This document shows, piece after piece, positions 1 through 64,000 of a stretch of 64,000 nucleotides of DNA. The DNA is taken from NCBI RefSeq assembly GCF_000412695.1, contig NC_021499.1, forward strand, positions 1,302,001 through 1,366,000, in the 5' to 3' direction. A model generated the notes under the pieces. It saw only the letters and a list, made by a program, of their open reading frames with translations, searched no databases and was not told where the DNA came from. Origin of the DNA: Pseudomonas resinovorans NBRC 106553 (GTDB lineage: Bacteria; Pseudomonadota; Gammaproteobacteria; Pseudomonadales; Pseudomonadaceae). Positions within the stretch are counted from its first letter, which is position 1, and each line of letters starts with the position of its first letter. Made by a program: the position numbers and the translations under genes.

Positions 1-1584
1 GGTGCTGACCGCCTCGCGGGCGCCCACCTGCAGTTCCTCGATCATCTGCTGGATTTCCTGGGCCGACTCCTGGGTGCGGTGGGCCAGGTTGCGCACCTCA
101 TCCGCCACCACGGCAAAACCACGGCCGGCTTCCCCGGCGCGCGCCGCTTCGATGGCGGCGTTGAGCGCCAGCAGGTTGGTCTGCTCGGAGATGCCTTTGA
201 TCACTTCGAGGATCTGGCCGATGTTCACCGTCTTGCTGTTCAGGGTCTCGATGTTGCCGCAGGAGGCACGGATCTTCCCGGACAGCTCGTTCATCGCCGA
301 GATGGTGCGCTCCACCACCTGGCGGCCGTCTTCGGCCAGGGTGCGCGCGGAGGAGGCCTGGTGCGAGGCGTCGGCGGCGTTGCGGGCGATCTCCTGGGCG
401 GCGGCGCCCAGCTCGTTGATCGCCGCGGCGACGCTGTTGGTGCGGTTGGCCTGCTCGTCGGAGTTGCTCATGGACGAGTTGGAGGCGTTGAGCACCAGCT
501 TGGCCACCTGGTTGACCTGGGAGGTGGCCGAGGACACCTCGCGGATCGAGCCGTGGATACGCTCGACGAAGCGGTTGAAGGCGCCGGCCAGTTCGCCGAA
601 CTCGTCCTGGGCGTGGATCACCAGGCGGCGGGTCAGGTCGCCCTCACCCAGGGCGATGTCCTGCATGGCGCGGCCCATGATGTGCAGCGGCTGCATCAGT
701 ACGCGGATCAGCATGCCCAGCAGCAGGATGATGATGACCACGGCGATGACGGTGGCGATGATGGCCGAGGTGCGGAACTCGCTGAGCATGGAGTAGGCCT
801 TCTGCTTGTCCACGGACAGGCCGATGTACCAGTTCACCGAGGGCAGGCCCTTGACCGGGGCGAAGGTGAGGATGCGGGGGGTGCCGTCCAGCTCGGCTTC
901 GCTGAAGCCGGTGCCGATGCGCGGGGTGTTCTGCGGATAGATGTCCCGCAGGTTCTTCATCACCATGTCCTTGTTCGGGTGCACCAGGACCTTGCCGTCG
1001 GCGCTGACCAGGAAGGCATAGCCCATGCCGTCGAAGTCCAGGGCGTTGATGATCTGCACCAGGGTCTGCAGGCTCAGGTCTCCGCCGGCTACGCCGAGGG
1101 CCTGCACCGGCGTGGCGATGGTCATGATCAGCTGGCCGGTCGCCGCGTCCACGTAGGGTTCGGTGAGGGTCGTGCCGCCTGCGCTCTTGGCGCCCTGGTA
1201 CCAGGGGCGGGTGCGCGGGTCGTAGCCGTCGGGCATGGCACTGTTCGGGCGCATGGTGAACTGCCCGTCCTGGGTGCCGAAGTAGGTGAAGGCGAAAGTG
1301 GATGCCAGCGCCCGCTGTTGCAGCAGCGCCGGTACGGCGTCGGACGAGGGGTTGCTGGCCAGGGATTCGGCCACGCTTTCCACCAGCAGAATCCGGCCCG
1401 AAAGCCAGTTCTGGATATTGCTGGCGGTGACTTCGCCCATTTCCTGCAGATAGTTTTCCAGGTCGTCGCGGATCGCATTCCTTTGCAAGTAATCGTTGTA
1501 CAGGGTGAACAGCGAAAAGGCTGCTATTACCACCAGCGAGGCGGCGAGCAGAATCTTGTGGCTGAACCGCAGGTTTTTGATCAT
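1..1584 (-). CDS. Methyl-accepting chemotaxis protein, PctA-like (partial, C-terminus outside window)
   Basis: Inner-membrane chemoreceptor that signals to CheA/CheW. The 528 codons visible show a first membrane segment at about residues 9-29, a periplasmic double-Cache region to about residue 275, a second membrane segment near 276-300, a HAMP domain, and the start of the cytoplasmic signalling domain up to and past the conserved hairpin tip ([19 protein letters not shown]). The Cache domain holds RPWY near residue 126, a downstream YVD and a GGD. This is the arrangement of the amino-acid-binding dCache_1AA family, so an L-amino-acid ligand is likely. The N-terminus resembles Pseudomonas PctA from memory; PctB or PctC type is possible. 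It is transcribed divergently from the HerA-like gene. Confidence 0.9.
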
Positions 1585-1709
1585 GTTTGCTTGCGTCCGG
1601 TTAGGTCAGGCACCAGTCTTTATGGCACGCAGGTGCTTAAAAACTGAGTAGAAACGTCGGTTTATTTATCGGCTGGGCCTACAAAAAGCTTTAATCCGAG
1701 GAAGGCAAA

Positions 1710-3209
1710 ATGCCCGAACAACTTTCCCTGATTCTTGGTGCCGATCCAGAGGGCAATGCCGTTTCCCAGGCCATGAAGCTGGCCAACCGCCATGGCCTGA
1801 TCGCCGGCGCCACCGGCACCGGCAAGACGGTGACTTTGCAGCGCCTGGCCGAGGTGTTCAGCGATGCAGGTGTGGCGGTCTTCGCTGCCGATATCAAGGG
1901 CGATCTCTGTGGCCTGGGCGCCATCGGCAACCCCCAGGGCAAGGTGGCCGAACGCATCGCCTCGATGCCCTGGCTGGGGCATCGGCCGCAGGCGTATCCG
2001 GTGACCCTCTGGGACGTGGCCGGGCAGTCCGGCCATCCGCTGCGCACGACCCTCAGCGAAATGGGCCCCCTGTTGCTGGGCAATCTCCTGGAACTGACCG
2101 ACAGCCAGCAGGCCGCGCTCTACGCCGCCTTCCAGGTGGCCGACCGCGAAGGCCTGCTGTTGCTCGATCTGAAGGACCTCAAGGCACTGCTCAACCACTT
2201 GAAGGACCACCCCGAATTGCTGGGGGAGGATCGCGCCTTGTTCGCCGGTGCTTCCGCCCAGGCACTGCTACGTCGCCTGGCGACCCTGGAGCAGCAGGGC
2301 GCCGAAGCGCTGTTCGGCGAACCGGCCCTGCAACTGGAAGACATACTCCAGCCCGATCGCGACGGTCGCGGACGCATCCATCTGCTGGACGCCAGCCGCC
2401 TGGTCCACGAAGCGCCCAAGGTTTACGCCACCTTCCTGCTCTGGTTGCTGGCCGAGTTGTTCGAGCAGTTGCCCGAGCGCGGCGATGCCGACAAACCGGT
2501 GCTGGCGCTGTTCTTCGACGAGGCCCACCTGCTGTTCAGCGGCACCCCGAAAGCCCTGCAGGAACGCCTGGAGCAGGTGGTGCGGCTGATCCGCTCCAAG
2601 GGCGTCGGTGTCTACTTCGTCACCCAGTCCCCCAGCGACCTGCCGGACGACGTTCTGGCCCAGCTGGGCCTGCGCATCCAGCACGGCCTGCGCGCGTTCA
2701 CCGCCAAGGAGCAGAAATCCCTGCGCGCGGTGGCTGACGGATTCCGTCCGAACCCGGCGATCGACACCCTGGCGGTGCTCACCGAGCTGGGCATTGGCGA
2801 AGCCCTGGTGGGCACCCTGGAAGAGAAGGGCACCCCGGCCATGGTCCAGCGCGTGGCGATCGCGCCGCCGCAGTCGCGTATCGGTCCGCTGACCGAGGCC
2901 GAGCGTACGGCCCTGGTGCGTGGTTCGCCCCAGGCCGGGCACTACGACAAGGCCATCGACCGCGAGTCCGCCTATGAAATGCTCACGGCCCGCAAGGCCG
3001 AGGCCCCCGCCGAAGCGGACGCTCCCGCCAAGGCCGGCGGCAAGGCGCCGGCCGAACAGCCCGGTGTGGGCGATCTGGCCGGCGAGCTGCTGGGCTCCTT
3101 CGCCAGCCAGGCGATGAAGACGGCGGTGCGCCAGGCCGCCAACCAGCTGGGTCGCCAGTTGGTGCGCGGGCTGATGGGCTCCTTGCTGGGAGGCAGCAAG
3201 CGGCGTTGA
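1710..3209 (+). CDS. HerA-like helicase / DUF853 ATP-binding protein
   Basis: Cytoplasmic P-loop ATPase of 499 residues related to the HerA/FtsK translocases (YjgR, DUF853 family). The Walker A motif GATGTGKTVT lies near residues 33-42. A Walker B motif FFDEAH is near residue 270, followed by a VTQSPSDLPDDV sensor segment. The C-terminal tail is rich in Ala, Pro and Lys and ends in a Gly/Arg-rich helix. A good ribosome site (GAGGAAGG) sits 5-6 bases before the ATG. Length matches the family. The cellular role of this family is poorly known; DNA translocation is inferred from homology only. It stands alone, divergent from the chemoreceptor gene. Confidence 0.88.
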   Translation: MPEQLSLILGADPEGNAVSQAMKLANRHGLIAGATGTGKTVTLQRLAEVFSDAGVAVFAADIKGDLCGLGAIGNPQGKVAERIASMPWLGHRPQAYPVTLWDVAGQSGHPLRTTLSEMGPLLLGNLLELTDSQQAALYAAFQVADREGLLLLDLKDLKALLNHLKDHPELLGEDRALFAGASAQALLRRLATLEQQGAEALFGEPALQLEDILQPDRDGRGRIHLLDASRLVHEAPKVYATFLLWLLAELFEQLPERGDADKPVLALFFDEAHLLFSGTPKALQERLEQVVRLIRSKGVGVYFVTQSPSDLPDDVLAQLGLRIQHGLRAFTAKEQKSLRAVADGFRPNPAIDTLAVLTELGIGEALVGTLEEKGTPAMVQRVAIAPPQSRIGPLTEAERTALVRGSPQAGHYDKAIDRESAYEMLTARKAEAPAEADAPAKAGGKAPAEQPGVGDLAGELLGSFASQAMKTAVRQAANQLGRQLVRGLMGSLLGGSKRR

Positions 3210-3255
3210 GGGCCTTGCCTGGTCGGGATCGGGCAATGGAGGTGATGGCCGGCAA

Positions 3256-3334
3256 CGTAGGATGGGTTGAGCTTGCGATACCCATGCTGTTGGTTGGAGC
3301 CGATGGGTATCGCTACGCTCAACCACATCCTACG
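3256..3334. repeat. REP-like palindrome, family A (GTAGGATGGGTTGAGC arms)
   Basis: Two inverted arms (GTAGGATGGGTTGAGCTTGCG on the left, its near-complement on the right) surround a short centre containing a second ATACCCAT/ATGGGTAT pair. It lies between the 3' ends of the HerA-like gene and the phosphate transporter gene. A smaller inverted pair, GTTGGGCC/GGCCCAAC, follows at about 3350-3376. Confidence 0.85.
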
Positions 3335-3408
3335 AGCTCGTCCCCAACGTTGGGCCGCGCTGCGCTTGGCCCAACCTACGGGTCTTCAAGCCGCTTTCCT
3401 GAAGCACG

Positions 3409-3438
3409 AAAAAGGGCGCCCGAAGGCGCCCTTTTTTC
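3409..3438 (-). terminator. Rho-independent terminator, possibly bidirectional
   Basis: The GC stem AAAGGGCGCC/GGCGCCCTTT with a CGAA loop has A and T runs on both sides. It is placed just after the stop codon of the phosphate transporter gene on the minus strand and could also stop transcription from the plus strand. Confidence 0.8.
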
Positions 3439-3452
3439 CATCCTCGTCCGGA

Positions 3453-4925
3453 TCAGACGATGAAGGTGATGGCCAGCCAGAAGAGGGCGGCCGACAACAG
3501 GATGGTGATGGGCAGGGTGAGGACCCAGGCCATCAGGATGTTGCGCACGGTGCCGCCCTGCAGGCCGCTCTTGTTGGCGACCATGGTGCCGGCGACGCCG
3601 GAGGACAGGACGTGGGTCGTGGAGACCGGCAGGCTGTAGATGTTGGCCATGCCGATGGCGCAGGCGGCGGTGATCTGCGCACTCATGCCCTGGGCATAGG
3701 TCATGCCGTGCTTGCCGATCTTCTCGCCGACGGTGCGCACCACGCGCTTCCAGCCCACCATGGTGCCGATGCCCAGAGCCAGGGCCACGGCCAGGATCAC
3801 CCAGAAGGGCGCGTATTCAGTGGTGGCGGTCAGGTCCTTGCGCAGCTTCTCGAGGTCGGCCTTCTCGCGGGCCGGCAGCTCGGAAAGCTTGCCCACCTTC
3901 TTCGCGGTGTCGTCCAGGCAGAGCAGGTAGCGACGGGCCTCGACGCGGCTTTCTTCGTCCAGGTTCTTGTAGTCGGAGACGCCTTCGAGGGTCTTCAGCA
4001 GGGCGGCGATGGTCGGCTCGGTCTGCTTCGGATCGCAGCGATAGAGCTTGGGCATCTCGCTGCCGTTGCTCTTGCCGAGGGCCAGCATCTCGCCGAGGGT
4101 GTCGGTGTGGCGCTGGTAGAACTGGCTCAGGTGGGTCGCGGCGTCGCGGGTGCGCTCGATCTGGTAGGTGGTGCTATTGAGGTCCAGGACGAACTTGGCC
4201 GGGACGATGCCGATCAGCACCAGCATGATCAGACCGATGCCTTTCTGGCCGTCGTTGGAGCCGTGCACGAAGCTCACGGCCATGGCCGAGATCACCAGCA
4301 CCAGGCGGTTCCAGAAGGGCGGATGCTTCTTCTCGTCCAGCTCCTTACGGGTTTCCGGGGTCTTGTGCATCTTCGACAGCGGATACATCCACTTCAGGCC
4401 GAGCAGCAGCAGCGCCGCCACCAGGAAGCCGGCGGCCGGGGAGAAGATCAGCGACAGGCCGATGTCGATCGCCTTGCCCCAGTTCACGCCCTCGCCTAGT
4501 GGCAGGCCGGTGATCAGGGCATTGGCCAGGCCGACACCGAGGATCGAACCGATCAGGGTGTGGGAGCTGGAAGCCGGGATACCGAAGTACCAGGTGCCCA
4601 GGTTCCACGCGATGGCGGCGGTGAGCAGGCTGAACACCATGGCCAGACCGTGGCCGGTGTTGACGTTGATCAGCAGTTCCACAGGCAGCAGGTGAACGAT
4701 GGCATAGGCCACGCCGACACCGCCGAGCAGCACGCCAAGGAAGTTGAAGATCCCCGAAAGGATCACCGCCCGGTAGGGCGACATGGCCTTGGTGTAGATG
4801 ACAGTGGCCACCGCGTTCGCGGTGTCATGGAAACCGTTGATGAATTCGAAGGTCAGGACGAATGCCAGGGCGAGACAGAGGCTCAGCACCAGCCAGGCAT
4901 CAAGCCCACTGAAGAGATCGAACAT
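3453..4925 (-). CDS. Inorganic phosphate transporter, PiT family
   Basis: Low-affinity phosphate (metal-phosphate/H+) permease of the inner membrane, 490 residues, as expected for PitA-like proteins. The N-terminal half has the family signature GFHDTANAVATVIYT near residue 31. The C-terminal half has the duplicated pattern around PVSTTHVLSSGVAG. A soluble loop of about 150 residues separates the two membrane halves. The start at 4925 gives a hydrophobic first helix directly after MFDLFSGLDAW. A terminator follows the stop. The usual partner gene for a PhoU-like protein is absent, and no Pho box was recognised. Confidence 0.9.
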   Translation of the reverse strand: MFDLFSGLDAWLVLSLCLALAFVLTFEFINGFHDTANAVATVIYTKAMSPYRAVILSGIFNFLGVLLGGVGVAYAIVHLLPVELLINVNTGHGLAMVFSLLTAAIAWNLGTWYFGIPASSSHTLIGSILGVGLANALITGLPLGEGVNWGKAIDIGLSLIFSPAAGFLVAALLLLGLKWMYPLSKMHKTPETRKELDEKKHPPFWNRLVLVISAMAVSFVHGSNDGQKGIGLIMLVLIGIVPAKFVLDLNSTTYQIERTRDAATHLSQFYQRHTDTLGEMLALGKSNGSEMPKLYRCDPKQTEPTIAALLKTLEGVSDYKNLDEESRVEARRYLLCLDDTAKKVGKLSELPAREKADLEKLRKDLTATTEYAPFWVILAVALALGIGTMVGWKRVVRTVGEKIGKHGMTYAQGMSAQITAACAIGMANIYSLPVSTTHVLSSGVAGTMVANKSGLQGGTVRNILMAWVLTLPITILLSAALFWLAITFIV

Positions 4926-5078
4926 GAAGGTTATGTGACTGGCTCATGAAGGGGCCGCGATTATGCCAGAAAACCGGTCGTCGCCCAGACCCGGGCGTCG
5001 AGCGGTTCCTGGCATTCCCTTCAGAAGTTGTCGCAAATCAATACGAGCAACAGCCCGGACGGGCGTTGCGACAATCCC

Positions 5079-5276
5079 TCAGACTCCCTCGTTTCGCTCT
5101 TTCTCGATCTTCTCCAGCTCTCTTTCGAAGCTCTTGTCGAGCAGGCTGGGTTTCTTGCGCCAAGGCTTGCGCTCCGGATCCCTTTGCGCGGCATAGGTGG
5201 TGACCTCGCCGCCGTAAACTTCCTTGTAACGTTGCGCCTGGCGCTCGAGTTCGGCGCGCAGTTCGTCTTTCGTCAC
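5079..5276 (-). CDS. Small conserved hypothetical protein (65 aa)
   Basis: Highly charged, soluble 65-residue protein starting at a GTG codon (reads MTKDELRAELERQ). It is rich in Lys, Glu and Arg, with a predicted N-terminal helix and a short C-terminal helix (ELEKIEKERNE). No signal peptide or known domain is seen. I do not recognise a function. Codon use is like the neighbouring genes, which supports a real gene. It is transcribed away from the phosphate transporter with about 150 bases between the two. Confidence 0.6.
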   Translation of the reverse strand: MTKDELRAELERQAQRYKEVYGGEVTTYAAQRDPERKPWRKKPSLLDKSFERELEKIEKERNEGV

Positions 5277-5577
5277 GTGGTCTATCCGTTTAATTGATCA
5301 ATGGTCTAGGGCTGGAACAGGCGATCTAGAGGCTTTGGCCTCCACTGCGTCGATAACCTGTGCGAGGCCATCTGTGCGGCCTTCTTGTAGGACAAAGTGA
5401 GTGTTCGCAACTACGGGCCTTTTCTACGCATCAACGAAAAGACCCTACGACTGTTCCGGGGTTCGAAATCAATTTCGCTAAAAGCCCGGAAAGAACGTTG
5501 CAAAGTATAACAAGACATCGAGAAAGCTCCATTGCGGAAAATTCTCGCGTGTGTGAAGGAAATCTACTCTACGAGAA
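5277..5577. other. Intergenic stretch with no recognised gene
   Basis: About 300 bases of lower GC content than the flanks lie between the small 65-aa gene and the MocR-type gene. It is AT-rich around 5480-5580 and may hold the promoter of the minus-strand 65-aa gene. No convincing ORF, RNA gene or strong hairpin was seen. Confidence 0.4.
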
Positions 5578-7077
5578 TCAGGACTTACCCAGAAGTGATC
5601 TGATAATCCGCCCGAGAGTTTCCATTGCCTGTTCGCTGGAGTTGTCCCAGGGATGGCCATAGTTGAGGCGTGCGCAATGGCCGAAACGCCGTGTCGCGGA
5701 AAAAATGGGGCCCGGCGCGATGCTGATGCCCTGGGCCAGGGCCAGTTGGAACAGGCGCAGGGAGTCCACCTGCTCGGGGAACTCCAGCCACAGGAAGTAA
5801 CCCCCTTCCGGGCGGCTGACGCGGGTTTCCTCGGGGAGGTGTCGTGCCACGGCGGCCAGCATGGCGTTGCGCTGGGTTTCCAGGGCGTAGCGCAACTTGC
5901 GCAGGTGGCGGTCGTAGCCGCCGTGTTGCAGGTAGTCGGCGATCGCCGCCTGGGCTGGCACCGAGGCGGAGATGCTGGTCATCAACTTGAGCCGTTCGAT
6001 CTGCCCGGCAAAACGCCCTCCGGCTACCCAGCCCACCCGGTAGCCGGGTGCCAGGCTCTTGGAGAAGGAACTGCAATGCATCACCAGGCCTTCGCTGTCG
6101 AAGGCCTTCACCGGTTTGGGCGCGTGCTGGCCGAAGTACAGTTCGGCGTAGACGTCGTCTTCGATCATCGGCACCTGGTGTTTGGCCAGGAGTGCCGCCA
6201 ACTGGCGTTTCTTGTCTTCGCTGAGGCTCGCCCCCAGCGGGTTCTGGAAGTTGCTCATGAACCAGCAGGCCTTGATCGGCAGGCGCGCCAGGCTGTCTTC
6301 CAGCACCTGCAGGTCGATGCCGTCGCGGGGATGCACGGGGATTTCCACCGCCTTGAGCTTGAGCCGCTCCAGCACCTGCAGGCTGGCGTAGAAGGCCGGT
6401 GCCTCGATGGCCACCAGGTCACCGGGGCTGGTCACCACCTGCAGGCAGAGGTTCAGGGCTTCCAGGGCGCCGTTGCAGATCACCAGCTCCTCGATGGGCA
6501 GCGGCAGGCCGCCAACCATGTAGCGCAGGGCGATCTGCCGGCGCAGGGCATGGTTGCCCGGTGTCATGTCGGACACCGTCGAGCGCGGGTCCATCTCCCG
6601 TACCGCATGGGCCATGGAGCGCGCCAGACGTTGCAGGGGGAAGAGCTCCGGGCTGGGGAAGGCCGAGCCGAAGGGCACGGTGTCCGGGTCCTTGATGGAG
6701 CTGAGCACGGAGAACACCAGTTCGCTGACGTCCACCTCGGTGGTGGCCGCCTCGCGGGGGCCCGCCTGGGGTTCGGGCAGCGGCCGGCGCGCGTGTTCGC
6801 AGACGAAGTAGCCGGAGCGCGCGCGGGCCATGATCAACCCGCGGCTCTCCAGCAGGTAGTAAGCCTGGAACACGGTGGAGGCGCTGACGCCATAGGTTCG
6901 GCTGGCGTGGCGCACCGAGGGCACCTTCTGCCCCGGGGCCAGTACCCCGGAGCGGATCAGCTCGGCGATGTCGTCGGCGAATTTCTCGTAGCGCTTCATC
7001 TTTTCCTGGTTGGGCAGCGGCAAGCCGGTGCCCAACTCTAAGCGCTCGATGCCCTTGCCGCCATGGTCCCTGGCCAC
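5578..7077 (-). CDS. MocR-type transcriptional regulator (GntR HTH fused to aminotransferase-like domain)
   Basis: The N-terminal winged helix (about residues 28-95, LAPGQKVPSVRHASRTYGVSAS) is fused to a fold-type I PLP-binding domain. The latter contains the Schiff-base region SSFSKSLAPGYRVGWV. Such proteins use PLP as an effector and usually control amino-acid or vitamin B6 related genes. The long ORF starts at 7077. An internal ATG at 6999 (MKRYEKFADDI) has a better ribosome site (AGGAAA) and fits MocR lengths, so it may be the real start. The gene begins 3 bases after the ccoG stop, so the two form one unit. A MocR gene beside a ccoG-like gene also occurs in P. aeruginosa (mpaR, from memory). 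Confidence 0.85.
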   Translation of the reverse strand: MARDHGGKGIERLELGTGLPLPNQEKMKRYEKFADDIAELIRSGVLAPGQKVPSVRHASRTYGVSASTVFQAYYLLESRGLIMARARSGYFVCEHARRPLPEPQAGPREAATTEVDVSELVFSVLSSIKDPDTVPFGSAFPSPELFPLQRLARSMAHAVREMDPRSTVSDMTPGNHALRRQIALRYMVGGLPLPIEELVICNGALEALNLCLQVVTSPGDLVAIEAPAFYASLQVLERLKLKAVEIPVHPRDGIDLQVLEDSLARLPIKACWFMSNFQNPLGASLSEDKKRQLAALLAKHQVPMIEDDVYAELYFGQHAPKPVKAFDSEGLVMHCSSFSKSLAPGYRVGWVAGGRFAGQIERLKLMTSISASVPAQAAIADYLQHGGYDRHLRKLRYALETQRNAMLAAVARHLPEETRVSRPEGGYFLWLEFPEQVDSLRLFQLALAQGISIAPGPIFSATRRFGHCARLNYGHPWDNSSEQAMETLGRIIRSLLGKS

Positions 7078-7080
7078 GGG

Positions 7081-8496
7081 TCAGCGCCTCGGGCTGACGA
7101 AAGTGCTGCCGGCGCTGGCCTGGCTGTCCGGATCGTCGAGGCTGCGCACCACGAAACGCAGCGGACGGGACCCGGCCGGGCCGCTGTCGTCGGTCCGCGC
7201 AACCGAGACCGGCAACGAGATGATCTCGCCGGCCTTGATGCCCACCTCATGCTCACCCTGCAGGCGGAAGCCGGGCGCGTCGGCCAGTTCGATGACGAAG
7301 CGCTGGTCGCGCTGGGTCTTGTTGATCAGCTTGAGGTTGTAGATGTTCTCGATCTCGCCGGCGGCGTTTTCGCGGAACATGCCACGGTCCTTGATCACGT
7401 CCACCGACAGCTGCGAACGGGTGGCGCCCATCCAGACCAGGGCGACGATCATCAGCAGCAGGGCGCTGGCGTAACCGATCAGGCGTGGCCGCAGCAGCCG
7501 GGTCCGGCCACCCTCCAGGGCGCGCTCCGAGGAGTAGCCCACGAGGCCAGGGGCGTAGCCCATGCGCTCCATGATCGAGTCGCAGGCGTCGATGCAGGCG
7601 GCGCAGCCGATGCAGGCGATCTGCAGGCCATCGCGGATGTCGATGCCGGTGGGGCACACCTGCACGCACATCTGGCAGTCGATGCAGTCGCCCAGGCCCT
7701 GGGCCTTCGGGTCGCTGTCCTTCTTGCGCGGGCCACGGGATTCGCCGCGGGCGGCATCGTAGGAAACGATCAGGGTGTCCTTGTCGAACATCACGCTCTG
7801 GAAGCGCGCATAGGGGCACATGTGGATGCACACCTGCTCGCGCATCCACCCTGCATTTATGTAGGTGGCGGCGGCGAAGAAGATCACCCAGAACAGCGCG
7901 GTGCCGCCCACTTCCCAGGTAGCCAGGTCGGCCACCAGCTCGCGCACCGGGGTGAAGTAGCCGACGAAGGTGATGGCGGTGGCCAGGCTGATGGCCAGCC
8001 AGAGCCCGTGCTTGGCTGTGCGGCGTAACAGCTTGGCGGCGCTCCAGGGCGCGGCGGCCAGCTTGATGCGCTGGTTGCGGTCGCCTTCGGTGACCTGCTC
8101 GCACCACATGAAGATCCAGGTCCAGACGCTCTGCGGGCAGGTGTAGCCGCACCAGACGCGGCCGGCGAACACCGTGATGAAAAACAGGCCGAAGGCGCAG
8201 ATGATCAGGAGCCCCGACAGCAGGATGAAGTCCTGGGGCCAGAAGGTGGCGCCGAAGATGTAGAACTTGCTGTCGTCCAGGCTCCAGAGCACCGCCTGGC
8301 GACCGTCCCAGTCGAGCCACAGGGTGCCGAAGAACAACAGGCACAGCAGGCCCGCGCCGACGCGGCGCAGGTCACGGTAGAAGCCGCTGAAGCGGCGGGT
8401 GTGGACAGGTCCGACGGAGGCGGAAAGGGGTTTGTTCGCAATGGGGGGCAGGCTGGGGGTGACCTCTATGACCTGCACCGGAATTCGTTCGCTCAT
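7081..8496 (-). CDS. ccoG: Cytochrome c oxidase accessory protein CcoG (FixG/RdxA)
   Basis: Membrane-bound iron-sulfur protein of 471 residues needed for copper handling in cbb3-type oxidase assembly. It has several N-terminal membrane helices containing a WCGYTCPQSVWT segment, which is typical of the family. A double [4Fe-4S] ferredoxin region follows (CIDCQMCVQVCPTG and CIGCAACIDACD, near residues 265-305), then another membrane helix. The C-terminal Ig-like domain ends in FVSPRR. No ccoN/O/P/Q genes are in the window, so this may be an orphan or second copy. It is upstream of, and almost joined to, the MocR gene. Confidence 0.93.
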   Translation of the reverse strand: MSERIPVQVIEVTPSLPPIANKPLSASVGPVHTRRFSGFYRDLRRVGAGLLCLLFFGTLWLDWDGRQAVLWSLDDSKFYIFGATFWPQDFILLSGLLIICAFGLFFITVFAGRVWCGYTCPQSVWTWIFMWCEQVTEGDRNQRIKLAAAPWSAAKLLRRTAKHGLWLAISLATAITFVGYFTPVRELVADLATWEVGGTALFWVIFFAAATYINAGWMREQVCIHMCPYARFQSVMFDKDTLIVSYDAARGESRGPRKKDSDPKAQGLGDCIDCQMCVQVCPTGIDIRDGLQIACIGCAACIDACDSIMERMGYAPGLVGYSSERALEGGRTRLLRPRLIGYASALLLMIVALVWMGATRSQLSVDVIKDRGMFRENAAGEIENIYNLKLINKTQRDQRFVIELADAPGFRLQGEHEVGIKAGEIISLPVSVARTDDSGPAGSRPLRFVVRSLDDPDSQASAGSTFVSPRR

Positions 8497-8681
8497 GATC
8501 AGTGCCCATCAGGCTGTTACGGCGAGGCGGACTATAGGAAGGCACTGATGGGCAAAACAGATTCAGGTCAGACGGAAAAAACCATATCAGATGCGTCTGG
8601 AAGCGGCGCGAAGGCGCAGGGCGCGCGGATTCTGGCCCGACGCCGAAACACCTGCGCACGGGCGCGGCAATAGGTCGCGGG

Positions 8682-8840
8682 TCAGAACCGCATGGGCGGG
8701 GCGTAGCAGGACTGCGGTGCCTGCTGGCAGTGGTTCAGGCCGGCCAGCGGCGCCGGCAGCGGCCGTGCGAGCAGGCTCAGATAGGCGGCGACGAAGGCGC
8801 AGGCAAGGAGGAACAGGCAGAGTCTGGTGCTTATTGTCAT
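8682..8840 (-). CDS. Small exported or membrane protein (52 aa)
   Basis: A 52-codon ORF with ATG at 8840 and TGA at 8682. A good ribosome site (GAGG) lies 7 bases before the start. Residues 1-6 (MTISTR) are polar with one Arg. They precede a hydrophobic run (LCLFLLACAFVAAYLSLLA), then a Pro/Gln tail with two further Cys. This fits a signal peptide or a single membrane anchor. I recognise no family. It lies between ccoG and the LuxR-type gene, on the same strand as both. Confidence 0.5.
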   Translation of the reverse strand: MTISTRLCLFLLACAFVAAYLSLLARPLPAPLAGLNHCQQAPQSCYAPPMRF

Positions 8841-8963
8841 GGCGCAACCTCGGTGAGGGTGGACGCTGATCTTGTCTGGGGCGTAGTCGCGGCCCGCTAG
8901 CGCAGACTAGGAGCCGCGGCGACAACCCGCCTCGTCCAAACGGACTATCTCAACCTTGGGTCC

Positions 8964-10094
8964 TCAACCCAGGGTCGCCACGCTGCGCAGGATCAGCCGC
9001 ACCAGCATGGTCTGCCGCGTCACCCCGGTCTTGGAGAAGGTCGAGCGCAGGTGCGCGCGGGCGGTGTTGCGGCTGATGCCGAGGGCGTCGGAGGCTTCGT
9101 CCAGGGTCAGGCCGTTGGCCAGCAGCATCGCCAGCTGGGCTTCGGCCGGGGTGAGATCGAACAGCGCCTTGACGATCTCCTGGGGCGCGCTGGACTCCTG
9201 CTCAGGATCGCTGATGAAGATCACCACCGAGGGGCACTGCTTGCCTTCGTTCCAGGCCGACAGCGGCACCGAGCGCACGATGATCCCGAGGTCGGCCTTG
9301 CCCGAGGGCCGTTGTACCCGCAGCGCCTCCACCACCGAGGGCAGGTTGTTCTTCTGCGATTGCAGGGCCTGTTTCACCAGGCGGCGGAATTCCTGGGTAT
9401 CCCGTGGATTGCCCACCTGCAGGCCTTCGTTGACCAGCTTCAGGCCGTCCTTGTCCTGCAGCAGGCGCTCGGCCACGCGGTTGGTCTGCAGCACCTTGCC
9501 GTCCTCGTCGAGGATGATGGTGCCCACCGCCAGCTGATCCACCGCGCCGGCGTAGAGGTTGCGCTCGGTCTCGATGCGGTTCAGCTGGGTGTGGATCTGG
9601 ATGGAGCGTTCCAGGTGCGGGATGAACTGCGCCACCAGCGCCTTGTCGTCTGCGGTGAACTCCGCGTCCTCGCGGCCACGGCTGACGCGGATGCGGCACT
9701 GGGCGCCGTCGCTGGTGCGGATGTCCGCACCGAGGATGTGGAACACCCCCACCGGCTCCAGGAAGCTCTTGAAAAACTCCGACTCCTCCCAGTCCACGCG
9801 CGAAAGGAATTCGCTATTGGTGACCACCTGCCGGTTGGGCAGGCCGACGAAGGGGTCGAGGGCGAAGAAGTGCTTGTTGTAGGAGGCCGTCACCTCGGAG
9901 GAGCTGCCCGTGGTGTTGACCATCAGGCCTTCGGAGTGCTCGCTCGGCGGGCGCAGGATGAAGGTGACGTACTTGCTTTGCAGGTACTGGTTCAATTGGT
10001 TGAGGAAGGTTGCCCAGGGAATGTCTTCTAGCGGCCCCTGATAGAGGTTGCCGAGCATCCCGCTGAATTCGTCGAGCGTGAGTTCGTGTGCCAT
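8964..10094 (-). CDS. LuxR-type transcriptional regulator
   Basis: 376-residue regulator. The C-terminal LuxR helix-turn-helix is at about residues 305-370 (LTPAEAQLAMLLANGLTLDEASDALGISRNTARAHL). The long N-terminal region lacks the acyl-homoserine-lactone binding signature and resembles a PAS-like sensor with a segment near TIILDEDGKVLQTNRVAERLL. The steroid regulator TeiR of Comamonas is also a LuxR-type protein of similar size. With a KshA-like gene directly upstream on the same strand (109 bases away), this protein is the likely regulator of the catabolic block. The effector is unknown. Confidence 0.85.
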   Translation of the reverse strand: MAHELTLDEFSGMLGNLYQGPLEDIPWATFLNQLNQYLQSKYVTFILRPPSEHSEGLMVNTTGSSSEVTASYNKHFFALDPFVGLPNRQVVTNSEFLSRVDWEESEFFKSFLEPVGVFHILGADIRTSDGAQCRIRVSRGREDAEFTADDKALVAQFIPHLERSIQIHTQLNRIETERNLYAGAVDQLAVGTIILDEDGKVLQTNRVAERLLQDKDGLKLVNEGLQVGNPRDTQEFRRLVKQALQSQKNNLPSVVEALRVQRPSGKADLGIIVRSVPLSAWNEGKQCPSVVIFISDPEQESSAPQEIVKALFDLTPAEAQLAMLLANGLTLDEASDALGISRNTARAHLRSTFSKTGVTRQTMLVRLILRSVATLG

Positions 10095-10203
10095 GTCTGA
10101 ACCACATTGTTATTTTTGTAGGGTGCTTCTTACCGACTAAGCGGCGGATTCAGCAAGGCCGATCGTCCCCTTTGTTCGTAAGACGACCGGCGGCCTGAGC
10201 CGA

Positions 10204-11250
10204 TCAGGCGGTTTCGACGATATCCAGGACGACGTAGGAGCGGGCCTCGGCCAGCGCGGCCGGGAGTTCGGCGACGTCGGTGTAGAACTGCTCGTACCAC
10301 TTGCGCAGCTGGTAGACCGGGCCATCGCCGTCGCACAGCAGCGGGTTGTCCACGCGGGTCTTGCTGTGCCAGATGGCCACGTCCTCATAGAAGGCGGCCT
10401 GGGCCTGGGCCACGTAGGCGCGCGCCATCTCGCGGTTCTGTTCGTCGGTCAGGCCGGGAACCTTCTTCACCAGCACGCCGTAGCGCAGGGTGAAGCTGTG
10501 GAGGTCGATGGGCACGTGGCAGTTGAGCAGGATCGAGTGGATGGACACGCCGTCCATGGCACCGGTCATCTCGGTGATCTGATAGGCCGGGCCATAGTAG
10601 GTGGCCACCGTGGTCAACTCGCTGTCGCCGGACAGCCGCGCGCTGCTGCCGCGCATCACCTGCACCGCCATGTGCCGCTCGAAGGTGTTGCTGAAGTGGT
10701 TGAGGTCGGTGCCGTGCACGGCGTCGAAGTGCGCCATGTCCGAGATGTTGTCGATCAGCTCGCGGCAGTTGGTGTCGATCTTCAGTTCCGCCACTTCCCA
10801 GTCCGCCCAGTCGTCGCTGAAGCAGGCGTCGATGCGCGGGATGGCCTGCTCCTCGATCGGCGCGTTGCCTTCCGGGTCGTTCCAGACGAACAGCAGCTGG
10901 TTCTGTTCCGACACCGGCCAGGACTTGATCTTCGCCCGGGGCGGAATGCGTTTGGCGTAGGGGATGTCGTCGCAGACCCCGTCGGCGCGCCAGCGCCATT
11001 CATGGAAGGGGCAGCGGATGGCGTCGCCCTCGACGCAACCCTGGCTGAGGTCGGCGCCCATGTGCGGGCAGAAGCCGTCGAGGATACGGATCTGCCCGTC
11101 CTCGCCGGCGAAGGCCACCAGGCGGGTGCCGAATACGTCCAGGCGGTGGGCCTTGCCATCGCGGTACTGCTCGGCCAGTCCCAGGCAGTGCCAGCCACGG
11201 GCGAAGCGGGGTTCCAGCTGCCGGGCTTCGATGCGGTGCAGGGTGCTCAT
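10204..11250 (-). CDS. Rieske non-heme iron oxygenase, KshA-like (3-ketosteroid 9-alpha-hydroxylase family)
   Basis: Terminal oxygenase of 348 residues. The Rieske [2Fe-2S] ligands are Cys61, His63, Cys80 and His83 (CPHM and CPFH). The mononuclear iron site is the DMAHFDAVHG segment with Asp171, His174 and His179. The C-terminal stretch IWHSKTRVDNPLLCDGDGPV is typical of KshA-type enzymes. KshA hydroxylates C9 of 3-ketosteroids with electrons from a separate reductase. No reductase gene (KshB) lies nearby. The substrate may be a steroid or another polycyclic terpenoid. The gene is divergent from the SDR operon and shares its promoter region. Confidence 0.85.
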   Translation of the reverse strand: MSTLHRIEARQLEPRFARGWHCLGLAEQYRDGKAHRLDVFGTRLVAFAGEDGQIRILDGFCPHMGADLSQGCVEGDAIRCPFHEWRWRADGVCDDIPYAKRIPPRAKIKSWPVSEQNQLLFVWNDPEGNAPIEEQAIPRIDACFSDDWADWEVAELKIDTNCRELIDNISDMAHFDAVHGTDLNHFSNTFERHMAVQVMRGSSARLSGDSELTTVATYYGPAYQITEMTGAMDGVSIHSILLNCHVPIDLHSFTLRYGVLVKKVPGLTDEQNREMARAYVAQAQAAFYEDVAIWHSKTRVDNPLLCDGDGPVYQLRKWYEQFYTDVAELPAALAEARSYVVLDIVETA

Positions 11251-11345
11251 TTTCTTGTTCTCCCATCAGGTTATCGATGGCCGCCGCCATGCGCAGCGCT
11301 GCGGCTCTTGCACTCGGAGGATTCTGCGGTGCCTGCATTTCCCGG

Positions 11346-11365
11346 CATCGTCTGATCGGACGATG
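11346..11365. promoter_or_regulatory. Candidate operator: 20-bp near-perfect palindrome between KshA-like and SDR genes
   Basis: CATCGTCTGATCGGACGATG has 9 of 10 bases matching between half-sites. It lies 61 bases before the SDR start and 95 bases before the KshA-like start. The same half-site occurs as an inverted pair in the divergent promoter at 22192-22260. Function as a regulator site is inferred. Confidence 0.55.
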
Positions 11366-11426
11366 GCCGCGCCCGGCGCCAGGCTTTTACTGGCGACAAC
11401 AAGAACAAGCCGGATGGACAATCTGC

Positions 11427-12266
11427 ATGCGAATCGAACGAGGCCTGGTGGCGGTGATTACCGGTGCGGCCGGCGGCATAGGCCACGGCCTGGCGCAAGA
11501 GGCCGGCGCGCGTGGCCTGCGCCTGGTACTGAGCGATGTGGACGGGCAGCGCCTGGCGGCCCTTGTGGATAACTTGCAAGGGCAGGGGGTGGAAGTCGCC
11601 GGCCTGGCCGCCGACGTCGGCGACCCGGCGCAACTGGACGCCCTGCGCGACCTGGCCGTACAGCGCTTTGGCGGCGTCGACCTGCTGTTCAACAACGCCG
11701 GGGTGATGCAGACCGGTTTCAGCTGGGAGATCGATGCGGCACGCTGGCAAAGCCTGCTGGCCATCAACCTGGGCGGCGTGATCAACGGCATCCGCAGCTT
11801 CATGCCGCTGCTGCTCGGCCAGCAGCGCCCGGCCCAGGTGATCAACACCGCGTCCCTCGCCGGACTGGTCTGCAGCCCCATGCTCGGTCCCTACACCGTC
11901 AGCAAGCAGGCGGTGGTGGCCCTGTCAGAAACCCTGCATTACGAACTGGCCGCCTTGCAGTCACAGGTTAGCGCGGCGGTGCTTTGCCCGGGCCCCGTGG
12001 CCAGCGAAATCATGGCCTCCAACCAGGCCTCCAACCAGGCCTCCAACCAGGCCGCCGGCGAGGCCACCGGACAACTCGATGCCCTGCTCGACAGCAGCAT
12101 CCGCCAGGGCATGGACCCGCGCGCGCTGGCCTGCGAAGTCTTCGCCGGCATCGAGGCCGGGCGCTTCTGGCTGCTGCCCCACAAGAACTTCAAACCGGCG
12201 CTGGAACGGCGCCTGAACAGCATTCTCGAGGAGACCAACCCGGTCTTCGAGATGGCCGACGCCTAA
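11427..12266 (+). CDS. Short-chain dehydrogenase/reductase
   Basis: NAD(P)-dependent oxidoreductase of 279 residues. The cofactor motif is TGAAGGIGHG near residues 13-22, followed by NNAG and the catalytic YTVSK. The likely role is oxidation or reduction of a hydroxyl/keto group of the cluster substrate. The start at ATG 11427 (MRIERGLVAVITG) places the Rossmann motif at the usual distance; the ribosome site is weak. The coding sequence contains a 12-bp tandem repeat giving ASNQ repeats near residues 197-208, an unusual insertion for the family. It is the first gene of a plus-strand operon, with 10 bases to the next gene. Confidence 0.87.
   Translation: MRIERGLVAVITGAAGGIGHGLAQEAGARGLRLVLSDVDGQRLAALVDNLQGQGVEVAGLAADVGDPAQLDALRDLAVQRFGGVDLLFNNAGVMQTGFSWEIDAARWQSLLAINLGGVINGIRSFMPLLLGQQRPAQVINTASLAGLVCSPMLGPYTVSKQAVVALSETLHYELAALQSQVSAAVLCPGPVASEIMASNQASNQASNQAAGEATGQLDALLDSSIRQGMDPRALACEVFAGIEAGRFWLLPHKNFKPALERRLNSILEETNPVFEMADA
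12015..12050 (+). repeat. Tandem 12-bp repeat inside the SDR gene
   Basis: GCCTCCAACCAG occurs three times in a row and encodes ASNQ three times, followed by an AAGEATG linker. Because the unit is a multiple of three, changes in copy number keep the frame. Confidence 0.9.
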
Positions 12267-12276
12267 GGAGCCCAGG

Positions 12277-13203
12277 ATGTCCCTCGACCCGCAGATCGCC
12301 GCCGTGCTCCAGCAGTTCAGCCAGGCGCCGGAGCCGGATTACGACCAGCTCGATCCCCAGCAGTACCGCCATTTCTGCGACAACCTCATGCCGCCGCTGC
12401 CCGGCGAGCGCCTGTTCGAGGTGCGCAACCTGCGCCTGGCCGGCGCCGAGGGCGAGCTCGACGCGCGCCTCTATCGTCCGGAGGATCGTGACGACCTGCC
12501 CCTGCTGGTGTTCTTCCACGGTGGCGGCTTCGTCATCGGCACCCTCGATACCCACGACAACCTGTGCCGCAGCCTCGCCCGCCTGAGCCAGGCGGTGGTC
12601 GTCTCGGTGGCTTACCGGCTGGCACCGGAGCAGCCCTTCCCGGCCGCGCCCCTGGACTGCTACCAGGCCACCTGCGACCTGGTGGCGCGCGCCGGGGAAC
12701 TCGGCTTCGACGCCAGCCGCCTGGCCGTGGCCGGCGACAGCGCCGGGGGCAACCTGGCCATCGCGGTGGGGCGCCTGGCCCGACTGAACAAGGGCCCGCA
12801 TATCGCTTACCAGTGCCTGTTCTACCCTTGCACCGACGCCGGCTGCGACAGCGCCTCACACGAGGCCTTCGCCGAGGGCTACCTGCTCAGCCGCGAACAG
12901 ATGCGCTGGTTCTGGCGCCAGTACCTGCCGCAGCCCGCGCTGGCCGGCGACGCCCTGGCGTCGCCCTTGCGCGCAGAGGACCTGGCCGGCTCGCCGCCCA
13001 CCACCCTGGTCAGCGCCGAGTACGACCCCCTGCGCGACGAGGGCGAGGCCTTCGCCCGGCGCCTGCAGGAGGCCGGGGTGCCGGTCCGCCTGGAGCGCGC
13101 CGACGGCATGATCCATGGCTTCGTCAGCATGGCTGCCTTCGTCGGCAAGGCCCAGGCCGTGCTGGAGTCCGCCGCCGCCGACCTGCGTCGGGCATTGAAC
13201 TGA
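12277..13203 (+). CDS. Alpha/beta hydrolase, hormone-sensitive-lipase type
   Basis: Esterase/lipase of 308 residues. The oxyanion-hole motif is FFHGGGFVIG near residue 83, and the nucleophile motif is GDSAGG near residue 155. The later Asp (SAEYDPLRDE) and His (MIHGF) complete the triad. HSL-type enzymes hydrolyse short or bulky esters and lactones. In this operon it probably de-esterifies the substrate or opens a lactone made by the oxidative enzymes. It sits 10 bases after the SDR and 11 bases before the RibB-like gene. Confidence 0.9.
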   Translation: MSLDPQIAAVLQQFSQAPEPDYDQLDPQQYRHFCDNLMPPLPGERLFEVRNLRLAGAEGELDARLYRPEDRDDLPLLVFFHGGGFVIGTLDTHDNLCRSLARLSQAVVVSVAYRLAPEQPFPAAPLDCYQATCDLVARAGELGFDASRLAVAGDSAGGNLAIAVGRLARLNKGPHIAYQCLFYPCTDAGCDSASHEAFAEGYLLSREQMRWFWRQYLPQPALAGDALASPLRAEDLAGSPPTTLVSAEYDPLRDEGEAFARRLQEAGVPVRLERADGMIHGFVSMAAFVGKAQAVLESAAADLRRALN

Positions 13204-13214
13204 AAGGAGCGCTC

Positions 13215-14306
13215 ATGGACACCCCGCAACGACTGATCGAGGCCATGGCTTGTGGCGCCATGCTGGTGATCACCGACGACGAGGCCGATGGCGAGGGCTC
13301 GTTGCTGATCGCCGCCGGCCACGCCGATGCCGCCGCCATCAATTTCATGGCCCGCGAAGCACGCGGGTTGATCTGCCTGGCGCTGACCGAGGCGCGATGC
13401 CAGGCCCTGGGCCTGGAACTCATGGTGCCCCACTCGCGGGCCCGCCACGGCATGGGCTTCACCCTCTCCATCGAGGCTCGCAGCGGGGTGTCCACCGGCA
13501 TCTCCGCCGCCGACCGCGCGCGCACCATCGCCGTCGCGGTGGACCCGGCCAGCGGCCCGGCGGACCTGGTGCAACCCGGCCACATCTTTCCCCTGCGCGC
13601 CCAGCCCGGTGGCGTGATGCAGCGGGCCGGCCATGTGGAAGCGGCCTGCGACCTCGCGCGCCTGGCCGGGTTGATGCCCGCCGCCGTGCTGGTGGGCATT
13701 CTCGACGAAGATGGCGAGCCGGCCCGTGGCCAGGCCCTGCGGGACTTCGCCCAGCGCCATGGCCTGGCACTGGGCAGCGTGGCCGACCTGATCCACTACC
13801 GCATCCTGCACGAAGGCACCATCCGTCGTTCCGGCGAATACCCCCTGCGTACCCGGCACGGCGAGTTCCGCGTCATCACCTACCTGGACGACTACCAGGG
13901 GCAACTGCACCTGGCCCTGCTGCGCGGCGAAATCCGTCGCGACCAGCCCGCCCTCGTGCGGGTTCAGGCGGCGGAAACCCTGCGGGACCTGCTGGACAGC
14001 CATCCGGGTCAATGGAATCTTGATCGCTCCCTGGCACGGGTGGCGGAGGAGGGCGCCGGCGTGGTCGTGCTGCTGGCCCAGCAGGAGACCCCGGCGGCGC
14101 TGATCGAACAACTCCAGCAGGGCGCGCAGAAGCCGCGTCCGCCGAGCTTCCCCCAGCGCACCCTGGGAATCGGCGCGCAGATCCTGCGTGATGTCGGCGT
14201 GCGCCGGATGCGCCTGCTGAGTTTTCCCGTGAGCTACAAGGCGGTGTCCGGCTTCGAGTTGGAAGTCGCCGAATTCATTCCCTTCGACGCAGCGGAACCC
14301 GCATGA
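13215..14306 (+). CDS. RibB/RibA-like (RibBX-type) protein with altered catalytic loop
   Basis: 363-residue paralogue of the bifunctional DHBP synthase/GTP cyclohydrolase II. The N-terminal domain keeps TGISAADRA, PGHIFPL and AGHVEAACDL. Its acidic loop reads DDEADGEGS (residues 21-29) instead of DDEDRENEGD: one residue is missing and the Arg, Asn and final Asp are lost. The C-terminal RibA-like half has no Cys for the zinc site, so cyclohydrolase activity is unlikely. It sits inside a catabolic operon and overlaps the next gene by ATGA. It may support flavin supply for the neighbouring flavoenzymes or have a new role. An ATG at 13215 with AAGGAG before it fixes the start. Confidence 0.82.
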   Translation: MDTPQRLIEAMACGAMLVITDDEADGEGSLLIAAGHADAAAINFMAREARGLICLALTEARCQALGLELMVPHSRARHGMGFTLSIEARSGVSTGISAADRARTIAVAVDPASGPADLVQPGHIFPLRAQPGGVMQRAGHVEAACDLARLAGLMPAAVLVGILDEDGEPARGQALRDFAQRHGLALGSVADLIHYRILHEGTIRRSGEYPLRTRHGEFRVITYLDDYQGQLHLALLRGEIRRDQPALVRVQAAETLRDLLDSHPGQWNLDRSLARVAEEGAGVVVLLAQQETPAALIEQLQQGAQKPRPPSFPQRTLGIGAQILRDVGVRRMRLLSFPVSYKAVSGFELEVAEFIPFDAAEPA

Positions 14307-15514
14307 GCCCGCAACTGGACAGCCTGCTGCAACCGGCCCGCCTGGCTGGCCTGGTACTGCGCAATCGCCTGATCAAGACCGCCACCTTCGAAGGCATGTG
14401 CCCGGGCGGGATTCCCGGCGACGACCTGATCCGGCATCACGCCTCCATGGCCCGGGGCGGCGTCGGCCTGACCACGGTGGCCTACTGCGGCGTCTCCCCC
14501 GATGGCCTGACCTTCCCTGACCAGATGTGGATGCACGCCGGCATCTTCCCGCAATTGCGGCGCCTGACCGCCGCCGTGCACGGGGAGGGCGGCGCCATCT
14601 CCGCGCAGTTGGCCCATTGCGGCTACTTCAGCCGCAACCGCCCGCGCAGCATCCCGCGCCCGCGCGGTCCCAGCGTCTGCATCAACCAGTACGGCCTGTT
14701 CTCCGGCATCCCCTTCGGCGGCGCCATGGACGCGGCCGACATCCGCCGCACCGTCGCCGAGTACGCGGCGGCGGCGAGCCTGGTGCGCGACGCCGGCTTC
14801 GATGCCATCGAAATCCACATGGGCCACGGCTACCTGCTCAGCCAGTTCATTTCGCCGGCCCTGAACAAGCGCCGCGATGCCTATGGCGGCTCCCTGGAGA
14901 ATCGCATGGCGCTGCCATTGCAGGTGCTGGCGGCGGTGCGTGGGACGGTGGGGCGCGACTTCCCGCTGCTGGCCAAGCTCAACCTCAGCGATGGCTTCAA
15001 GGGCGGCCTGGAAATCGACGAAGCCTGCCAGGCCGCGCGACTGCTGGAGCAGGCCGGGCTGGACGCCATCGTCATGAGCGGCGGCCTGGTGAGCCGCACG
15101 CCCATGTTCCTGTTCCGTGGCGACAGCCCCTTGCCGCAGATGGTGCTCCTGGAGAAGAACCCGCTGCAGCGCACCGCCATGAAGTGGTTCGGTGGCGCCA
15201 GCTTCCCGAACCTGCCCTTCGAGGAGCTCTACTTCCTCGAACTGGCCCGGCAGATGCGCCGTTCGGTGACGATGCCGCTGGTCTACCTAGGGGGTGTGTC
15301 CAGCGCCGAGGGCATGGCCAGGGCTGTGGACGAAGGCTTCGACTTCCTCGCCCTTGGCCGCGCCCTGCTCAACGACCCGCTGTTGCCGCAGCGCCTGCAG
15401 GTGCAAGGCCGCGACTGGCGCAGCGCCTGCAACCACTGCAACCAGTGCGTGGCGAGCATGGGGCTGCCAGGTGGCATTCGCTGTGTACTCGGCCCGCAGG
15501 CGGCGGTTGTCTAA
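14303..15514 (+). CDS. NADH:flavin oxidoreductase, Old Yellow Enzyme family
   Basis: FMN-dependent TIM-barrel protein of 403 residues. It has the family pattern from LKNRLIKTATFEGM-type N-terminus (here LRNRLIKTATFEGM) through the substrate-binding segment IHMGHGYLLSQFISP. The following NKRRDAYGGSLENR is the signature of the DCR/OYE class. The C-terminal CNHCNQC is the place where 2,4-dienoyl-CoA reductase relatives bind a cluster, but no full FAD/NADH domain follows. The expected role is reduction of a C=C bond conjugated to a carbonyl. Its start overlaps the stop of the RibBX-like gene (ATGA), so the two are translationally coupled. Confidence 0.9.
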   Translation: MSPQLDSLLQPARLAGLVLRNRLIKTATFEGMCPGGIPGDDLIRHHASMARGGVGLTTVAYCGVSPDGLTFPDQMWMHAGIFPQLRRLTAAVHGEGGAISAQLAHCGYFSRNRPRSIPRPRGPSVCINQYGLFSGIPFGGAMDAADIRRTVAEYAAAASLVRDAGFDAIEIHMGHGYLLSQFISPALNKRRDAYGGSLENRMALPLQVLAAVRGTVGRDFPLLAKLNLSDGFKGGLEIDEACQAARLLEQAGLDAIVMSGGLVSRTPMFLFRGDSPLPQMVLLEKNPLQRTAMKWFGGASFPNLPFEELYFLELARQMRRSVTMPLVYLGGVSSAEGMARAVDEGFDFLALGRALLNDPLLPQRLQVQGRDWRSACNHCNQCVASMGLPGGIRCVLGPQAAVV

Positions 15515-15663
15515 CGGCAGGCCTTGCCGAGTCGCGTCGGTAACTCATTACATGGCGTCATGAATGATGTGTGCGCCGGCGTATTTTTCCGCGCGGCGCA
15601 AGGCCCTAGATTGACCTCCACTTAGCTCCCTTCATGTCGAGGGGAGTACAGAGGAGAGTCGAC

Positions 15664-15876
15664 ATGCCCTTCGTCAGCGTGCGCATTACCCGCGATGGTG
15701 TCACCCGGGAGCAGAAAGCCCAGGTGATCGCCGAAATCACCGAGACCCTCGAGCGCGTTCTCAACAAGCGCCCGGAGCTGACCCACATCGTGATCGAGGA
15801 AGTCGACACCGATAATTGGGGGTATGCCGGGATGACTACCACCGAATATCGACGACAGCTTGCGGAGGAGAAGTAG
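15664..15876 (+). CDS. 4-oxalocrotonate tautomerase family protein
   Basis: 70-residue tautomerase. After Met removal it begins with the catalytic Pro (PFVSVRITRDG). The THIVIEEVDTDNWGYAG region matches the family. It probably moves a keto/enol double bond. A ribosome site (GAGGAG) precedes the ATG. It lies 150 bases after the Old Yellow Enzyme gene on the same strand and may belong to the same pathway, but has its own leader. Confidence 0.85.
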   Translation: MPFVSVRITRDGVTREQKAQVIAEITETLERVLNKRPELTHIVIEEVDTDNWGYAGMTTTEYRRQLAEEK

Positions 15877-15914
15877 CGGGCCCGGTTATCCGCCTGATAG
15901 GGGAGGGTGTGTTC

Positions 15915-16226
15915 GGCTCATTGCCGAGCGGGCTGCGGTTTTTTGTTTCGCCCTCCCGGGCGAGTCACTTCTGGCAGTCGTCGGGGTGCCGAACCACCCA
16001 GAAGTAACCAAGAGGGCTTGCCCCTGCATCCGGGTTTGGCTTCGCCAAACTCCCCTTGTTCCATCCTTGCTCCGGGGGCCCGCCGCGCAGGGCCATCCAT
16101 GGCCCTGCGCGGCTCTCGCGGCATCCATGCCGCTCGTCCCCCTCCACAAGGATTCCACTCGGCCTCCTGAAGGGGCGCTCTGCGCGGCGTCATCTTCGCT
16201 GCTTCGTTTCAGTCCGGTATGGGCAT
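15915..16226 (+). repeat. Dispersed ~310-bp repeat element, copy A
   Basis: This copy shares long near-identical blocks with 27052-27377 and 61989-62300. Blocks include GCCCTCCCGGGCGA, CTTGCCCCTGCATCCGG, GGCCATCCATGGCCC, CTCTCGCGGCATCCATGCCG and CTCGGCCTCCTGAAGGGGCG. ORFs exist in both strands, but none carries a conserved start or ribosome site in all copies, so it is best read as non-coding. Confidence 0.85.
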
Positions 16227-16246
16227 CAGTTCGTAGCTCGTAACTT

Positions 16247-16319
16247 GTAGGATGGGTTGAGCAGAGCGATACCCATGCGGACAGGGCTGATGGGTATCGC
16301 TCTGCTCAACCCATCCTAC
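16247..16319. repeat. REP-like palindrome, family A
   Basis: Arms GTAGGATGGGTTGAGCAGAG and its exact complement surround a short centre. This is the cleanest copy of the family in the window. It lies directly after repeat element copy A. Confidence 0.9.
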
Positions 16320-16320
16320 G

Positions 16321-16404
16321 TTGCTTCCTTTGGGGCGACTGCCAAAGGGAGTCGCCTGGGAAGGCGAAACAGAAAGCCGAGAGCCACTCGGCAACGAACT
16401 GAGC
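16321..16404 (-). repeat. Inverted partial copy of the ~310-bp dispersed element
   Basis: The reverse complement matches the first ~80 bases of the other copies (GCTCAGTTC, TTGCCGAGTGG, TTTCTGTTTCGCC, GACTCCCTTTGGCAG). Together with copy A and the palindrome at 16247-16319 it forms a large inverted arrangement. Confidence 0.8.
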
Positions 16405-16441
16405 AAAGCTGAATACCAGCCCACCGTTTTCCCGAAACCCC

Positions 16442-16475
16442 GCAAAAAAGCCCCCGATCCGGGGGCTTCTTCTTT
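16442..16475 (-). terminator. Rho-independent terminator downstream of the SurE-like gene
   Basis: A stem AGCCCCCG/CGGGGGCT is flanked by an A run on the plus strand (T run on the minus strand). It directly follows the stop codon of the minus-strand SurE-like gene. Confidence 0.8.
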
Positions 16476-16485
16476 CAGCCGAACG

Positions 16486-17475
16486 TCACGGCTTGAGGCC
16501 GTTCAGCATCAGCTTCGCTTGGGCCTGCACCAGGGGCGAGGCGGTGTAGTTGCCGTCGATGGGGGTGATCACCGCCTTGCCCAGGGAGAGCTGGTAGGCG
16601 TCGCCCTGTTTCTGCAGGGCGGTGGGTGCAGGCGGTGCGACCAGGTTCATGCGCACCACGCCATCGGCGCCTTGCTGCGGGGCGAAGACCACGTTGCCCC
16701 AGTCGCTGATGGGGGCGAAGGCCACGCCTTTCACCTCGCCCGACTCCAGCGCCGGGTAGTTGATGTTCAGCCCGGTAACCCCCGGCAGGCCGATCACGTT
16801 GATCTCGCAATGGGGCTTGGCCTTGCCGCGGCTCTTGGCGCACAGCTTGCGCGCCTGAGCGCCTACGGCTGCGGCGCGGTCGATCACGCGGACGGCGAAG
16901 CGTGCGGTGTCGTCCATGGCATTGAGGGTCTTCTGAGCGCCGGCCGCCGGGTTCTGGGCGATCAGTTGCAGGTCGATGGCGGTGGAGATGGCCACCGCCG
17001 GCACGCCCTTGAACATGGCGCGCACGGCTGCGTTCACCGTGCCGGACATCTGCGTCAGCGGGCCGACGTTGTCGCCGAAGTTGGTGCCGGAAACCACCAG
17101 GTCCGGGCGATTGTCCTTGAGCAGCAGGTCGAGGCCGACGTTCACCGCGTCCACCGGAGTACCGATGGCCGAGGTCTTGCCTGCCGGCGGGGTGTAGCCG
17201 GGGGGCGGGCCGACGCAGTACTTGTCCTGGGCCAGCTGGGTGATGGCGACCGCCTGGCCGGGCACCACCACGCTGGCGGCACCGATGCCGCTGCTGTCGT
17301 TCTGCGGGCCCACCAGGGTCACCTGGTGGCCGGCGGCGAGCAGGGCCTGGTAGACGGCGTCGATGCCGGGGGCGCGGCAGCCGTCGTCGTTGGTCAGGAG
17401 GATGTTCAGGGCACTGGCCTGCAGGGACAGGCCAAGGGCGGCCAGGCCGATACCGGCACGGAGCAGCATTGTCAT
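16486..17475 (-). CDS. SurE-like 5'/3'-nucleotidase with signal peptide
   Basis: 329-residue SurE-family phosphatase. A signal peptide (residues 1-22, ending ASA) precedes LNILLTNDDG, the metal-binding NDD motif that normally starts SurE. Further family motifs are NDSSGIGAA, VSGTNFGDNVG and STAI. Classical SurE is cytoplasmic and has no leader, so this version is expected in the periplasm, releasing phosphate from nucleotides or other monoesters. The ATG at 17475 is chosen because it gives the full leader; 17469 is an alternative. A longer upstream reading exists but adds no recognisable sequence. A terminator follows. Confidence 0.88.
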   Translation of the reverse strand: MTMLLRAGIGLAALGLSLQASALNILLTNDDGCRAPGIDAVYQALLAAGHQVTLVGPQNDSSGIGAASVVVPGQAVAITQLAQDKYCVGPPPGYTPPAGKTSAIGTPVDAVNVGLDLLLKDNRPDLVVSGTNFGDNVGPLTQMSGTVNAAVRAMFKGVPAVAISTAIDLQLIAQNPAAGAQKTLNAMDDTARFAVRVIDRAAAVGAQARKLCAKSRGKAKPHCEINVIGLPGVTGLNINYPALESGEVKGVAFAPISDWGNVVFAPQQGADGVVRMNLVAPPAPTALQKQGDAYQLSLGKAVITPIDGNYTASPLVQAQAKLMLNGLKP

Positions 17476-17653
17476 TGTTGTTGTCCTTGTGGAAGTGAGG
17501 CTGTTAGGTAAAAGCCGACCTCGGGGTCGATGGGTGACGGGCGCTCGAGACGCCCGTTGCAACAACTGCCAGAGGGCTGCGGCCTTCCGGCATGCTCGTG
17601 AAGGTGAAGGGCGCCCAGGCGTGCGCGCCATTCCCCCGTGTCTGGTTGGCGCA

Positions 17654-19003
17654 TCAATCCACCCGCCGCACGGGCGGCATCCTGAACGTGCCGGCGAGTA
17701 CGTCCCGTGCGGGGATGTAGGCGCGCACGAAGAGCTGGAAGGGCTGGCCATCGGCGGGCGTCGGTAGCCAGTTGCCCGGCCGCTCCGCCGGTTGCTCCGG
17801 CTGGATGAACAGGTCGAGGCTGCCATCCGCGTTGGGCACAAGGCCGGTGCGGCTGCCCAGGTGGTGGCGGTTCAACGGGTTGGGGTAGAGAAACTGTCCG
17901 TCTTGCGCGGCGGTATAGAGACTGACCGACCAGAAGGCCTCGGACGGAACACCGCCCGCCGGCAGATGCAGGCGGTAGCGGCCGTCACCGCGCAGCGGTT
18001 GGCCGTGCTCGTCGCGCAGGGTGATCCAGTAGTTGGCCTCTTCGCGGCGCAGACCGAGCATGCCCATGCCGATGGCCAGGGCGTAGGCGCGCTGGGTGAA
18101 GTCCCGTTGCCGGTCGGTGCCCAGCAGGTTGCCGGGCGGGCTGTAGTCGATCCAGCCATTGGCCGCGCCCATCTTCAGGTAGGCCTGCATGAAGCCGGCC
18201 TGCAGCTTCGGCAGGGCGCCGCGCCAGGCCTGCTTCTGGGCTTCCGGCAGCGCCTCCCAGCTGCAAGCGCTGCCGCAGATACCCACGCGGGCGAAGCGTT
18301 CGAGCAGCGGCGCCTGGTCCGCTGGCGGCGGGTCGAGGGCGAGCATCTGGTTGACCACCTGCAGGTAGCGCTCGGCGTCATCGCGCAGGGGTTGCGGGCG
18401 AGTCGGGGCCGGTGCGGCCGCCTGTGCCAGGACGATGCGGAAGCCGTCCTGCACGCCGTGGGCCGCCGCCAGGTCGGCCTGGCCGTCCACCAGCACCCGC
18501 AGGTTCAGGTACAGGTCGTTGGTGGGCGCGCGCACCAGCCGGGTGCCGGCTGGCGCATCGCCCCTCCAGTCGGGCCCGACCAGCCAGAGCGCTTGCGCGG
18601 CGGTGCCGGTGGCGCGGGTGCCGGCGTAGAAGAAGGTGTTGCTGTAGAAATCGATCAGCGTCAGCACGTAGTAGCGCTTGCCGGTGTCCGGCGTATGCAG
18701 GGTGACGGGCCCGTTGGCCAGGTCGATCCAGGCGGTGGAGTAGAGCGCGTCGACGATCGGCGAGTTGGCCCAGCGATCGGCGGAGGTGGTGATGGCGCGG
18801 GAATGGGCGAAGCGGTTGACCTCGGTGGCGGTACGCGCGCCCGGGTCGTTGAGGGCGGTCCAGCGGTAGTCGGAAAGCTTGTAGAGCGGATAGCTGTAGT
18901 GGAAGGCCTCGCGGATCAGGTCCTGCTCCGTGTCGGCGGCCTGGGCCGTGACGCCCAGCAGGCAGAGCGAGAGGGCGAGTGCGGTGCGGCGAAGGGAGGG
19001 CAT
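17654..19003 (-). CDS. DUF1254/DUF1214 domain exported protein
   Basis: 449-residue periplasmic protein with a signal peptide ending QAADT at about residue 22. The N-terminal DUF1254 region contains REAFHYSYPLYKLSDYRW and YYVLTLIDFYSNTF. The C-terminal DUF1214 contains AGGVPSEAFWSVSLYTAAQDGQ. These domains often occur together in proteins of unknown biochemical function. It lies about 100 bases downstream of the DUF1329 gene and is probably transcribed with the DUF1302/DUF1329 pair. It has no Cys lipobox and is probably soluble in the periplasm. Confidence 0.85.
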   Translation of the reverse strand: MPSLRRTALALSLCLLGVTAQAADTEQDLIREAFHYSYPLYKLSDYRWTALNDPGARTATEVNRFAHSRAITTSADRWANSPIVDALYSTAWIDLANGPVTLHTPDTGKRYYVLTLIDFYSNTFFYAGTRATGTAAQALWLVGPDWRGDAPAGTRLVRAPTNDLYLNLRVLVDGQADLAAAHGVQDGFRIVLAQAAAPAPTRPQPLRDDAERYLQVVNQMLALDPPPADQAPLLERFARVGICGSACSWEALPEAQKQAWRGALPKLQAGFMQAYLKMGAANGWIDYSPPGNLLGTDRQRDFTQRAYALAIGMGMLGLRREEANYWITLRDEHGQPLRGDGRYRLHLPAGGVPSEAFWSVSLYTAAQDGQFLYPNPLNRHHLGSRTGLVPNADGSLDLFIQPEQPAERPGNWLPTPADGQPFQLFVRAYIPARDVLAGTFRMPPVRRVD

Positions 19004-19102
19004 GCGGGGCTCCGGATCAGGGCATGGATCAGGTGGTGTCGAGGCGTCGCGGTTCGCGAAGAAGGCGCGTGCCAGCGACGGGCGCTGGCACGGCGGCTGT
19101 AC

Positions 19103-20485
19103 TCAGCGGGTGCCGAGCTTGCGCAGGTAGCCGGGGGAGAACTCCTCCTGCGCCCACTGGCTGGCGTTGAGCAGCGCGGGTTTCTGCCCGTCGAGCAGGC
19201 GGTCCACCAGGTAGGAGCCGGCGATCAGGTCCTGGTAGATGCCCAGGCGCGCATGGAAGCGCTTGATGTCGTAGGCGTAGATCGAGGTCTGCATGTTGGT
19301 GCGCCACAGCTGGCCACGGGCGTCGTAGTTGTCCGCCATCACCGCCGCCCAGCTGTCCTCGTCTATGTACATCACGCGCTTGGCGTAGATATGCCGCGAG
19401 CCGGGTTTCAGCGTCGCCTCCAGGACCCACACGCGGTGCTTCTCGTAGCGCATCAGGTCCGGGTTCACGTGGCCGGTGGTGGCGAGGATCTGTTCGGTGG
19501 TGACCTTGGGTTCGTCGATCAGGTAGTTGTTGTACGGGATGTACAGCTCGCGCTTGCCGACGATCTTCCAGTCGTAGCGGTCAGGGGACCCGTTGAACAG
19601 GCGGTCCTCGTCGTAGGTGCGGAAGCCGCCGGCGCCGGTGGGGGAGTCGTAGCCCACGGTGGGCGCGCGGCGCACGCGGCGTTGGCCGGGCGCGTACTGC
19701 CAGGCCTGGCGTGGCTGGCTGAAGGCGTTGATGAACTCCTGGCCGGCGACGATCTCGCCTTTCTTACGCACCGGTTCCAGGTTGGTGATCATGAAGTTGG
19801 AAAGGATGCCGGCGGAGTCGCCGAGGGTCCGCGCCGGGTCCGACCAGACCGAGAAGATCTTGTAGTTGACCTTGTCGATGGTGCGGTTGCCGTCCGGGTA
19901 GATCACCGCCTGTATGTAGTTGGCCTCCTCGGTGCGTGCGCGGCCCTGCATGGTGTGGTTGAACAGCAACTCGGCACCGTTCTGCGGGATCGGGAAGGGC
20001 GAGGCGCCCCAGGCGTTGTGGGCTTCGTTGCCGCCACCGGCCAGTTCGGCGGTGGTGGCGTTCTTGCGGATGAACTCCTCGGTCACCTCATCGACGCGGA
20101 AATCGCGGTGGCTCGGATACACCGGGATCCGGAAGGTTTTCCCGTAGCGCTTGAGCAGTGCCTTCTGGCCGTCGCTGAGGTTGTCGGCGTACTGCTCCAT
20201 GTTTTCCGCGGTAATGGTGAACAGCGGCTTTTCATCGGCATAGGGGTCCGGGTAGGGCGTGCCGGCGCCGGCGAACTTCACATGGGGCGGGGTGCCGCTC
20301 CACTTGCCGCTCCAGGCGGGGATGCTGCCGTCGGCGTTGCCGGCCTTTTCGGCGCCCAGCGGGGTGAGGTCCTGGCCGAGGCGGGCGAGTTCTGCGTCGC
20401 TGATCTTGGCCTGGGCCACCAGGCAGCTGCCGAGCAGGGCGATGGCCAATGCCGAACGCATCAGGTTGGGCTTGATCGTGTTCAT
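19103..20485 (-). CDS. DUF1329 periplasmic protein
   Basis: 460-residue exported protein with a signal peptide ending in VAQA near residue 26. DUF1329 proteins resemble LolB/LolA-like lipid-binding folds and nearly always sit next to a DUF1302 outer-membrane gene. Such pairs occur in pathways for hydrophobic compounds. Typical features here are the GNADGSIPAW segment and conserved aromatic blocks (YDWKIVGKRELYIPYNNY, RYEKHRVWVLEATLK). Only 20 bases separate it from the DUF1302 gene upstream, so both are in one transcript. Confidence 0.88.
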   Translation of the reverse strand: MNTIKPNLMRSALAIALLGSCLVAQAKISDAELARLGQDLTPLGAEKAGNADGSIPAWSGKWSGTPPHVKFAGAGTPYPDPYADEKPLFTITAENMEQYADNLSDGQKALLKRYGKTFRIPVYPSHRDFRVDEVTEEFIRKNATTAELAGGGNEAHNAWGASPFPIPQNGAELLFNHTMQGRARTEEANYIQAVIYPDGNRTIDKVNYKIFSVWSDPARTLGDSAGILSNFMITNLEPVRKKGEIVAGQEFINAFSQPRQAWQYAPGQRRVRRAPTVGYDSPTGAGGFRTYDEDRLFNGSPDRYDWKIVGKRELYIPYNNYLIDEPKVTTEQILATTGHVNPDLMRYEKHRVWVLEATLKPGSRHIYAKRVMYIDEDSWAAVMADNYDARGQLWRTNMQTSIYAYDIKRFHARLGIYQDLIAGSYLVDRLLDGQKPALLNASQWAQEEFSPGYLRKLGTR

Positions 20486-20505
20486 GCGAAATTCCTCCAG
20501 CGTGC

Positions 20506-22089
20506 TCAGAAGCGGTACTTGAAGTTGAGGGCGACGTTGTCGCGGTCGGCCAAGGGGCTGTTGTTGGCGTTGCCGAGATAGGCGTTGTAGAGGGTCTCGA
20601 CGGTGAAGTTGTTGAGGTAGCGCCAGGTGGTGCCGACGCTCATGCGGTTGTCGTGGGCGCCGTTGGCGATCAGGCCGTTGATGGCGCTGTCGCCATGGGC
20701 GGCGACGCTCAGGGTGAGGGGTACGGACATGTCCCAGCCGTCGAACACGTTGTTGTAGTCGAGGGTCGCCTGGGCGGTGAAACCCCAGGCGTCGCGGTCG
20801 TAGACCAGGCTGTCGGTGCCGGGCAGGGTGAAGCCGGGGAACAGGGTGACCGGCTCGGAGGCGTCGTTGTCGAGGACGTGGAGGTAGACCACCTCGCCCA
20901 CCAGGGTCAGGTTGTCGGTGAAGCCGGTGGGGCCCACCACGTGCACCACGGACAACTGGGATTGCAGGGTCTCGGCGCGCACCGAGCTGGAGAAGCCGTT
21001 GTCCACCATCACCGGCTGGCCATCGCGGTAGCTGACCTCGCCGGCGATGCTGGTTTCGCCGAGCACGGTGGCGAAGCTCGCGCCGTACTGGTCGATGTTG
21101 TCGAAGTAGCGGACGCGGTAGAAGCCGAGGTCGCTCTGGAAGTCCAGGGTCGGGGCCTTGTCGTGGTAGCGCGAGTAGTACAGGCCGAACTCGGTGCCGT
21201 TGAGCAGGTCCGACGCGTAGGTCAGCGCCACGCCGTACTGGCCGCTGTCGCTGGGCTTGTCATCGGCCAGGCGGCGCACGGTGCCGCTGAAGTCGTTGAA
21301 GCCGCCTTCGTCGATCAGGTCGGTGGTGGAGAAGTAGCTGCCGACGCCGAACAGCTCGGTCTTGTCCCACTCGTATTGCACGTAGGTCTGCAGGTTGAGG
21401 CTTTCGGTCAGGTTGTACTGGGCGAACACCTGGCCCACCGGCAGCAGGATCTCCTTGACCTCCACACCCGGAGTGGTCGCCTTGGTCGCGTCCACCGGGC
21501 TCTGCGCGGCGGAAATGCCCGGGTAGAACATGCTCTCGCCCCAGCTCACCACCTGGTCGCCGACCCGCAGGTTGAGGCTGCGGTCGGCGACGGTCCAGTT
21601 GCCGTAGGCGTAGGCGTCGAGCAGGCGCAGGTCTTCGCGATGCTGGTCGATGGTGTCCTGGGGGAAGCGGTCGGGCCGCGAGCAGTGGCCGCCGGCGAAG
21701 CAGTTGGAGGTGCCGGTGCCGTTGTCGTTGCCCTGGTCGTAGACGTTGTCGTAGTAGCCGGCGCCGCGCACGAAGACGCCGTAGTCCTCACGCCACTTCA
21801 GGTTGGCCTCGCTGACGAAGCCGATGCGGTTGTTGATCAGGCTGCCCTTGTCGAAGGCGTTGTTGCCATCGTTGCCGTTGGCATCGGCCACCAGCTTGTG
21901 GTCGCGATCCTCGACACGCCAGGCCAGGCTGTAGCTGAGGGTCGTATCCCAGTCGATGGTCAGGTCGGGGGTGGGCGTGAAACTCATGGCCTGGCTCTGC
22001 GTGGCCAGCCCGCCCAGCAGGCCCACGAAGGCGAGGTGAATGGCTCTCTCGAGTGATTGTTCAGTGTTGCCGCTTCTTATTTTTATCAT
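20506..22089 (-). CDS. DUF1302 outer-membrane protein
   Basis: 527-residue predicted beta-barrel. Export leader at residues 1-35 (hydrophobic LAFVGLLGGLATQSQA), then alternating strands and a C-terminal Phe (NVALNFKYRF), the usual BAM targeting signal. The start ATG at 22089 follows a GAGGG ribosome site; an upstream in-frame ATG at 22194 would place the leader internally and is rejected. The role is likely a porin or uptake channel for a hydrophobic substrate together with the DUF1329 protein. It is divergent from the KstD-like gene and shares a promoter region with candidate operator half-sites. Confidence 0.88.
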   Translation of the reverse strand: MIKIRSGNTEQSLERAIHLAFVGLLGGLATQSQAMSFTPTPDLTIDWDTTLSYSLAWRVEDRDHKLVADANGNDGNNAFDKGSLINNRIGFVSEANLKWREDYGVFVRGAGYYDNVYDQGNDNGTGTSNCFAGGHCSRPDRFPQDTIDQHREDLRLLDAYAYGNWTVADRSLNLRVGDQVVSWGESMFYPGISAAQSPVDATKATTPGVEVKEILLPVGQVFAQYNLTESLNLQTYVQYEWDKTELFGVGSYFSTTDLIDEGGFNDFSGTVRRLADDKPSDSGQYGVALTYASDLLNGTEFGLYYSRYHDKAPTLDFQSDLGFYRVRYFDNIDQYGASFATVLGETSIAGEVSYRDGQPVMVDNGFSSSVRAETLQSQLSVVHVVGPTGFTDNLTLVGEVVYLHVLDNDASEPVTLFPGFTLPGTDSLVYDRDAWGFTAQATLDYNNVFDGWDMSVPLTLSVAAHGDSAINGLIANGAHDNRMSVGTTWRYLNNFTVETLYNAYLGNANNSPLADRDNVALNFKYRF

Positions 22090-22191
22090 CGGTTCCCTCT
22101 CCGGGGCGTTGTGGCGCAGCCGCACGCGGACCACACCTGAGGTGTTCGTTGAATGAGGCGGCCTGACTATGTGGTCACCGGCAGCGGTCAA

Positions 22192-22260
22192 CATCGTCCG
22201 AAAAGACTAAGCGGCTCGGACGGCCGGAACGCTCGCCGGCGCTAGTCCCAACGGACGATG
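22192..22260. promoter_or_regulatory. Candidate operator: inverted CATCGTCCGA half-sites between DUF1302 and KstD-like genes
   Basis: CATCGTCCGA is at 22192-22201 and its near-complement CGGACGATG at 22252-22260. The nearest site is 67 bases before the KstD-like start; the other is about 102 bases before the DUF1302 start. The same word forms the palindrome at 11346-11365 at almost the same distances from its flanking genes. Confidence 0.5.
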
Positions 22261-22327
22261 CCGGTGGCGCTCGGGGCTGCCGAGAATCCGGCTGGATTGC
22301 GCATTCAGAACAACAAGGAGCGATCCA

Positions 22328-24097
22328 ATGAGCGCGAACGGCCTGCAATGGGATGAGAGCTGCGACGTACTGGTGGTGGGTTCCGGAGCCGGCGCCATGA
22401 CCGCCGCCCTGCGTGCCCGCGACCTGGGCTCCGAGGTGCTGGTGGTGGAGAAGAGCGACCGCTACGGCGGTACCTCGGCGGTGTCCGGCGGCGGTATCTG
22501 GGTTCCCTGCAACCACCGCATCGAGGCCCTTGGCGGGCATGATTCGGCCGAGGAGGCCATCGCCTACATCCGCGCGGTGACCCGGGGCGAAATCGACGAC
22601 GGCCGCATCGAGGCCTACGTCGAGCAGGGCCATCGGGTGGTGCGTTACCTGGAGCAATGTTCCCGGGTGCGCTTCGAGGCGCAGCCGCGTTACGCGGACT
22701 ACTACCCGGAAGTGCCTGGCGGCAAGCCGGGCTTCCGTTCCATGGACCCGCTGCCGTTCGACGCGCGCCTGCTGGGCGATGAATTCGCGCGGATGCGCGA
22801 GCCGTCGCCCGGCACCCTGATGATGGGGCGGATGACCATGACCATGGCCGAGGCCCAGGTGCTCCTCTGCCGTGGCCCCGGTTGGCTGGGGCTGACCCTG
22901 AAGATTCTCTGGCGCTACTGGCGCGACCTGCCCGGTCGCCTGCGCAGCCGGCGCGACCGTTTCCTCACCCTGGGCAATGCCCTGGTGGGGGCGCTGCGCC
23001 GCTCGCTGATGGAACGGGATGTGCCGCTCTGGCTGAACTGCCAGCTGCAGCGCCTGATCGAGGAAGACGGCCGGGTGGTGGGTGCCGAACTGCTGCGCGA
23101 AGGGCGCACGTTGCGGGTCCGCGCCCGCCGAGGCGTGGTGCTGGGCGCTGGTGGTTTCGAGCGTAACCAGGCCATGCGCAGCCAGTACCATCCACAGCCG
23201 TCGCGCAGCGACTGGAGCGCCACACCGCCCTTCAACACCGGCGACGCCATCCGCGCCGGCCAGGCCCTCGGCGCCGCCACCGCGTTGATGGACCACAGCT
23301 GGTGGGCGCCGACCACCCATGTGCAAGGCGAGGAGAAGCAACGCGCGCTGTTCGTCGAACGCACGCTGCCCGGCTGCATCATGGTGAACTCGATTGGCGA
23401 GCGCTTCGTCAACGAGGCGGCGCCCTACACCGATATCGTCTACGCCATGTACGACAACAACCGCGAGGGCGCCAGCAGCGTGCCCTGCTGGCTGGTGTTC
23501 GACGCCGAGTTCCGCCGCAAGTACCCCTGCGGCGCACTGCTGCCCGGCTATGCCATGCCCGACAGCCGCTTGCCCGCGCGTCTGCATGGCTACTTCCACA
23601 AGGCCGACAGCCTGCTGGAGCTGGCCGGTCGGATAGGCGTCGACCCGGCCGGGCTGCTGCGCACCGTCGAGCGCTTCAACCTCATGGCCGAAGCTGGCCG
23701 GGACGAGGATTTCCACAAGGGCGAGTCGCTCTTCGACCGCTACTACGGCGACCCTACCGTGACGCCCAACCCCTGTCTGGCGCCGTTGCTCAAGGCACCC
23801 TTCTACGCGGTGAAGGTGGACGCCGGGGACATCGGCACCAAGGGTGGCCTGCTCACCGATGTGCATGCCCGCGTATTGCGGGAAGACGGCAGCCCCATCG
23901 CCGGCCTCTACGCCATCGGCAACAGCGCCGCCTCGATGATGGGCCGCACCTATCCGGGGGCGGGTTCCACCATCGGCCCGGCCATGGTGTTCGGCTTCCT
24001 CGCCGCTGGGCATATCCACGCTGAGAAGTCCGGCGCCGATGGTGCGCATGACTCTGCCGGACGACGTGCGCAACCCCTCTCAAGGAGCATCCCATGA
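22328..24097 (+). CDS. FAD-dependent 3-ketosteroid-delta-1-dehydrogenase-like (KstD-like) flavoprotein
   Basis: 589-residue flavoprotein. The FAD motif GSGAG is at residues 18-22, followed by VVEKSDRYGGTSAVSGGGIW. The C-terminal TYPGAGSTIG (Tyr near 541) matches the KstD active-site strand that carries the catalytic Tyr and Gly. The family includes KstD, KsdD and fumarate-reductase-like enzymes that introduce or reduce double bonds beside a keto group. The role is probably 1,2-desaturation of a cyclic ketone in the pathway that uses the KshA-like oxygenase. It starts at ATG 22328 after AAGGAG and overlaps the next gene by ATGA. Confidence 0.88.
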   Translation: MSANGLQWDESCDVLVVGSGAGAMTAALRARDLGSEVLVVEKSDRYGGTSAVSGGGIWVPCNHRIEALGGHDSAEEAIAYIRAVTRGEIDDGRIEAYVEQGHRVVRYLEQCSRVRFEAQPRYADYYPEVPGGKPGFRSMDPLPFDARLLGDEFARMREPSPGTLMMGRMTMTMAEAQVLLCRGPGWLGLTLKILWRYWRDLPGRLRSRRDRFLTLGNALVGALRRSLMERDVPLWLNCQLQRLIEEDGRVVGAELLREGRTLRVRARRGVVLGAGGFERNQAMRSQYHPQPSRSDWSATPPFNTGDAIRAGQALGAATALMDHSWWAPTTHVQGEEKQRALFVERTLPGCIMVNSIGERFVNEAAPYTDIVYAMYDNNREGASSVPCWLVFDAEFRRKYPCGALLPGYAMPDSRLPARLHGYFHKADSLLELAGRIGVDPAGLLRTVERFNLMAEAGRDEDFHKGESLFDRYYGDPTVTPNPCLAPLLKAPFYAVKVDAGDIGTKGGLLTDVHARVLREDGSPIAGLYAIGNSAASMMGRTYPGAGSTIGPAMVFGFLAAGHIHAEKSGADGAHDSAGRRAQPLSRSIP

Positions 24098-24972
24098 CAA
24101 CCCGTAATCCCCGTATCGCCCTGGTCACCGGCGCCAGTCGCGGCGTCGGCAAGGGCATCGCCATCGCCCTGGGCGCCGCCGGCATGACCGTCTACCTCAG
24201 CGGCCGTTCCAGCACCGAGAGTGCCAGCCGACTGCGTGGGCAATTGCTGCCGGGCAGTCTCGCGGAAACCGCCGAAGCGGTGACCTGCGCTGGCGGAAAG
24301 GGCATCGCCGTGCCCTGTGACCATCGAGATGATGAGCAGGTGCGCGAACTCTTCGCCCGCATCGAGCGTGAGCAAGGGCGTCTCGACCTGCTGGTGAACA
24401 ACGCCGCCTTCCTCCACGAGAACCTGATCGATCCGGGGCCTTTCTGGGAGAAACCCCTGGAGCTGGTGGACATCCTCGATGTCGGCCTGCGCTCGGCCTA
24501 TGTCGCCAGCTACCATGCGGCGCCGCTGCTGGTGCGCAATGGCCAGGGCCTGATCGCCTTCGTCTCGTCCTACGGGGCCGGCTGTTACATGCACGGCCCG
24601 GCCTACGGCGCGCAGAAAGCGGGTGTGGATAAGTTCGCGGCGGACATGGCGGTGGATCTCGAAGGCACGGGCGTCAGCGCGGTGTCGTTGTGGCTGGGGC
24701 CGCAGCGTACCGAGCGCACGGCCATTGCCGGAGCGGAACGGGCCGACCAGTACGAGGCCTTCCTGGCCATGGCGGAAACCCCGGAATTCAACGGCCGGGT
24801 GATCCACGCCCTGTTGGACGATCCGCAGTTGTCCACGCTATCCGGGCAGACGTTGGTGACCGCCGAGCTGGCCGAGGGCTACGGCATCAGCGAAGCCGAA
24901 GGCCGCCAGCCGCCAAGCTACCGCGAGATGCTCGGCGCACCTCGGCAGCAACACCCGGCGCGGGTGATCTGA
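24094..24972 (+). CDS. Short-chain dehydrogenase/reductase (second, longer)
   Basis: 292-residue SDR. The cofactor motif is TGASRGVGKG near residues 11-20, NNAA follows, and the active site is SSYGAG with YGAQK. It is closer to the classical SDR with a long C-terminal tail (QPPSYREMLGAPRQQHPARVI). The likely reaction is NAD(P)H-dependent reduction of a keto group or oxidation of the alcohol. The start ATG overlaps the KstD-like stop, so it is translationally coupled to that gene and probably acts in the same step set. Confidence 0.88.
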   Translation: MTTRNPRIALVTGASRGVGKGIAIALGAAGMTVYLSGRSSTESASRLRGQLLPGSLAETAEAVTCAGGKGIAVPCDHRDDEQVRELFARIEREQGRLDLLVNNAAFLHENLIDPGPFWEKPLELVDILDVGLRSAYVASYHAAPLLVRNGQGLIAFVSSYGAGCYMHGPAYGAQKAGVDKFAADMAVDLEGTGVSAVSLWLGPQRTERTAIAGAERADQYEAFLAMAETPEFNGRVIHALLDDPQLSTLSGQTLVTAELAEGYGISEAEGRQPPSYREMLGAPRQQHPARVI

Positions 24973-24973
24973 G

Positions 24974-24996
24974 GCAGCCCGGATGAAATCCGGGGA
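24974..24996. repeat. Solo GCCCGGATGAAATCCGGG palindrome (REP family C)
   Basis: The arms CCCGGAT and ATCCGGG flank a short centre. It sits between the convergent SDR and GlxA-type genes. A longer version is at 37867-37923. Confidence 0.7.
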
Positions 24997-25023
24997 GAAC
25001 CCTCGGCAATGGCGCTGGACGGC

Positions 25024-25983
25024 TCAGCCCGCGCGCAGCTCGCGAATGCCCTTGCCCAGGCGCTTGCGCAACAGGGTGCGCAGGGTCACGCCGTCGGCGT
25101 AGCCCACCTCGGTGGCGATCTGCTCGACGCTGCGGTCGCCGGTTTTCAACAGGTGCACGGCACGCTCGATGCGCAGGTCCTGGACGTAGGCCAGCGGTGT
25201 CTTGCCCAGTACTTCATGGATACGCCGGGCCAGGGTGCGCTTGCTGGTGGCCAGCTCGGCCGCCGCCGCGTCCAGGTTGAAGCCCTCGGCCAGGCGTTCG
25301 CGAACCCAGCGGTCGAAGCGCTGCACCAGCGGGTCGGCATGGGCCAGGTGATCGGACAGGGCGTAGGCCGATTGCGAGGGGCGCGCGTCGACTATCAGGT
25401 AGCGCGCCACCAGCGCGGCCAGTTCCGGACTGGTCTGGCGGATCAGCCAGAGGGTCAGGTCCAGGTGACTCAAGGCAGCGCCGGCGGTCACCAGCTGCCC
25501 AGCGCTGACAATCATGCGCCCGGCATCCAGCCGCACCTGTGGATAACGCTGCCGGAACAGCGGCGTCAGCCACCAGGTGGTGGTGGCTTCGTGGCCATCG
25601 AGCAGGCCGCTCTCGGCCAACACGAAGGTGCCGATGCAGGCGGCGGCGATGCGTGCGCCGTCCTCCGCCCAGCCGCGCAGGGCGATGACGGCGTCGGCCA
25701 CGTCCGGGCGGGCCAGGGCCTGCTGCAACGGCTCGGGCATCTTGTAGCCCATGGCGGGCACTATCACCCAGTCCGGCGTCGGGCAGTCCGCCAGCGGGCG
25801 CACCGGCACGCCGAAACCCTGGGCGCTGCGCACCTCAAGGCGGACACCGGCCAGGGTCACCTCGAACCGAGGGCAGGGCAGGCCGTGCAAGGCGGCCAGC
25901 TCGTTGGCGGTGGCCAGGGCGTCGAGCACGGCGGCCAGGCCGGTATCGAACACCCCTTCGAGGGCTAGGACGGTGAGCTTCAT
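25024..25983 (-). CDS. GlxA-type transcriptional regulator (DJ-1/PfpI domain plus AraC HTH)
   Basis: 319-residue regulator. The N-terminal DJ-1/PfpI amidotransferase-like domain has AACIGTFVLAESGLLDG near residues 115-131, keeping a Cys in the nucleophile-elbow region. It is followed by a C-terminal AraC double helix-turn-helix (KTPLAYVQDLRIERAVHLL, TEVGYADGVTLRTLLRKRLG). GlxA-type regulators often sense amino-acid derivatives such as glycine betaine. Here the position next to the KstD-like/SDR pair suggests control of that operon, but no ligand is evident. It is convergent with the SDR gene. Confidence 0.88.
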   Translation of the reverse strand: MKLTVLALEGVFDTGLAAVLDALATANELAALHGLPCPRFEVTLAGVRLEVRSAQGFGVPVRPLADCPTPDWVIVPAMGYKMPEPLQQALARPDVADAVIALRGWAEDGARIAAACIGTFVLAESGLLDGHEATTTWWLTPLFRQRYPQVRLDAGRMIVSAGQLVTAGAALSHLDLTLWLIRQTSPELAALVARYLIVDARPSQSAYALSDHLAHADPLVQRFDRWVRERLAEGFNLDAAAAELATSKRTLARRIHEVLGKTPLAYVQDLRIERAVHLLKTGDRSVEQIATEVGYADGVTLRTLLRKRLGKGIRELRAG

Positions 25984-26080
25984 GGCGAGATCGCTACCAA
26001 AGTTGTCAATCGCGCCAGTATTGCAAAGGCCACGGCGGCCATACAGTGAGCCTCACCCCCCCTTGCCCCGGAGACGCCTC

Positions 26081-26521
26081 ATGTACCAGAAGACCCTTAT
26101 CGCCGGATGGGGCGACATGGACTTCAACTCCCATATGCGCAACACCGCCTACCTCGACAAGTCCGCCGACGTGCGCATGCTGTATTTCTCCGAGAACGGC
26201 TTCCCCATGTCGGAGTTCCGCCGCCTGCGCCTGGGGCCGGTGGTGATGAAGGACGAGATCGAGTACCTGCGCGAGATCAATCTGCTCGAGGAGATCGACA
26301 TTGGCTTCTGCCTGGCCGGCATGTCCGAGGACGGCAGCCGCATGCTGCTGCGCAATGAGTTCCGCCGGGGCGACAGGCTGGCTGCGCGGGTCACCTCCAC
26401 CGTCGGCTGGTTCGACCTGGAACAGCGCAAGCTGGTGGCGCCACCGCCGGCCCTGCTGCAAGCGCTCCAGGCGCTGGAAAAAGGCGAGGATTTCCGCGAG
26501 CTGCCGGGCAGCGCACGCTGA
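26081..26521 (+). CDS. Hot-dog fold thioesterase family protein
   Basis: 146-residue protein with the 4-hydroxybenzoyl-CoA-thioesterase-like signature GDMDFNSHMRNTAYLD near residues 11-26, where Asp is the usual catalytic position. The start ATG is at 26081 (MYQKTLIAGWGDMD). A long upstream in-frame reading exists but has no features. The substrate is an unknown acyl-CoA. It is followed after 12 bases by a DUF488 gene. The order suggests one transcript. Confidence 0.83.
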   Translation: MYQKTLIAGWGDMDFNSHMRNTAYLDKSADVRMLYFSENGFPMSEFRRLRLGPVVMKDEIEYLREINLLEEIDIGFCLAGMSEDGSRMLLRNEFRRGDRLAARVTSTVGWFDLEQRKLVAPPPALLQALQALEKGEDFRELPGSAR

Positions 26522-26533
26522 GGAGGAGGAAGG

Positions 26534-26920
26534 ATGAGCATCAGCATCGTTCGACTGGGTACGCCACGCGCGGCCGACGAAGGCCCGCGCATCGGTACCG
26601 TGCGGCGCCCGCCACGGGGTGTGCCCAAGGCCGAGTTCGCCAGTCGCGACTACTACGACACCTGGCTGCCGCTGCTGGCGCCCAGCGCCGAGCTGATGGC
26701 CGGGGGCAAGACGGCCGAAAGCGAGTCCGACTGGGCGCGCTTCGCCAAGCGCTACCGTGCGGAGATCGAGGGTGGGGAGGGAGGTCGGGTGCTGGACATG
26801 CTGGCGCTGCTGTCCGCCACCAGCCATTTTGCGGTGGGCTGCTACTGCGAGGACGAGGCGCGCTGCCATCGCTCGGTGTTGCGGAAGATGCTGGAAGAAC
26901 GAGGCGCTGTGTTGCGCTGA
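26534..26920 (+). CDS. DUF488 family protein
   Basis: 128-residue small cytoplasmic protein. It has the DUF488 pattern: an N-terminal RGVPK-like segment, a YYDTWLPLLAPS block and the C-terminal FAVGCYCEDEARCHRSVL with closely spaced Cys and His residues. The function of the family is not established; the Cys/His set suggests metal binding. It lies 12 bases after the thioesterase gene. Confidence 0.85.
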   Translation: MSISIVRLGTPRAADEGPRIGTVRRPPRGVPKAEFASRDYYDTWLPLLAPSAELMAGGKTAESESDWARFAKRYRAEIEGGEGGRVLDMLALLSATSHFAVGCYCEDEARCHRSVLRKMLEERGAVLR

Positions 26921-26932
26921 GGAGTGGGGACC

Positions 26933-27014
26933 GTAGGATGGGTCGAGCGGAGCGATACCCATCAGCTCTTCTGGCTCAAGGGCCGTAGGATGGGTTGAGC
27001 GAAGCGATACCCAT
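26933..27014 (+). repeat. Two tandem half-palindromes of REP family A
   Basis: GTAGGATGGGTCGAGCGGAGCG is followed about 40 bases later by GTAGGATGGGTTGAGCGAAGCG in the same direction, so this is a direct repeat of the left arm without a right arm. Confidence 0.8.
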
Positions 27015-27051
27015 CGGCGAAGCCCGGATGGACGCCGGCGGTGAGGCTGGA

Positions 27052-27377
27052 GCTCAGTTCATTGCCGAGTGGACTTCGGGTTTCTGTTTCGCCCTCCCGG
27101 GCGACTCCCTTTGGCAGTCGTCGGAATGCCGCACCACCCAAAGGAAGCAAAACGCTTGCCCCTGCATCCGGAACTCGGCGTCCCCGTTTGCCTTCGCCAA
27201 ACTCCCCTCATTCCATCGCTGTTCCAGGGGCACGGCGCGAGGGGCCATCCATGGCCCCGCGCGCCTCTCGCGGCATCCATGCCGCTCAACCCCTTCCACA
27301 GCGATTCCACTCGGCCTCCTGAAGGGGCGCGTTGCGCGGCGTCATCTTCGTTGCTTCGTTTCAGGCCGGTGCGGGCA
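27052..27377 (+). repeat. Dispersed ~325-bp repeat element, copy B
   Basis: Near-identical blocks to copies at 15915-16226 and 61989-62300, starting GCTCAGTTCATTGCCGAGTG and ending CAGGCCGGTGCGGGCA. It is flanked on both sides by REP family A palindromes (26933-27014 and 27385-27455). Confidence 0.87.
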
Positions 27378-27384
27378 CCACTTT

Positions 27385-27455
27385 GTAGGATGGGTTGAGG
27401 TACGAAACCCATGCGGACCGCGATTGATGGGTATCGCAAGCTCAACCCATCCTAC
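27385..27455. repeat. REP-like palindrome, family A
   Basis: Arms GTAGGATGGGTTGAGG and CTCAACCCATCCTAC with a short centre. It directly follows dispersed element copy B. Confidence 0.85.
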
Positions 27456-27646
27456 GTTGGCGCCCCCGTGTTTACCGGCGCGATTCCCCACTCATTTGCC
27501 TCTGGAAGTCATTCGACCAAAGGCGCAAAATCGCGCCCCGTCGACGGAAGGTGCTGAATAACCCCGCACCTTCGTTTCTATACTTGGCTGATATCTTCCA
27601 AGTATTTCGTGGCTTTTCTCTTCCTATTCCCATCACTGGACGCATC

Positions 27647-28594
27647 GTGAATATTCGCAGTTCGATCGCCAAGCTGTTCGTCGTTGGTTCCTGCCTGTTG
27701 GTTCTTGCAGGCTCCCCAGTCCAGGCCCAGGAGGCGCCGCCGCCGGTTCGTGATCCGGCGCAGCTGCATCTGGCTTCCGGCAGCGTGCTGCTGCTGGACC
27801 TCAACTCCGACAAGATTCTCTATTCGCGCAATTCCAACCTGGTTGCCCCCATCGCCTCGGTGACCAAACTGATGACCGCCATGGTGGTGCTGGACGCCAA
27901 GCAGTCGATGGACGAGATCATCAGCGTGACCATCCGCGACAACCCCGACATGAAGGGGGTGTATTCGCGGGTGCGCGTCGGTAGCCAGGTGAATCGCCAC
28001 GACATGCTGCTGATGACCCTGATGTCCTCCGAGAACCGCGCCGCCACTGCCCTGGCCCACAACTATCCGGGCGGCTACCCGGCCTTCATCAAGGCGATGA
28101 ACGCCAAGGCCCGTGCCCTCGGCATGAGCAGCACCCGCTACGTCGAACCCACCGGCCTGTCGCTGCACAACGTGTCCAGCGCCCACGACCTGGTGCTGCT
28201 GCTCAAGGAAGCGCGCAAGTACCCCATGCTGAGCCAGCTCAGCACCACCCCGGAAAAGACCATCACCTTCGTCAAGCCGCGCTACAGCCTGGGCTTCCGC
28301 AACACCAACAACCTGGTGCGCAAGGCCGACTGGAGTATCCAGCTGACCAAGACCGGCTTTACCGACGAGGCCGGCCACTGCCTGGTGATGCTCACCCGCA
28401 TGAACGGCCGCCCGGTGGCCATGGTGCTGCTGGATGCCTTCGGCAAGTACACCCACGTGGCCGACGCCACCCGCATGCGCCGCTGGCTGGAAACCGGCAA
28501 GAGTGGTCCGGTACCGGCGGCGGCGAAGAACTACCGCCAGTACAAGGACAGCCAGCTGCGCCAGGCCACGGTGCAGACCGAGGTGAAGAACTGA
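27647..28594 (+). CDS. pbpG: D-alanyl-D-alanine endopeptidase PbpG (PBP7)
   Basis: Periplasmic peptidoglycan endopeptidase of 315 residues. The start is GTG at 27647 (reads [11 protein letters not shown]), giving a clean signal peptide ending VQAQ. The serine-acylation motif is SVTK near residue 70, the SxN motif is SSEN near 127, and the KTG motif is TKTG near 236. It cleaves D-Ala-DAP cross-links during growth. The longer in-frame reading from 27551 would bury the leader and is rejected. The gene is followed by a terminator. Confidence 0.9.
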
Positions 28595-28611
28595 GGTTCT
28601 TCGCCACCATG

Positions 28612-28641
28612 AAAAAAGCCAGCCGCGAGGCTGGCTTTTTC
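28612..28641. terminator. Rho-independent terminator, bidirectional
   Basis: The stem AAGCCAGCC/GGCTGGCTT has A and T runs on both sides. It separates pbpG from the convergent MFS gene. Confidence 0.88.
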
Positions 28642-28655
28642 GTTTCCGGCGGCCG

Positions 28656-29915
28656 TCAGGCCAGGGCTTCGTTCGTGGTGCGGGTGACGCGCTTGTGCAC
28701 AGCTCGGTGGAGCAGGCTGGAGACGAGGAAGCCGATCACCGCCAGCACGCTCATCAGGCTGAACACGTAGGTGTAGCCCTGTTCGCCCGGGAAGTGGTCG
28801 AGCAGCGCGCCGTAGACGATGTAGGCGAACATGCCGGGGGCGTAGCCGATCAGGCAGCCGATACCGAAGGCGGAGCCGGTGATGCGTGCCGGGATGCCCA
28901 CTTCGCTCATGGGGGCCCAGAACACGCCGCGCATGGTGAACACCACCAGGGCGAAGCTCAGGGTTGCGGCCATGCCGGCATAGATGTAGCTCTCGCCGCG
29001 GGGAATGCTGAGGATCACCGCCATCAGCGGCAACAGCGCGAGGAAGGCCCACTTCAGGTAGCGGCTGGGGCTCTTCAGGCCCTTGTCGGCCATGAAGCCG
29101 CCGGCCGGCCCGCCCAGCACCTTGAGGAAGTACTGGTTGATGATGCCGTAGGCGCCGACCAGGGCGACCGGCAGGTGGTACATCTCCTTCAGGTAGGGGA
29201 TGAAGTAGGTCAGGCCGCAATAGACGATGTAGACCATGAACACGTTCAGGCTCACCAGCCAGATGCCCGGCACGCGCACCGCCTCCAGCAGGCCCGAGAA
29301 GCCCACGGGGTCACGGGCGGCGTTGTCCTGGCGGGCGCCGCGCAGGAGGAGCAGGGTGAGCAGGCCGACACCGATGTCGATCACGGAGTAGAACAGGATC
29401 GCGCCCTTCAGCCCGGCGGCGCCGGAGCCCAGGACGACGAACACGCCGAGGGCGGCGAACGCCACCAGGGTATCCACCACGCCACGGCCACCTTCGAGGA
29501 AGCCGAACATGCGCCCCTGTTCGCCGTCTTCACCGAGGTTGCGCACGGCCTTGAGCAGCGACGGCCAGAACAGGCAGTCGGCGCACACCGCCAGCAGGGC
29601 GAAGACGATGAGCAACTGGTTGAAGCCGGGGAAGCTGGCCAGGTACAGGCCCAGGGCGCCGGTGCCGATCAGCCCGAGGGGGATCAGCTTGCGGGTTTCG
29701 AAGCGGTCGGCGAGCAGGCCGCCCACCACGAACAGGGCGGTGGCCACGATGGCGTTGACGCTGAGCAGGGTGCCGATTTCGGTATGGCTCAGCCCCATCT
29801 GCTCCTGCATCGGGATGTAGAAGGCGTCCTTGAGGTTGGACAGTTTGTAGATGGTCCCGCCGCCGAGGACGAGGACCAGGAAACGGAGCCACTTGGCTTT
29901 AGCCTGTGCTGTCAT
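28656..29915 (-). CDS. MFS transporter
   Basis: 419-residue permease with 12 predicted membrane helices. The loop after helix 2 (GGLLADRFETRKLIPLG) is the MFS signature. The sequence resembles organophosphate/sugar-phosphate or nucleoside-type permeases, but the substrate cannot be set from sequence. It lies 49 bases downstream of the sugar isomerase-like gene on the same strand and probably shares its transcript, so it may import or export that enzyme's substrate. Confidence 0.85.
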   Translation of the reverse strand: MTAQAKAKWLRFLVLVLGGGTIYKLSNLKDAFYIPMQEQMGLSHTEIGTLLSVNAIVATALFVVGGLLADRFETRKLIPLGLIGTGALGLYLASFPGFNQLLIVFALLAVCADCLFWPSLLKAVRNLGEDGEQGRMFGFLEGGRGVVDTLVAFAALGVFVVLGSGAAGLKGAILFYSVIDIGVGLLTLLLLRGARQDNAARDPVGFSGLLEAVRVPGIWLVSLNVFMVYIVYCGLTYFIPYLKEMYHLPVALVGAYGIINQYFLKVLGGPAGGFMADKGLKSPSRYLKWAFLALLPLMAVILSIPRGESYIYAGMAATLSFALVVFTMRGVFWAPMSEVGIPARITGSAFGIGCLIGYAPGMFAYIVYGALLDHFPGEQGYTYVFSLMSVLAVIGFLVSSLLHRAVHKRVTRTTNEALA

Positions 29916-29964
29916 TGTTGTTCTCCACAGTTTCCGGGGTAGGGGGAGCCGTCGGGACGGCCGC

Positions 29965-31041
29965 TCAGGTGCGTTCGCTGTCGGCCAGGGCCAGTTCGGC
30001 CAGCAGGCGCAGCTCGGCCAGCAGGCCGCGCATATGGCGCACCTGGTTGTTGGCCCAGCGGTGCTCGTCGGCCAGCATCCGCTCCAGGCTGTAGCCCGGC
30101 GGCAGCGGCGTTTCGCTCATCTCGCGGTAGGGAATGAAGGGATCTTCGTCTTCGCCCACCTGGCGGAAGGCCGGGGCGATGTAGTGGTTTTCCTGCTCCA
30201 GGATGAAGGCCACCACCTGGGGCGTGGTTTCGCCCAGCAACAGCAGTTCGAGCAGCATGCGCGCGCCGGGCAACTGGTCATCAAGGCTGCCCTGGAGTAC
30301 GCCGTAGTGGCCGAAGCCATTCTGCTCGGGCACCACCCGCACGCCCTTGAGGTGAACCTGGCGGATGAACGGCGCGAGATTGGCCAGGGCCGGCAACGGC
30401 TGTTCGCAGGCGTTGATCATGTTGCCGAAGTCGAACAGGGCGTTCAGGCGCGGGTGTCCGACACGGCGCAGCAGGGTGGCGATCTCGTCGCTCTTGAGCT
30501 CCTCGTGCTGCTCGAAATCGAAGTTCAGGTCGTGTTCGTCGGCCAGCTGTGCCAGGCGCCGCAGGTCGTCCTCGATCAGGCCCATCACCCGCGACAGGTG
30601 GCCCTCGTAGCGCGAATAGACGCGGATGTTGCGGCTGCCGATGGCGCGGGCCACGGCCACCGCCTGGTCGACGTCGGCTGGCAGGGTGCTGCTGATCTCC
30701 ACGTGGACGTCCAGCCCCAGGTCGCGGGCCTTGGCGCCGAAGGCGGCGAGGCGCTCGGGGGACATCCGCGAGAGGCTGTCGTGCTCGCCATCCAGCAGGT
30801 GCAGGGACAGGCCGTCGAGTTCGTGGCGATAGGCGAAGTCGAGCATGTCCTCGGGGCTGACGCGGCCCTGGGTGAGGTTGGTCAGCAGGGGATAGCCGTG
30901 GGCGAACAGGCGCAGGCTGTCGAGGCGCTGCAGCAGGCGGCGGGCGAGTTCGGGGGTGAGCGGCGGGGGCGTGGAGTCGGCCCCGGCGTTGTGGCTCAGC
31001 AAGGCGGCGAATCGGGCTTGGATAGCATTCATTATTGTCAT
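29965..31041 (-). CDS. Sugar phosphate isomerase/epimerase-like TIM-barrel protein
   Basis: 358-residue protein of the xylose-isomerase-like (AP endonuclease 2 type) fold. Metal-site acidic residues and His occur in EHDLNFDFEQHEELKSDE and VHLKGVRV segments, as in these epimerases. The N-terminus begins MTIMNAIQARFAALL; ATG 31032 is an alternative start. It is upstream of the MFS gene and downstream of a MocR regulator gene. The substrate is unknown. Confidence 0.82.
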   Translation of the reverse strand: MTIMNAIQARFAALLSHNAGADSTPPPLTPELARRLLQRLDSLRLFAHGYPLLTNLTQGRVSPEDMLDFAYRHELDGLSLHLLDGEHDSLSRMSPERLAAFGAKARDLGLDVHVEISSTLPADVDQAVAVARAIGSRNIRVYSRYEGHLSRVMGLIEDDLRRLAQLADEHDLNFDFEQHEELKSDEIATLLRRVGHPRLNALFDFGNMINACEQPLPALANLAPFIRQVHLKGVRVVPEQNGFGHYGVLQGSLDDQLPGARMLLELLLLGETTPQVVAFILEQENHYIAPAFRQVGEDEDPFIPYREMSETPLPPGYSLERMLADEHRWANNQVRHMRGLLAELRLLAELALADSERT

Positions 31042-31129
31042 TCCTGATAGCGGCGCCGGGGTGGCCGGCGGACTCTTTATCGCTCCGGAATGGTTCTATC
31101 TCTATAGCCATTTTCCTTTTGTTGTTATG

Positions 31130-31143
31130 ACCACTTTGGTGGT
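31130..31143. promoter_or_regulatory. Candidate operator before the isomerase/MFS operon
   Basis: ACCACTTTGGTGGT has perfect 5-base arms (ACCAC/GTGGT). It lies about 90 bases before the isomerase start and next to the MITE. GntR-type regulators bind palindromes of this kind; the MocR gene upstream is the natural candidate. Confidence 0.35.
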
Positions 31144-31147
31144 GCGC

Positions 31148-31345
31148 AGAACCTGTTTACGCTCTCGCGAGCTAGAGCCATGCAAGGCAAAAACAGGCGA
31201 GGAAGCGGAGTTTACGAGCTGTAAATGAGCATTACTCGTTTCACTCGCCCTTCGGGCCGCGCTGAAGCGCGTTAGCCGCGAGCGGCTTGCCGAGCCTGTT
31301 TTTAACGCCGCAGGGCCGACGCGCAGCAGAGCGTAAATAGGTTCT
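31148..31345. mobile_element. 198-bp MITE-like element with 18-bp terminal inverted repeats
   Basis: Ends are AGAACCTGTTTACGCTCT and the complement of AGAACCTATTTACGCTCT (one mismatch). The interior has GC-rich internal palindromes and no ORF of note. Similar short elements occur in several Pseudomonas genomes from memory. No clear target-site duplication is seen. Its last base supplies part of the stop codon of the MocR gene. Confidence 0.82.
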
Positions 31346-32841
31346 CAGCGTAGGTAGCCGAGTGAGCGCAGGGCGCTGGCGAATTCCTGTACGCGCTGCT
31401 CCGCCTGCTCCTCCGGGGTGGCGGCGAAACCCAGCAAGAGGCCGGGCGGCAGGTAGCGGCGGATGCAGTAGTCGCGCAGGGCGTAGGTGTAGACCTGGTG
31501 CTCGGCGAGCCCGCGCGCCAGGGCGTCGTCGTCCACGGCCTGGTCCAGCCAGCCCATCAGGTGCAGGCCGGCTTCCACCGGAGCCACCCTGAGGAACCCA
31601 CCCAGATGGCGCTGCAGCGATTCCACCAGGCTGGCCTGGCGCGCCTGGTAGAGCGTGCGCATGCGGCGGATGTGGCCGAGGAAGTGGCCGTCCTGCATGA
31701 AGTCGGCGGTGGTGGCCTGGTGCAGGGTGGAGGGGCTGCGGTCCATCACCGCGCGGATCGCGCAGAAGGGTTCGACCAGCGCCTCGGGGAGGATCACGTA
31801 GCCCAGGCGCAACGAGGGGTAGAGCACCTTGCTGAAGGTGCCCACGTAGATGACCTTCTGCCACGGGTCCATGGCGTGGAGCGCCGGCAGCGGGCGGCCG
31901 ACATAGCGGAACTCGCTGTCGCAGTCGTCCTCGACTATCCAGCCCTGGCCACGGCCGGCCCAGTCGATCAGTTCCTGGCGGCGTGCGTAGCTCATGGTGG
32001 TGCCCAGCGGGTGCTGGCGTGAGGGCGTGGTGAAGGCCAGGCGCGCCTCCGGGCATTCGCGCAGGCCTTGCTGCACGTCCAGCCCCTGGTCGTCGATGCG
32101 CAGGGGCACCAGCTGGCAACCGAGGGCCTGGAAGGCGATGCGCGCGGCGATGTGGCCGGGGTCCTCCATCCACACGCTGTCGCCGGGGTTGAGCAGCAGC
32201 ATGCCCAGCAGGTTGAAGGCCTGCTGCGCGCCGGAGGTGATCACCACCTGGTCCGGGCTGCAGTCGATGCCGCGCGCATCGAAGACGTATTCGACTATGG
32301 ATTCGCGCAGGCGCTGCAGTCCCTTCAGTTCGCCGTAGCCCAGTTGCGCCTTGTTCGGCTTGCGCAGGTGGCGGTCGACCAGGCGCTTCCACACCGGCAT
32401 GGGGAAGGCGTCGTAGGCCGGGTGGCTGGGCAGGAAGGAGGTGGGGCAGTCCGCCGCCCAGGCGTCGTAGGACACCCCGCCGAAGTGTTCGCTGCGCAGG
32501 GAGTGCACCGCCTGGCTCAGGCTCGACAGGCGCGGTGGCTTGCGCGGGGCGTCGGCGGCGGCGTCGCGGCCTTCCCACTCATCGCTGACGTAGGTGCCGG
32601 CGCCGGTGCGTGGCGCCAGGAAGCCTTCGGCGGTGAGCTGGTCGAAGGCGTTCAGCAGGGTGATGCGCGACAGCGCCAGTTCCTTGCACAGGGTCCGCGT
32701 GGAGGGCAGGCGGGTACCGCCGGGCAGGCGCCCTTCGAGGATCTGCTTGCGTACCTGCAGGTAGAGCTGACGATACAGCGGTATCGCGCTGGAGCGGTCC
32801 AGCGCGATGCCGGAGAGCAACATGCCGCCGGGGATCTTCAT
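31345..32841 (-). CDS. MocR-type regulator (GntR HTH plus aminotransferase domain)
   Basis: 498-residue PLP-binding transcription factor. The N-terminal winged helix is at about residues 18-85 (GGTRLPSTRTLCKELALSRITL). The aminotransferase-like domain carries VGTFSKVLYPSLRLGYVILP with the PLP Lys. These regulators often sense amino-acid or amine metabolites. The stop codon TGA ends inside the MITE: its third base is the last base of the element, so the C-terminus YLR was set by the insertion. It is upstream of the isomerase/MFS pair on the same strand. The start is ATG 32841. Confidence 0.88.
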   Translation of the reverse strand: MKIPGGMLLSGIALDRSSAIPLYRQLYLQVRKQILEGRLPGGTRLPSTRTLCKELALSRITLLNAFDQLTAEGFLAPRTGAGTYVSDEWEGRDAAADAPRKPPRLSSLSQAVHSLRSEHFGGVSYDAWAADCPTSFLPSHPAYDAFPMPVWKRLVDRHLRKPNKAQLGYGELKGLQRLRESIVEYVFDARGIDCSPDQVVITSGAQQAFNLLGMLLLNPGDSVWMEDPGHIAARIAFQALGCQLVPLRIDDQGLDVQQGLRECPEARLAFTTPSRQHPLGTTMSYARRQELIDWAGRGQGWIVEDDCDSEFRYVGRPLPALHAMDPWQKVIYVGTFSKVLYPSLRLGYVILPEALVEPFCAIRAVMDRSPSTLHQATTADFMQDGHFLGHIRRMRTLYQARQASLVESLQRHLGGFLRVAPVEAGLHLMGWLDQAVDDDALARGLAEHQVYTYALRDYCIRRYLPPGLLLGFAATPEEQAEQRVQEFASALRSLGYLR

Positions 32842-32912
32842 TCGGTTCCTGCCTTGTGCACAGCGTGCGATGGGCGCCTATTGTGCTCGCCCGTGCCTGG
32901 CGCGGGGAGGGC

Positions 32913-33839
32913 TCAGGGAGTGCCGGTGAGGCGTTGCGCCAGTCGTTGCCGGATCGCTTCGGCCTGTTCGCGGAACAGCTCCACCGCCGTGTCCACCAGG
33001 CTGGAGGCCGGGCGGAATTCGGGGCGGATCAGTTGTACCCGAAAGGGCACCGAGACGGCGAGGCGGCGCATCTCCAGGCCCCGTCCGGCCTCGTCGAGGG
33101 CGCTCAGCGGGTTGACGATGGCCAGGCCCAGGCCCTGGCGCACCATGGCGCAGACCGAGGCGGCGGTACTGGTTTCCACCACCAGGCGGCGGCTCACCGC
33201 GGCGCTGGCGAAGTGCGCATCCAGGCTCTGGCGATAGATGTCCAGGCCCGAGAGGCTGATGAAGGGCTGGTCATGGAAGTCCGCCAGCGCCAGCACCGGC
33301 TTGTGCAGCAGGGGGTGGTTGGCGGGGAGGATGCAGACCATGTCGGCGGCCAGCAGGGTGCTGCCCTGGGTGCCGCGCGGCACCAGCTCGGTTTCCGACA
33401 GGCCGAGGTCGTGGCGCTGGCCGCTCAGGGATTCCTCCAGCAGCGGGGACTCCTGCGCGGCGATGCTCAGGCTGACGCCGGGGTGAAGTGCCTGCAGCGC
33501 CTGGGCGAAGGCCGGCAGCAAGGTCTGGGCGAACACCGGCAGGCCGGTGATGGCCAACTGGCCCTGGTCGAAGCGGCGGATGGCCTGGGCCGCGCCGACG
33601 ATGCGTTCCAGCCCCGCATAGGAACGCTGCACCTCGTCGTACAGCGCCAGCCCCTGGGCGGTGGGGGCCAGGCGACCACCCTCGCGGTCGAACAGGCGGA
33701 AGCCCAGCAGGTGCTCGAAGCGCGCCAGCTCGCGGCTCACCGTGGGCTGCGAGGTGAACAGCAGGCGCGCGGCGCCGGTGACGCTGCCGGCGGTCATCAC
33801 GGCGCGGAAGACTTCGATATGGCGGATGGAGAGGTCCAT
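32913..33839 (-). CDS. lysR: LysR-family transcriptional regulator of lysA
   Basis: 308-residue regulator with the N-terminal helix-turn-helix (GSVTGAARLLFTSQPTVSRELARFE) and a C-terminal co-inducer domain. It is divergent from a lysA gene, as in E. coli, where LysR activates lysA in response to diaminopimelate. A 16-bp palindrome (ATTGGTCCATATCAAT) lies just before the start. The role is inferred from position and family. Confidence 0.85.
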   Translation of the reverse strand: MDLSIRHIEVFRAVMTAGSVTGAARLLFTSQPTVSRELARFEHLLGFRLFDREGGRLAPTAQGLALYDEVQRSYAGLERIVGAAQAIRRFDQGQLAITGLPVFAQTLLPAFAQALQALHPGVSLSIAAQESPLLEESLSGQRHDLGLSETELVPRGTQGSTLLAADMVCILPANHPLLHKPVLALADFHDQPFISLSGLDIYRQSLDAHFASAAVSRRLVVETSTAASVCAMVRQGLGLAIVNPLSALDEAGRGLEMRRLAVSVPFRVQLIRPEFRPASSLVDTAVELFREQAEAIRQRLAQRLTGTP

Positions 33840-33858
33840 GGCGAGCTCGGGCTAGGTG

Positions 33859-33874
33859 ATTGGTCCATATCAAT
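33859..33874. promoter_or_regulatory. Candidate LysR-type operator in the lysR-lysA intergenic region
   Basis: ATTG-N8-CAAT palindrome, 20 bases before the lysR start and about 86 bases before lysA, within an AT-rich 120-bp divergent promoter. Confidence 0.45.
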
Positions 33875-33959
33875 AATGAATCGAGTCTGCATAAATTGGT
33901 ATTTTATTGAATCGATAGGCCTCGCCATCATGGCGCCATTCCCGTTTCCGGAGGCCGCC

Positions 33960-35198
33960 ATGCGCCCGAACATCCCCGCCGCCACCCTCGCCAACCTTGC
34001 CCGTGAACACGGCACCCCGCTGTGGTGCTACGACGCCGCCGTGATCCGCGAGCGCATCGCCCAGCTCAAGGGCAGCTTCGACGTGGTGCGCTTCGCCCAG
34101 AAGGCCTGCTCCAACCTCTCGATCCTGCGCCTGATGCGCGAAGAGGGTGTGCAGGTGGATGCGGTGTCCCTCGGTGAAATCGAGCGCGCGCTGCTGGCCG
34201 GCTACTCGCCCAAGGGCGAACCGGCGGGCGTGGTGCTGACTTGCGACCTGCTCGACCGTGGCACCCTGGCCCGCGCCGTGGAGCTGGGCATCGAGGTCAA
34301 CGTCGGCTCCATCGACATGCTCACCCAGCTCGGCCAGGCCAGCCCCGGCCACCGCGTGTGGCTGCGCATCAACCCCGGCTTCGGCCACGGCCACAGCCAG
34401 AAAACCAACACCGGCGGCGAGAACAGCAAGCACGGCATCTGGCACAGCCAGCTGGGCGCCGCCATGGCGGTGATCCGCGATTACGGCCTGGTGCTGGTGG
34501 GCCTGCACATGCACATCGGCTCCGGCGTGGACTACAGCCACCTGGAAGAGGTCTGCGGCGCCATGGTCGATGCCGTGCGCGAACTGGGCAGCGACCTGGA
34601 GGCGATCTCCGCCGGCGGCGGCCTGTCCATTCCCTACCGCGACGGCGACCCGGTGGTGGATATCCCGCGCTATGCCGAACTGTGGAACCAGGCCCGCCGC
34701 GAAGTCGAAGGCATCGTCGGCCATCCGGTGCGTCTGGAACTGGAACCGGGCCGCTTCCTGGTGGCCGAGTCCGGCTGCCTGCTCAGCGAAGTGCGCGCGG
34801 CGAAGGACGTGGGCAACAACCACTTCGTGCTGGTGGACGCCGGCTTCAACGACCTGATGCGCCCGTCCATGTACGGCAGCTTCCACGCCATGACGCTGCT
34901 GGACGACACCGGCTATCCGGTGACCGCGCCGAGCCGCCCGACCGTGGTGGCCGGCCCGCTGTGCGAATCCGGTGACGTCTTCACCCAGCACGACGGCGGC
35001 CTGGTGGCCCCCCGTGACCTGCCGGCAGCCAAGGTCGGCGACCTGCTGCTGATCCACGACACCGGCGCCTACGGCGCGTCCATGTCGTCCAACTACAACA
35101 GCCGCCCGCTGCTGCCGGAAGTGCTGGTTGACGGCGACGATGTGCGCCTGATCCGCCGCCGCCAGACCCTGGCTGACCTGCTGGCGCTGGAGCTGTAG
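33960..35198 (+). CDS. lysA: Diaminopimelate decarboxylase
   Basis: 412-residue PLP enzyme that makes L-lysine from meso-diaminopimelate. Evidence: the N-terminal FAQKACSNLSILRLM segment (PLP Lys), a GSGVDYSH stretch, GGGLSIPY and the C-terminal CESGD motif (LCESGDVF), which includes the Cys of the active site. The ATG at 33960 (MRPNIPAATLANLA) matches the family's usual N-terminus. It is divergent from lysR. Pseudomonas normally keeps its main lysA beside dapF, so this may be a second, LysR-controlled copy. Confidence 0.9.
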   Translation: MRPNIPAATLANLAREHGTPLWCYDAAVIRERIAQLKGSFDVVRFAQKACSNLSILRLMREEGVQVDAVSLGEIERALLAGYSPKGEPAGVVLTCDLLDRGTLARAVELGIEVNVGSIDMLTQLGQASPGHRVWLRINPGFGHGHSQKTNTGGENSKHGIWHSQLGAAMAVIRDYGLVLVGLHMHIGSGVDYSHLEEVCGAMVDAVRELGSDLEAISAGGGLSIPYRDGDPVVDIPRYAELWNQARREVEGIVGHPVRLELEPGRFLVAESGCLLSEVRAAKDVGNNHFVLVDAGFNDLMRPSMYGSFHAMTLLDDTGYPVTAPSRPTVVAGPLCESGDVFTQHDGGLVAPRDLPAAKVGDLLLIHDTGAYGASMSSNYNSRPLLPEVLVDGDDVRLIRRRQTLADLLALEL

Positions 35199-35208
35199 GA
35201 GCGAAGTC

Positions 35209-35294
35209 GTAGGTTGTGGCTGAGCTACGCGAAGCCCAACGGTGCCAGGCCTTGACCGTGCGTGTTGGGTTTCGCTGCGCTCTACCCAACCTAC
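35209..35294. repeat. REP-like palindrome, family B (GTAGGTTGTGGCTGAGC arms)
   Basis: Left arm GTAGGTTGTGGCTGAGC with CGCGAAGCCCAAC, right arm GTTGGGTTTCGC and CTACCCAACCTAC. It lies between lysA and zapE. Confidence 0.8.
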
Positions 35295-35334
35295 GGTTGT
35301 GGCGGCTTGTGGCCACCGGCCACAATGCGGCCCC

Positions 35335-36441
35335 ATGAACTTCGATTCCCCCCTCGCCGCCTACCTGCACGCCCTGGAGCAGGGCGGCTTCCAGCCTGAC
35401 CCGGCGCAGCGCCTCGCGGTGGATTGCCTCGAGGCCTGTCATGAGGCGTTGCATCGCGCGGGCGAGGTGACCGGTGTGTACCTCTGGGGCCCCGTGGGAC
35501 GCGGCAAGACCTGGCTGATGGACCGCTTCCACCAGAGCCTGCGGGTGCCCGCGCGGCGCCAGCATTTCCATCACTTCATGCTCTGGGTGCACCAGCGCCT
35601 GTTCCAGCTCACCGGCACCCCGGACCCGCTCCAGGCACTGGCCCGCGAGCTGGCGCGGGACGTGCGGGTGCTCTGCTTCGACGAGTTGTTCGTCAACGAT
35701 ATCGGCGACGCCATGCTGCTGGGCCGCCTGTTGCGGGCGATGTTCGACGAGGGCGTGGCCATGGTCGCCACCTCCAACCAGCCGCCGCGCGAGCTCTATG
35801 CCGATGGCTTCAACCGCGAGCGCTTCCTCCCGGCCATCGAGGCCATCGAGGCGCACATGCAGGTGGTGGCCGTGGACGGCGGCCAGGACCATCGCCTGCA
35901 TCCCGGCGCGGCCCACCCGCGTTACTGGGTGGCCGAGCCCGATAGCCCCAGCGCCCTGGCCGAGGTCTTCGAGCGGCTGGCGGCGGGGCAGGGCGCTTCC
36001 AGCGAACCGGTGGAGCTGGGCCATCGTCCGGTGCCAGTGGTGCGCCAGTGTGCGGCGGCGGCCTGGTTCCGCTATGCCGACCTCTGCGAGCAACCCTTGG
36101 CGGCGCTGGACTTCATCGCCCTCTGCGACCGTTTCCCGGCGATTCTCCTGGGTGATGTGCCCAACCTCAGCGCCGCCCGCCGCGAAGGGCGCATCGCCCG
36201 AGGCACCGAGGATGGCGCCGAGCGGGTGGAGGCTGGTGATCGCGAGCTGCCGCAGTTGTCGGTGCACGACGATGGTGTGCGCCGCTTCATCGCCCTGGTG
36301 GACGAGTGCTACGATCGCCGGGTGCCGCTCTACCTGGAGGCGGCGGTGGCCATGGACTGCCTCTACACCGAGGGCTACCTGGAGTTTCCCTTCCGCCGCA
36401 CCCTGAGCCGGCTGCGGGAAATGCAGTTGGCGCGCTTCTGA
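35335..36441 (+). CDS. zapE: AFG1/ZapE-family ATPase
   Basis: 368-residue ATPase. Walker A is GPVGRGKTW near residue 50, and Walker B is LCFDELFVNDIGDAM near 115. The Arg-finger region SNQPPRELYADGFNRERFLP follows. ZapE helps constrict the Z-ring under stress in E. coli. This one is slightly longer than the E. coli protein and has an unusual N-terminus (MNFDSPLAAYLHALEQ), so a paralogue with a different job is possible. No strong ribosome site is seen before the ATG at 35335. Confidence 0.83.
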   Translation: MNFDSPLAAYLHALEQGGFQPDPAQRLAVDCLEACHEALHRAGEVTGVYLWGPVGRGKTWLMDRFHQSLRVPARRQHFHHFMLWVHQRLFQLTGTPDPLQALARELARDVRVLCFDELFVNDIGDAMLLGRLLRAMFDEGVAMVATSNQPPRELYADGFNRERFLPAIEAIEAHMQVVAVDGGQDHRLHPGAAHPRYWVAEPDSPSALAEVFERLAAGQGASSEPVELGHRPVPVVRQCAAAAWFRYADLCEQPLAALDFIALCDRFPAILLGDVPNLSAARREGRIARGTEDGAERVEAGDRELPQLSVHDDGVRRFIALVDECYDRRVPLYLEAAVAMDCLYTEGYLEFPFRRTLSRLREMQLARF

Positions 36442-36450
36442 ACCCGCTGG

Positions 36451-36660
36451 CTACTTGAGCTGTTCCCGCACCGCGTCCAGGCCGGCCATGGCGCACTGTT
36501 CGTCCAGGTGGCCGCCGGGCGCGCCGCCCATTATCAGGAACCCATCGATCATCGGCAGGTACTGGGCGGGGGGCGTGACGTTGTCGCCACGCAAGGCGCG
36601 GGCGGTGCAGTTGAGCCTGGCGAGTCTTTCGCGGAACGGCTGATGCCGCGCGTGGGCCGG
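36451..36660 (-). pseudogene. Remnant of a GlcG/HbpS (DUF336) heme-binding-like gene
   Basis: In the frame of the preceding regulator, after its stop, 69 sense codons read to a TAG. The end GGAPGGHLDEQCAMAGLDAVREQ resembles the C-terminus of GlcG/HbpS proteins. No start codon with a ribosome site and no N-terminal half exist, so only the tail of a gene remains. It is an overlooked fragment rather than a working gene. Confidence 0.45.
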
Positions 36661-37251
36661 TCAGTTCTCCCGCTTGCGCTTGACCCGCGAGAAGGTCACC
36701 GGGTCCATGGCCAGGTAGCTGGCCAGGTGGTACTGGGGCACCCGCTGTACCAGCCAGGGCTCGTTCTCCACCAGCCACTGGTAGCGCTGTTCGCCGTTGC
36801 TGGTGAGCAGCAGCGCCTCACGGTCCTCGTTGCGCAGCATGATCCGGCGGACCATCAGTTCCTGCATCTGCACCAGTTGCGGGAAGCGCTCGCCCAGTTG
36901 GGCGAAGAGGGACAGGGGCAGGGCGGCCAGCCGGCAGCGTTCCACCGCGGCGATGTTGTAGCGGCAGGGTTGCTGCTTGAGGTGGGCGCTGAGGGAACCG
37001 ATCAGTTGGCCTTCGCGGAAGAAGCTCTTGTTCCACTGCCGGCCTTCGGGGGACAGGTAGTAGTAGCGGGCCACGCCGGAAAGGATGACGTAGAAGTGGC
37101 TGGGCCGTTCGCCGGCGTGGATGATCAGTTGCTCGCGCTCGACTTCGCGCAGCTTGAGCGACTGCAGCAGGCAGTCCTGCAGCGCGGGATCGGTCATTCC
37201 ATGGGCGTGGAAGATTTCCTGCAGCTGGACCTTGGTGTCGGCGGGGATCAT
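36661..37251 (-). CDS. Crp/Fnr-family transcriptional regulator
   Basis: 196-residue protein with a cyclic-nucleotide-binding-like beta-roll (about residues 30-115) and a C-terminal helix-turn-helix (VPQYHLASYLAMDPVTFSRVKRKREN). It has no Fnr-type N-terminal Cys cluster, so a redox or oxygen role is unlikely. The start at ATG 37251 (MIPADTKVQLQEIF) follows the family's usual length. A longer reading to 37299 adds no clear domain. A DUF336 remnant follows in frame. Confidence 0.83.
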   Translation of the reverse strand: MIPADTKVQLQEIFHAHGMTDPALQDCLLQSLKLREVEREQLIIHAGERPSHFYVILSGVARYYYLSPEGRQWNKSFFREGQLIGSLSAHLKQQPCRYNIAAVERCRLAALPLSLFAQLGERFPQLVQMQELMVRRIMLRNEDREALLLTSNGEQRYQWLVENEPWLVQRVPQYHLASYLAMDPVTFSRVKRKREN

Positions 37252-37375
37252 GGGTCTTGGCCTGGGGGCTATCCAGTCAGCTAAGCACATCCAACTCAAC
37301 GGGGAATTGCCCGCCGCCCTGGCGTGCCTGACACTAGACTCCTTTTTTCAGCCTCCACCAAGAAGGAACTCCCCC

Positions 37376-37828
37376 GTGTCCCCACGCCAACAAGACAGCT
37401 GGGCCCAGATCTGCCTGGCCGCCGGCCTCGACCCGGAGAAGCGCCTGGCCGCCCGCCAGGCCGTGCTCGCCCATGCCGACGCCCTGGAATGCACCCTGTA
37501 CCGTCCCGACGAGAACGACCTGGACGCCGAGGAGGAGGACCTGGGCGATGCGCGCATCGTCTTCACCGGCCCCTTCCAGGCCCCGGCCCAATGGAGCGCA
37601 CAGGACCGCGAGGACTACTTCGGCGAAATCGATCCGGGCTCGTTCGTCACCGCCTTGATCGAGTGCCAGGCGGACCCGGCCAGCCGTGATTTCTTCCTCG
37701 CCGATTCCGGCGACTTCGTCGCCGTGGTCGCCGCCTCCGGCGAGGTGCAGATGTTCTATCTCTACGATTGCAGCGAAGACGACGACGGCCTGCACTGCGT
37801 GCTGGTGCGGGAAGACGAAGAGCTCTGA
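37376..37828 (+). CDS. Hypothetical acidic protein
   Basis: 150-residue soluble protein starting at GTG 37376 (reads MSPRQQDSWAQICLAAG) after an AAGGA ribosome site. It is strongly acidic (EEEDLGD, DDDGL, REDEEL). No signal peptide or known domain is seen. I do not recognise a function. It is followed by a palindrome (37867-37923) and REP sequence, and is divergent from the Crp-type gene. Confidence 0.7.
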   Translation: MSPRQQDSWAQICLAAGLDPEKRLAARQAVLAHADALECTLYRPDENDLDAEEEDLGDARIVFTGPFQAPAQWSAQDREDYFGEIDPGSFVTALIECQADPASRDFFLADSGDFVAVVAASGEVQMFYLYDCSEDDDGLHCVLVREDEEL

Positions 37829-37866
37829 CCGGGCTGGTCGTTCCCATGCGGCACGGCCGGCTTTCC

Positions 37867-37923
37867 GTAGCCCGGATGAAATCCGGGAGCGGCGGTGGGG
37901 GGTCCCGGGATTTCATCCGGGCT
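37867..37923. repeat. REP-like palindrome, family C
   Basis: GTAGCCCGGATGAAATCCGGG pairs with CCCGGGATTTCATCCGGGCTGC about 16 bases later. It is a strong stem-loop after the acidic hypothetical gene. Confidence 0.8.
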
Positions 37924-37945
37924 GCCTGCTGCCTCGTATAGGACT

Positions 37946-37984
37946 GCGATTGATGGGTATCGCTTCGCTCAACCACATCCTACG
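37946..37984. repeat. REP family A, right arm only
   Basis: ATGGGTATCGCTTCGCTC and AACCACATCCTACG match the right half of the other copies. The left half is absent. Confidence 0.65.
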
Positions 37985-38026
37985 GTCCACGCCACGACCT
38001 TGGTGCCCATGGCGCACCCTACTTCT

Positions 38027-41000
38027 CTAGCGCAGGTTCACATGCCGGCTGATCAGCGCCCGCAGCGCGGCCGGCTTGACCGGCTTGGCCAGGTAGTCCA
38101 GGCCGGCGGCGTGGACTTCGGCCACCAGTTCGGCGCGGCCGTCGGCGCTGATCACCACGCCGGGTAGCGGCTCGCCCAGGCGGGTGCGCAGCCAGGCCAT
38201 GAGCTCGGTGCCGGTTTCCCCTTCATCCAGGTGGTAGTCCACCAGCGCCAGTTGCGGCCGCACTTCCTCGGCCAGCAGGTGTTCGCACTCCAGGCGGTTG
38301 CGCGCGGTCCAGACCTGGCAGCCCCAGCGCGAGAGCAGGCTGTGCATGCCAGTGAGGATGCTGTCTTCGTTGTCGATGCACAGCACCTGGGTGCCGTTGA
38401 GCGCCTGGCCATTGGCCTCGGCCTGCTTCTGCACCGTCGGCGAGGGCTGCTGGACGCGCGCCAGGGGCACAGTGACGCTGAACACGCTGCCCTTGCCGGG
38501 CCAGGAACGCACTTCCAGCTTGTGGCCGAGCACCCGGCAGAGGCCGTCGGCAATGGCCAGGCCCAGGCCCAGGCCCTTTTCGGCGCGGGTCTGGTGGCTG
38601 TCCAGGCGCTTGAATTCCTCGAATATCACCTTGCGCTTGTCTTCCGGGATGCCGGGGCCACGGTCCCAGACTTCCAGGCGCAACTGGTCGCCGTCACGCC
38701 GTGCGCCCAGCAATACCCGGCCGCGGGCATAGCGGAAGGCGTTGGTGAGGAAGTTCTGCAGTACCCGGCGCAGCAGCTTCATGTCGCTGTCGACCCGCAG
38801 CTTGCTGCCATGCAGGCGGAACTCCATGCCTTGTTCCTGGGCCAGTGCCTTGAACTCCGCGCCCAGGGTGTCGAACAGCGAAGCCAGCGGGAAGGCGGTG
38901 CGGTCGGGGGTGATGCGGCCGCTTTCCAGGCGCGAGATGTCCAGCAGGTCGGTGATCAGGTCTTCGGCCGAACGCAGCGAGCTGTCCAGGTGGTTGACCA
39001 GCTCGCGGGCTTCGCGGGGCAGGGCGTCCTGCTGGTGGCCGAGGGCGGCGGAGAACAGTCGCGCGGCGTTCAGGGGCTGCATCAGGTCGTGGCTGACGGC
39101 GGCGAGGAAGCGGGTCTTGGACTGGTTGGCCGACTCGGCGGTGCCCTTGGCCTCGATCAGCGCCTGGTTGAGCTTGGACAGTTCATGGGTGCGCTCGATG
39201 ACCCGTTGCTCCAGCCCTTCGTTGGCGTCTTTCAGGTCCCGCTCGGCCTGCCGGTAGGCGGTGATGTCGGTGAAGCTCATGACGAAGCCGCCGCCGGGCA
39301 TGGGGTTGCCGATCAGCTCGATGACGCGGCCGTTGGGGAACAGCCGCTCGGAGGTGTGCGGGGTGCCCTGGCGCATCCAGAACAGGCGCCGGGCGACATG
39401 GGATTCCACCTCGCCGGGGCCGCACAGGCCGCGCTCGGCGTTGTAGCGGATGATGTCGGCGATGGGGCGGCCAACGCTGATCAGGCCGTCGGGGTAGTTG
39501 AACAGTTCCAGGTAGCGGCGGTTCCAGGCCACCAGGCGTAGGGACTGGTCCACCACGCTGATGCCCTGGGTGATGTTCTCGATGGCGCCCTGCAGCAGGG
39601 CGCGGTTGAACTGCAGCACTTCGGAGGCTTCGTCGGCGATACGCACCACGTCCTCCACCTGCATTTCGCGGCCTTCGATGGCGGCTTTCACCACCGCCCG
39701 CGCCGAGGAGGCGCCCAGTACGCCGGCGAGCAGGCGCTCGGTGTGGGTGATCCAGTCCTGGTTGGCGTTCTGCGCCGGGTTGAAGCTGATCCCCAGGCGG
39801 TAGGCGAAGCGGATGAAGCTCTGCCGCGCGCGTTCCTCGCCGACGAAGCGCGAGGCGAGCATCAGCAGGTCGTCGACCTGTACCGCCAGCAGCGAGCGGG
39901 AGCTGTCGCGGGCCGACACCTGCTGGCCGATGAAGCGGCTGGCCTGCCAGTGTTCGGACACCCGGGTGCGGGAGAACACCGAGACCCAGGCGAAGAGAAC
40001 CCAGTTGCCGGCCAGCGACAGCACCACGCCCTGGGTCAGGGGTTCGATGGGCAGGTTCAGCGGGTTGGCCATGAACCAGGCCAGCCCCGGGAAGGTCTCC
40101 AGCGGCCAGCCGAGGCCTCTGGCCATGACCGGCAGCACCAGGGTGTAGGCCCAGAGCGCGGCGCCGGCGGCGAGGCCGGCGAACACGCCACGGCGGTTGG
40201 CCTGTTTCCAGAACAGCGCGCCGATCATCGCCGGGCCGAGCTGGGCGATGGAGGCGAAGGCGATCTGGCCGATGGTCGCCAGGCTCGCGGTGGAGCCCAG
40301 CAGGCGGTAGCTGACGTAGCCCAGCAGGATGATCACCACGATGCTCACCCGGCGTACCGAGAGCATCCAGTGGCGGAACACCTCGAAGGGGCGTTCGGCG
40401 TTCTGCCGGCGCAGCAGCCAGGGCAGCAGCATGTCGTTGGAGACCATGGTGGAGAGCGCCACGGCTTCGACGATCACCATACCGGTGGCGGCCGAGGCGC
40501 CGCCGATGAAGGCCAGCAGGGCCAGGGCGGGGTGGGCCTCGGCCAGGGGCAGGCTGATCACGAAGGAGTCCGGCATCACGCCGCTGGGCAGCAGCATCTG
40601 TCCGGCCAGGGCGATGGGCACCACGAACAGCGCGGCCAGGGCCAGGTAGATCGGGAAGACCCAGCGCGCCTGGCGCAGGTCGCGGGGCTCGATGTTCTCC
40701 ACCACCGTGACGTGGAACTGCCGGGGCAGGCAGATGATGGCGAGCATGGCGACGCCGGTTTGCACCAGCAGGGCCGACCAGTCGGTGGACTGCTGCCAGT
40801 AGTGCTCCAGTTGCGGCGCGCTGCGGGCACGGGTGAAGAGGTCGTCGAAACCGTCGAATAGGCCAAAGGTGACGTAGGCGCCCACCGCGAGGAAGGCCAG
40901 CAGCTTCACCAGGGACTCGAAGGCGATGGCCAGCACCATGCCACGGTGGTGCTCGGTGGCGTCGAGGTTGCGGGTACCGAAGAGGATGGTGAACAGGGCC

Positions 41001-41506
41001 AGCACCAGGGAGACGATCAGGGCCGTGTCCTGGGCGCGGGTACCGGCGGATTCGGCGCCGGAACCGATCAACAGGTTCACCCCGAGGACGATGCCCTTGA
41101 GCTGCAGGGCGATGTAGGGGAGCACGCTGACCAGGCAGATCAGCGCCACCACTACCGCGAGGGTCTGGGACTTGCCGTAGCGCGCGGCGATGAAGTCGGC
41201 GATGGAGGTGATGTTTTCCTGCTTGCTGATCAGCACCATCTTCTGCACCACCCAGGGCGCCACCAGCAGCAACAGGATGGGGCCGAGGTAGATCGGCAGG
41301 AAGTTCCATACCTGGCCGGCGGCCTGGCCGACGGCGCCGAAGAAGGTCCAGCTGGTGCAGTACACCGCCAGCGACAGGCTGTAGACCCAGGCGCGCATGC
41401 GCGGCGACAACGGCGCGCTGCGGCGATCGCCATAGAAGGCGATGGCGAAGAGGATGGCCATGTAGAGGAAGGCGACCGTGGCGATCAGCCCGCTGGACAG
41501 CGACAT
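38027..41506 (-). CDS. Hybrid sensor histidine kinase with sodium/solute symporter domain
   Basis: 1159-residue membrane protein. The first ~500 residues form a PutP/SSS-type transporter module of about 13 helices. It is followed by a PAS sensor, a HisKA domain (FLAAVSHDLMQPLNAARLF), an ATPase (NFLTNAFRYA, DRGPGIPEDK, GLGLGLAI) and a C-terminal receiver (LALVDYHLDEGETG, aspartate acceptor). This layout matches the CrbS/MxtR family, which controls acetate use (acs) with a separate response regulator. That regulator is not in the window, so the receiver may act by phosphotransfer. No linked transport substrate can be inferred. Confidence 0.88.
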   Translation of the reverse strand: MSLSSGLIATVAFLYMAILFAIAFYGDRRSAPLSPRMRAWVYSLSLAVYCTSWTFFGAVGQAAGQVWNFLPIYLGPILLLLVAPWVVQKMVLISKQENITSIADFIAARYGKSQTLAVVVALICLVSVLPYIALQLKGIVLGVNLLIGSGAESAGTRAQDTALIVSLVLALFTILFGTRNLDATEHHRGMVLAIAFESLVKLLAFLAVGAYVTFGLFDGFDDLFTRARSAPQLEHYWQQSTDWSALLVQTGVAMLAIICLPRQFHVTVVENIEPRDLRQARWVFPIYLALAALFVVPIALAGQMLLPSGVMPDSFVISLPLAEAHPALALLAFIGGASAATGMVIVEAVALSTMVSNDMLLPWLLRRQNAERPFEVFRHWMLSVRRVSIVVIILLGYVSYRLLGSTASLATIGQIAFASIAQLGPAMIGALFWKQANRRGVFAGLAAGAALWAYTLVLPVMARGLGWPLETFPGLAWFMANPLNLPIEPLTQGVVLSLAGNWVLFAWVSVFSRTRVSEHWQASRFIGQQVSARDSSRSLLAVQVDDLLMLASRFVGEERARQSFIRFAYRLGISFNPAQNANQDWITHTERLLAGVLGASSARAVVKAAIEGREMQVEDVVRIADEASEVLQFNRALLQGAIENITQGISVVDQSLRLVAWNRRYLELFNYPDGLISVGRPIADIIRYNAERGLCGPGEVESHVARRLFWMRQGTPHTSERLFPNGRVIELIGNPMPGGGFVMSFTDITAYRQAERDLKDANEGLEQRVIERTHELSKLNQALIEAKGTAESANQSKTRFLAAVSHDLMQPLNAARLFSAALGHQQDALPREARELVNHLDSSLRSAEDLITDLLDISRLESGRITPDRTAFPLASLFDTLGAEFKALAQEQGMEFRLHGSKLRVDSDMKLLRRVLQNFLTNAFRYARGRVLLGARRDGDQLRLEVWDRGPGIPEDKRKVIFEEFKRLDSHQTRAEKGLGLGLAIADGLCRVLGHKLEVRSWPGKGSVFSVTVPLARVQQPSPTVQKQAEANGQALNGTQVLCIDNEDSILTGMHSLLSRWGCQVWTARNRLECEHLLAEEVRPQLALVDYHLDEGETGTELMAWLRTRLGEPLPGVVISADGRAELVAEVHAAGLDYLAKPVKPAALRALISRHVNLR

Positions 41507-41746
41507 TGCGGCTCCGGATGCTGCGCGGACGGTTTCGCCCGCCGGAATATGACTTCCAGCAGTTTCGCACCAAAGCCGGTAGTTCGTCAGGCCGCTGCTA
41601 CCAAGGTCGCAGGTGCTCTTGAGCCCCCGCGGCGGGGCTGCTAGCGTGCTCTATTGTCCGCGCCGTTCCATTTTCTAGCGCGGATGCCTGCACGGCACTC
41701 GCGACGTTCCCATCCTGCCGGGTGCTTTCGCCTGAGGAGGGCGTAG

Positions 41747-42316
41747 ATGTTCAATCCACAACCGGTCACCCTGCAGCGTGGCGCCTTGCGCCTCGATCCG
41801 CTGGCCGAGTCCGATATCCCGGCGCTGGTCACCCTGGCCGAGGCCAACCGCGAAGCACTGGTGTACATGAACGGCCCCCTGCGCCCCGACTGGTATCGCC
41901 AGGGCCTGGCTGCCCAGCGCGAAGGCCAGGCGGTGGTCTTCGCCATCCGTCTTGGCGACAACCTGGTGGGTACCACCCGCTTTGCCGACTTCATCCCCAA
42001 CCTGCCCGCCGCCGAGATCGGCTGGACCTGGCTCGCCGCTGGCGAGCACGGTAGCGGCCTGAATGCCTCGATCAAGTACCTGATGCTGCGCCACGCCTTC
42101 GAGGAGTGGCAGCTGGTGCGGGTGCAACTGAAGACCGCCGCCAGCAACCTGCGCGCCCAGCGCGCCATCGAAAAGCTCGGCGCTCATCGCGAGGGCGTGC
42201 TGCGCAACCACCGCCGCCTGGCCGGCGGGCGCCTGGACGACAGCGTGCTCTACAGCATCACCGACCGCGACTGGCCGGATGTGAAGCAACGCCTGGAGGC
42301 GCTGTTCAGCGCTTGA
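41747..42316 (+). CDS. GNAT family N-acetyltransferase (RimJ/RimL type)
   Basis: 189-residue acyltransferase. Motif A-like segment IGWTWLAAGEHGSGLNASIKYLML and the downstream RAQRAIEKLGAHREGVLRNHRR are typical of RimJ/RimL relatives. The substrate may be a protein N-terminus, an antibiotic or a small amine. The stop overlaps the next start (TGATG), so it is co-translated with the AraC gene. Confidence 0.85.
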   Translation: MFNPQPVTLQRGALRLDPLAESDIPALVTLAEANREALVYMNGPLRPDWYRQGLAAQREGQAVVFAIRLGDNLVGTTRFADFIPNLPAAEIGWTWLAAGEHGSGLNASIKYLMLRHAFEEWQLVRVQLKTAASNLRAQRAIEKLGAHREGVLRNHRRLAGGRLDDSVLYSITDRDWPDVKQRLEALFSA

Positions 42317-43161
42317 TGGAGATGGCGAACGGCGAGACGACGCGTTTCTGGCAGGCCAACGAGCTGGGTGGTGTGGAGTTGTTGCATGCGCGCTACATCG
42401 AGCAACGCTTCGCACCCCATGTGCACGAGGGGTATGTGTTCACCGTGATAGAGTCCGGTGCGCAGCGATTCCGTCATCGGGGCAGCGACCACCTGGCGCC
42501 GGTGGGCAGCATGGTGCTGATCAATCCCGACGAGTTGCACACCGGCTCCAAGGCCCATGAGCAGGGCTGGCGCTACCGGGGCTTCTACCCCGACCTGGAA
42601 CGGGTCAGCGAGGTGCTGGAGGAGCTGGATATTCCCATGGACGGCCTGCCGGGCTTCGCCGAGAGCGTGATCCATGATCCCGAGGTAGCGGCCACCTTCA
42701 TCAACCTGCACCGGATGCTGGAGAGCAGCTCGCCGGCGCTGCAGGTCCAGGAGGCCTGGCGCGAGGCGATCCTGCTGCTGTTCCGCCGCCATGCGCGCAT
42801 CGCCATGCCCCGTGCGGCCGGCTCCGAGCCTCGGGCGGTGGCGCTGGCGCGGGAGATTCTCAGCGCCCACCTGGCCGAGCCGCCGTCCCTGGAGGACCTG
42901 GCCGCCGAGGTGGGGCTGTCGGCCTTCCATTTCGCCCGGACCTTCCGCCATGCCACCGGCATGCCGCCCTACGCCTGGCTCAAGCAGCGCCGCCTGGAAC
43001 AGGCCCGCGCCCTGCTCAAGGCCGGCTGCGCGCCGGCCGGGGTGGCGGCGCAGCTGGGGTTTTCCGACCAGAGCCACCTGACCCGCCAGTTCAAGCAAGC
43101 CTACGGCGTGGGGCCGGGCGAGTACCGCGACGCCTGCGCAAGATCGTTCAAGACCCACTGA
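42316..43161 (+). CDS. AraC-family transcriptional regulator
   Basis: 281-residue regulator. The N-terminal cupin-like domain (FAPHVHEGYVFTVIESGAQ) is followed by a double helix-turn-helix at the C-terminus (PSLEDLAAEVGLSAFHFARTFRHATG, GVAAQLGFSDQSHLTRQFKQ). The ATG at 42316 overlaps the GNAT stop. It is immediately upstream of azlC/azlD and is the likely regulator of that exporter. Confidence 0.87.
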   Translation: MEMANGETTRFWQANELGGVELLHARYIEQRFAPHVHEGYVFTVIESGAQRFRHRGSDHLAPVGSMVLINPDELHTGSKAHEQGWRYRGFYPDLERVSEVLEELDIPMDGLPGFAESVIHDPEVAATFINLHRMLESSSPALQVQEAWREAILLLFRRHARIAMPRAAGSEPRAVALAREILSAHLAEPPSLEDLAAEVGLSAFHFARTFRHATGMPPYAWLKQRRLEQARALLKAGCAPAGVAAQLGFSDQSHLTRQFKQAYGVGPGEYRDACARSFKTH

Positions 43162-43197
43162 GGGCGCCGGGCTAACCTCACGGGACAAGGAGGCCCC

Positions 43198-43911
43198 ATG
43201 TCCCGTTCCACAGAGTTCATCCACGGCGCCCGCGACATCGTTCCGATGATCGTTGGCGCGATTCCCTTCGGCATCATCTTCGGCACGCTGGCCGGCGGCG
43301 CCGGGCTGACCGCCTGGCAGACCCTCGGCATGTCGCTGCTGGTGTTCGCCGGTTCCGCGCAGTTCATCGCCATCACCCTGCTGGGCGGTGGCGCCGGGGT
43401 GGCGGTGATCCTGCTGACCACTTTCGTGGTCAATCTGCGCCACGCCCTCTACAGCGCCACCCTGCAGCCCTTCGTGCGTCACCTGCCTAGCCGCTGGCGG
43501 ATGCCCCTGGCGTTCTGGCTCACCGACGAGGCCTTTGCCGTGGTCCAGCACCGCTATGCGGACAAGGACGAGTCGCCGCACAAGCACTGGTACTTCTTCG
43601 GCGCGGCCCTGGCCATGTACCTGAACTGGCAGCTGTGCACCCTGGTGGGCGTGCTGTTCGGCCAGGCGGTGCCCAACCTGGCTGCCTGGGGACTGGACTT
43701 CGCCATGCTCGCCACCTTCATCGGCATCGTCGTGCCCATGCTGCGCAACAAGCCCCAGGTGGCGGCCGCGCTGGTGGCCGGCGCCGTGGCGCTGGCCTGC
43801 CAGGGCCTGCCCTACAAGCTCGGGCTGATGGCCGCGGCCCTGTGCGGCATCGCCGTGGGCATCGTGCTGGAACGGCGTTATCGACTCGATCTGCTGGGGG
43901 AGGGTGTGTGA
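43198..43911 (+). CDS. azlC: AzlC family protein, branched-chain amino acid exporter subunit
   Basis: 237-residue inner-membrane protein with the AzlC pattern: [37 protein letters not shown] and [13 protein letters not shown]. It works with AzlD to export branched-chain amino acids or analogues such as azaleucine. It overlaps azlD by TGATG. Confidence 0.9.
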
Positions 43912-44240
43912 TGGAAACCTGGAGCCTGATCCTCGGCATGGCGGCCATCACCTTCGCCATCCGCTACAGCCTGTTCGCCTGGCCCAACCTGAGCTTCCCG
44001 CCGGTGGTGCGCCAGGGCCTGCACTACGTGCCCACCGCGGTGCTCACCGCCATCGTGGTGCCGGGCATGCTGATGCCCGACGGCCAGCACCTGAACCTGG
44101 CCCTGGACAACGCCTACCTGCTGGGCGGACTGGGCGCCATCCTGATCGCCGCGCTGACCCGCCACCTGCTGGCGACCATCCTCGGTGGGCTGGTGCTGTT
44201 CTTCCTGCTGCGCTGGGTGATGGGGCAGTTGCCGATCTGA
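43911..44240 (+). CDS. azlD: AzlD family membrane protein
   Basis: 109-residue small membrane subunit with four predicted helices ([64 protein letters not shown]). Partner of AzlC, translationally coupled. A REP palindrome follows the stop. Confidence 0.9.
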   Translation: METWSLILGMAAITFAIRYSLFAWPNLSFPPVVRQGLHYVPTAVLTAIVVPGMLMPDGQHLNLALDNAYLLGGLGAILIAALTRHLLATILGGLVLFFLLRWVMGQLPI

Positions 44241-44268
44241 GGAGAATCGGGCGGCACGATTGCTTTTC

Positions 44269-44345
44269 GTAGGATGGGTTGAGCTTGCGATACCCATGCT
44301 GTTCGTTGGAGCTGATGGGTTTCGCTGCGCTCAACCACATCCTAC
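44269..44345. repeat. REP-like palindrome, family A
   Basis: Almost the same sequence as 3256-3334, including the GCTTGCGATACCCATGCTGTT centre. It is placed after azlD. Confidence 0.87.
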
Positions 44346-44477
44346 GGTCCTTTGTGGGGGGAGGCTTCGCTCGGGCTTCGCGAATGAATTCGCTCCTGTG
44401 GGTGTGGCTTTTGGCCTGCGTGGTGCTGTCCAATCAGCGATGTGCGGTTCCAAGCCAACCACCAGGTACCAAGGAAG

Positions 44478-46352
44478 ATGAGCCAACACTCGCAATTCGC
44501 CCTGTTGGGCACCCGGCGATTCCTGCCGTTCTTCGTGACCCAGCTGCTCGGCGCCTTCAACGACAACATCTTCAAGCAGTCGCTGATCCTCGCCATCCTC
44601 TACAAATTCGCCATCTCCGGCGACAAGAGCATCTTCACCAACCTCTGCGCGTTGCTGTTCATCCTGCCGTTCTTTCTGTTCTCCGCCCTGGGCGGGCAGT
44701 TCGGTGAGAAGTTCGCCAAGGACGCGCTGATCCGCGCCATCAAGCTGGCCGAGGTGGCCATCATGGTGGTGGGCGCCCTGGGCTTCTTCTTCGACAGCCT
44801 GCCGCTGCTATTTGCCGCGCTCTTCGCCATGGGCACCCATTCGGCGCTATTCGGGCCGGTGAAGTACTCGATCCTGCCCCAGGTGTTGCGCGAGAACGAA
44901 CTGGTGGGGGGCAACGCCCTGGTGGAGATGGGCACCTTCCTGGCCATCCTCGCGGGCACCATCAGCGCCGGCGTCATGATGTCGGTGGAGCGCTTCGAAA
45001 CGGTGGTGGCCTGCGCCATCGTCCTGGTTGCCTGCCTGGGTTACCTGGCCAGCCGCGGAATCCCCCGCGCGGCCGCCGCGCTGCCCGAGCTCAAGCTGGA
45101 CTGGAACATCTTCCGCCAGTCCTGGCAGATCCTGCGTCTGGGTCTTGGCCAGCGGCCGGCGGTGTCGCGCTCGCTGGTGGGCAACTCCTGGTTCTGGTTC
45201 CTCGGTGCGGTCTACCTGACCCAGATCCCGGCGTTCTCCAAGGAATTCCTCCACGGCGACGAGAGCGTGGTGACCCTGATCCTCACGGTGTTCTCGGTGG
45301 GTATCGCCCTGGGTTCGATGCTCTGCGAGCGACTCTCGGGCGGCAAGGTGGAGATCGGCCTGGTGCCCTTCGGCTCGATCGGCCTGAGCCTGTTCGGCCT
45401 GTTGCTCTGGTGGCATTCCGGCGGCTTCCCCGAAGGCGCCGCGCCCCACGGCTGGCTGGCGCTGCTGGGGTACGGCCAGGCCTGGCTGATCCTCGCCGAT
45501 ATCCTCGGCATCGGCCTGTTCGGCGGCTTCTACATCGTGCCGCTCTATGCGCTGATCCAGTCGCGCACGGCGGAGAACGAGCGGGCCCGGGTGATCGCCG
45601 CGAACAACATCCTCAATGCGCTGTTCATGGTGGTCTCGGCGATTGCCTCGATCCTCTTCCTGAGCGTCGCCGGGCTGTCGATCCCGGAGCTGTTCCTGGT
45701 GGTGTCGCTGATGAACATCGCGGTGAACAGCTACATCTTCAAGATCGTCCCCGAGTTCACCATGCGTTTCCTGGTCTGGCTGCTGGGCCATTCCATGTAT
45801 CGGGTGGAGCACAAGGGCCTGGAGGCGATTCCGGAGGAAGGACCGGCGGTGCTGGTGTGCAACCACGTGTCCTTCGTCGACGCCCTGCTGATCGGCGGCG
45901 CGGTGCGCCGGCCGGTGCGCTTCGTCATGTACTACAAGATCTACCAGCTGCCGGTGCTGAACTTCGTGTTCCGCACGGCGGGTACCGTGCCCATTGCCGC
46001 CCGCCACGAGGACCTGCTGGTCTACGACGCGGCCTTCAAGCAGATCGCCGAGTACCTGCGCAGGGGCGAGGTGGTGTGCATCTTCCCGGAGGGCAAGCTG
46101 ACCGGCGACGGCGAGCTGAACGAGTTCAAGAGCGGTATCGAACGCATCCTCGAGGAGAACCCGGTGCCGGTGATCCCCATGGCGTTGCAGGGGCTCTGGG
46201 GAAGCTTCTTCAGCCGTGATCCGCAGAAGGGCCTGTTCCGCCGCTTCTGGTCGCGTATCAGGCTGGTGGCCGGAACGCCGCTGGCGCCGGAGTCGGCGGA
46301 CCGCCAGACCCTGCAGATGCAGGTGGCGCAGTTGCGGGGTGAACTCCGCTGA
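44478..46352 (+). CDS. MFS permease fused to a PlsC-type acyltransferase (LplT/Aas-like)
   Basis: 624-residue fusion. The first ~420 residues are an LplT-like MFS permease (THSALFGPVKYSILPQVL). The C-terminal ~190 residues are a glycerophospholipid acyltransferase with NHVSFVDALL (HxxxxD) and FPEGKLTGDGE. In other bacteria LplT flips lysophospholipids inward and Aas re-acylates them; here both steps are on one chain but the acyl-ACP synthetase domain is absent. The ATG at 44478 has an AAGGAAG ribosome site. A terminator follows. Confidence 0.9.
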   Translation: MSQHSQFALLGTRRFLPFFVTQLLGAFNDNIFKQSLILAILYKFAISGDKSIFTNLCALLFILPFFLFSALGGQFGEKFAKDALIRAIKLAEVAIMVVGALGFFFDSLPLLFAALFAMGTHSALFGPVKYSILPQVLRENELVGGNALVEMGTFLAILAGTISAGVMMSVERFETVVACAIVLVACLGYLASRGIPRAAAALPELKLDWNIFRQSWQILRLGLGQRPAVSRSLVGNSWFWFLGAVYLTQIPAFSKEFLHGDESVVTLILTVFSVGIALGSMLCERLSGGKVEIGLVPFGSIGLSLFGLLLWWHSGGFPEGAAPHGWLALLGYGQAWLILADILGIGLFGGFYIVPLYALIQSRTAENERARVIAANNILNALFMVVSAIASILFLSVAGLSIPELFLVVSLMNIAVNSYIFKIVPEFTMRFLVWLLGHSMYRVEHKGLEAIPEEGPAVLVCNHVSFVDALLIGGAVRRPVRFVMYYKIYQLPVLNFVFRTAGTVPIAARHEDLLVYDAAFKQIAEYLRRGEVVCIFPEGKLTGDGELNEFKSGIERILEENPVPVIPMALQGLWGSFFSRDPQKGLFRRFWSRIRLVAGTPLAPESADRQTLQMQVAQLRGELR

Positions 46353-46354
46353 AT

Positions 46355-46385
46355 GAAAAAGCCCGCCAATCGGCGGGCTTTTTCA
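46355..46385. terminator. Rho-independent terminator, bidirectional
   Basis: The stem AAAGCCCGCC/GGCGGGCTTT has A and T runs on both sides. It separates the MFS-acyltransferase gene from the convergent gdx gene. Confidence 0.9.
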
Positions 46386-46391
46386 TGGTGG

Positions 46392-46709
46392 TTAGCCGTG
46401 GCTGAGCTTGAGGCCGATCAGGCCGGCGACTATCAGCGCCACGCTGGCCAGGCGTATCAGCGCCATGGATTCGCCGAACAGGATGACCCCGGCGATGACC
46501 GTACCGACGGCGCCGACGCCGGTCCAGATGGCGTAGGCGGTGCCCAGCGGCAGTTCCTTCATGGCCAGGCCCAGCAGCCCCAGGCTGATGATCATGGCGC
46601 CAACGGTGAGCGCGGTGGGCAACGGCTTGCTGAAGCCGTCGGTGTATTTCAGGCCGACGGCCCAGCCCACCTCGAACAGGCCGGCGAAAAACAGAATGAT
46701 CCAGGACAT
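46392..46709 (-). CDS. gdx: Guanidine exporter Gdx (SMR family, formerly SugE)
   Basis: 105-residue small multidrug resistance protein with four membrane helices and the conserved Glu in helix 1 ([15 protein letters not shown]). The Gdx subtype exchanges protons for guanidinium. The guanidine-II riboswitch upstream identifies the substrate class. The ATG at 46709 follows GGAGG; a longer upstream reading would cover the riboswitch and is rejected. Confidence 0.95.
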
Positions 46710-46737
46710 GGTGACCTCCAATGGGACAGCGTGTGAT

Positions 46738-46785
46738 GGGGCCGTCCCCGGTTGATCACTGAGTGAGTGGCAAGGTCGTCCTTGC
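46738..46785 (-). promoter_or_regulatory. Guanidine-II (mini-ykkC) riboswitch
   Basis: On the minus strand two short stem-loops precede gdx: GCAAGG-ACGA-CCTTGC (46770-46785) and GGGG-ACGG-CCCC (46738-46749). Both loops are ACGR, the defining feature of the class. The second hairpin lies about 29 bases before the ATG, close to the ribosome site GGAGG, which fits control of translation by guanidine. Confidence 0.93.
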
Positions 46786-46806
46786 GCTGCGCAATATTCT
46801 GCACAT

Positions 46807-46838
46807 CCTGGCCGGTCGGACAAGTCCGGCCGACCAGG
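46807..46838. repeat. Strong inverted repeat between BASS gene and gdx
   Basis: CCTGGCCGGTCGGAC and GTCCGGCCGACCAGG pair over ~14 bases around a short centre. It follows the BASS gene stop and lies upstream of the gdx riboswitch. There is no T run, so it may protect the 3' end rather than terminate strongly. Confidence 0.6.
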
Positions 46839-46856
46839 AACTGTAGGAAGGCGGCG

Positions 46857-47804
46857 TCAGGCCTTGTCGGAGCCGTCGCTCATGCGGCGGAAGACTGCCG
46901 CCAACAGGGAGCCCGAGAGGTTGTGCCAGACGCTGAACAGCGCGCTGGGCACGGCGGCCAGCGGCGAGAAGTGGGCGTTGGCCAGTGCGGCGCCGAGGCC
47001 CGAGTTCTGCATGCCGACCTCGATGGACAGGGTCTTGCGCTGGGCCAGCGGCAGGCCGAACAGGCGGCCGGCCAGGTAGCCCAGGGCCAGGCCCAGGCCG
47101 TTGTGCAGGACCACCACGGCCATGATCAGCAGGCCGGACTCGGCGATCTTGGCTTGGCTGGCAGCCACAACGGCGGCGACGATGGCGACGATGCTCACCA
47201 CCGAAACCAGGGGCAGCACGTCCACCGCCAGCCGTACCCGCTCTCCCAGCAGGCGCTGGGCCACGAGGCCGAGGGCGATGGGCAGCAGCACGACCTGGAG
47301 GATGGACATGAACAGCGGGCTGAACTCCACCGGCAGCCAGGCCGAGGCCAGCAGCCAGATCAGGGCGGGTGTCACCACCGGGGCGAGGAGGGTGGTCACG
47401 GCGGTGATGGCCACCGACAGCGCCACGTCGCCACGGGAGAACCAGGTCATGACGTTGGAAGCCGTGCCGCCCGGGCAGCAGCCCACGAGGATCACGCCGA
47501 CGGCGATTTCCGGCGGCAGCTGCAAGGCCTTGCAGAGCAGCCAGGCCAGGCCGGGCATGATGATGAACTGGGCGAGCACGCCGATCAGCACCCGCAGCGG
47601 ACGCCGGGCGACTTCGCGAAAGTCCTCGGCCTTGAGGGTCAGGCCCATGCCGAACATGATCAGGCCGAGCAGCGGCACGATCCATTTGGTCAGCGGCAGG
47701 AACCAGGCGGGCTGGTAGAACGCCAGCACGGCGAACAGCAGGATCCACAAGGCGAAGGTGTTGCCGACGAAGCGGCTGAGGGCGGCGAGGGCACGCATGG
47801 GCAT
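46857..47804 (-). CDS. Bile acid:sodium symporter family (BASS) transporter
   Basis: 315-residue permease with about nine helices. It has the family segments [35 protein letters not shown] and [20 protein letters not shown]. The class transports organic anions such as bile acids, pantoate or 2-oxoacids; the substrate here is unknown. No obvious operon partner. Confidence 0.88.
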
Positions 47805-47822
47805 TCCTTGTCGTTATCGTGA

Positions 47823-47849
47823 AAGCGCCGGCTCGGGGCCGGCGCTTGG
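47823..47849. terminator. GC-rich hairpin after rdgC
   Basis: The perfect stem AAGCGCCGGC/GCCGGCGCTT sits directly after the rdgC stop. The T run is short, so strength is uncertain. Confidence 0.55.
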
Positions 47850-47854
47850 AGGGT

Positions 47855-48775
47855 TCAGACGCCCTGCGGAATCTCTTCGCCGCCGAGGGCTTCGAAGAGC
47901 TGCGGGATGAACTCCACCAGGGTCAGCATCATCAGCGTGAAGCTGGCGTCGAGCTGGCCCAGGGCGTCTTCGCCGCCATCCTGTTCGGCCTTCTCCTGCA
48001 GCAGGTCCTCGAAGCGCAGGCGCTTGATCACCAGCTTGTCGTCGAGGATGAACGAGAGCTTGTCCTGCCAGGCCAGGGACAGCTGGGTGACCAGCTTGCC
48101 GGAAGTCAGGTGCAGCTGGATCTCGTCGCTGGTCAGGTCCTGGCGCTTGCAGCGCACCACGCCACCGTCTTCGTCGGTGTCACGCAGTTCGCACTCGTCC
48201 AGCACGTAGAAGTCGGTGGCGGCTTCCTGGGTCTTGACCCACTCGGTGAGGGTGGCGGTGGGGGCGATCTTCACCGTGGACGGACGCACCGGCAGCGAGC
48301 CGATGGCTTCGCGCAGGGTGGACAGCAGGTCCTCGGCGCGCTTGGCGCTGGAGGCGTCGACCAGGATCAGGCCCTGGGCCGGCGCGATGGCGGCGAAGGT
48401 GGCGGACTTGCGGATGAAGGCGCGCGGCAGGAAGGTCTGGACGATCTCGTCCTTGAGCTGGTCGCGCTCCTTCTTGTAGACCTTGCGCATCTGCTCGGCC
48501 TCGATTTCGTCGACCTTTTCCTTCAGTGCATCGCGCACCACGCTGCCGGGGAGGATGCGTTCTTCCTTGCGCGCGGCAACCAGGAAGAAGCCTTCGCTGA
48601 CATGCACCAGCGGTGCATCCGGGCCTTTGCCGAAGGGGGCCACGAAACCGTAGGTGGTCAGCTCCTGGCTGGCACAGGGGCGGGCCGGCTTGCTGGCCAG
48701 CGCGGCTTCCAGGGCCTCGGCGTCAATGTTCAGATCCTGGGTGAGGCGGTAGACGAGCAGGTTGCGGAACCACAT
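47855..48775 (-). CDS. rdgC: Recombination-associated protein RdgC
   Basis: 306-residue DNA-binding protein that forms rings on duplex DNA and limits RecA loading. It starts [11 protein letters not shown] and contains FVAPFGKG, a long coiled segment ([23 protein letters not shown]) and the Gln/Leu-rich core. The ATG at 48775 fits the family's N-terminus; the 7-residue upstream extension is rejected. It lies upstream of the tRNA cluster, transcribed away from it. Confidence 0.93.
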
Positions 48776-48884
48776 AGGGGGAAAACCTCCGGACACAAAG
48801 CGCGCATTATTCGCGTCGCGGAGCTCCAGGCCAACCCTGCGCTAAGCCTTTGGAAGGCCTGAAATTTTTTTTTCGAAAGAGGGC

Positions 48885-48913
48885 TTGCCAGGGGTCGGAT
48901 ACCTCTCTAGAAT
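48885..48913 (+). promoter_or_regulatory. Predicted sigma-70 promoter of the tRNA cluster
   Basis: TTGCCA, 17 bases, TAGAAT, lying 21 bases before the first tRNA-Val. Confidence 0.7.
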
Positions 48914-48934
48914 GCGCCCCACTTCGAGAGTGAA

Positions 48935-49010
48935 GGGTGATTAGCTCAGCCGGGAGAGCATCTGCCTTACAAGCAGAGGGTCGGCGGTTCGATCCCGTCA
49001 TCACCCACCA
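48935..49010 (+). tRNA. tRNA-Val (anticodon TAC), copy 1
   Basis: 76 bases including encoded CCA. Acceptor stem GGGTGAT/ATCACCC, anticodon loop CTTACAA (anticodon at 48968-48970), T-loop GTTCGATCC. Confidence 0.97.
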
Positions 49011-49025
49011 ATCTCGCAGTTACGC

Positions 49026-49102
49026 GCAGCGGTAGTTCAGTCGGTTAGAATACCGGCCTGTCACGCCGGGGGTCGCGGGTTCGAGTCCCGTCCGCTGCGC
49101 CA
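49026..49102 (+). tRNA. tRNA-Asp (anticodon GTC), copy 1
   Basis: 77 bases including encoded CCA. Acceptor stem GCAGCGG/CCGCTGC with discriminator G, anticodon loop CTGTCAC (anticodon at 49060-49062). Confidence 0.97.
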
Positions 49103-49108
49103 TATTCC

Positions 49109-49141
49109 AACCCTTAGGCAGCGATGCCTGAGGGTTTTTAG
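49109..49141 (+). terminator. Terminator after the first tRNA pair
   Basis: ACCCTTAGGCA and TGCCTGAGGGT form an imperfect stem (with G-T pairs) followed by a T run. Confidence 0.75.
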
Positions 49142-49174
49142 TTTAGTGTGCGGTCTCTGAACAGCCGCACATTT

Positions 49175-49250
49175 GGGTGATTAGCTCAGCCGGGAGAGCA
49201 TCTGCCTTACAAGCAGAGGGTCGGCGGTTCGATCCCGTCATCACCCACCA
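49175..49250 (+). tRNA. tRNA-Val (anticodon TAC), copy 2
   Basis: Identical to copy 1 over all 76 bases, including CCA. Confidence 0.97.
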
Positions 49251-49264
49251 TTTTCGCGAAACAC

Positions 49265-49341
49265 GCAGCGGTAGTTCAGTCGGTTAGAATACCGGCCTGT
49301 CACGCCGGGGGTCGCGGGTTCGAGTCCCGTCCGCTGCGCCA
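49265..49341 (+). tRNA. tRNA-Asp (anticodon GTC), copy 2
   Basis: Identical to copy 1 over all 77 bases, including CCA. Confidence 0.97.
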
Positions 49342-49346
49342 TATAG

Positions 49347-49383
49347 AAAGCCCTCAGGTAGCGATACCTGGGGGCTTTTTCTT
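49347..49383 (+). terminator. Terminator after the second tRNA pair
   Basis: AAGCCCTCAGGTA/TACCTGGGGGCTT stem with a TTTTTCTT run. Confidence 0.88.
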
Positions 49384-49542
49384 GCCCGTAGGAAAGCGAC
49401 AACATTGCTTACGTGATGCGTCGCAAGTCGCTGAACTAATTGCGGTGTCTCCGATCTTATTGCCCATAGCCACTACTTGCGGCGGCCTGCTAAGCTCGCC
49501 GTTCAATCGTATTGCCATCACGGCGACAGACAAGGATTCAGC

Positions 49543-50253
49543 ATGAAACAACATCGGTTGGCGGCCGCAGTGGCCCTGGTGGGCCTGGTTCTCGCAGGCT
49601 GCGATTCGCAGACCAGCGTTGAACTGAAGACTCCGGCCCAGAAGGCCTCCTACGGTATCGGCCTGAACATGGGCAAGAGCCTGGCCCAGGAAGGCATGGA
49701 TGACCTCGATCCCAAGGCCGTTGCCCAGGGTATCGAAGACGCCATCGGCAAGAAGGAACAACGCCTGAAGGATGAAGAGCTGGTCGAAGCCTTCGCCTTC
49801 CTGCAGAAGCGTGCCGAAGAGCGCATGACCGCGCTGAACGCCGAGAACGCCAAAGCCGGCAAGAAATTCCTCGAAGACAACGCCAAGCGCGAAGGCGTGG
49901 TGACCACCGCCTCCGGCCTGCAGTACGAGATCGTGAAGAAGGCCGAGGGTGCCCAGCCCAAGGCCACCGACGTGGTGACCGTTCACTACGAAGGCAAGCT
50001 GACCGACGGCACCGTATTCGACAGCTCCGTACAGCGCGGCAGCCCCATCGACCTGCCGGTCAACGGAGTGATCCCGGGTTGGGTCGAAGGCCTGCAACTG
50101 ATGCACGTGGGCGAGAAGATCAAGCTCTACATCCCGAGCGAGCTGGCCTACGGCGAGCAGAGCCCGAGCCCGGCGATTCCGGCGAACTCCGTACTGGTGT
50201 TCGACCTGGAACTGCTTGGCATCAAGGATCAGGCTGCCGCTGCCCAGCAGTAA
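49543..50253 (+). CDS. FKBP-type peptidyl-prolyl isomerase (Mip/FkpA-like lipoprotein)
   Basis: 236-residue protein. The leader ends in a lipobox (LAGC), so it should be membrane anchored. The N-terminal dimerisation domain is helical (PAQKASYGIGLNMGKSL, a long coiled helix to residue ~110). The C-terminal FKBP domain carries VTVHYEGKLTDGTVFDSS and the IPSELAYGEQ active-site strand. It acts as a chaperone/isomerase for envelope proteins. A terminator follows. Confidence 0.92.
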   Translation: MKQHRLAAAVALVGLVLAGCDSQTSVELKTPAQKASYGIGLNMGKSLAQEGMDDLDPKAVAQGIEDAIGKKEQRLKDEELVEAFAFLQKRAEERMTALNAENAKAGKKFLEDNAKREGVVTTASGLQYEIVKKAEGAQPKATDVVTVHYEGKLTDGTVFDSSVQRGSPIDLPVNGVIPGWVEGLQLMHVGEKIKLYIPSELAYGEQSPSPAIPANSVLVFDLELLGIKDQAAAAQQ

Positions 50254-50270
50254 GTCGTCGCTTCCTCGCA

Positions 50271-50300
50271 AACGCCCCGTCTCGACGGGGCGTTTTCGTT
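50271..50300 (+). terminator. Rho-independent terminator after the FKBP gene
   Basis: Stem AACGCCCCGT/ACGGGGCGTT with TTTTCGTTTT beyond it. Confidence 0.88.
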
Positions 50301-50535
50301 TTCGGCGCAGTCCCACTCGAACCGCGAACCGTCCTTTCGGTCACAACGAGAGAGTCACGACGAGAAAGTGTTACGGTTATGCACATGACCGGGTAACCAC
50401 GACTGTCGCGGGTGCGACCCGCAGTCGCATTGCGGACCATCTGGTCAAATACTTGATTTTGCTGGTCTTTTGCCACTGGGCAAAATTTGCCCGATTTGTC
50501 GCGGAGCCCCATGACATGGGCCTTTTCCTCCGATT

Positions 50536-50578
50536 GTGGAAAACTGCTAACAAGGTTATCCACAGATTTCGTGGATAA
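50536..50578. other. Cluster of three DnaA-box-like sites
   Basis: TGTGGAAAA (complement of TTTTCCACA) is at 50536-50544, TTATCCACA at 50556-50564 and the inverted TTATCCACG at 50570-50578. The last two form an inverted pair with a 5-base gap. The surrounding 50301-50621 has no gene and is AT-rich for this genome. Confidence 0.5.
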
Positions 50579-50621
50579 CCGCGCAGCGCTGTCTAGGCCA
50601 GGCTTCTGCCGAGGAGTACCG

Positions 50622-51056
50622 ATGAAAGCACCCTGGAATTTCCAGCGTTACCTCACTCTGGCGCAGCGTTTCCTCGCTGGTGGCCGTTTGCCTTCCCTGC
50701 TCTGGGCGGTCTCGCGCAAGAGCGCGAGCCAGAGCGGTCGGCTGGGTGCGGTGAAGGAAGACCTGCGACTGTTACTGTCCCTGGCCAATGCCTGGCTGCG
50801 GGGGGAGTACCGGCAGATCAACCCCAAGGCGTTGCTCGCCGTGGTGGGCGCCCTGATCTATTTCGTCACCCCCCTGGACGCGCTGCCGGATTGGCTCGTG
50901 GGTGTCGGCTTCGCCGACGACCTGGCGGTGATGGCCTGGGTGCTGAAGACCTGGAGTGGCGAGCTGGACGCCTTCCGCGCCTGGCGCGCGGCCCAACGTC
51001 CCGAAGTGCAGGCCGAGCTGGAACGCCTGTCGGCACCCGACTCTCAGCGTTCCTGA
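50622..51056 (+). CDS. YkvA-family (DUF1232) membrane protein
   Basis: 144-residue protein with the DUF1232 core, KALLAVVGALIYFVTPLDALPDWLVGVGFADDLAVM, which carries the conserved P-D-x-x-P-D pattern. Length and location are typical; function unknown. The start ATG at 50622 follows GAGGAG. Its stop overlaps the convergent substrate-binding gene by 13 bases. Confidence 0.85.
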   Translation: MKAPWNFQRYLTLAQRFLAGGRLPSLLWAVSRKSASQSGRLGAVKEDLRLLLSLANAWLRGEYRQINPKALLAVVGALIYFVTPLDALPDWLVGVGFADDLAVMAWVLKTWSGELDAFRAWRAAQRPEVQAELERLSAPDSQRS

Positions 51057-51805
51057 GGCGTGCCGCGCCGCTGTTCGTCCTGGAGCAGCGCGTCGAGTTC
51101 ACCACTGTCGTGCAGCTTCCGTAGCACCGCATCCAGGCGTTCGGCCGCCACCGGCAGACCACCGCCATAGGCGCAATACAGGGGATAGCGCTCCACTACC
51201 CAGGGGCTGAACACCAGGGGCGCGTCGGGGTGCCGCGCCAGCTCAAAGGCGAGGGCCCGGCGCATGTCGATGACCGCGTCCAGGCGTTTGTGGCTGAGCA
51301 GATTCAGGCGCGTGCCCAGGTCGCGCACATCCTTGCGCGCGATGGCGCCAGTGGCGAAGGCTTCCATCATCGGCATGCTGTAGGCGAATCCCAGGCTGGT
51401 GCCCAGAACCTTGCCCCTGAGGTCGCCCAGGTTGTTGATGGGCGGGCTGTCGCGGTGCTGCAGGAGCGCATCCTCTTCCTCGAACAGCGGCGGTGACCAG
51501 TGATAGGCCGAGGCGTCGAGCATCCACTCGGGGTTCGAATTGCAGATCAGGTGGATGCGCCCGTTCTTCAGGGATTCCTCGATGCGCTTGTTCGGGGTTT
51601 CGACGAATCGCACCTGGATCGACAGATCCTTGGAAATACGTTCGCCGAGGCGCTGGATGAAGCCCCCAAGCAGGACGTGGTCGCTGACCTGCGCGTAGGG
51701 CATGCCGTCGGCCGGGCCGAAACCCCAGCGCAGCTCGTCTGCTGGAGACAGTCTGGGCACGAAGCCGACGAAGATGCACAGAACCACAAGAAAATGCCGC
51801 GCCAC
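51044..51805 (-). CDS. Periplasmic amino-acid-type substrate-binding protein (SBP_bac_3)
   Basis: 253-residue secreted protein with a leader ending SPADE near residue 23 and the two-lobe pattern of extracellular solute-binding family 3. No permease genes are adjacent, so it may work with a distant ABC system or as an orphan sensor. Its 3' end overlaps YkvA by 13 bases. Confidence 0.83.
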   Translation of the reverse strand: MARHFLVVLCIFVGFVPRLSPADELRWGFGPADGMPYAQVSDHVLLGGFIQRLGERISKDLSIQVRFVETPNKRIEESLKNGRIHLICNSNPEWMLDASAYHWSPPLFEEEDALLQHRDSPPINNLGDLRGKVLGTSLGFAYSMPMMEAFATGAIARKDVRDLGTRLNLLSHKRLDAVIDMRRALAFELARHPDAPLVFSPWVVERYPLYCAYGGGLPVAAERLDAVLRKLHDSGELDALLQDEQRRGTPQER

Positions 51806-51926
51806 GAGGCTCCCCCCTCCAGGTGGACGCAGTATAGTTCACCCTCTGCGGGCACTCGGCCTGATAAGATGGCCGCCTGCATGGGGGTGCTGAAGCAGTC
51901 GGCACTGCGTTCCACGGGGAGCTTCA

Positions 51927-52241
51927 ATGAGTGTGCAAGTGATCATGCGTGACGGCCAGGCGGAGTACGCGGTACTGCCCTGGGCGGAATACCAGGCGCT
52001 GCTGCGCGCCGCCGGCCAGGCCACCACGGAAAAGGCCGCCGAACCGAGCGCGACGGCATTCAGTCAACTGAAATCGCTGCGCGAAGCCCAGGGCCAGAGC
52101 CTGGAGCAACTGGCCCGCGCCGTGGGTATCAGCCCCCATTACCTGGGGCTGATCGAGAGCGGCGAGCGCGAGCCCGACGAAGCCATCAAACGTAGCCTGG
52201 CACGTATCCTCGGGGTCTCCGGCTGGGAGTCCGGATCTTGA
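51927..52241 (+). CDS. Helix-turn-helix (Xre-type) regulator
   Basis: 104-residue protein. An N-terminal strand region (VQVIMRDGQAEYAVLPWAEYQ) resembles a prevent-host-death fold. It is followed by an Xre helix-turn-helix (LKSLREAQGQSLEQLARAVGISPHYLGLIESGEREP). It heads a tightly packed operon of three genes and may be its autoregulator. No toxin partner is recognised. Confidence 0.82.
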   Translation: MSVQVIMRDGQAEYAVLPWAEYQALLRAAGQATTEKAAEPSATAFSQLKSLREAQGQSLEQLARAVGISPHYLGLIESGEREPDEAIKRSLARILGVSGWESGS

Positions 52242-52603
52242 GTCTGCGAATCAGCCGCCAGCACTGGCAAGCCCTGTTGACCGAACTGGAAGACGCCCGC
52301 CGGCAGCGCCACCTGCTGACCTACCGGGCGTTGATCGAACGTCTGCAACTGCCGTCCCCGGCGATGCAGACCCTCACCGCGGCCCTCGAGCACCTGGCGG
52401 CCCTGGATGCCCGTGCCGAGCGCCCGCTGCGCAGTTCCCTGGTGATCAGCCAGGGCGCCAGCCGCCTGCCGCGCACCGGTTACTTCGAGTGCGTGGTACG
52501 CCTGGGCCGTTTCGCCGGCCCTCCGGATGGCACCGCCGCGGCGTCCTGGCATGCCTCCGAAGTCGTGCGGGTGTTCGAGTTCTCCTACCCCGAGGAGCCC
52601 TGA
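52238..52603 (+). CDS. Conserved hypothetical protein (TTG start)
   Basis: 121-residue soluble protein beginning at a TTG codon that overlaps the stop of the HTH gene (TTGA). No domain recognised. It is positioned between an HTH regulator and a Sel1-repeat gene and is translationally coupled to both, so a shared role is likely. Confidence 0.7.
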   Translation: MSLRISRQHWQALLTELEDARRQRHLLTYRALIERLQLPSPAMQTLTAALEHLAALDARAERPLRSSLVISQGASRLPRTGYFECVVRLGRFAGPPDGTAAASWHASEVVRVFEFSYPEEP

Positions 52604-53070
52604 TGCTCTGGAAGCTGCGGGCACGGCTCGGATACCAGGTGGCGCGTTGGTTGATGCGCTTTCCCAAGCTGGTGGGCCAGCCGCGTGCCTGGCAATGGAT
52701 GCAGAGCCAGTACGGGCGCATGGCGGCCCTGGGCGATCGTTCGGCGCAGAGCTTCTACGGCCACCTGCTGCTGCATCGTGGCAAGGGCTTCGGCGCGCGG
52801 GAGGAGGGCATTCGCCTGCTGCGCCTGGCGGCCACCGCCGGTGACGGAAAGTCGGCCTACCAGCTGGGTGTGCTGAGCCTGGATGGCGACACCCGCCAGG
52901 CACCGGACGCGGCCGAGGCCGCGCGCTGGTGGGGTCTGGCGACGGCAGCCGGCCACCCTCTGGCCGCCCGCAAGCTGGCTGATCTCTACCGCAATGGCGG
53001 CCCGGGCCTGGAGCCCGATCCCGCCGCCGCCTACCGTGCGGCCCAGCGTGCCGCCGAGCTGGGGCTCTAG
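52603..53070 (+). CDS. Sel1-repeat protein
   Basis: 155-residue protein with three Sel1-like TPR repeats (AQSFYGHLLL, AYQLGVLSLDGDTRQ, ARKLADLYRNGG). Such repeats bind proteins. The start ATG overlaps the upstream stop (TGATG). Confidence 0.85.
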   Translation: MLWKLRARLGYQVARWLMRFPKLVGQPRAWQWMQSQYGRMAALGDRSAQSFYGHLLLHRGKGFGAREEGIRLLRLAATAGDGKSAYQLGVLSLDGDTRQAPDAAEAARWWGLATAAGHPLAARKLADLYRNGGPGLEPDPAAAYRAAQRAAELGL

Positions 53071-53082
53071 CTTGCCCTGCCC

Positions 53083-53114
53083 GTTGGGCTTCGCGTAGCT
53101 CAGCCACAACCTAC
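53083..53114. repeat. REP family B, single arm
   Basis: GTTGGGCTTCGCGTAGCTCA and GCCACAACCTAC match the complement of the left arm at 35209. A decayed second arm is at about 53145-53162. Confidence 0.65.
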
Positions 53115-53186
53115 GCCATTGATGTACCCAGGCGGCGTACACGAGCACAGCGAAGCCCAATACCGGGCTCCGCAATGCTGGGTAGC

Positions 53187-54932
53187 TCACACCGCTTCGA
53201 TGATATGCAGGCTGTAGCCGGGGATGGCCTTGGCGTGGCGCTTGGCTTCCGAGGCGAGGCTCGCCAGCTGCGCCGCGTCCAGTTGGCTGCAATCCTCGGT
53301 CTTGAGAGTCACCACGCCTATGGATATCGACAGCAGCGGGTATTCCTCGCGCTGGCCGTGGCGGTTGTGGGCCACGAAGCAACCCGCTTCCAGGTGGTCA
53401 TTGCGATAGAAGCGCCGGCACTGCCCCTGGAAGTCCTCCAGCAGCTGGTTGAGCCGCAGGCGCCAGTCTTCCGAACCCAGCACCAGCATGAAGTCGTCGC
53501 CGCCGATATGGCCGACGAAGTCCCGTGCGGGGTCTACCCGCTCGCTCAGGCATTGGGCGAGGCACAGCAGCACTTCGTCGCCCTTGGCGTAGCCGTAGAG
53601 ATCGTTGAAGGGCTTGAAGCTGTCGATGTCCACGTAGCAGACCACCGCCTGGCGTTGCTGATGCAGCAGGCGGGTCAGGCACTGCTGGATCGGCACATTG
53701 CCGGGCAGCAGGGTCAGCGGGTTGGCGTGGCGGGCCTGCTGGATCTTCAGCTCGGTGATCAGCTTGAGCACGTCGATCACCCGCCCCAGGCCCCGGTAGC
53801 GGCCGTCGAGGATGATGATGAAGTCTTCCTCGATACGCTGGCGCGCGCGGCTGGTGAGCAGGCGGCTGACCTGCTGCAGGGACTGCCCCAGCTCCACGGC
53901 GAGGAAGTCCGTGCTCATCAGCCTGCTCACCGGTTTGCGGGTGAGCAGGTCGGTGGCGAAGGGGCGCAGCAGCGCTTCGGACAGCAAGTGGCGATGGACG
54001 ATGCCCACCGGCCGCTGGTGCGCGTCCAGCACCGCCAGTGAATTGAGGTTGGCCTGGGCACGGAAGGCCTCCAGCACCCGGTGGATGGGCGTGTCCTCGT
54101 GCACGGCGGGTTGCTCGTTGAGCAGCGCGCCGAGGTCGCTGGTCTCTTCGTTCAGGCTGCTGATCGATTCCACCGCCGGCAGCAGGGCGCGGGCATCGCG
54201 GGACGGGTTTTCATGGGGTCGGCCGAGCAGGTAGCCCTGGACCAGGTCGACGCCCATTTCGGCCAGTACGGCGAGTTCCTCCGCAAGCTCGATGCCTTCG
54301 GCGATCACCTGGGCGCGAGAGGCCTTGGCCATCTTCAGGATGGATTCGACGAACTCGCGCTTGACCGCGTCCTGGTGGATGCCGTCGATGAAATGGCGGT
54401 CGATCTTCACGTAGTCCGGGCGCAGTTCCGACCACAGGCGCAGGCTGGAGTAGCCGGCGCCGAGATCGTCCAGGGCGATGGAGAAGCCCATGGCGCGATA
54501 GTGGTGCAAGGCGGTGTCGAGCAGGTTGAAGTCTTCGGTGGGCGTCTGCTCGGTGAGTTCGATCACCACCCGGCTGGGCGGGATGCCGAAGGCCTGCAGC
54601 ATCTTCAGGGTGCGTCCCGGCTGGTGCGCCGGGTCCAGCAGGGATTCCGGGGAGACGTTGAGGAACAGCAGGCCGTCGAGCCCCAGCGCCTTGAAGCGGC
54701 TGCAGGCGCTCTTGCGGCAGGCCATTTCCAGTTCGCTCAGGCGGCCGGCGTGGCGCGCCACGGCAAACAGGGTGACCGGCGGGTGCAACGGGCTGTTGGA
54801 CGGGCCGCGGGTCAGGGCTTCATAGCCGAGGATGCGTCGCTCCGACAGCGACAGGATAGGCTGGAACAGGCTGTGCAGGTCGCCGTGAGCGAGGATCATG
54901 CCCAATGCGCTCAACTGCTCGGTGACGGTCAT
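53187..54932 (-). CDS. EAL-CBS-GGDEF protein (c-di-GMP turnover)
   Basis: 581-residue cytoplasmic protein. An N-terminal EAL phosphodiesterase domain (about residues 1-250, LGYEALTRG and DDLGAGYSS) is followed by a pair of CBS domains (about 265-390) and a C-terminal GGDEF domain with a GGDDF active site. The order EAL first, then CBS, then GGDEF is unusual; CBS pairs often bind adenine nucleotides. The start codon lies only 14 bases from the ISL3 insertion site. Confidence 0.87.
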   Translation of the reverse strand: MTVTEQLSALGMILAHGDLHSLFQPILSLSERRILGYEALTRGPSNSPLHPPVTLFAVARHAGRLSELEMACRKSACSRFKALGLDGLLFLNVSPESLLDPAHQPGRTLKMLQAFGIPPSRVVIELTEQTPTEDFNLLDTALHHYRAMGFSIALDDLGAGYSSLRLWSELRPDYVKIDRHFIDGIHQDAVKREFVESILKMAKASRAQVIAEGIELAEELAVLAEMGVDLVQGYLLGRPHENPSRDARALLPAVESISSLNEETSDLGALLNEQPAVHEDTPIHRVLEAFRAQANLNSLAVLDAHQRPVGIVHRHLLSEALLRPFATDLLTRKPVSRLMSTDFLAVELGQSLQQVSRLLTSRARQRIEEDFIIILDGRYRGLGRVIDVLKLITELKIQQARHANPLTLLPGNVPIQQCLTRLLHQQRQAVVCYVDIDSFKPFNDLYGYAKGDEVLLCLAQCLSERVDPARDFVGHIGGDDFMLVLGSEDWRLRLNQLLEDFQGQCRRFYRNDHLEAGCFVAHNRHGQREEYPLLSISIGVVTLKTEDCSQLDAAQLASLASEAKRHAKAIPGYSLHIIEAV

Positions 54933-54946
54933 GCTGTTACTCGTGA

Positions 54947-54954
54947 AAAGAAAA
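54947..54954. repeat. Left 8-bp target-site duplication of the ISL3 element
   Basis: AAAGAAAA, matching 56260-56267. Confidence 0.92.
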
Positions 54955-56259
54955 GGTTCTTCGCGGATTCAGGGGGAAGAGCGAGTTGACAGTCAGGGAA
55001 GTGGGTAGATTGGCAGTCGCCAAACGAACCAACCCCCACTCCCTGCTGCCGCCGTGAATCCTATTGATCTTGCCCAGTTCTGGCCAGGCTACGAGGTCGT
55101 CGCCTGTCGCCAAGCCACTCACGACACCCTGCTGATTGAGCTCGAACCTCAAGCCGGCTCCCTCCCCAAATGTGGCCGCTGTCACCAAGACTGCCCGCTG
55201 ATCCACGAGCGGCGAATCCGCCAGGTGCGTGACCGTGACCTGCTGGATCAGCGCGTGCTGCTCCAACTGCCGGTGCGTCGCGTCGATTGCCTGGATTGTG
55301 GGCGGGTGACCGAGCGGATCGACTGGCTGGAGCCGGCGTCACGCCTGACTCAGCGTTTGCGCGTCTGGCTCGAGGGTTTGCTGCAATTGCTGCCGATCAG
55401 TCACGTCAGCCGCCTCACTGGCCTGCATTGGCACACGCTCAAGACGCTCGACAAGCGCCGCCTGGACGCCTCGGTTGGCGCGTTTGAGCCAGGCGAGGTG
55501 CGTCGGCTGGTGATGGACGAGTTTGCCCTGCACAAGGGGCATCGTTACGCCACGGTGATCATGGATGCCGAGCGCACGCGGGTGCTGTGGGTCGGGCATG
55601 GCAACAGCCGTGAGGCGATCCGTCCGTTCTTCGAATTGCTCGGCGAGCACTGCCGGCAGATCGAGGCGGTGGCCATGGACATGAACACCGCCTTCGACCT
55701 CGAGGTGAAACGGCATTGCCCGCAGGCCGAGGTGGTGTACGACCTGTTCCACGTGGTGGCGCGCTACGGCCGGGACGTGATCGACCGGATCCGGGTCGAC
55801 CAGGCCAACCTCCTGCGCCAGGACAAACCGGCGCGCAAGGTGGTCAAGCAAAGCCGCTGGCTGTTGCTGCGCAATCGCGAAAACCTCAAGGGCGGACAGG
55901 CCGTGCAGTTGCAGGAATTGCTCGCGGCCAACCAGCCACTGGCCACGGCCTACGTGCTCAAGGACGCATTAAAGGAAATCTGGTACGCCCCCAGTGTGCA
56001 GGACGGCTGGCGGCGCTGGCGAACCTGGCTGCGGCACGCCCGGGACAGCGGCTTGGCGCCGCTCCAACGCTTTGCCAGGAACCTCAAGCGTTACGCGCGC
56101 GGCATCCTCGCCAGCGCCCGTTTCCCCTTGCACACCAGCCAGCTGGAAGGGGTGAACAACCGCATCAAAGTGATCAAGCGCATGGCCTATGGCTTCCGCG
56201 ACTCGGCCTACTTCTTCCTGAAAATCAAGGCCGCCTTCCCCGGGAAAGCGCGATGAACC
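54955..56259 (+). mobile_element. ISL3-family insertion sequence, 1305 bp, complete
   Basis: The terminal inverted repeats begin GGTTCTTCGCG on the left and GGTTCATCGCG on the right (about 20 of 27 bases match). It is flanked by AAAGAAAA on both sides, and carries one intact transposase. It lies between the EAL-CBS-GGDEF gene and prc. Confidence 0.95.
55054..56256 (+). CDS. ISL3-family transposase
   Basis: 400 residues starting at GTG 55054. Zinc-ribbon-like Cys pairs (CGRCHQDC, CLDCGR) are followed by the DDE core with VMDEFALHKGHRYATVIMD, AMDMNTAFD and LEGVNNRIKVIKRMAYGF. It is full-length without frameshift. Confidence 0.95.
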   Translation: MNPIDLAQFWPGYEVVACRQATHDTLLIELEPQAGSLPKCGRCHQDCPLIHERRIRQVRDRDLLDQRVLLQLPVRRVDCLDCGRVTERIDWLEPASRLTQRLRVWLEGLLQLLPISHVSRLTGLHWHTLKTLDKRRLDASVGAFEPGEVRRLVMDEFALHKGHRYATVIMDAERTRVLWVGHGNSREAIRPFFELLGEHCRQIEAVAMDMNTAFDLEVKRHCPQAEVVYDLFHVVARYGRDVIDRIRVDQANLLRQDKPARKVVKQSRWLLLRNRENLKGGQAVQLQELLAANQPLATAYVLKDALKEIWYAPSVQDGWRRWRTWLRHARDSGLAPLQRFARNLKRYARGILASARFPLHTSQLEGVNNRIKVIKRMAYGFRDSAYFFLKIKAAFPGKAR

Positions 56260-56267
56260 AAAGAAAA
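56260..56267. repeat. Right 8-bp target-site duplication
   Basis: AAAGAAAA, matching 54947-54954. Read on the minus strand it is TTTTCTTT, the T run that followed the prc terminator hairpin. Confidence 0.92.
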
Positions 56268-56288
56268 GGGGCCGCTTGTGCGGCCCCC
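56268..56288 (-). terminator. Terminator of prc, with IS inserted in its T run
   Basis: The stem GGGGCCGC/GCGGCCCC lies after the prc stop. On the minus strand the following TTTTCTTT is the IS target duplication. Confidence 0.8.
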
Positions 56289-56328
56289 GGATTTCACGAC
56301 AGTTGTGTGACGGCGTTATGACATCATT

Positions 56329-58407
56329 TCAGTGTTTCGCCACTGCGGAGTCCAAGCCCAGGAAGTCCAGCAGGATCTGCCCGGTTTCGTTCAGGTAGGC
56401 GTCGTCCTCCGGCTTGGTCTTGTCCTCTTCCGGCAGGGCATCTTCGTCCTCCTGCTTGAGTTCCTTCAGCAGCTCTTCACCCTTGGCCTTGCGACGGGTG
56501 TTCTCCATCGCCAGCTGCTTGGCTTCGATGTCCTGCTGCTCGGCACGACGCTTGGTTTCGTTGAGGCTGACCACGGTGTCCGTCATCAGGCTCTGCGCCA
56601 GCGCAAGGCGCTCACGGCTGTAGACGAAGTCCGGATCGTTGGCTGTGCGCGCATCGTGACGGGCCTTCAGTTCAGCCAGGAACGGCTTGAAGGGGTCCAT
56701 CTCGGGCTTGATCGCCGGGCGGATGCTGTCCCAGGGCATGGCCTCGGGCAGGGCGCTTTCACCGATCTGCTTGGTGTCCACAACCGCGGGGTACTCGATG
56801 TCCGGCAGTACGCCCTGATGCTGGGTGCTCTGGCCGGAGACGCGGTAGAACTTGGCCAGGGTCAGCTTCAGTTCGCCGTGGTTCAGCGGCTGGATGGTCT
56901 GTACCGTGCCCTTGCCGAAGGTCTGGCCGCCGATGATCAGTGCGCGGTGGTAGTCCTGCATGGCGCCGGCGAAGATTTCCGAGGCCGAGGCGGAGAGACG
57001 GTTGACCAGCACGGCCATGGGGCCGGTGAAGTAAGTGCCGGTGTTCTCGTCAGCCAGTACGTCGACCCGACCGTCGCTGTTGCGCACCAGGACCGTCGGG
57101 CCCTGCTCGATGAACAGGCCGGTCAGCTCGGTGGCTTCCTGCAGGGAGCCGCCGCCGTTGTTGCGCAGGTCGATGACCACGCCGTCGACATTGGCCTTCT
57201 GCAGCTCGCCGAGGAGTTTCTTCACGTCGCGAGTGGTGCTCTTGTACTCGGGATCGCCGGCGCGGAACGCCTTGAAGTCCAGGTAGAAGGCCGGAATCTC
57301 GATCACGCCGAGCTTGAACTTCCTGCCTTCATGCTCGAGGTTGAGGATCGACTTCTTCGCCGCCTGCTCTTCCAGCTTCACGGCTTCGCGGGTGATGGAG
57401 ACGACCTTGCTGGTCTGGTCGTTCGGCGCGTTGCTCGCCGGGATCACTTCCAGGCGCACCACCGAGCCTTTCGGGCCACGGATCAGCTTGACCACTTCGT
57501 CCAGGCGCCAGCCGATCACGTCGACCATCTCGCCATCGCCCTGGGCGACACCGACGATCTTGTCCGCCGGGGCCACCTGCTTGCTCTTCTCGGCCGGACC
57601 GGCCGGGACCAGGCGCACCACCTTGACGTACTCGTTGTCGCTTTGCAGCACTGCGCCGATGCCCTCGAGGGACAGGCTCATGTTGATGTCGAAGTTCTCA
57701 GCGTTGTCCGGGGAGAGGTACTGGGTGTGCGGGTCGTAGGTCTGCGCAAAGGCGTTGATGTAGGCCTGGAACACGTCCTCGCCGCGGGTCTGATCGAGGC
57801 GCGCGAGTTGGTTCTTGTAGCGTTTGACCAGCAGTTCCTGGATGGCCTTGGGTTCCTTCTTGGCCAGCTTCAGGCGCAGCACTTCATCTTTCACACGCTT
57901 GCGCCAGAGGTCGTCGAGGGCGGCGCGGTCCTTGGCCCAGGGCGCCTTCTCGCGGTCGGTCTCGAGGCTTTCGTCGATGGTGAAGTCGATCTTGTCGACG
58001 CCCTTGTCGAGCATCGCCAGGGCGAACTCCAGGCGCTCCTTGAGACGGTCCAGGTGACGCTTGTAGATGATGAAGCCGGGCTCCAGGTCGCCGCTTTTCA
58101 GCAGGTCGTCGAAGCGCGTGCGCCATTTGTCGAATTCCGCGATATCGGCGGCGGTGAAGTACATCCGCGCGGGGTCGAGGAGCTTGAGGTAGCCCTCGTA
58201 GATCTTCACCGAGCGCTCGTCGTTGAGCGGTGGCTTGTTGTAGTGGTGACGCTTGAGCAGTTCCACCACGTTGAGGCTGGCGATCACCTGTTCGCGGTCG
58301 GGCTGGATGGCGTCCCAGCTGTTCGCGGCGGTGGTGGCGGCCTGCAGTGGCATGACGCCAACGCTGAGGGCCAGGACAAGGGCGGAACTGATCAGGGAAC
58401 GCTTCAT
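56329..58407 (-). CDS. prc: Carboxy-terminal processing peptidase Prc (tail-specific protease)
   Basis: 692-residue periplasmic Ser/Lys protease. Signal peptide to about residue 24, PDZ domain around 230-320 (EGIGAVLQSDNEYVKV), and catalytic Ser in LSASASEIF with Lys in QTFGKGTVQ. It degrades tagged or misfolded envelope proteins; in P. aeruginosa (algO) it also affects alginate by acting on MucA. Start ATG 58407 gives a clean leader; 58440 is a possible alternative. The much longer upstream reading is a run-through of the divergent qor gene's complement. Confidence 0.93.
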   Translation of the reverse strand: MKRSLISSALVLALSVGVMPLQAATTAANSWDAIQPDREQVIASLNVVELLKRHHYNKPPLNDERSVKIYEGYLKLLDPARMYFTAADIAEFDKWRTRFDDLLKSGDLEPGFIIYKRHLDRLKERLEFALAMLDKGVDKIDFTIDESLETDREKAPWAKDRAALDDLWRKRVKDEVLRLKLAKKEPKAIQELLVKRYKNQLARLDQTRGEDVFQAYINAFAQTYDPHTQYLSPDNAENFDINMSLSLEGIGAVLQSDNEYVKVVRLVPAGPAEKSKQVAPADKIVGVAQGDGEMVDVIGWRLDEVVKLIRGPKGSVVRLEVIPASNAPNDQTSKVVSITREAVKLEEQAAKKSILNLEHEGRKFKLGVIEIPAFYLDFKAFRAGDPEYKSTTRDVKKLLGELQKANVDGVVIDLRNNGGGSLQEATELTGLFIEQGPTVLVRNSDGRVDVLADENTGTYFTGPMAVLVNRLSASASEIFAGAMQDYHRALIIGGQTFGKGTVQTIQPLNHGELKLTLAKFYRVSGQSTQHQGVLPDIEYPAVVDTKQIGESALPEAMPWDSIRPAIKPEMDPFKPFLAELKARHDARTANDPDFVYSRERLALAQSLMTDTVVSLNETKRRAEQQDIEAKQLAMENTRRKAKGEELLKELKQEDEDALPEEDKTKPEDDAYLNETGQILLDFLGLDSAVAKH

Positions 58408-58533
58408 GCTGATTCGACGTCGAGACAGGTGATATCGCATATTAGGCCGTAATTGAGAGCGCCAGGTTCCATCGGCGCAATACAAAGGCCCGGCAGCTCG
58501 CCGGGCCAGGTCAGATCTCACTATGGAGGCACC

Positions 58534-59499
58534 GTGAAGGCATTGCAAGGCGTCGAAGGGCGCGTGGAGTGGGGGGAGCGGGCCAGTCCGGCCTGTGACG
58601 TCGGGCAGGTGCGGATTCGCGTGGCGGCCGCTGGTCTGAATCGTGCGGACCTGTTGCAGCGCGCGGGCCTTTACCCGCCGCCGCCAGGGGCCAGCGACAT
58701 CCTCGGCCTGGAGGCGTCCGGGGTGATAGTCGAGGTGGGCGCCGGCAGCGGTGCCTGGCGTGTCGGCGACCGCGTCTGCTGCCTGTTGGCGGGTGGCGGG
58801 ATGGCCGAGGAAGTGGTGGTGGACGCTCGTCACGTGCTGCCGGTGCCCGAAGGCCTGTCCCTGGCCGAGGCTGCCGCGTTGCCTGAGGTATATGCCACCG
58901 CTTGGCTCAATCTGTTCCAGCTGGCCGCGCTCAAGCCCGGCGAGAAGGTGCTGCTGCATGCCGGCGCCAGCGGTGTCGGTTCGGCCGCGATCCAGCTGTG
59001 CAAGGCCTTTGGCAGCCCCTGCTGGGTCAGCGTCGGCTCCGCCGAGCGCCTGGCCTACTGCGAATCCCTCGGCGCACAGGGTGGCGCGCTGCGCGGCGAA
59101 GGCCTGGAAAGCCTGCGGGACTTCGGGCCCTTCGATGTGATCCTCGACCCGGTGGGAGGCAACTACGCCAGCCTCAACCTGGCCCTGGCCGCCACCGATG
59201 GCCGTTGGGTGAACATCGGCCTGATGGGCGGGCGCAAGGCCGAGCTGGACCTGGCCCTGGTGCTGGGCAAGCGCGTGCAACTGATCGGCTCCACCCTGCG
59301 CAGCCGCGACGAGCAGTTCAAGGCCGACCTCATCAGCGAACTGCGCCAGCATGTCTGGCCACTGTTCGCCGAAGGACGACTGCAACCGCGTCTGGAACGG
59401 GCCTTCCCGGCCAAGGACGCCGAGGTGGCCTTCGAGGCGCTGGCGAGCAACCAGGTGGAAGGAAAACTCGTGCTGGTGCTCGACGAAAGCCTCGCCTGA
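58534..59499 (+). CDS. NADPH:quinone oxidoreductase (zeta-crystallin type)
   Basis: 321-residue medium-chain dehydrogenase. NADPH site GASGVGSAAIQLCK near residue 145; N-terminal NRADLLQRAGLYPPPPGASDILGLEASG is the family signature. It has no zinc ligands. Start is GTG 58534 after GGAGG. It is divergent from prc and reduces quinones or related enones. Confidence 0.9.
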   Translation: MKALQGVEGRVEWGERASPACDVGQVRIRVAAAGLNRADLLQRAGLYPPPPGASDILGLEASGVIVEVGAGSGAWRVGDRVCCLLAGGGMAEEVVVDARHVLPVPEGLSLAEAAALPEVYATAWLNLFQLAALKPGEKVLLHAGASGVGSAAIQLCKAFGSPCWVSVGSAERLAYCESLGAQGGALRGEGLESLRDFGPFDVILDPVGGNYASLNLALAATDGRWVNIGLMGGRKAELDLALVLGKRVQLIGSTLRSRDEQFKADLISELRQHVWPLFAEGRLQPRLERAFPAKDAEVAFEALASNQVEGKLVLVLDESLA

Positions 59500-59550
59500 G
59501 GCCCTGGCCTGAGCGCTACAGACCCCATGGTCCGTGGCGTTCAGGCCAGG

Positions 59551-59587
59551 ATTGAAGTACTCAATCGATCTGATGACCTCAATCAAT
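59551..59587 (+). promoter_or_regulatory. Candidate OxyR-binding site upstream of ahpC
   Basis: ATTG-N7-CAAT-N7-ATGA-N7-CAAT has the exact 4-N7-4-N7-4-N7-4 spacing of the OxyR consensus ATAG-N7-CTAT-N7-ATAG-N7-CTAT, with 3, 3, 2 and 3 of 4 bases matching. It lies 68 bases before the ahpC start. Confidence 0.6.
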
Positions 59588-59654
59588 ATGATCTTTTTGG
59601 AATAACCCCATAGTCTTCGTCGGGTAAATTTTCTAACCCAACGAGGACGTTGCG

Positions 59655-60218
59655 ATGTCTCTGATCAATACCGAAGTCAAACCTTTCAAAGCAACCGCCT
59701 ACCACCACGGCAAGTTCGTCGAAGTCACCGAAGCCAGCCTGAAAGGCAAGTGGTCCGTATTCTTCTTCTACCCGGCCGACTTCACCTTCGTTTGCCCCAC
59801 CGAGCTGGGCGACCTGGCTGACAACTACGCCGAGTTCCAGAAGCTGGGCGTGGAGATCTACGGCGTGTCCACCGACACCCACTTCACCCACAAAGCCTGG
59901 CACGACACTTCCGACACCATCGGCAAGATCCAGTACCCGCTGGTTGGCGACCCCACCTGGGTCCTGTCCAAGAACTTCGACGTGCTGATCGAAGAAGCTG
60001 GCCTGGCTGACCGTGGCACCTTCGTGATCGATCCGGAAGGCAAGATCCAGATCGTCGAAGTCAACGCCGGTGGTATCGGCCGTGACGCCCAGGAACTGCT
60101 GCGCAAGGTCAAGGCTGCCCAGTACGTGGCCGCCCACCCGGGCGAAGTCTGCCCGGCCAAGTGGAAGGAAGGCGAAGCCACTCTGGCTCCCTCCCTCGAC
60201 CTCGTAGGCAAAATCTAA
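59655..60218 (+). CDS. ahpC: Alkyl hydroperoxide reductase subunit C (peroxiredoxin)
   Basis: 187-residue typical 2-Cys peroxiredoxin. The peroxidatic Cys is in [11 protein letters not shown], and the resolving Cys in GEVCPAKW. It reduces hydrogen peroxide and organic peroxides with electrons from AhpF. It is followed by a structured intergenic region and ahpF. Confidence 0.96.
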
Positions 60219-60231
60219 GCCTGCTGCTCCA

Positions 60232-60255
60232 AGCGGACGGCGCTAGCCGTCCGCT
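60232..60255 (+). terminator. Intercistronic hairpin between ahpC and ahpF
   Basis: A perfect 10-bp stem AGCGGACGGC/GCCGTCCGCT with a GCTA loop. No T run follows, so it is more likely a 3' protector of ahpC RNA or a partial attenuator. Confidence 0.65.
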
Positions 60256-60263
60256 CTGCATCA

Positions 60264-60310
60264 CACCCCTCATCCCGTTTCGGGCGGTCGGCAACGACCG
60301 TCGAGGGGTG
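60264..60310 (+). other. Three-way-junction RNA structure in the ahpC-ahpF leader
   Basis: Outer stem CACCCCTC (60264-60271) with GAGGGGTG (60303-60310) encloses two hairpins, CCCG-TTT-CGGG (60274-60284) and CGGTCG-GCAA-CGACCG (60285-60300), the latter with a GNRA tetraloop. It lies 29 bases before the ahpF start codon. Confidence 0.55.
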
Positions 60311-60339
60311 ACTCATGCCCGCAAGAAAGGAAATCGCCC

Positions 60340-61896
60340 ATGTTGGACGCCAATCTCAAAACCCAGTTGAAAGCCTACCTGGAAAAGGTCTCCCAGCCGT
60401 TCGAGATCGTCGCGTCCCTCGATGACAGCGACAAATCCCGCGAACTGCTCGGGCTGCTGCAAGACATCGTCGGCCTGACCGACAAGATCACCCTGAAGAC
60501 CGATGGCAGCGACGCCCGTCGCCCGTCGTTCTCCCTGAACCGTCCCGGCGCGGATATTTCCCTGCGCTTCGCCGGCATCCCCATGGGCCACGAGTTCACC
60601 TCCCTGGTGCTGGCCCTGCTGCAAGTCGGCGGCCACCCGTCCAAGCTCGACCAGGACGTGATCGAGCAGGTCAAGGCGATCGAGGGCGAGTTCAACTTCG
60701 AAACCTACTTCTCGCTGTCCTGCCAGAACTGCCCCGACGTGGTGCAGGCACTGAACCTGATGGCCGTGCTCAACCCGAACATCCGTCACGTCGCCATCGA
60801 TGGCGCGCTGTTCCAGGACGAGGTCGATGCGCGCCAGATCATGTCGGTGCCCAGCCTCTACCTCAACGGCGAGCTGTTCAGCCAGGGCCGCATGGGCGTG
60901 GAGGAAATCCTCGCCAAGATCGACACCGGCGCCGCCGCTCGCGATGCCGACAAGCTCAATGCCAAGGCAGCCTTCGATGTGCTGGTGATCGGTGGTGGTC
61001 CCGCTGGCGCCGCCGCGGCCATCTATGCCGCCCGCAAGGGCATCCGCACCGGTGTGGCGGCCGAGCGCCTGGGTGGCCAGGTGCTGGACACCATGGCCAT
61101 CGAGAACTTCATCTCCGTCCAGGAGACCGAAGGCCCGAAACTGGCCCGCGCCCTGGAAGAGCACATCAAGCAGTACGACGTCGACATCATGAACCTGCAA
61201 CGTGCCAGCGCACTGATCCCGGCCAAGGCCGAGGGTGAGCTGCACGAGGTGCGATTCGAGAGCGGCGCGGCCCTCAAGGCCAAGACCCTGATCCTCTCCA
61301 CCGGTGCCCGCTGGCGCGAAATGAACGTCCCCGGCGAGCAGGAATACCGTGGTCGTGGCGTGGCCTACTGCCCCCACTGCGACGGCCCGCTGTTCAAGGG
61401 CAAGCGTGTGGCGGTGATCGGCGGCGGCAACTCCGGCGTGGAAGCGGCCATCGACCTGGCCGGCATCGTCGCCCATGTCACCCTGATCGAGTTCGACGAC
61501 AAGCTGCGTGCCGACGCCGTGCTGCAGAAGAAGCTGGCCAGCCTGCCCAACGTCAACGTGATCAAGAGCGCGCTGACTACGGAAGTGAAGGGCGACGGCC
61601 AGAAGGTCAACGGCCTGGTCTACAAGGACCGCACCACCGACCAGCTGCAGACCCTGGAGCTGGAAGGCATCTTCGTGCAGATCGGTCTGCTGCCCAACAG
61701 CGAGTGGCTCAAGGGTGTGGTGGAGCTGTCCCCGCGCGGCGAGATCATCGTCGACGCCAAGGGCCAGACCAACATTCCGGGCGTGTTCGCCGCCGGCGAC
61801 GTGACTACCGTTCCGTACAAGCAGATCGTGATCGCCGTGGGCGAGGGCGCCAAGGCTTCCCTGAGTGCCTTCGATCATCTGATCCGTACGACCTGA
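60340..61896 (+). CDS. ahpF: Alkyl hydroperoxide reductase subunit F
   Basis: 518-residue flavoprotein disulfide reductase for AhpC. The N-terminal double thioredoxin-like domain contains SCQNCPDVV; the FAD domain follows ([14 protein letters not shown]), then the CPHC redox motif (YCPHCDGPL) and the NADH domain ([13 protein letters not shown]). The start ATG at 60340 follows GAAAGGAA. A terminator follows. Confidence 0.96.
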
Positions 61897-61922
61897 TTTA
61901 CTCAGCGTGGTGTGCTGATGAG

Positions 61923-61955
61923 GCGGAGGGCTCGCGAGGGCCTTCCGCTTTTTTT
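61923..61955 (+). terminator. Rho-independent terminator after ahpF
   Basis: A GC stem GCGGAGGGC/GGCCTTCCGC with a run of seven T. Confidence 0.87.
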
Positions 61956-61988
61956 ATGGCTTTGTTGATTGCCTGGAACGTTTCGGTA

Positions 61989-62300
61989 GCTCAGCTCATT
62001 GCCGAGTGGGCTGTGGGTTTTCTTTTCGCCCTCCCGGGCGACTCCCTTTGGCAGTCGTCGGAATGCCGCACCACCCAAAGGAAGCAAAGCGCTTGCCCCT
62101 GCATCCGGCCCCGGCTTCGCCGGGGTACCCTCGCTGCATCGCTGCTCCAGGGGTACGGCGCGAGGGGCCATCCATGGCCCCGCGCGCCTCTCGCGGCATC
62201 CATGCCGCTCAACCCCTTCCGCAGCGATTCCGCTCGGCCTCCTGAAGGGGCGCTCTGCGCGGCTTCAACTTCTTGGCTCGCTATCAGGCTGGTGCGGGCA
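61989..62300 (+). repeat. Dispersed ~310-bp repeat element, copy C
   Basis: Starts GCTCAGCTCATTGCCGAGTG and ends AGGCTGGTGCGGGCA. It shares all major blocks with copies A and B. Here no REP palindrome adjoins it. Confidence 0.87.
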
Positions 62301-62509
62301 TCAAGACCGTTTCGTGCCTGCCGGCGCGAGTCCCCCCTCTCCCTCTGGGAGAGGGGGGGAGGGCTGTATCAGCCGGCAGATAGCCGCGTCATGGCCATCA
62401 CACAAATTTGCCAATCCAACATGGGCTCCCCGGAAATCTGCAAACAACCATCCCCACGACTTCGCGGTATCCTTCGCGCCTTCGATCCACAACGCGGCGG
62501 GCTCTTCCC
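62301..62509. other. Non-coding stretch after repeat copy C
   Basis: It contains CCCCTCTCCC and GGGAGAGGGG as an inverted pair (about 62334-62357). No gene or RNA was recognised in this stretch. Confidence 0.4.
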
Positions 62510-63049
62510 TTGAAACAGCAACTTATCGAATTGATCACGGCGATCAGCTCCGGCTGCATGGCCGAGGACGAGATCCAGCGCGTCGCCGATGATGCAGCCC
62601 AGGCCTATGCCGATGAAGGCGCCTTCCTCGCCGCCAACCCCGACATCAACTACGACGACGACTTCCCGATTCCCCTGGGCGAGTGGGTGGTGGTGGGCAG
62701 CCTGCCGGACACCGTGCTGTTCCAGGCCGACACCTACGACCAATTGTTCCAGCAGGTAGTGGACTCCTTCGGTCCGAGCGTGAACTTCGTGCTCAAGCCC
62801 AAGCAGCTGGTGAAGGTCGAGCCGCTCAAAGCGCTGAACCGCATCCAGGTGCAGATGGGCAGCCTCTACCCGGAGCAGGGCGGCTACGTGCTGGTGGACT
62901 TCAGCGAGCCGCTGGATGACGAGCTGCAGTGCGTGCTGGTCTACAAGAACGACCTGGAGAAGGTCATGCAGCTGGCGGTGGAGGTGGGCATCTACGCCGC
63001 GCCGGCGCTGGAGGCACTGAAGGCCGCGATGGAGGAGGGCGACGACTGA
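62510..63049 (+). CDS. Conserved hypothetical protein
   Basis: 179-residue acidic soluble protein, probably starting at TTG 62510 (reads LKQQLIELITAISSGC). It has no leader or recognised domain. Dense acidic blocks occur (NYDDDFPIPLGEW, MEEGDD). No strong ribosome site is seen before the TTG; an ATG start further in (MAEDEIQRV) is possible. Codon use is like its neighbours. Confidence 0.7.
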   Translation: MKQQLIELITAISSGCMAEDEIQRVADDAAQAYADEGAFLAANPDINYDDDFPIPLGEWVVVGSLPDTVLFQADTYDQLFQQVVDSFGPSVNFVLKPKQLVKVEPLKALNRIQVQMGSLYPEQGGYVLVDFSEPLDDELQCVLVYKNDLEKVMQLAVEVGIYAAPALEALKAAMEEGDD

Positions 63050-63071
63050 TCATGTCGTCAGCCCCATAGTC

Positions 63072-63157
63072 GTAGGTTGGTGCCAAGCGAAGCGCGGCCC
63101 AACGCTGCAGGATTGCGCCAGGATGCGTTGGGCTTCGCGTAGCTCAGCCCAACCTAC
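63072..63157. repeat. REP-like palindrome, family B
   Basis: GTAGGTTGGTGCCAAGCGAAGC and the right arm GCTTCGCGTAGCTCAGCCCAACCTAC. It lies between the hypothetical gene and modA, which converge. Confidence 0.8.
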
Positions 63158-63166
63158 AGAGGGTTC

Positions 63167-64000
<834 letters not shown>

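Follow-up and report, generated by a model that had tools for sequence, protein, structure and literature searches.

The gene block at positions 8964 to 25983 of a 64,000-nucleotide window of the Pseudomonas resinovorans NBRC 106553 chromosome (the whole stretch analyzed) very probably encodes the A/B-ring-opening part of the canonical aerobic 9,10-seco steroid pathway, along with its regulator and envelope proteins. This reading is based on gene families, completeness of the gene set, linkage in a congener, and co-occurrence from the present analysis, and on growth data from the literature. An earlier note on this DNA had proposed an undescribed catabolic system, but the downstream genes are found in the same genome and adjoin the cluster in a congener, and NBRC 106553 is a published testosterone degrader. 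The cluster therefore requires no new pathway, which removes a false lead: the pathway itself is already known, and the system is ordinary except for a RibBA-like protein. We map here the dispersed pathway of a testosterone degrader, name the distant KshB and HsaAB as partners of the KshA and KstD encoded in the window, and single out the conserved RibBA-like protein, which probably lacks flavin-precursor synthesis.

KshA and KstD are encoded in the window

The window oxygenase had been described as KshA-like, with six residues named: C61, H63, C80, H83, H174, and H179. All six are present and are invariant across 16 aligned KshAs, and the protein carries the Rieske CxH..CxxH motif, the two-His iron site, and the KshA_C domain. 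Its closest solved structures are KshA proteins (4qdc, E 1.9e-112), with the best non-KshA structure at E 1.3e-17. In a 76-row KshA tree, with a single very long branch as the outgroup, the window protein fell inside the KshA clade, nested among KshA-like proteins of Pseudomonas, Burkholderiaceae, and actinobacteria. NCBIfam offered only a 4β-methylsterol monooxygenase model for this protein (59.5 bits, far below the cutoff of 600). A second KshA_C match in the genome (C1:3127515, 99 bits) was not counted as KshA; it is a distant Rieske protein, 28% identical to the window KshA, and its branch in the tree is very long.

The KstD assignment likewise stands. The best solved relative is 7p18, a 3-oxosteroid 1-dehydrogenase (E 1.6e-201), and the top NCBIfam model is 3-ketosteroid-delta-1-dehydrogenase, at 611 bits and below its cutoff of 789. 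The stretches DYYPEVPG at 124, PYTDIVYAMY at 366, and GRTYPGAG at 539 align with solved KstDs and carry the catalytic tyrosines and glycine of R. erythropolis KstD1.

Table 1. Features of the window block (window positions) and of three distant blocks (chromosome positions), with occurrence at 17 Pseudomonas KshA loci and in five congener regions
Feature	Position	Strand	Match	Occurrence
LuxR-type regulator	8964..10094	-	GerE 26.4 bits (over cutoff), PAS 22.4 bits (just under)	17/17 loci beside KshA (76-98% identity)
KshA, oxygenase of 3-ketosteroid 9α-hydroxylase	10204..11250	-	Rieske 72 bits, KshA_C 261.3 bits	
SDR-family dehydrogenase	11427..12266 (ORF open from 11277)	+	adh_short 150 bits	16/17 loci
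HSL-family hydrolase	12277..13203	+	Abhydrolase_3 253 bits; NCBIfam LipP1 379 bits (cutoff 350)	17/17 loci
RibBA-like paralogue	13215..14306 (ORF 12564-14306)	+	DHBP_synthase 227 bits, GTP_cyclohydro2 112 bits	
Short Old Yellow Enzyme (OYE)	14303..15514	+	Oxidored_FMN 158 bits	7/17 loci; 4/5 regions
4-Oxalocrotonate tautomerase family protein	15664..15876 (ORF 15634-15876)	+	TIGR00013 66.8 bits (cutoff 56.9)	
SurE-like protein	about 16486..17469	-	SurE 140 bits	12/17 loci; 5/5 regions
DUF1254/DUF1214 protein	17654..19003	-	130 and 104 bits	no match at E 1e-15 in the five regions
DUF1329 envelope protein	19103..20485	-	437 bits	12/17 loci; 5/5 regions
DUF1302 outer-membrane-type protein	20506..22026 (ORF open to 22194)	-	487 bits	8/17 loci, some clipped by the 10-kb flank; 5/5 regions
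KstD, 3-ketosteroid delta1-dehydrogenase	22328..24097	+	7p18	5/5 regions (81-89%)
SDR-family dehydrogenase	24094..24972 (overlaps kstD by 4 bases)	+	adh_short 99.6 bits	5/5 regions, after KstD (85-94%)
AraC/DJ-1 regulator	25024..25983	-	HTH_18 64 bits	no match at E 1e-15 in the five regions
HsaC	1.436-1.446 Mb, at 1436455		89% to L041 copy; 2zi8 E 4.2e-71	
CoA-transferase subunits	1.436-1.446 Mb, after HsaC		6co6 E 1.6e-75, 6con E 2.1e-49	
ECH, NMO-type protein, acyl-CoA dehydrogenases, thiolase, SDR	1.436-1.446 Mb, after CoA-transferase subunits		C/D-ring-type genes	
HsaD-like hydrolase	1472232-1482830 (1.472-1.483 Mb)		82% to L028 copy	
HsaE/F/G-like, two acyl-CoA dehydrogenases, MaoC, thiolase, SnoaL-like, SDR	1472232-1482830, beside HsaD-like			
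KshB, HsaB, HsaA, delta4(5α)-dehydrogenase-like flavoprotein, AMP-binding ligase	4821909-4830004 (4.822-4.830 Mb)			

Accessory genes of the block

The two SDRs, HSL hydrolase, OYE, tautomerase, DUF1302/DUF1329 pair, and LuxR-type regulator previously listed for the block were all located (Table 1); the RibBA-like, SurE-like, DUF1254/DUF1214, and AraC/DJ-1 genes are absent from that list. The LuxR-type regulator, of a kind often found near KshA, is likely an activator of steroid genes in a TeiR-like position and would control them here; with its LuxR domain and its position near KshA, it may be orthologous to Comamonas TeiR. LuxR-type matches at 36 to 64% identity (best segment) occur in 23 of the remaining 63 KshA loci. 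A tRNA-SeC call at 9723-9804 falls inside this gene and was taken as spurious.

The SDR encoded at 11427..12266 is probably a hydroxysteroid dehydrogenase, and the HSL hydrolase is possibly a steroid-ester hydrolase; in both cases we infer the substrate. The short OYE is a possible ketosteroid reductase or dehydrogenase. It shares the OYE domain with 5β-delta4-3-ketosteroid dehydrogenases (5β-delta4-KSTD1 and BaiCD), and its cysteines at 376, 379, 382, and 394 compare with C375, C378, C381, and C393 of those enzymes; the C-x2-C-x2-C-x11-C motif at 376-394 and a length of 403 to 408 aa are kept in 8/8 copies. However, at 403 aa the window protein does not match the size of the 5β-delta4 enzymes (about 75 kDa, with FMN, FAD, and 4Fe-4S), and it scored 153 bits against the NCBIfam BaiCD model, whose cutoff is 825.

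DUF1302 is a putative steroid-uptake channel and DUF1329 its putative partner; among the papers listed for these families with steroids, the one holding a DUF term did not concern steroid uptake, and a second listing showed no DUF1302. The SurE-like protein is probably exported, to judge from a signal peptide recognized by eye. Membership of the tautomerase in the system is doubtful, and it had no convincing match, even at E 1, in the stretch of congener G019 described below. The AraC/DJ-1 regulator lies at the block edge and probably outside the system.

Downstream genes lie in three distant chromosomal blocks

The block had been said to hold no KshB, extradiol dioxygenase, or beta-oxidation genes, and homology searches agreed for the whole window. 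Nothing in the window matched the HsaC, KshB, HsaA, HsaB, HsaD, CoA-transferase, acyl-CoA dehydrogenase, or thiolase proteins of the distant blocks; its only matches to proteins of these blocks (E 1e-5) were related SDRs and flavoproteins, and own-genome searches for downstream genes gave zero matches inside it. We base this absence on the homology searches. A scan for motifs of extradiol and ferredoxin proteins was not relied on, because three HsaC-like genes (L056, L073, and L078) seen by tblastn escaped it, even though it recovered HsaC and KshB of this genome.

The three further blocks hold the remaining steps, in line with the alternative suggestion of the earlier note that the gene set is the upper portion of a pathway finished elsewhere: KshB, HsaAB, HsaC, HsaD-like, HsaEFG-like, and C/D-ring genes are all present in the genome. 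The best solved relative of HsaC, 2zi8, is presumably M. tuberculosis HsaC, and it edges out a biphenyl dioxygenase modestly (243 versus 209.5 bits among solved relatives). The solved relatives of the adjacent CoA-transferase subunits, 6co6 and 6con, are presumably IpdAB, and names for further C/D-ring genes were read from gene order. The HsaD-like protein is a meta-cleavage-product hydrolase linked to pathway genes; among solved structures, its match to biphenyl-type hydrolases (2og1, E 8.8e-51) is stronger than its match to steroid HsaD (5jz9, E 5.1e-40). KshB, with FAD_binding_6, NAD_binding_1, and Fer2 domains, is the best match in the genome to Nocardia KshB (46%, 244 bits; next, 160 bits). 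HsaA has 2rfq, “3-HSA hydroxylase, oxygenase,” as a solved relative (E 3.1e-78), and the delta4(5α)-dehydrogenase-like flavoprotein has 4at0 as a solved relative (E 4.7e-66). The protein named HsaB has a flavin-reductase domain and is the weakest of six genome matches to Rhodococcus HsaB (55 bits); it was named because its gene adjoins hsaA.

The block core is conserved and, in a congener, linked to ring-cleavage genes

Neighborhood comparison across Pseudomonas, in which these genes might never have co-occurred, showed the block core recurring in 17 loci, far above chance. When 41 proteins drawn from all four blocks were used as queries, 38 matched inside a single 64-kb stretch of congener G019. 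KshA and HsaC share the identical 13 of 18 congeners, and HsaC (75 to 93% identity) was found in 17/17 genomes with a KshA locus, although within 10 kb of KshA at none of the 17 loci. HsaD/E/F/G-like genes lie beyond the LuxR gene, on its far side, in 11/17 loci. HsaA was not found in one congener with KshA and HsaC (G022). Together, the downstream genes elsewhere in the chromosome, the G019 linkage, and the co-occurrence of KshA with HsaC indicate a dispersed pathway whose A/B-ring part is encoded in the window.

The 9,10-seco pathways for testosterone and cholate known from Comamonas testosteroni and Pseudomonas (Stutzerimonas) sp. Chol1 share with this set the KstD, KshA/B, HsaA-G, IpdAB, and C/D-ring families and a LuxR-type regulator near KshA. 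In contrast, the P. resinovorans set is split over four chromosomal blocks and has additional RibBA-like, SurE-like, and short OYE genes. The window KshA shares only 55% identity with the KshA of Stutzerimonas K1 (L047), the strain compared here in place of Chol1. NBRC 106553 appears as a predicted steroid degrader that grows on testosterone, and in a KshA/HsaC tree legend, in Bergstrand 2016 (PMC4810484) and Holert 2018 (PMC5790920). The portions consulted yielded no description of the four-block layout or of the RibBA-like gene, and the PMC4810484 portion does not name P. resinovorans among the exceptions to a single-cluster layout.

Proposed route and substrate

By analogy with the known pathway, the SDRs would oxidize a hydroxysteroid to its 3-keto form, KstD would introduce a double bond at delta1, and C9 would be hydroxylated by KshA acting with its reductase KshB, whose gene is at 4.82 Mb. 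Ring B would then open nonenzymatically, yielding 3-HSA. Removal of ring A would fall to HsaAB, HsaC, HsaD, and HsaEFG, and that of rings C/D to IpdAB and the neighboring beta-oxidation genes, both sets of steps being assigned to the three other blocks. The LuxR protein would regulate the genes, and DUF1302/DUF1329 may take up the steroid.

Of the substrates suggested earlier, a steroid is upheld by the KshA and KstD types and the downstream 9,10-seco genes. We discounted diterpenoids and other terpenoids, since the gene families for the later 9,10-seco steps are present and are linked in G019. It is conceivable, if somewhat unlikely, that the same pathway serves another natural steroid (an ester, a sterol-derived or a bile-type compound), with the HSL hydrolase, OYE, and beta-oxidation genes at 1.47 Mb removing an ester or side chain. 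The constancy of the HSL gene across the 17 loci, the acyl-CoA dehydrogenases, MaoC, and thiolase within the HsaD block, and the OYE cysteine pattern are consistent with such a substrate; however, the OYE is far shorter than known 5β enzymes, and NBRC 106553 grew on testosterone but neither grew on nor metabolized cholate or cholesterol (PMC4810484). A block that works alone, transforming a steroid or another polycyclic terpenoid only in part and without ring cleavage, would fit the lack of ring-cleavage and KshB genes in the window but is highly improbable, given that such genes are present in the genome and adjoin the block in G019 and that HsaC follows KshA across the congeners as described above.

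A RibBA-like paralogue accompanies the steroid genes

The one unusual member of the block is homologous over its full length to the two-domain RibBA (DHBP synthase/GTP cyclohydrolase II) and is 53% identical to the genome's RibBA at 1514746-1515840. Among 18 congeners it is present in exactly the 13 that have KshA, and it is under purifying selection (mean dN/dS, 0.096). The DREN-EGD acidic motif is needed for RibB (DHBP synthase) activity. DREN was present in 51/51 ordinary RibBAs but in 0/69 RibBA-like relatives, and the window protein lacks the motif; from its sequence, it probably does not produce the flavin precursor. Neither the 69 relatives nor the 51 ordinary RibBAs showed the cyclohydrolase cysteine motif.

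Our literature search did not find the RibBA-like protein tied to steroid catabolism. A more speculative reading, less likely than not, is a neofunctionalized DHBP synthase that no longer makes the flavin precursor but retains the TGISAADR stretch and RAGH-xE site. It would be a dedicated accessory of Pseudomonas steroid catabolism, either as a sensing or stabilizing partner of the flavoenzymes or as a new lyase or isomerase acting on a steroid-derived intermediate. A plain flavin-supply enzyme for the pathway flavoproteins is unlikely: KstD, OYE, and HsaAB use flavin, and two Nocardia loci have RibBA genes with both motifs close to KshA, but the loss of DREN and the failure to find the cyclohydrolase motif in either group argue against this role. 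A DHBPS/GTP cyclohydrolase II gene is also reported within a catabolic cluster of R. ruber Chol-4, a further point for flavin supply.

KshA and KstD in the window block

Domain and profile searches of the window recovered, in place, every gene that the earlier note had named. The block also holds genes that it had missed, namely a RibBA-like gene and genes for SurE-like, DUF1254/DUF1214 and AraC/DJ-1 regulator proteins. ARAGORN predicted a tRNA-SeC within the LuxR gene, which we regard as spurious. The 348-aa Rieske protein scored 261 bits against KshA_C and 72 bits against Rieske (Pfam). KshA proteins are its closest solved structures (4qdc, E 1.9e-112), and proteins of another kind appear only from E 1.3e-17; against the assignment, NCBIfam contains no fitting KshA model. 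We placed the protein in a tree of 76 rows: 74 proteins called at loci L003-L082 of a KshA scan of species genomes, with a query coverage of 75% or more, together with the window protein itself and one distant Rieske protein from the same genome (KshA_C, 99 bits). The window protein fell among Pseudomonas KshAs, enclosed by a set that includes proteins of Rhodococcus whose genes lie close to an HsaC-like gene, and so lies inside the KshA clade, as proposed. The proposed KstD, a flavoprotein of 589 aa, has the 3-oxosteroid 1-dehydrogenase 7p18 as its closest solved structure (E 1.6e-201); this assignment is based on pairwise similarity, and it counts against it that the best NCBIfam model scores the protein below threshold.

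Recurrence of the core across Pseudomonas

Species genomes were scanned with a KshA alignment, and ORFs were called with a purpose-written script that gives approximate boundaries. Of 579 confirmed stretches the 80 best were kept, and among these the same core recurs at 17 Pseudomonas loci (L003-L018 and L028). LuxR, KshA and HSL hydrolase genes are present at all 17, the first SDR at 16 and the RibBA-like gene at 13; SurE-like and DUF1329 genes follow (12 each), then DUF1302 (8), the Old Yellow Enzyme (OYE; 7), full-length KstD (3) and the second SDR (0). The 10-kb flank accounts for part of the scarcity at the far end. Of five congener regions retrieved with longer flanks, 5/5 contain KstD together with the second SDR and 4/5 the OYE; DUF1254, the tautomerase and AraC had no match there at E 1e-15. 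Beyond LuxR, usually past a NUDIX gene, 11 of the 17 loci encode an HsaF-like aldolase, an HsaG-like acetaldehyde dehydrogenase, an HsaE-like hydratase, an HsaD-like hydrolase and an SDR (families identified by scanning one representative each). HsaC is absent from all 17 loci within the 10-kb flanks and is encoded elsewhere in all 17 genomes (75-93% identical). Some congeners carry a second KshA in another cluster, 58-59% identical to the window KshA; in BN417 (L041) it lies 8 kb from HsaC.

We also sampled 18 genomes of the genus, including that of P. resinovorans; some of the 17 KshA-locus genomes are apparently identical to some of these. In raw counts that ignore relatedness, KshA (E <= 1e-60) occurs in 13/18, HsaC in the same 13, and HsaA in 12, all within the 13. 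HsaA was not found in the KshA- and HsaC-bearing genome G022, which may reflect an assembly gap or replacement.

The remaining pathway genes lie in three distant blocks

The earlier note had reported that the window lacks KshB, an extradiol dioxygenase and beta-oxidation genes. This is true of the window: when proteins of the distant blocks were searched against it at E 1e-5, no orthologues were found, the matches being related SDRs and flavoproteins only. The note had offered the upper part of a pathway completed elsewhere as one option, and the remaining genes are indeed found in three distant blocks of the same chromosome (see table).

Features located in this analysis (C1, chromosome of P. 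resinovorans NBRC 106553; L, loci from the KshA scan)
Feature	Coordinates	Content or remark
Window	C1:1302001-1366000	
tRNA-SeC call	window 9723-9804	
RibBA-like gene	window 13215-14306	
OYE gene	window 14303-15514	
HsaC	C1:1436455-1437348	closest solved structure 2zi8, 243 bits, versus biphenyl dioxygenase, 209.5 bits
Following HsaC		two CoA-transferase subunits, enoyl-CoA hydratase, NMO-type protein, hydratase, two acyl-CoA dehydrogenases, thiolase, SDR
HsaD block	C1:1472232-1482830	two acyl-CoA dehydrogenases, SDR, MaoC hydratase, thiolase, two SnoaL-like proteins, SDR, HsaD-, HsaE-, HsaG- and HsaF-like proteins
HsaD-like hydrolase	C1:1479242-1480057 (L083:1501-2316)	82% identical to L028 copy
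KshB/HsaAB block	C1:4821909-4830004	AMP-binding ligase, SDR, KshB, SDR, delta4(5alpha)-dehydrogenase-like flavoprotein, HsaB, HsaA
Integrase-core ORF	C1:1470565-1471110	transposase type
Distant Rieske protein	C1:3127515-3128144	
Third RibBA-type protein	C1:741267-742352	
Further RibBA-type protein	C1:1514746-1515840	
Second KshA of congeners	L041 and L042, ~10001-11000	
Nocardia RibBA genes	L068:4372-5598, L069:6402-7634	

We take 2zi8 to be M. tuberculosis HsaC. The solved pair 6co6/6con, presumably IpdAB, is the best match to both CoA-transferase subunits (E 1.6e-75 and 2.1e-49), the second of which is just below the Pfam cut-off; the labels EchA20, IpdC and FadA6 in this block are our reading of the gene order. 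In the KshB/HsaAB block, the closest solved structure to HsaA is 2rfq, "3-HSA hydroxylase, oxygenase" (E 3.1e-78), and the flavoprotein has 4at0 as a solved relative (E 4.7e-66). HsaB is the sixth of six genome matches to Rhodococcus HsaB (55 bits) and owes its name to its flavin-reductase domain and its position in the block. The solved structures that the HsaD-like hydrolase matches best are of biphenyl-type enzymes (2og1, E 8.8e-51), ahead of that of the steroid enzyme (5jz9, E 5.1e-40), and a steroid role is therefore assigned to it from linkage; the proteobacterial steroid hydrolases may form a separate branch.

Of 41 query proteins taken from the four blocks, 38 find a match in the congener G019 inside 1254234 to ~1318200, in the order window block, HsaAB/KshB block, HsaC block, HsaD block. 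The tautomerase, DUF1254 and AraC are the three queries without a match in this stretch at E 1e-10; at E 1, the matches of the first two in G019 were fragments no longer than 28 residues, and AraC matched at 36% over 91 residues outside the cluster. KshA and HsaC are 36 kb apart in G019, 123 kb in P. resinovorans, 111-131 kb in G020, G026, G027, G028 and G029, 103 kb in G018 and 88 kb in G033, and lie on separate contigs in the remaining four KshA-bearing congeners. Upstream of the HsaD block, at a distance of about 1.1 kb, lies an integrase-core ORF, which may be left over from a rearrangement by which the pathway became dispersed.

A published pathway, dispersed in this genome

The earlier note had suggested an undescribed catabolic system. 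The passages of Bergstrand et al. (PMC4810484) on which we draw report that testosterone, as the only organic substrate, supports growth of P. resinovorans NBRC106553 and is removed completely, and that neither cholesterol nor cholate supports growth; a legend in Holert et al. (PMC5790920) names NBRC 106553 in a KshA/HsaC tree. Publications thus already cover the pathway of this strain, and the claim of novelty falls. Very probably the block belongs to this pathway, which is an ordinary one, reported before, and whose genes are dispersed here; the HsaD and HsaB results take a little off this confidence. The same passages of PMC4810484 describe a single cluster in most proteobacterial genomes and name two exceptions, this species not among them; the dispersal is a small addition to that picture.

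Regulator and accessory proteins

The Chol1 cluster, as described in an excerpt of PMC8399759, contains two TeiR-like genes, and deleting one delayed cholate degradation; a LuxR-type regulator near kshA is thus expected. The DUF1302/DUF1329 proteins would act in uptake. The window OYE has 403 aa, with cysteines at 376, 379, 382 and 394, and this short form (403-408 aa) was seen in 8/8 copies. It shares the cysteine pattern of Sphingobium 5beta-delta4-KSTD1, for which the portion of PMC8044976 used here gives a predicted 4Fe-4S cluster at C375, C378, C381 and C393, about 75 kDa, and FAD plus FMN, but is much shorter. The window OYE is a shorter relative.

The RibBA-like gene starts 11 bases after the HSL gene, and its last 4 bases are shared with the OYE gene. 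Its product (at least 675 bits) occurs in the same 13/18 genus genomes as KshA, other RibBA matches reaching at most 371 bits. Among the best 120 of 7992 relatives, the first 69 (P0125-P0193, at least 416 bits) were taken as the RibBA-like family and the next 51 (at most 391 bits) as ordinary RibBAs. This line was set at the score step before motifs were counted in these 120, and after the motif had been seen to be missing in 14/14 cluster copies, some of them likely among the 69. DREN was present in 0/69 of the family versus 51/51 ordinary RibBAs, and the EGD aspartate in 0/69 (68 other residues, one gap). TGISAADR was mostly retained, as were the RAGH histidine (66/69) and the glutamate after it (69/69). 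The acidic residues are required for DHBP synthase activity. Neither the 69 nor the 51 showed the cysteine motif of GTP cyclohydrolase, so that the difference is confined to the RibB half. Mean dN/dS across six close species (15 pairs for each gene, purpose-written Nei-Gojobori script) was 0.096 for the RibBA-like gene versus 0.104 for KshA, indicating that the gene is maintained by purifying selection and not decaying.

A literature term search found, among the matches listed, no publication linking ribBA to steroid degradation and 3-ketosteroid. In PMC6498646, in the part drawn on here, a dihydroxy-2-butanone-type gene is assigned to a Rhodococcus pathway whose substrate is unknown. Of the accessory proteins, the RibBA-like one merits experimental work. 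The P. resinovorans genome encodes two more RibBA-type proteins, the third being 48% identical to that of the window. In two Nocardia loci, RibBA genes that retain both catalytic motifs lie at a distance of 2-4 kb from KshA, perhaps linking flavin supply to steroid catabolism.
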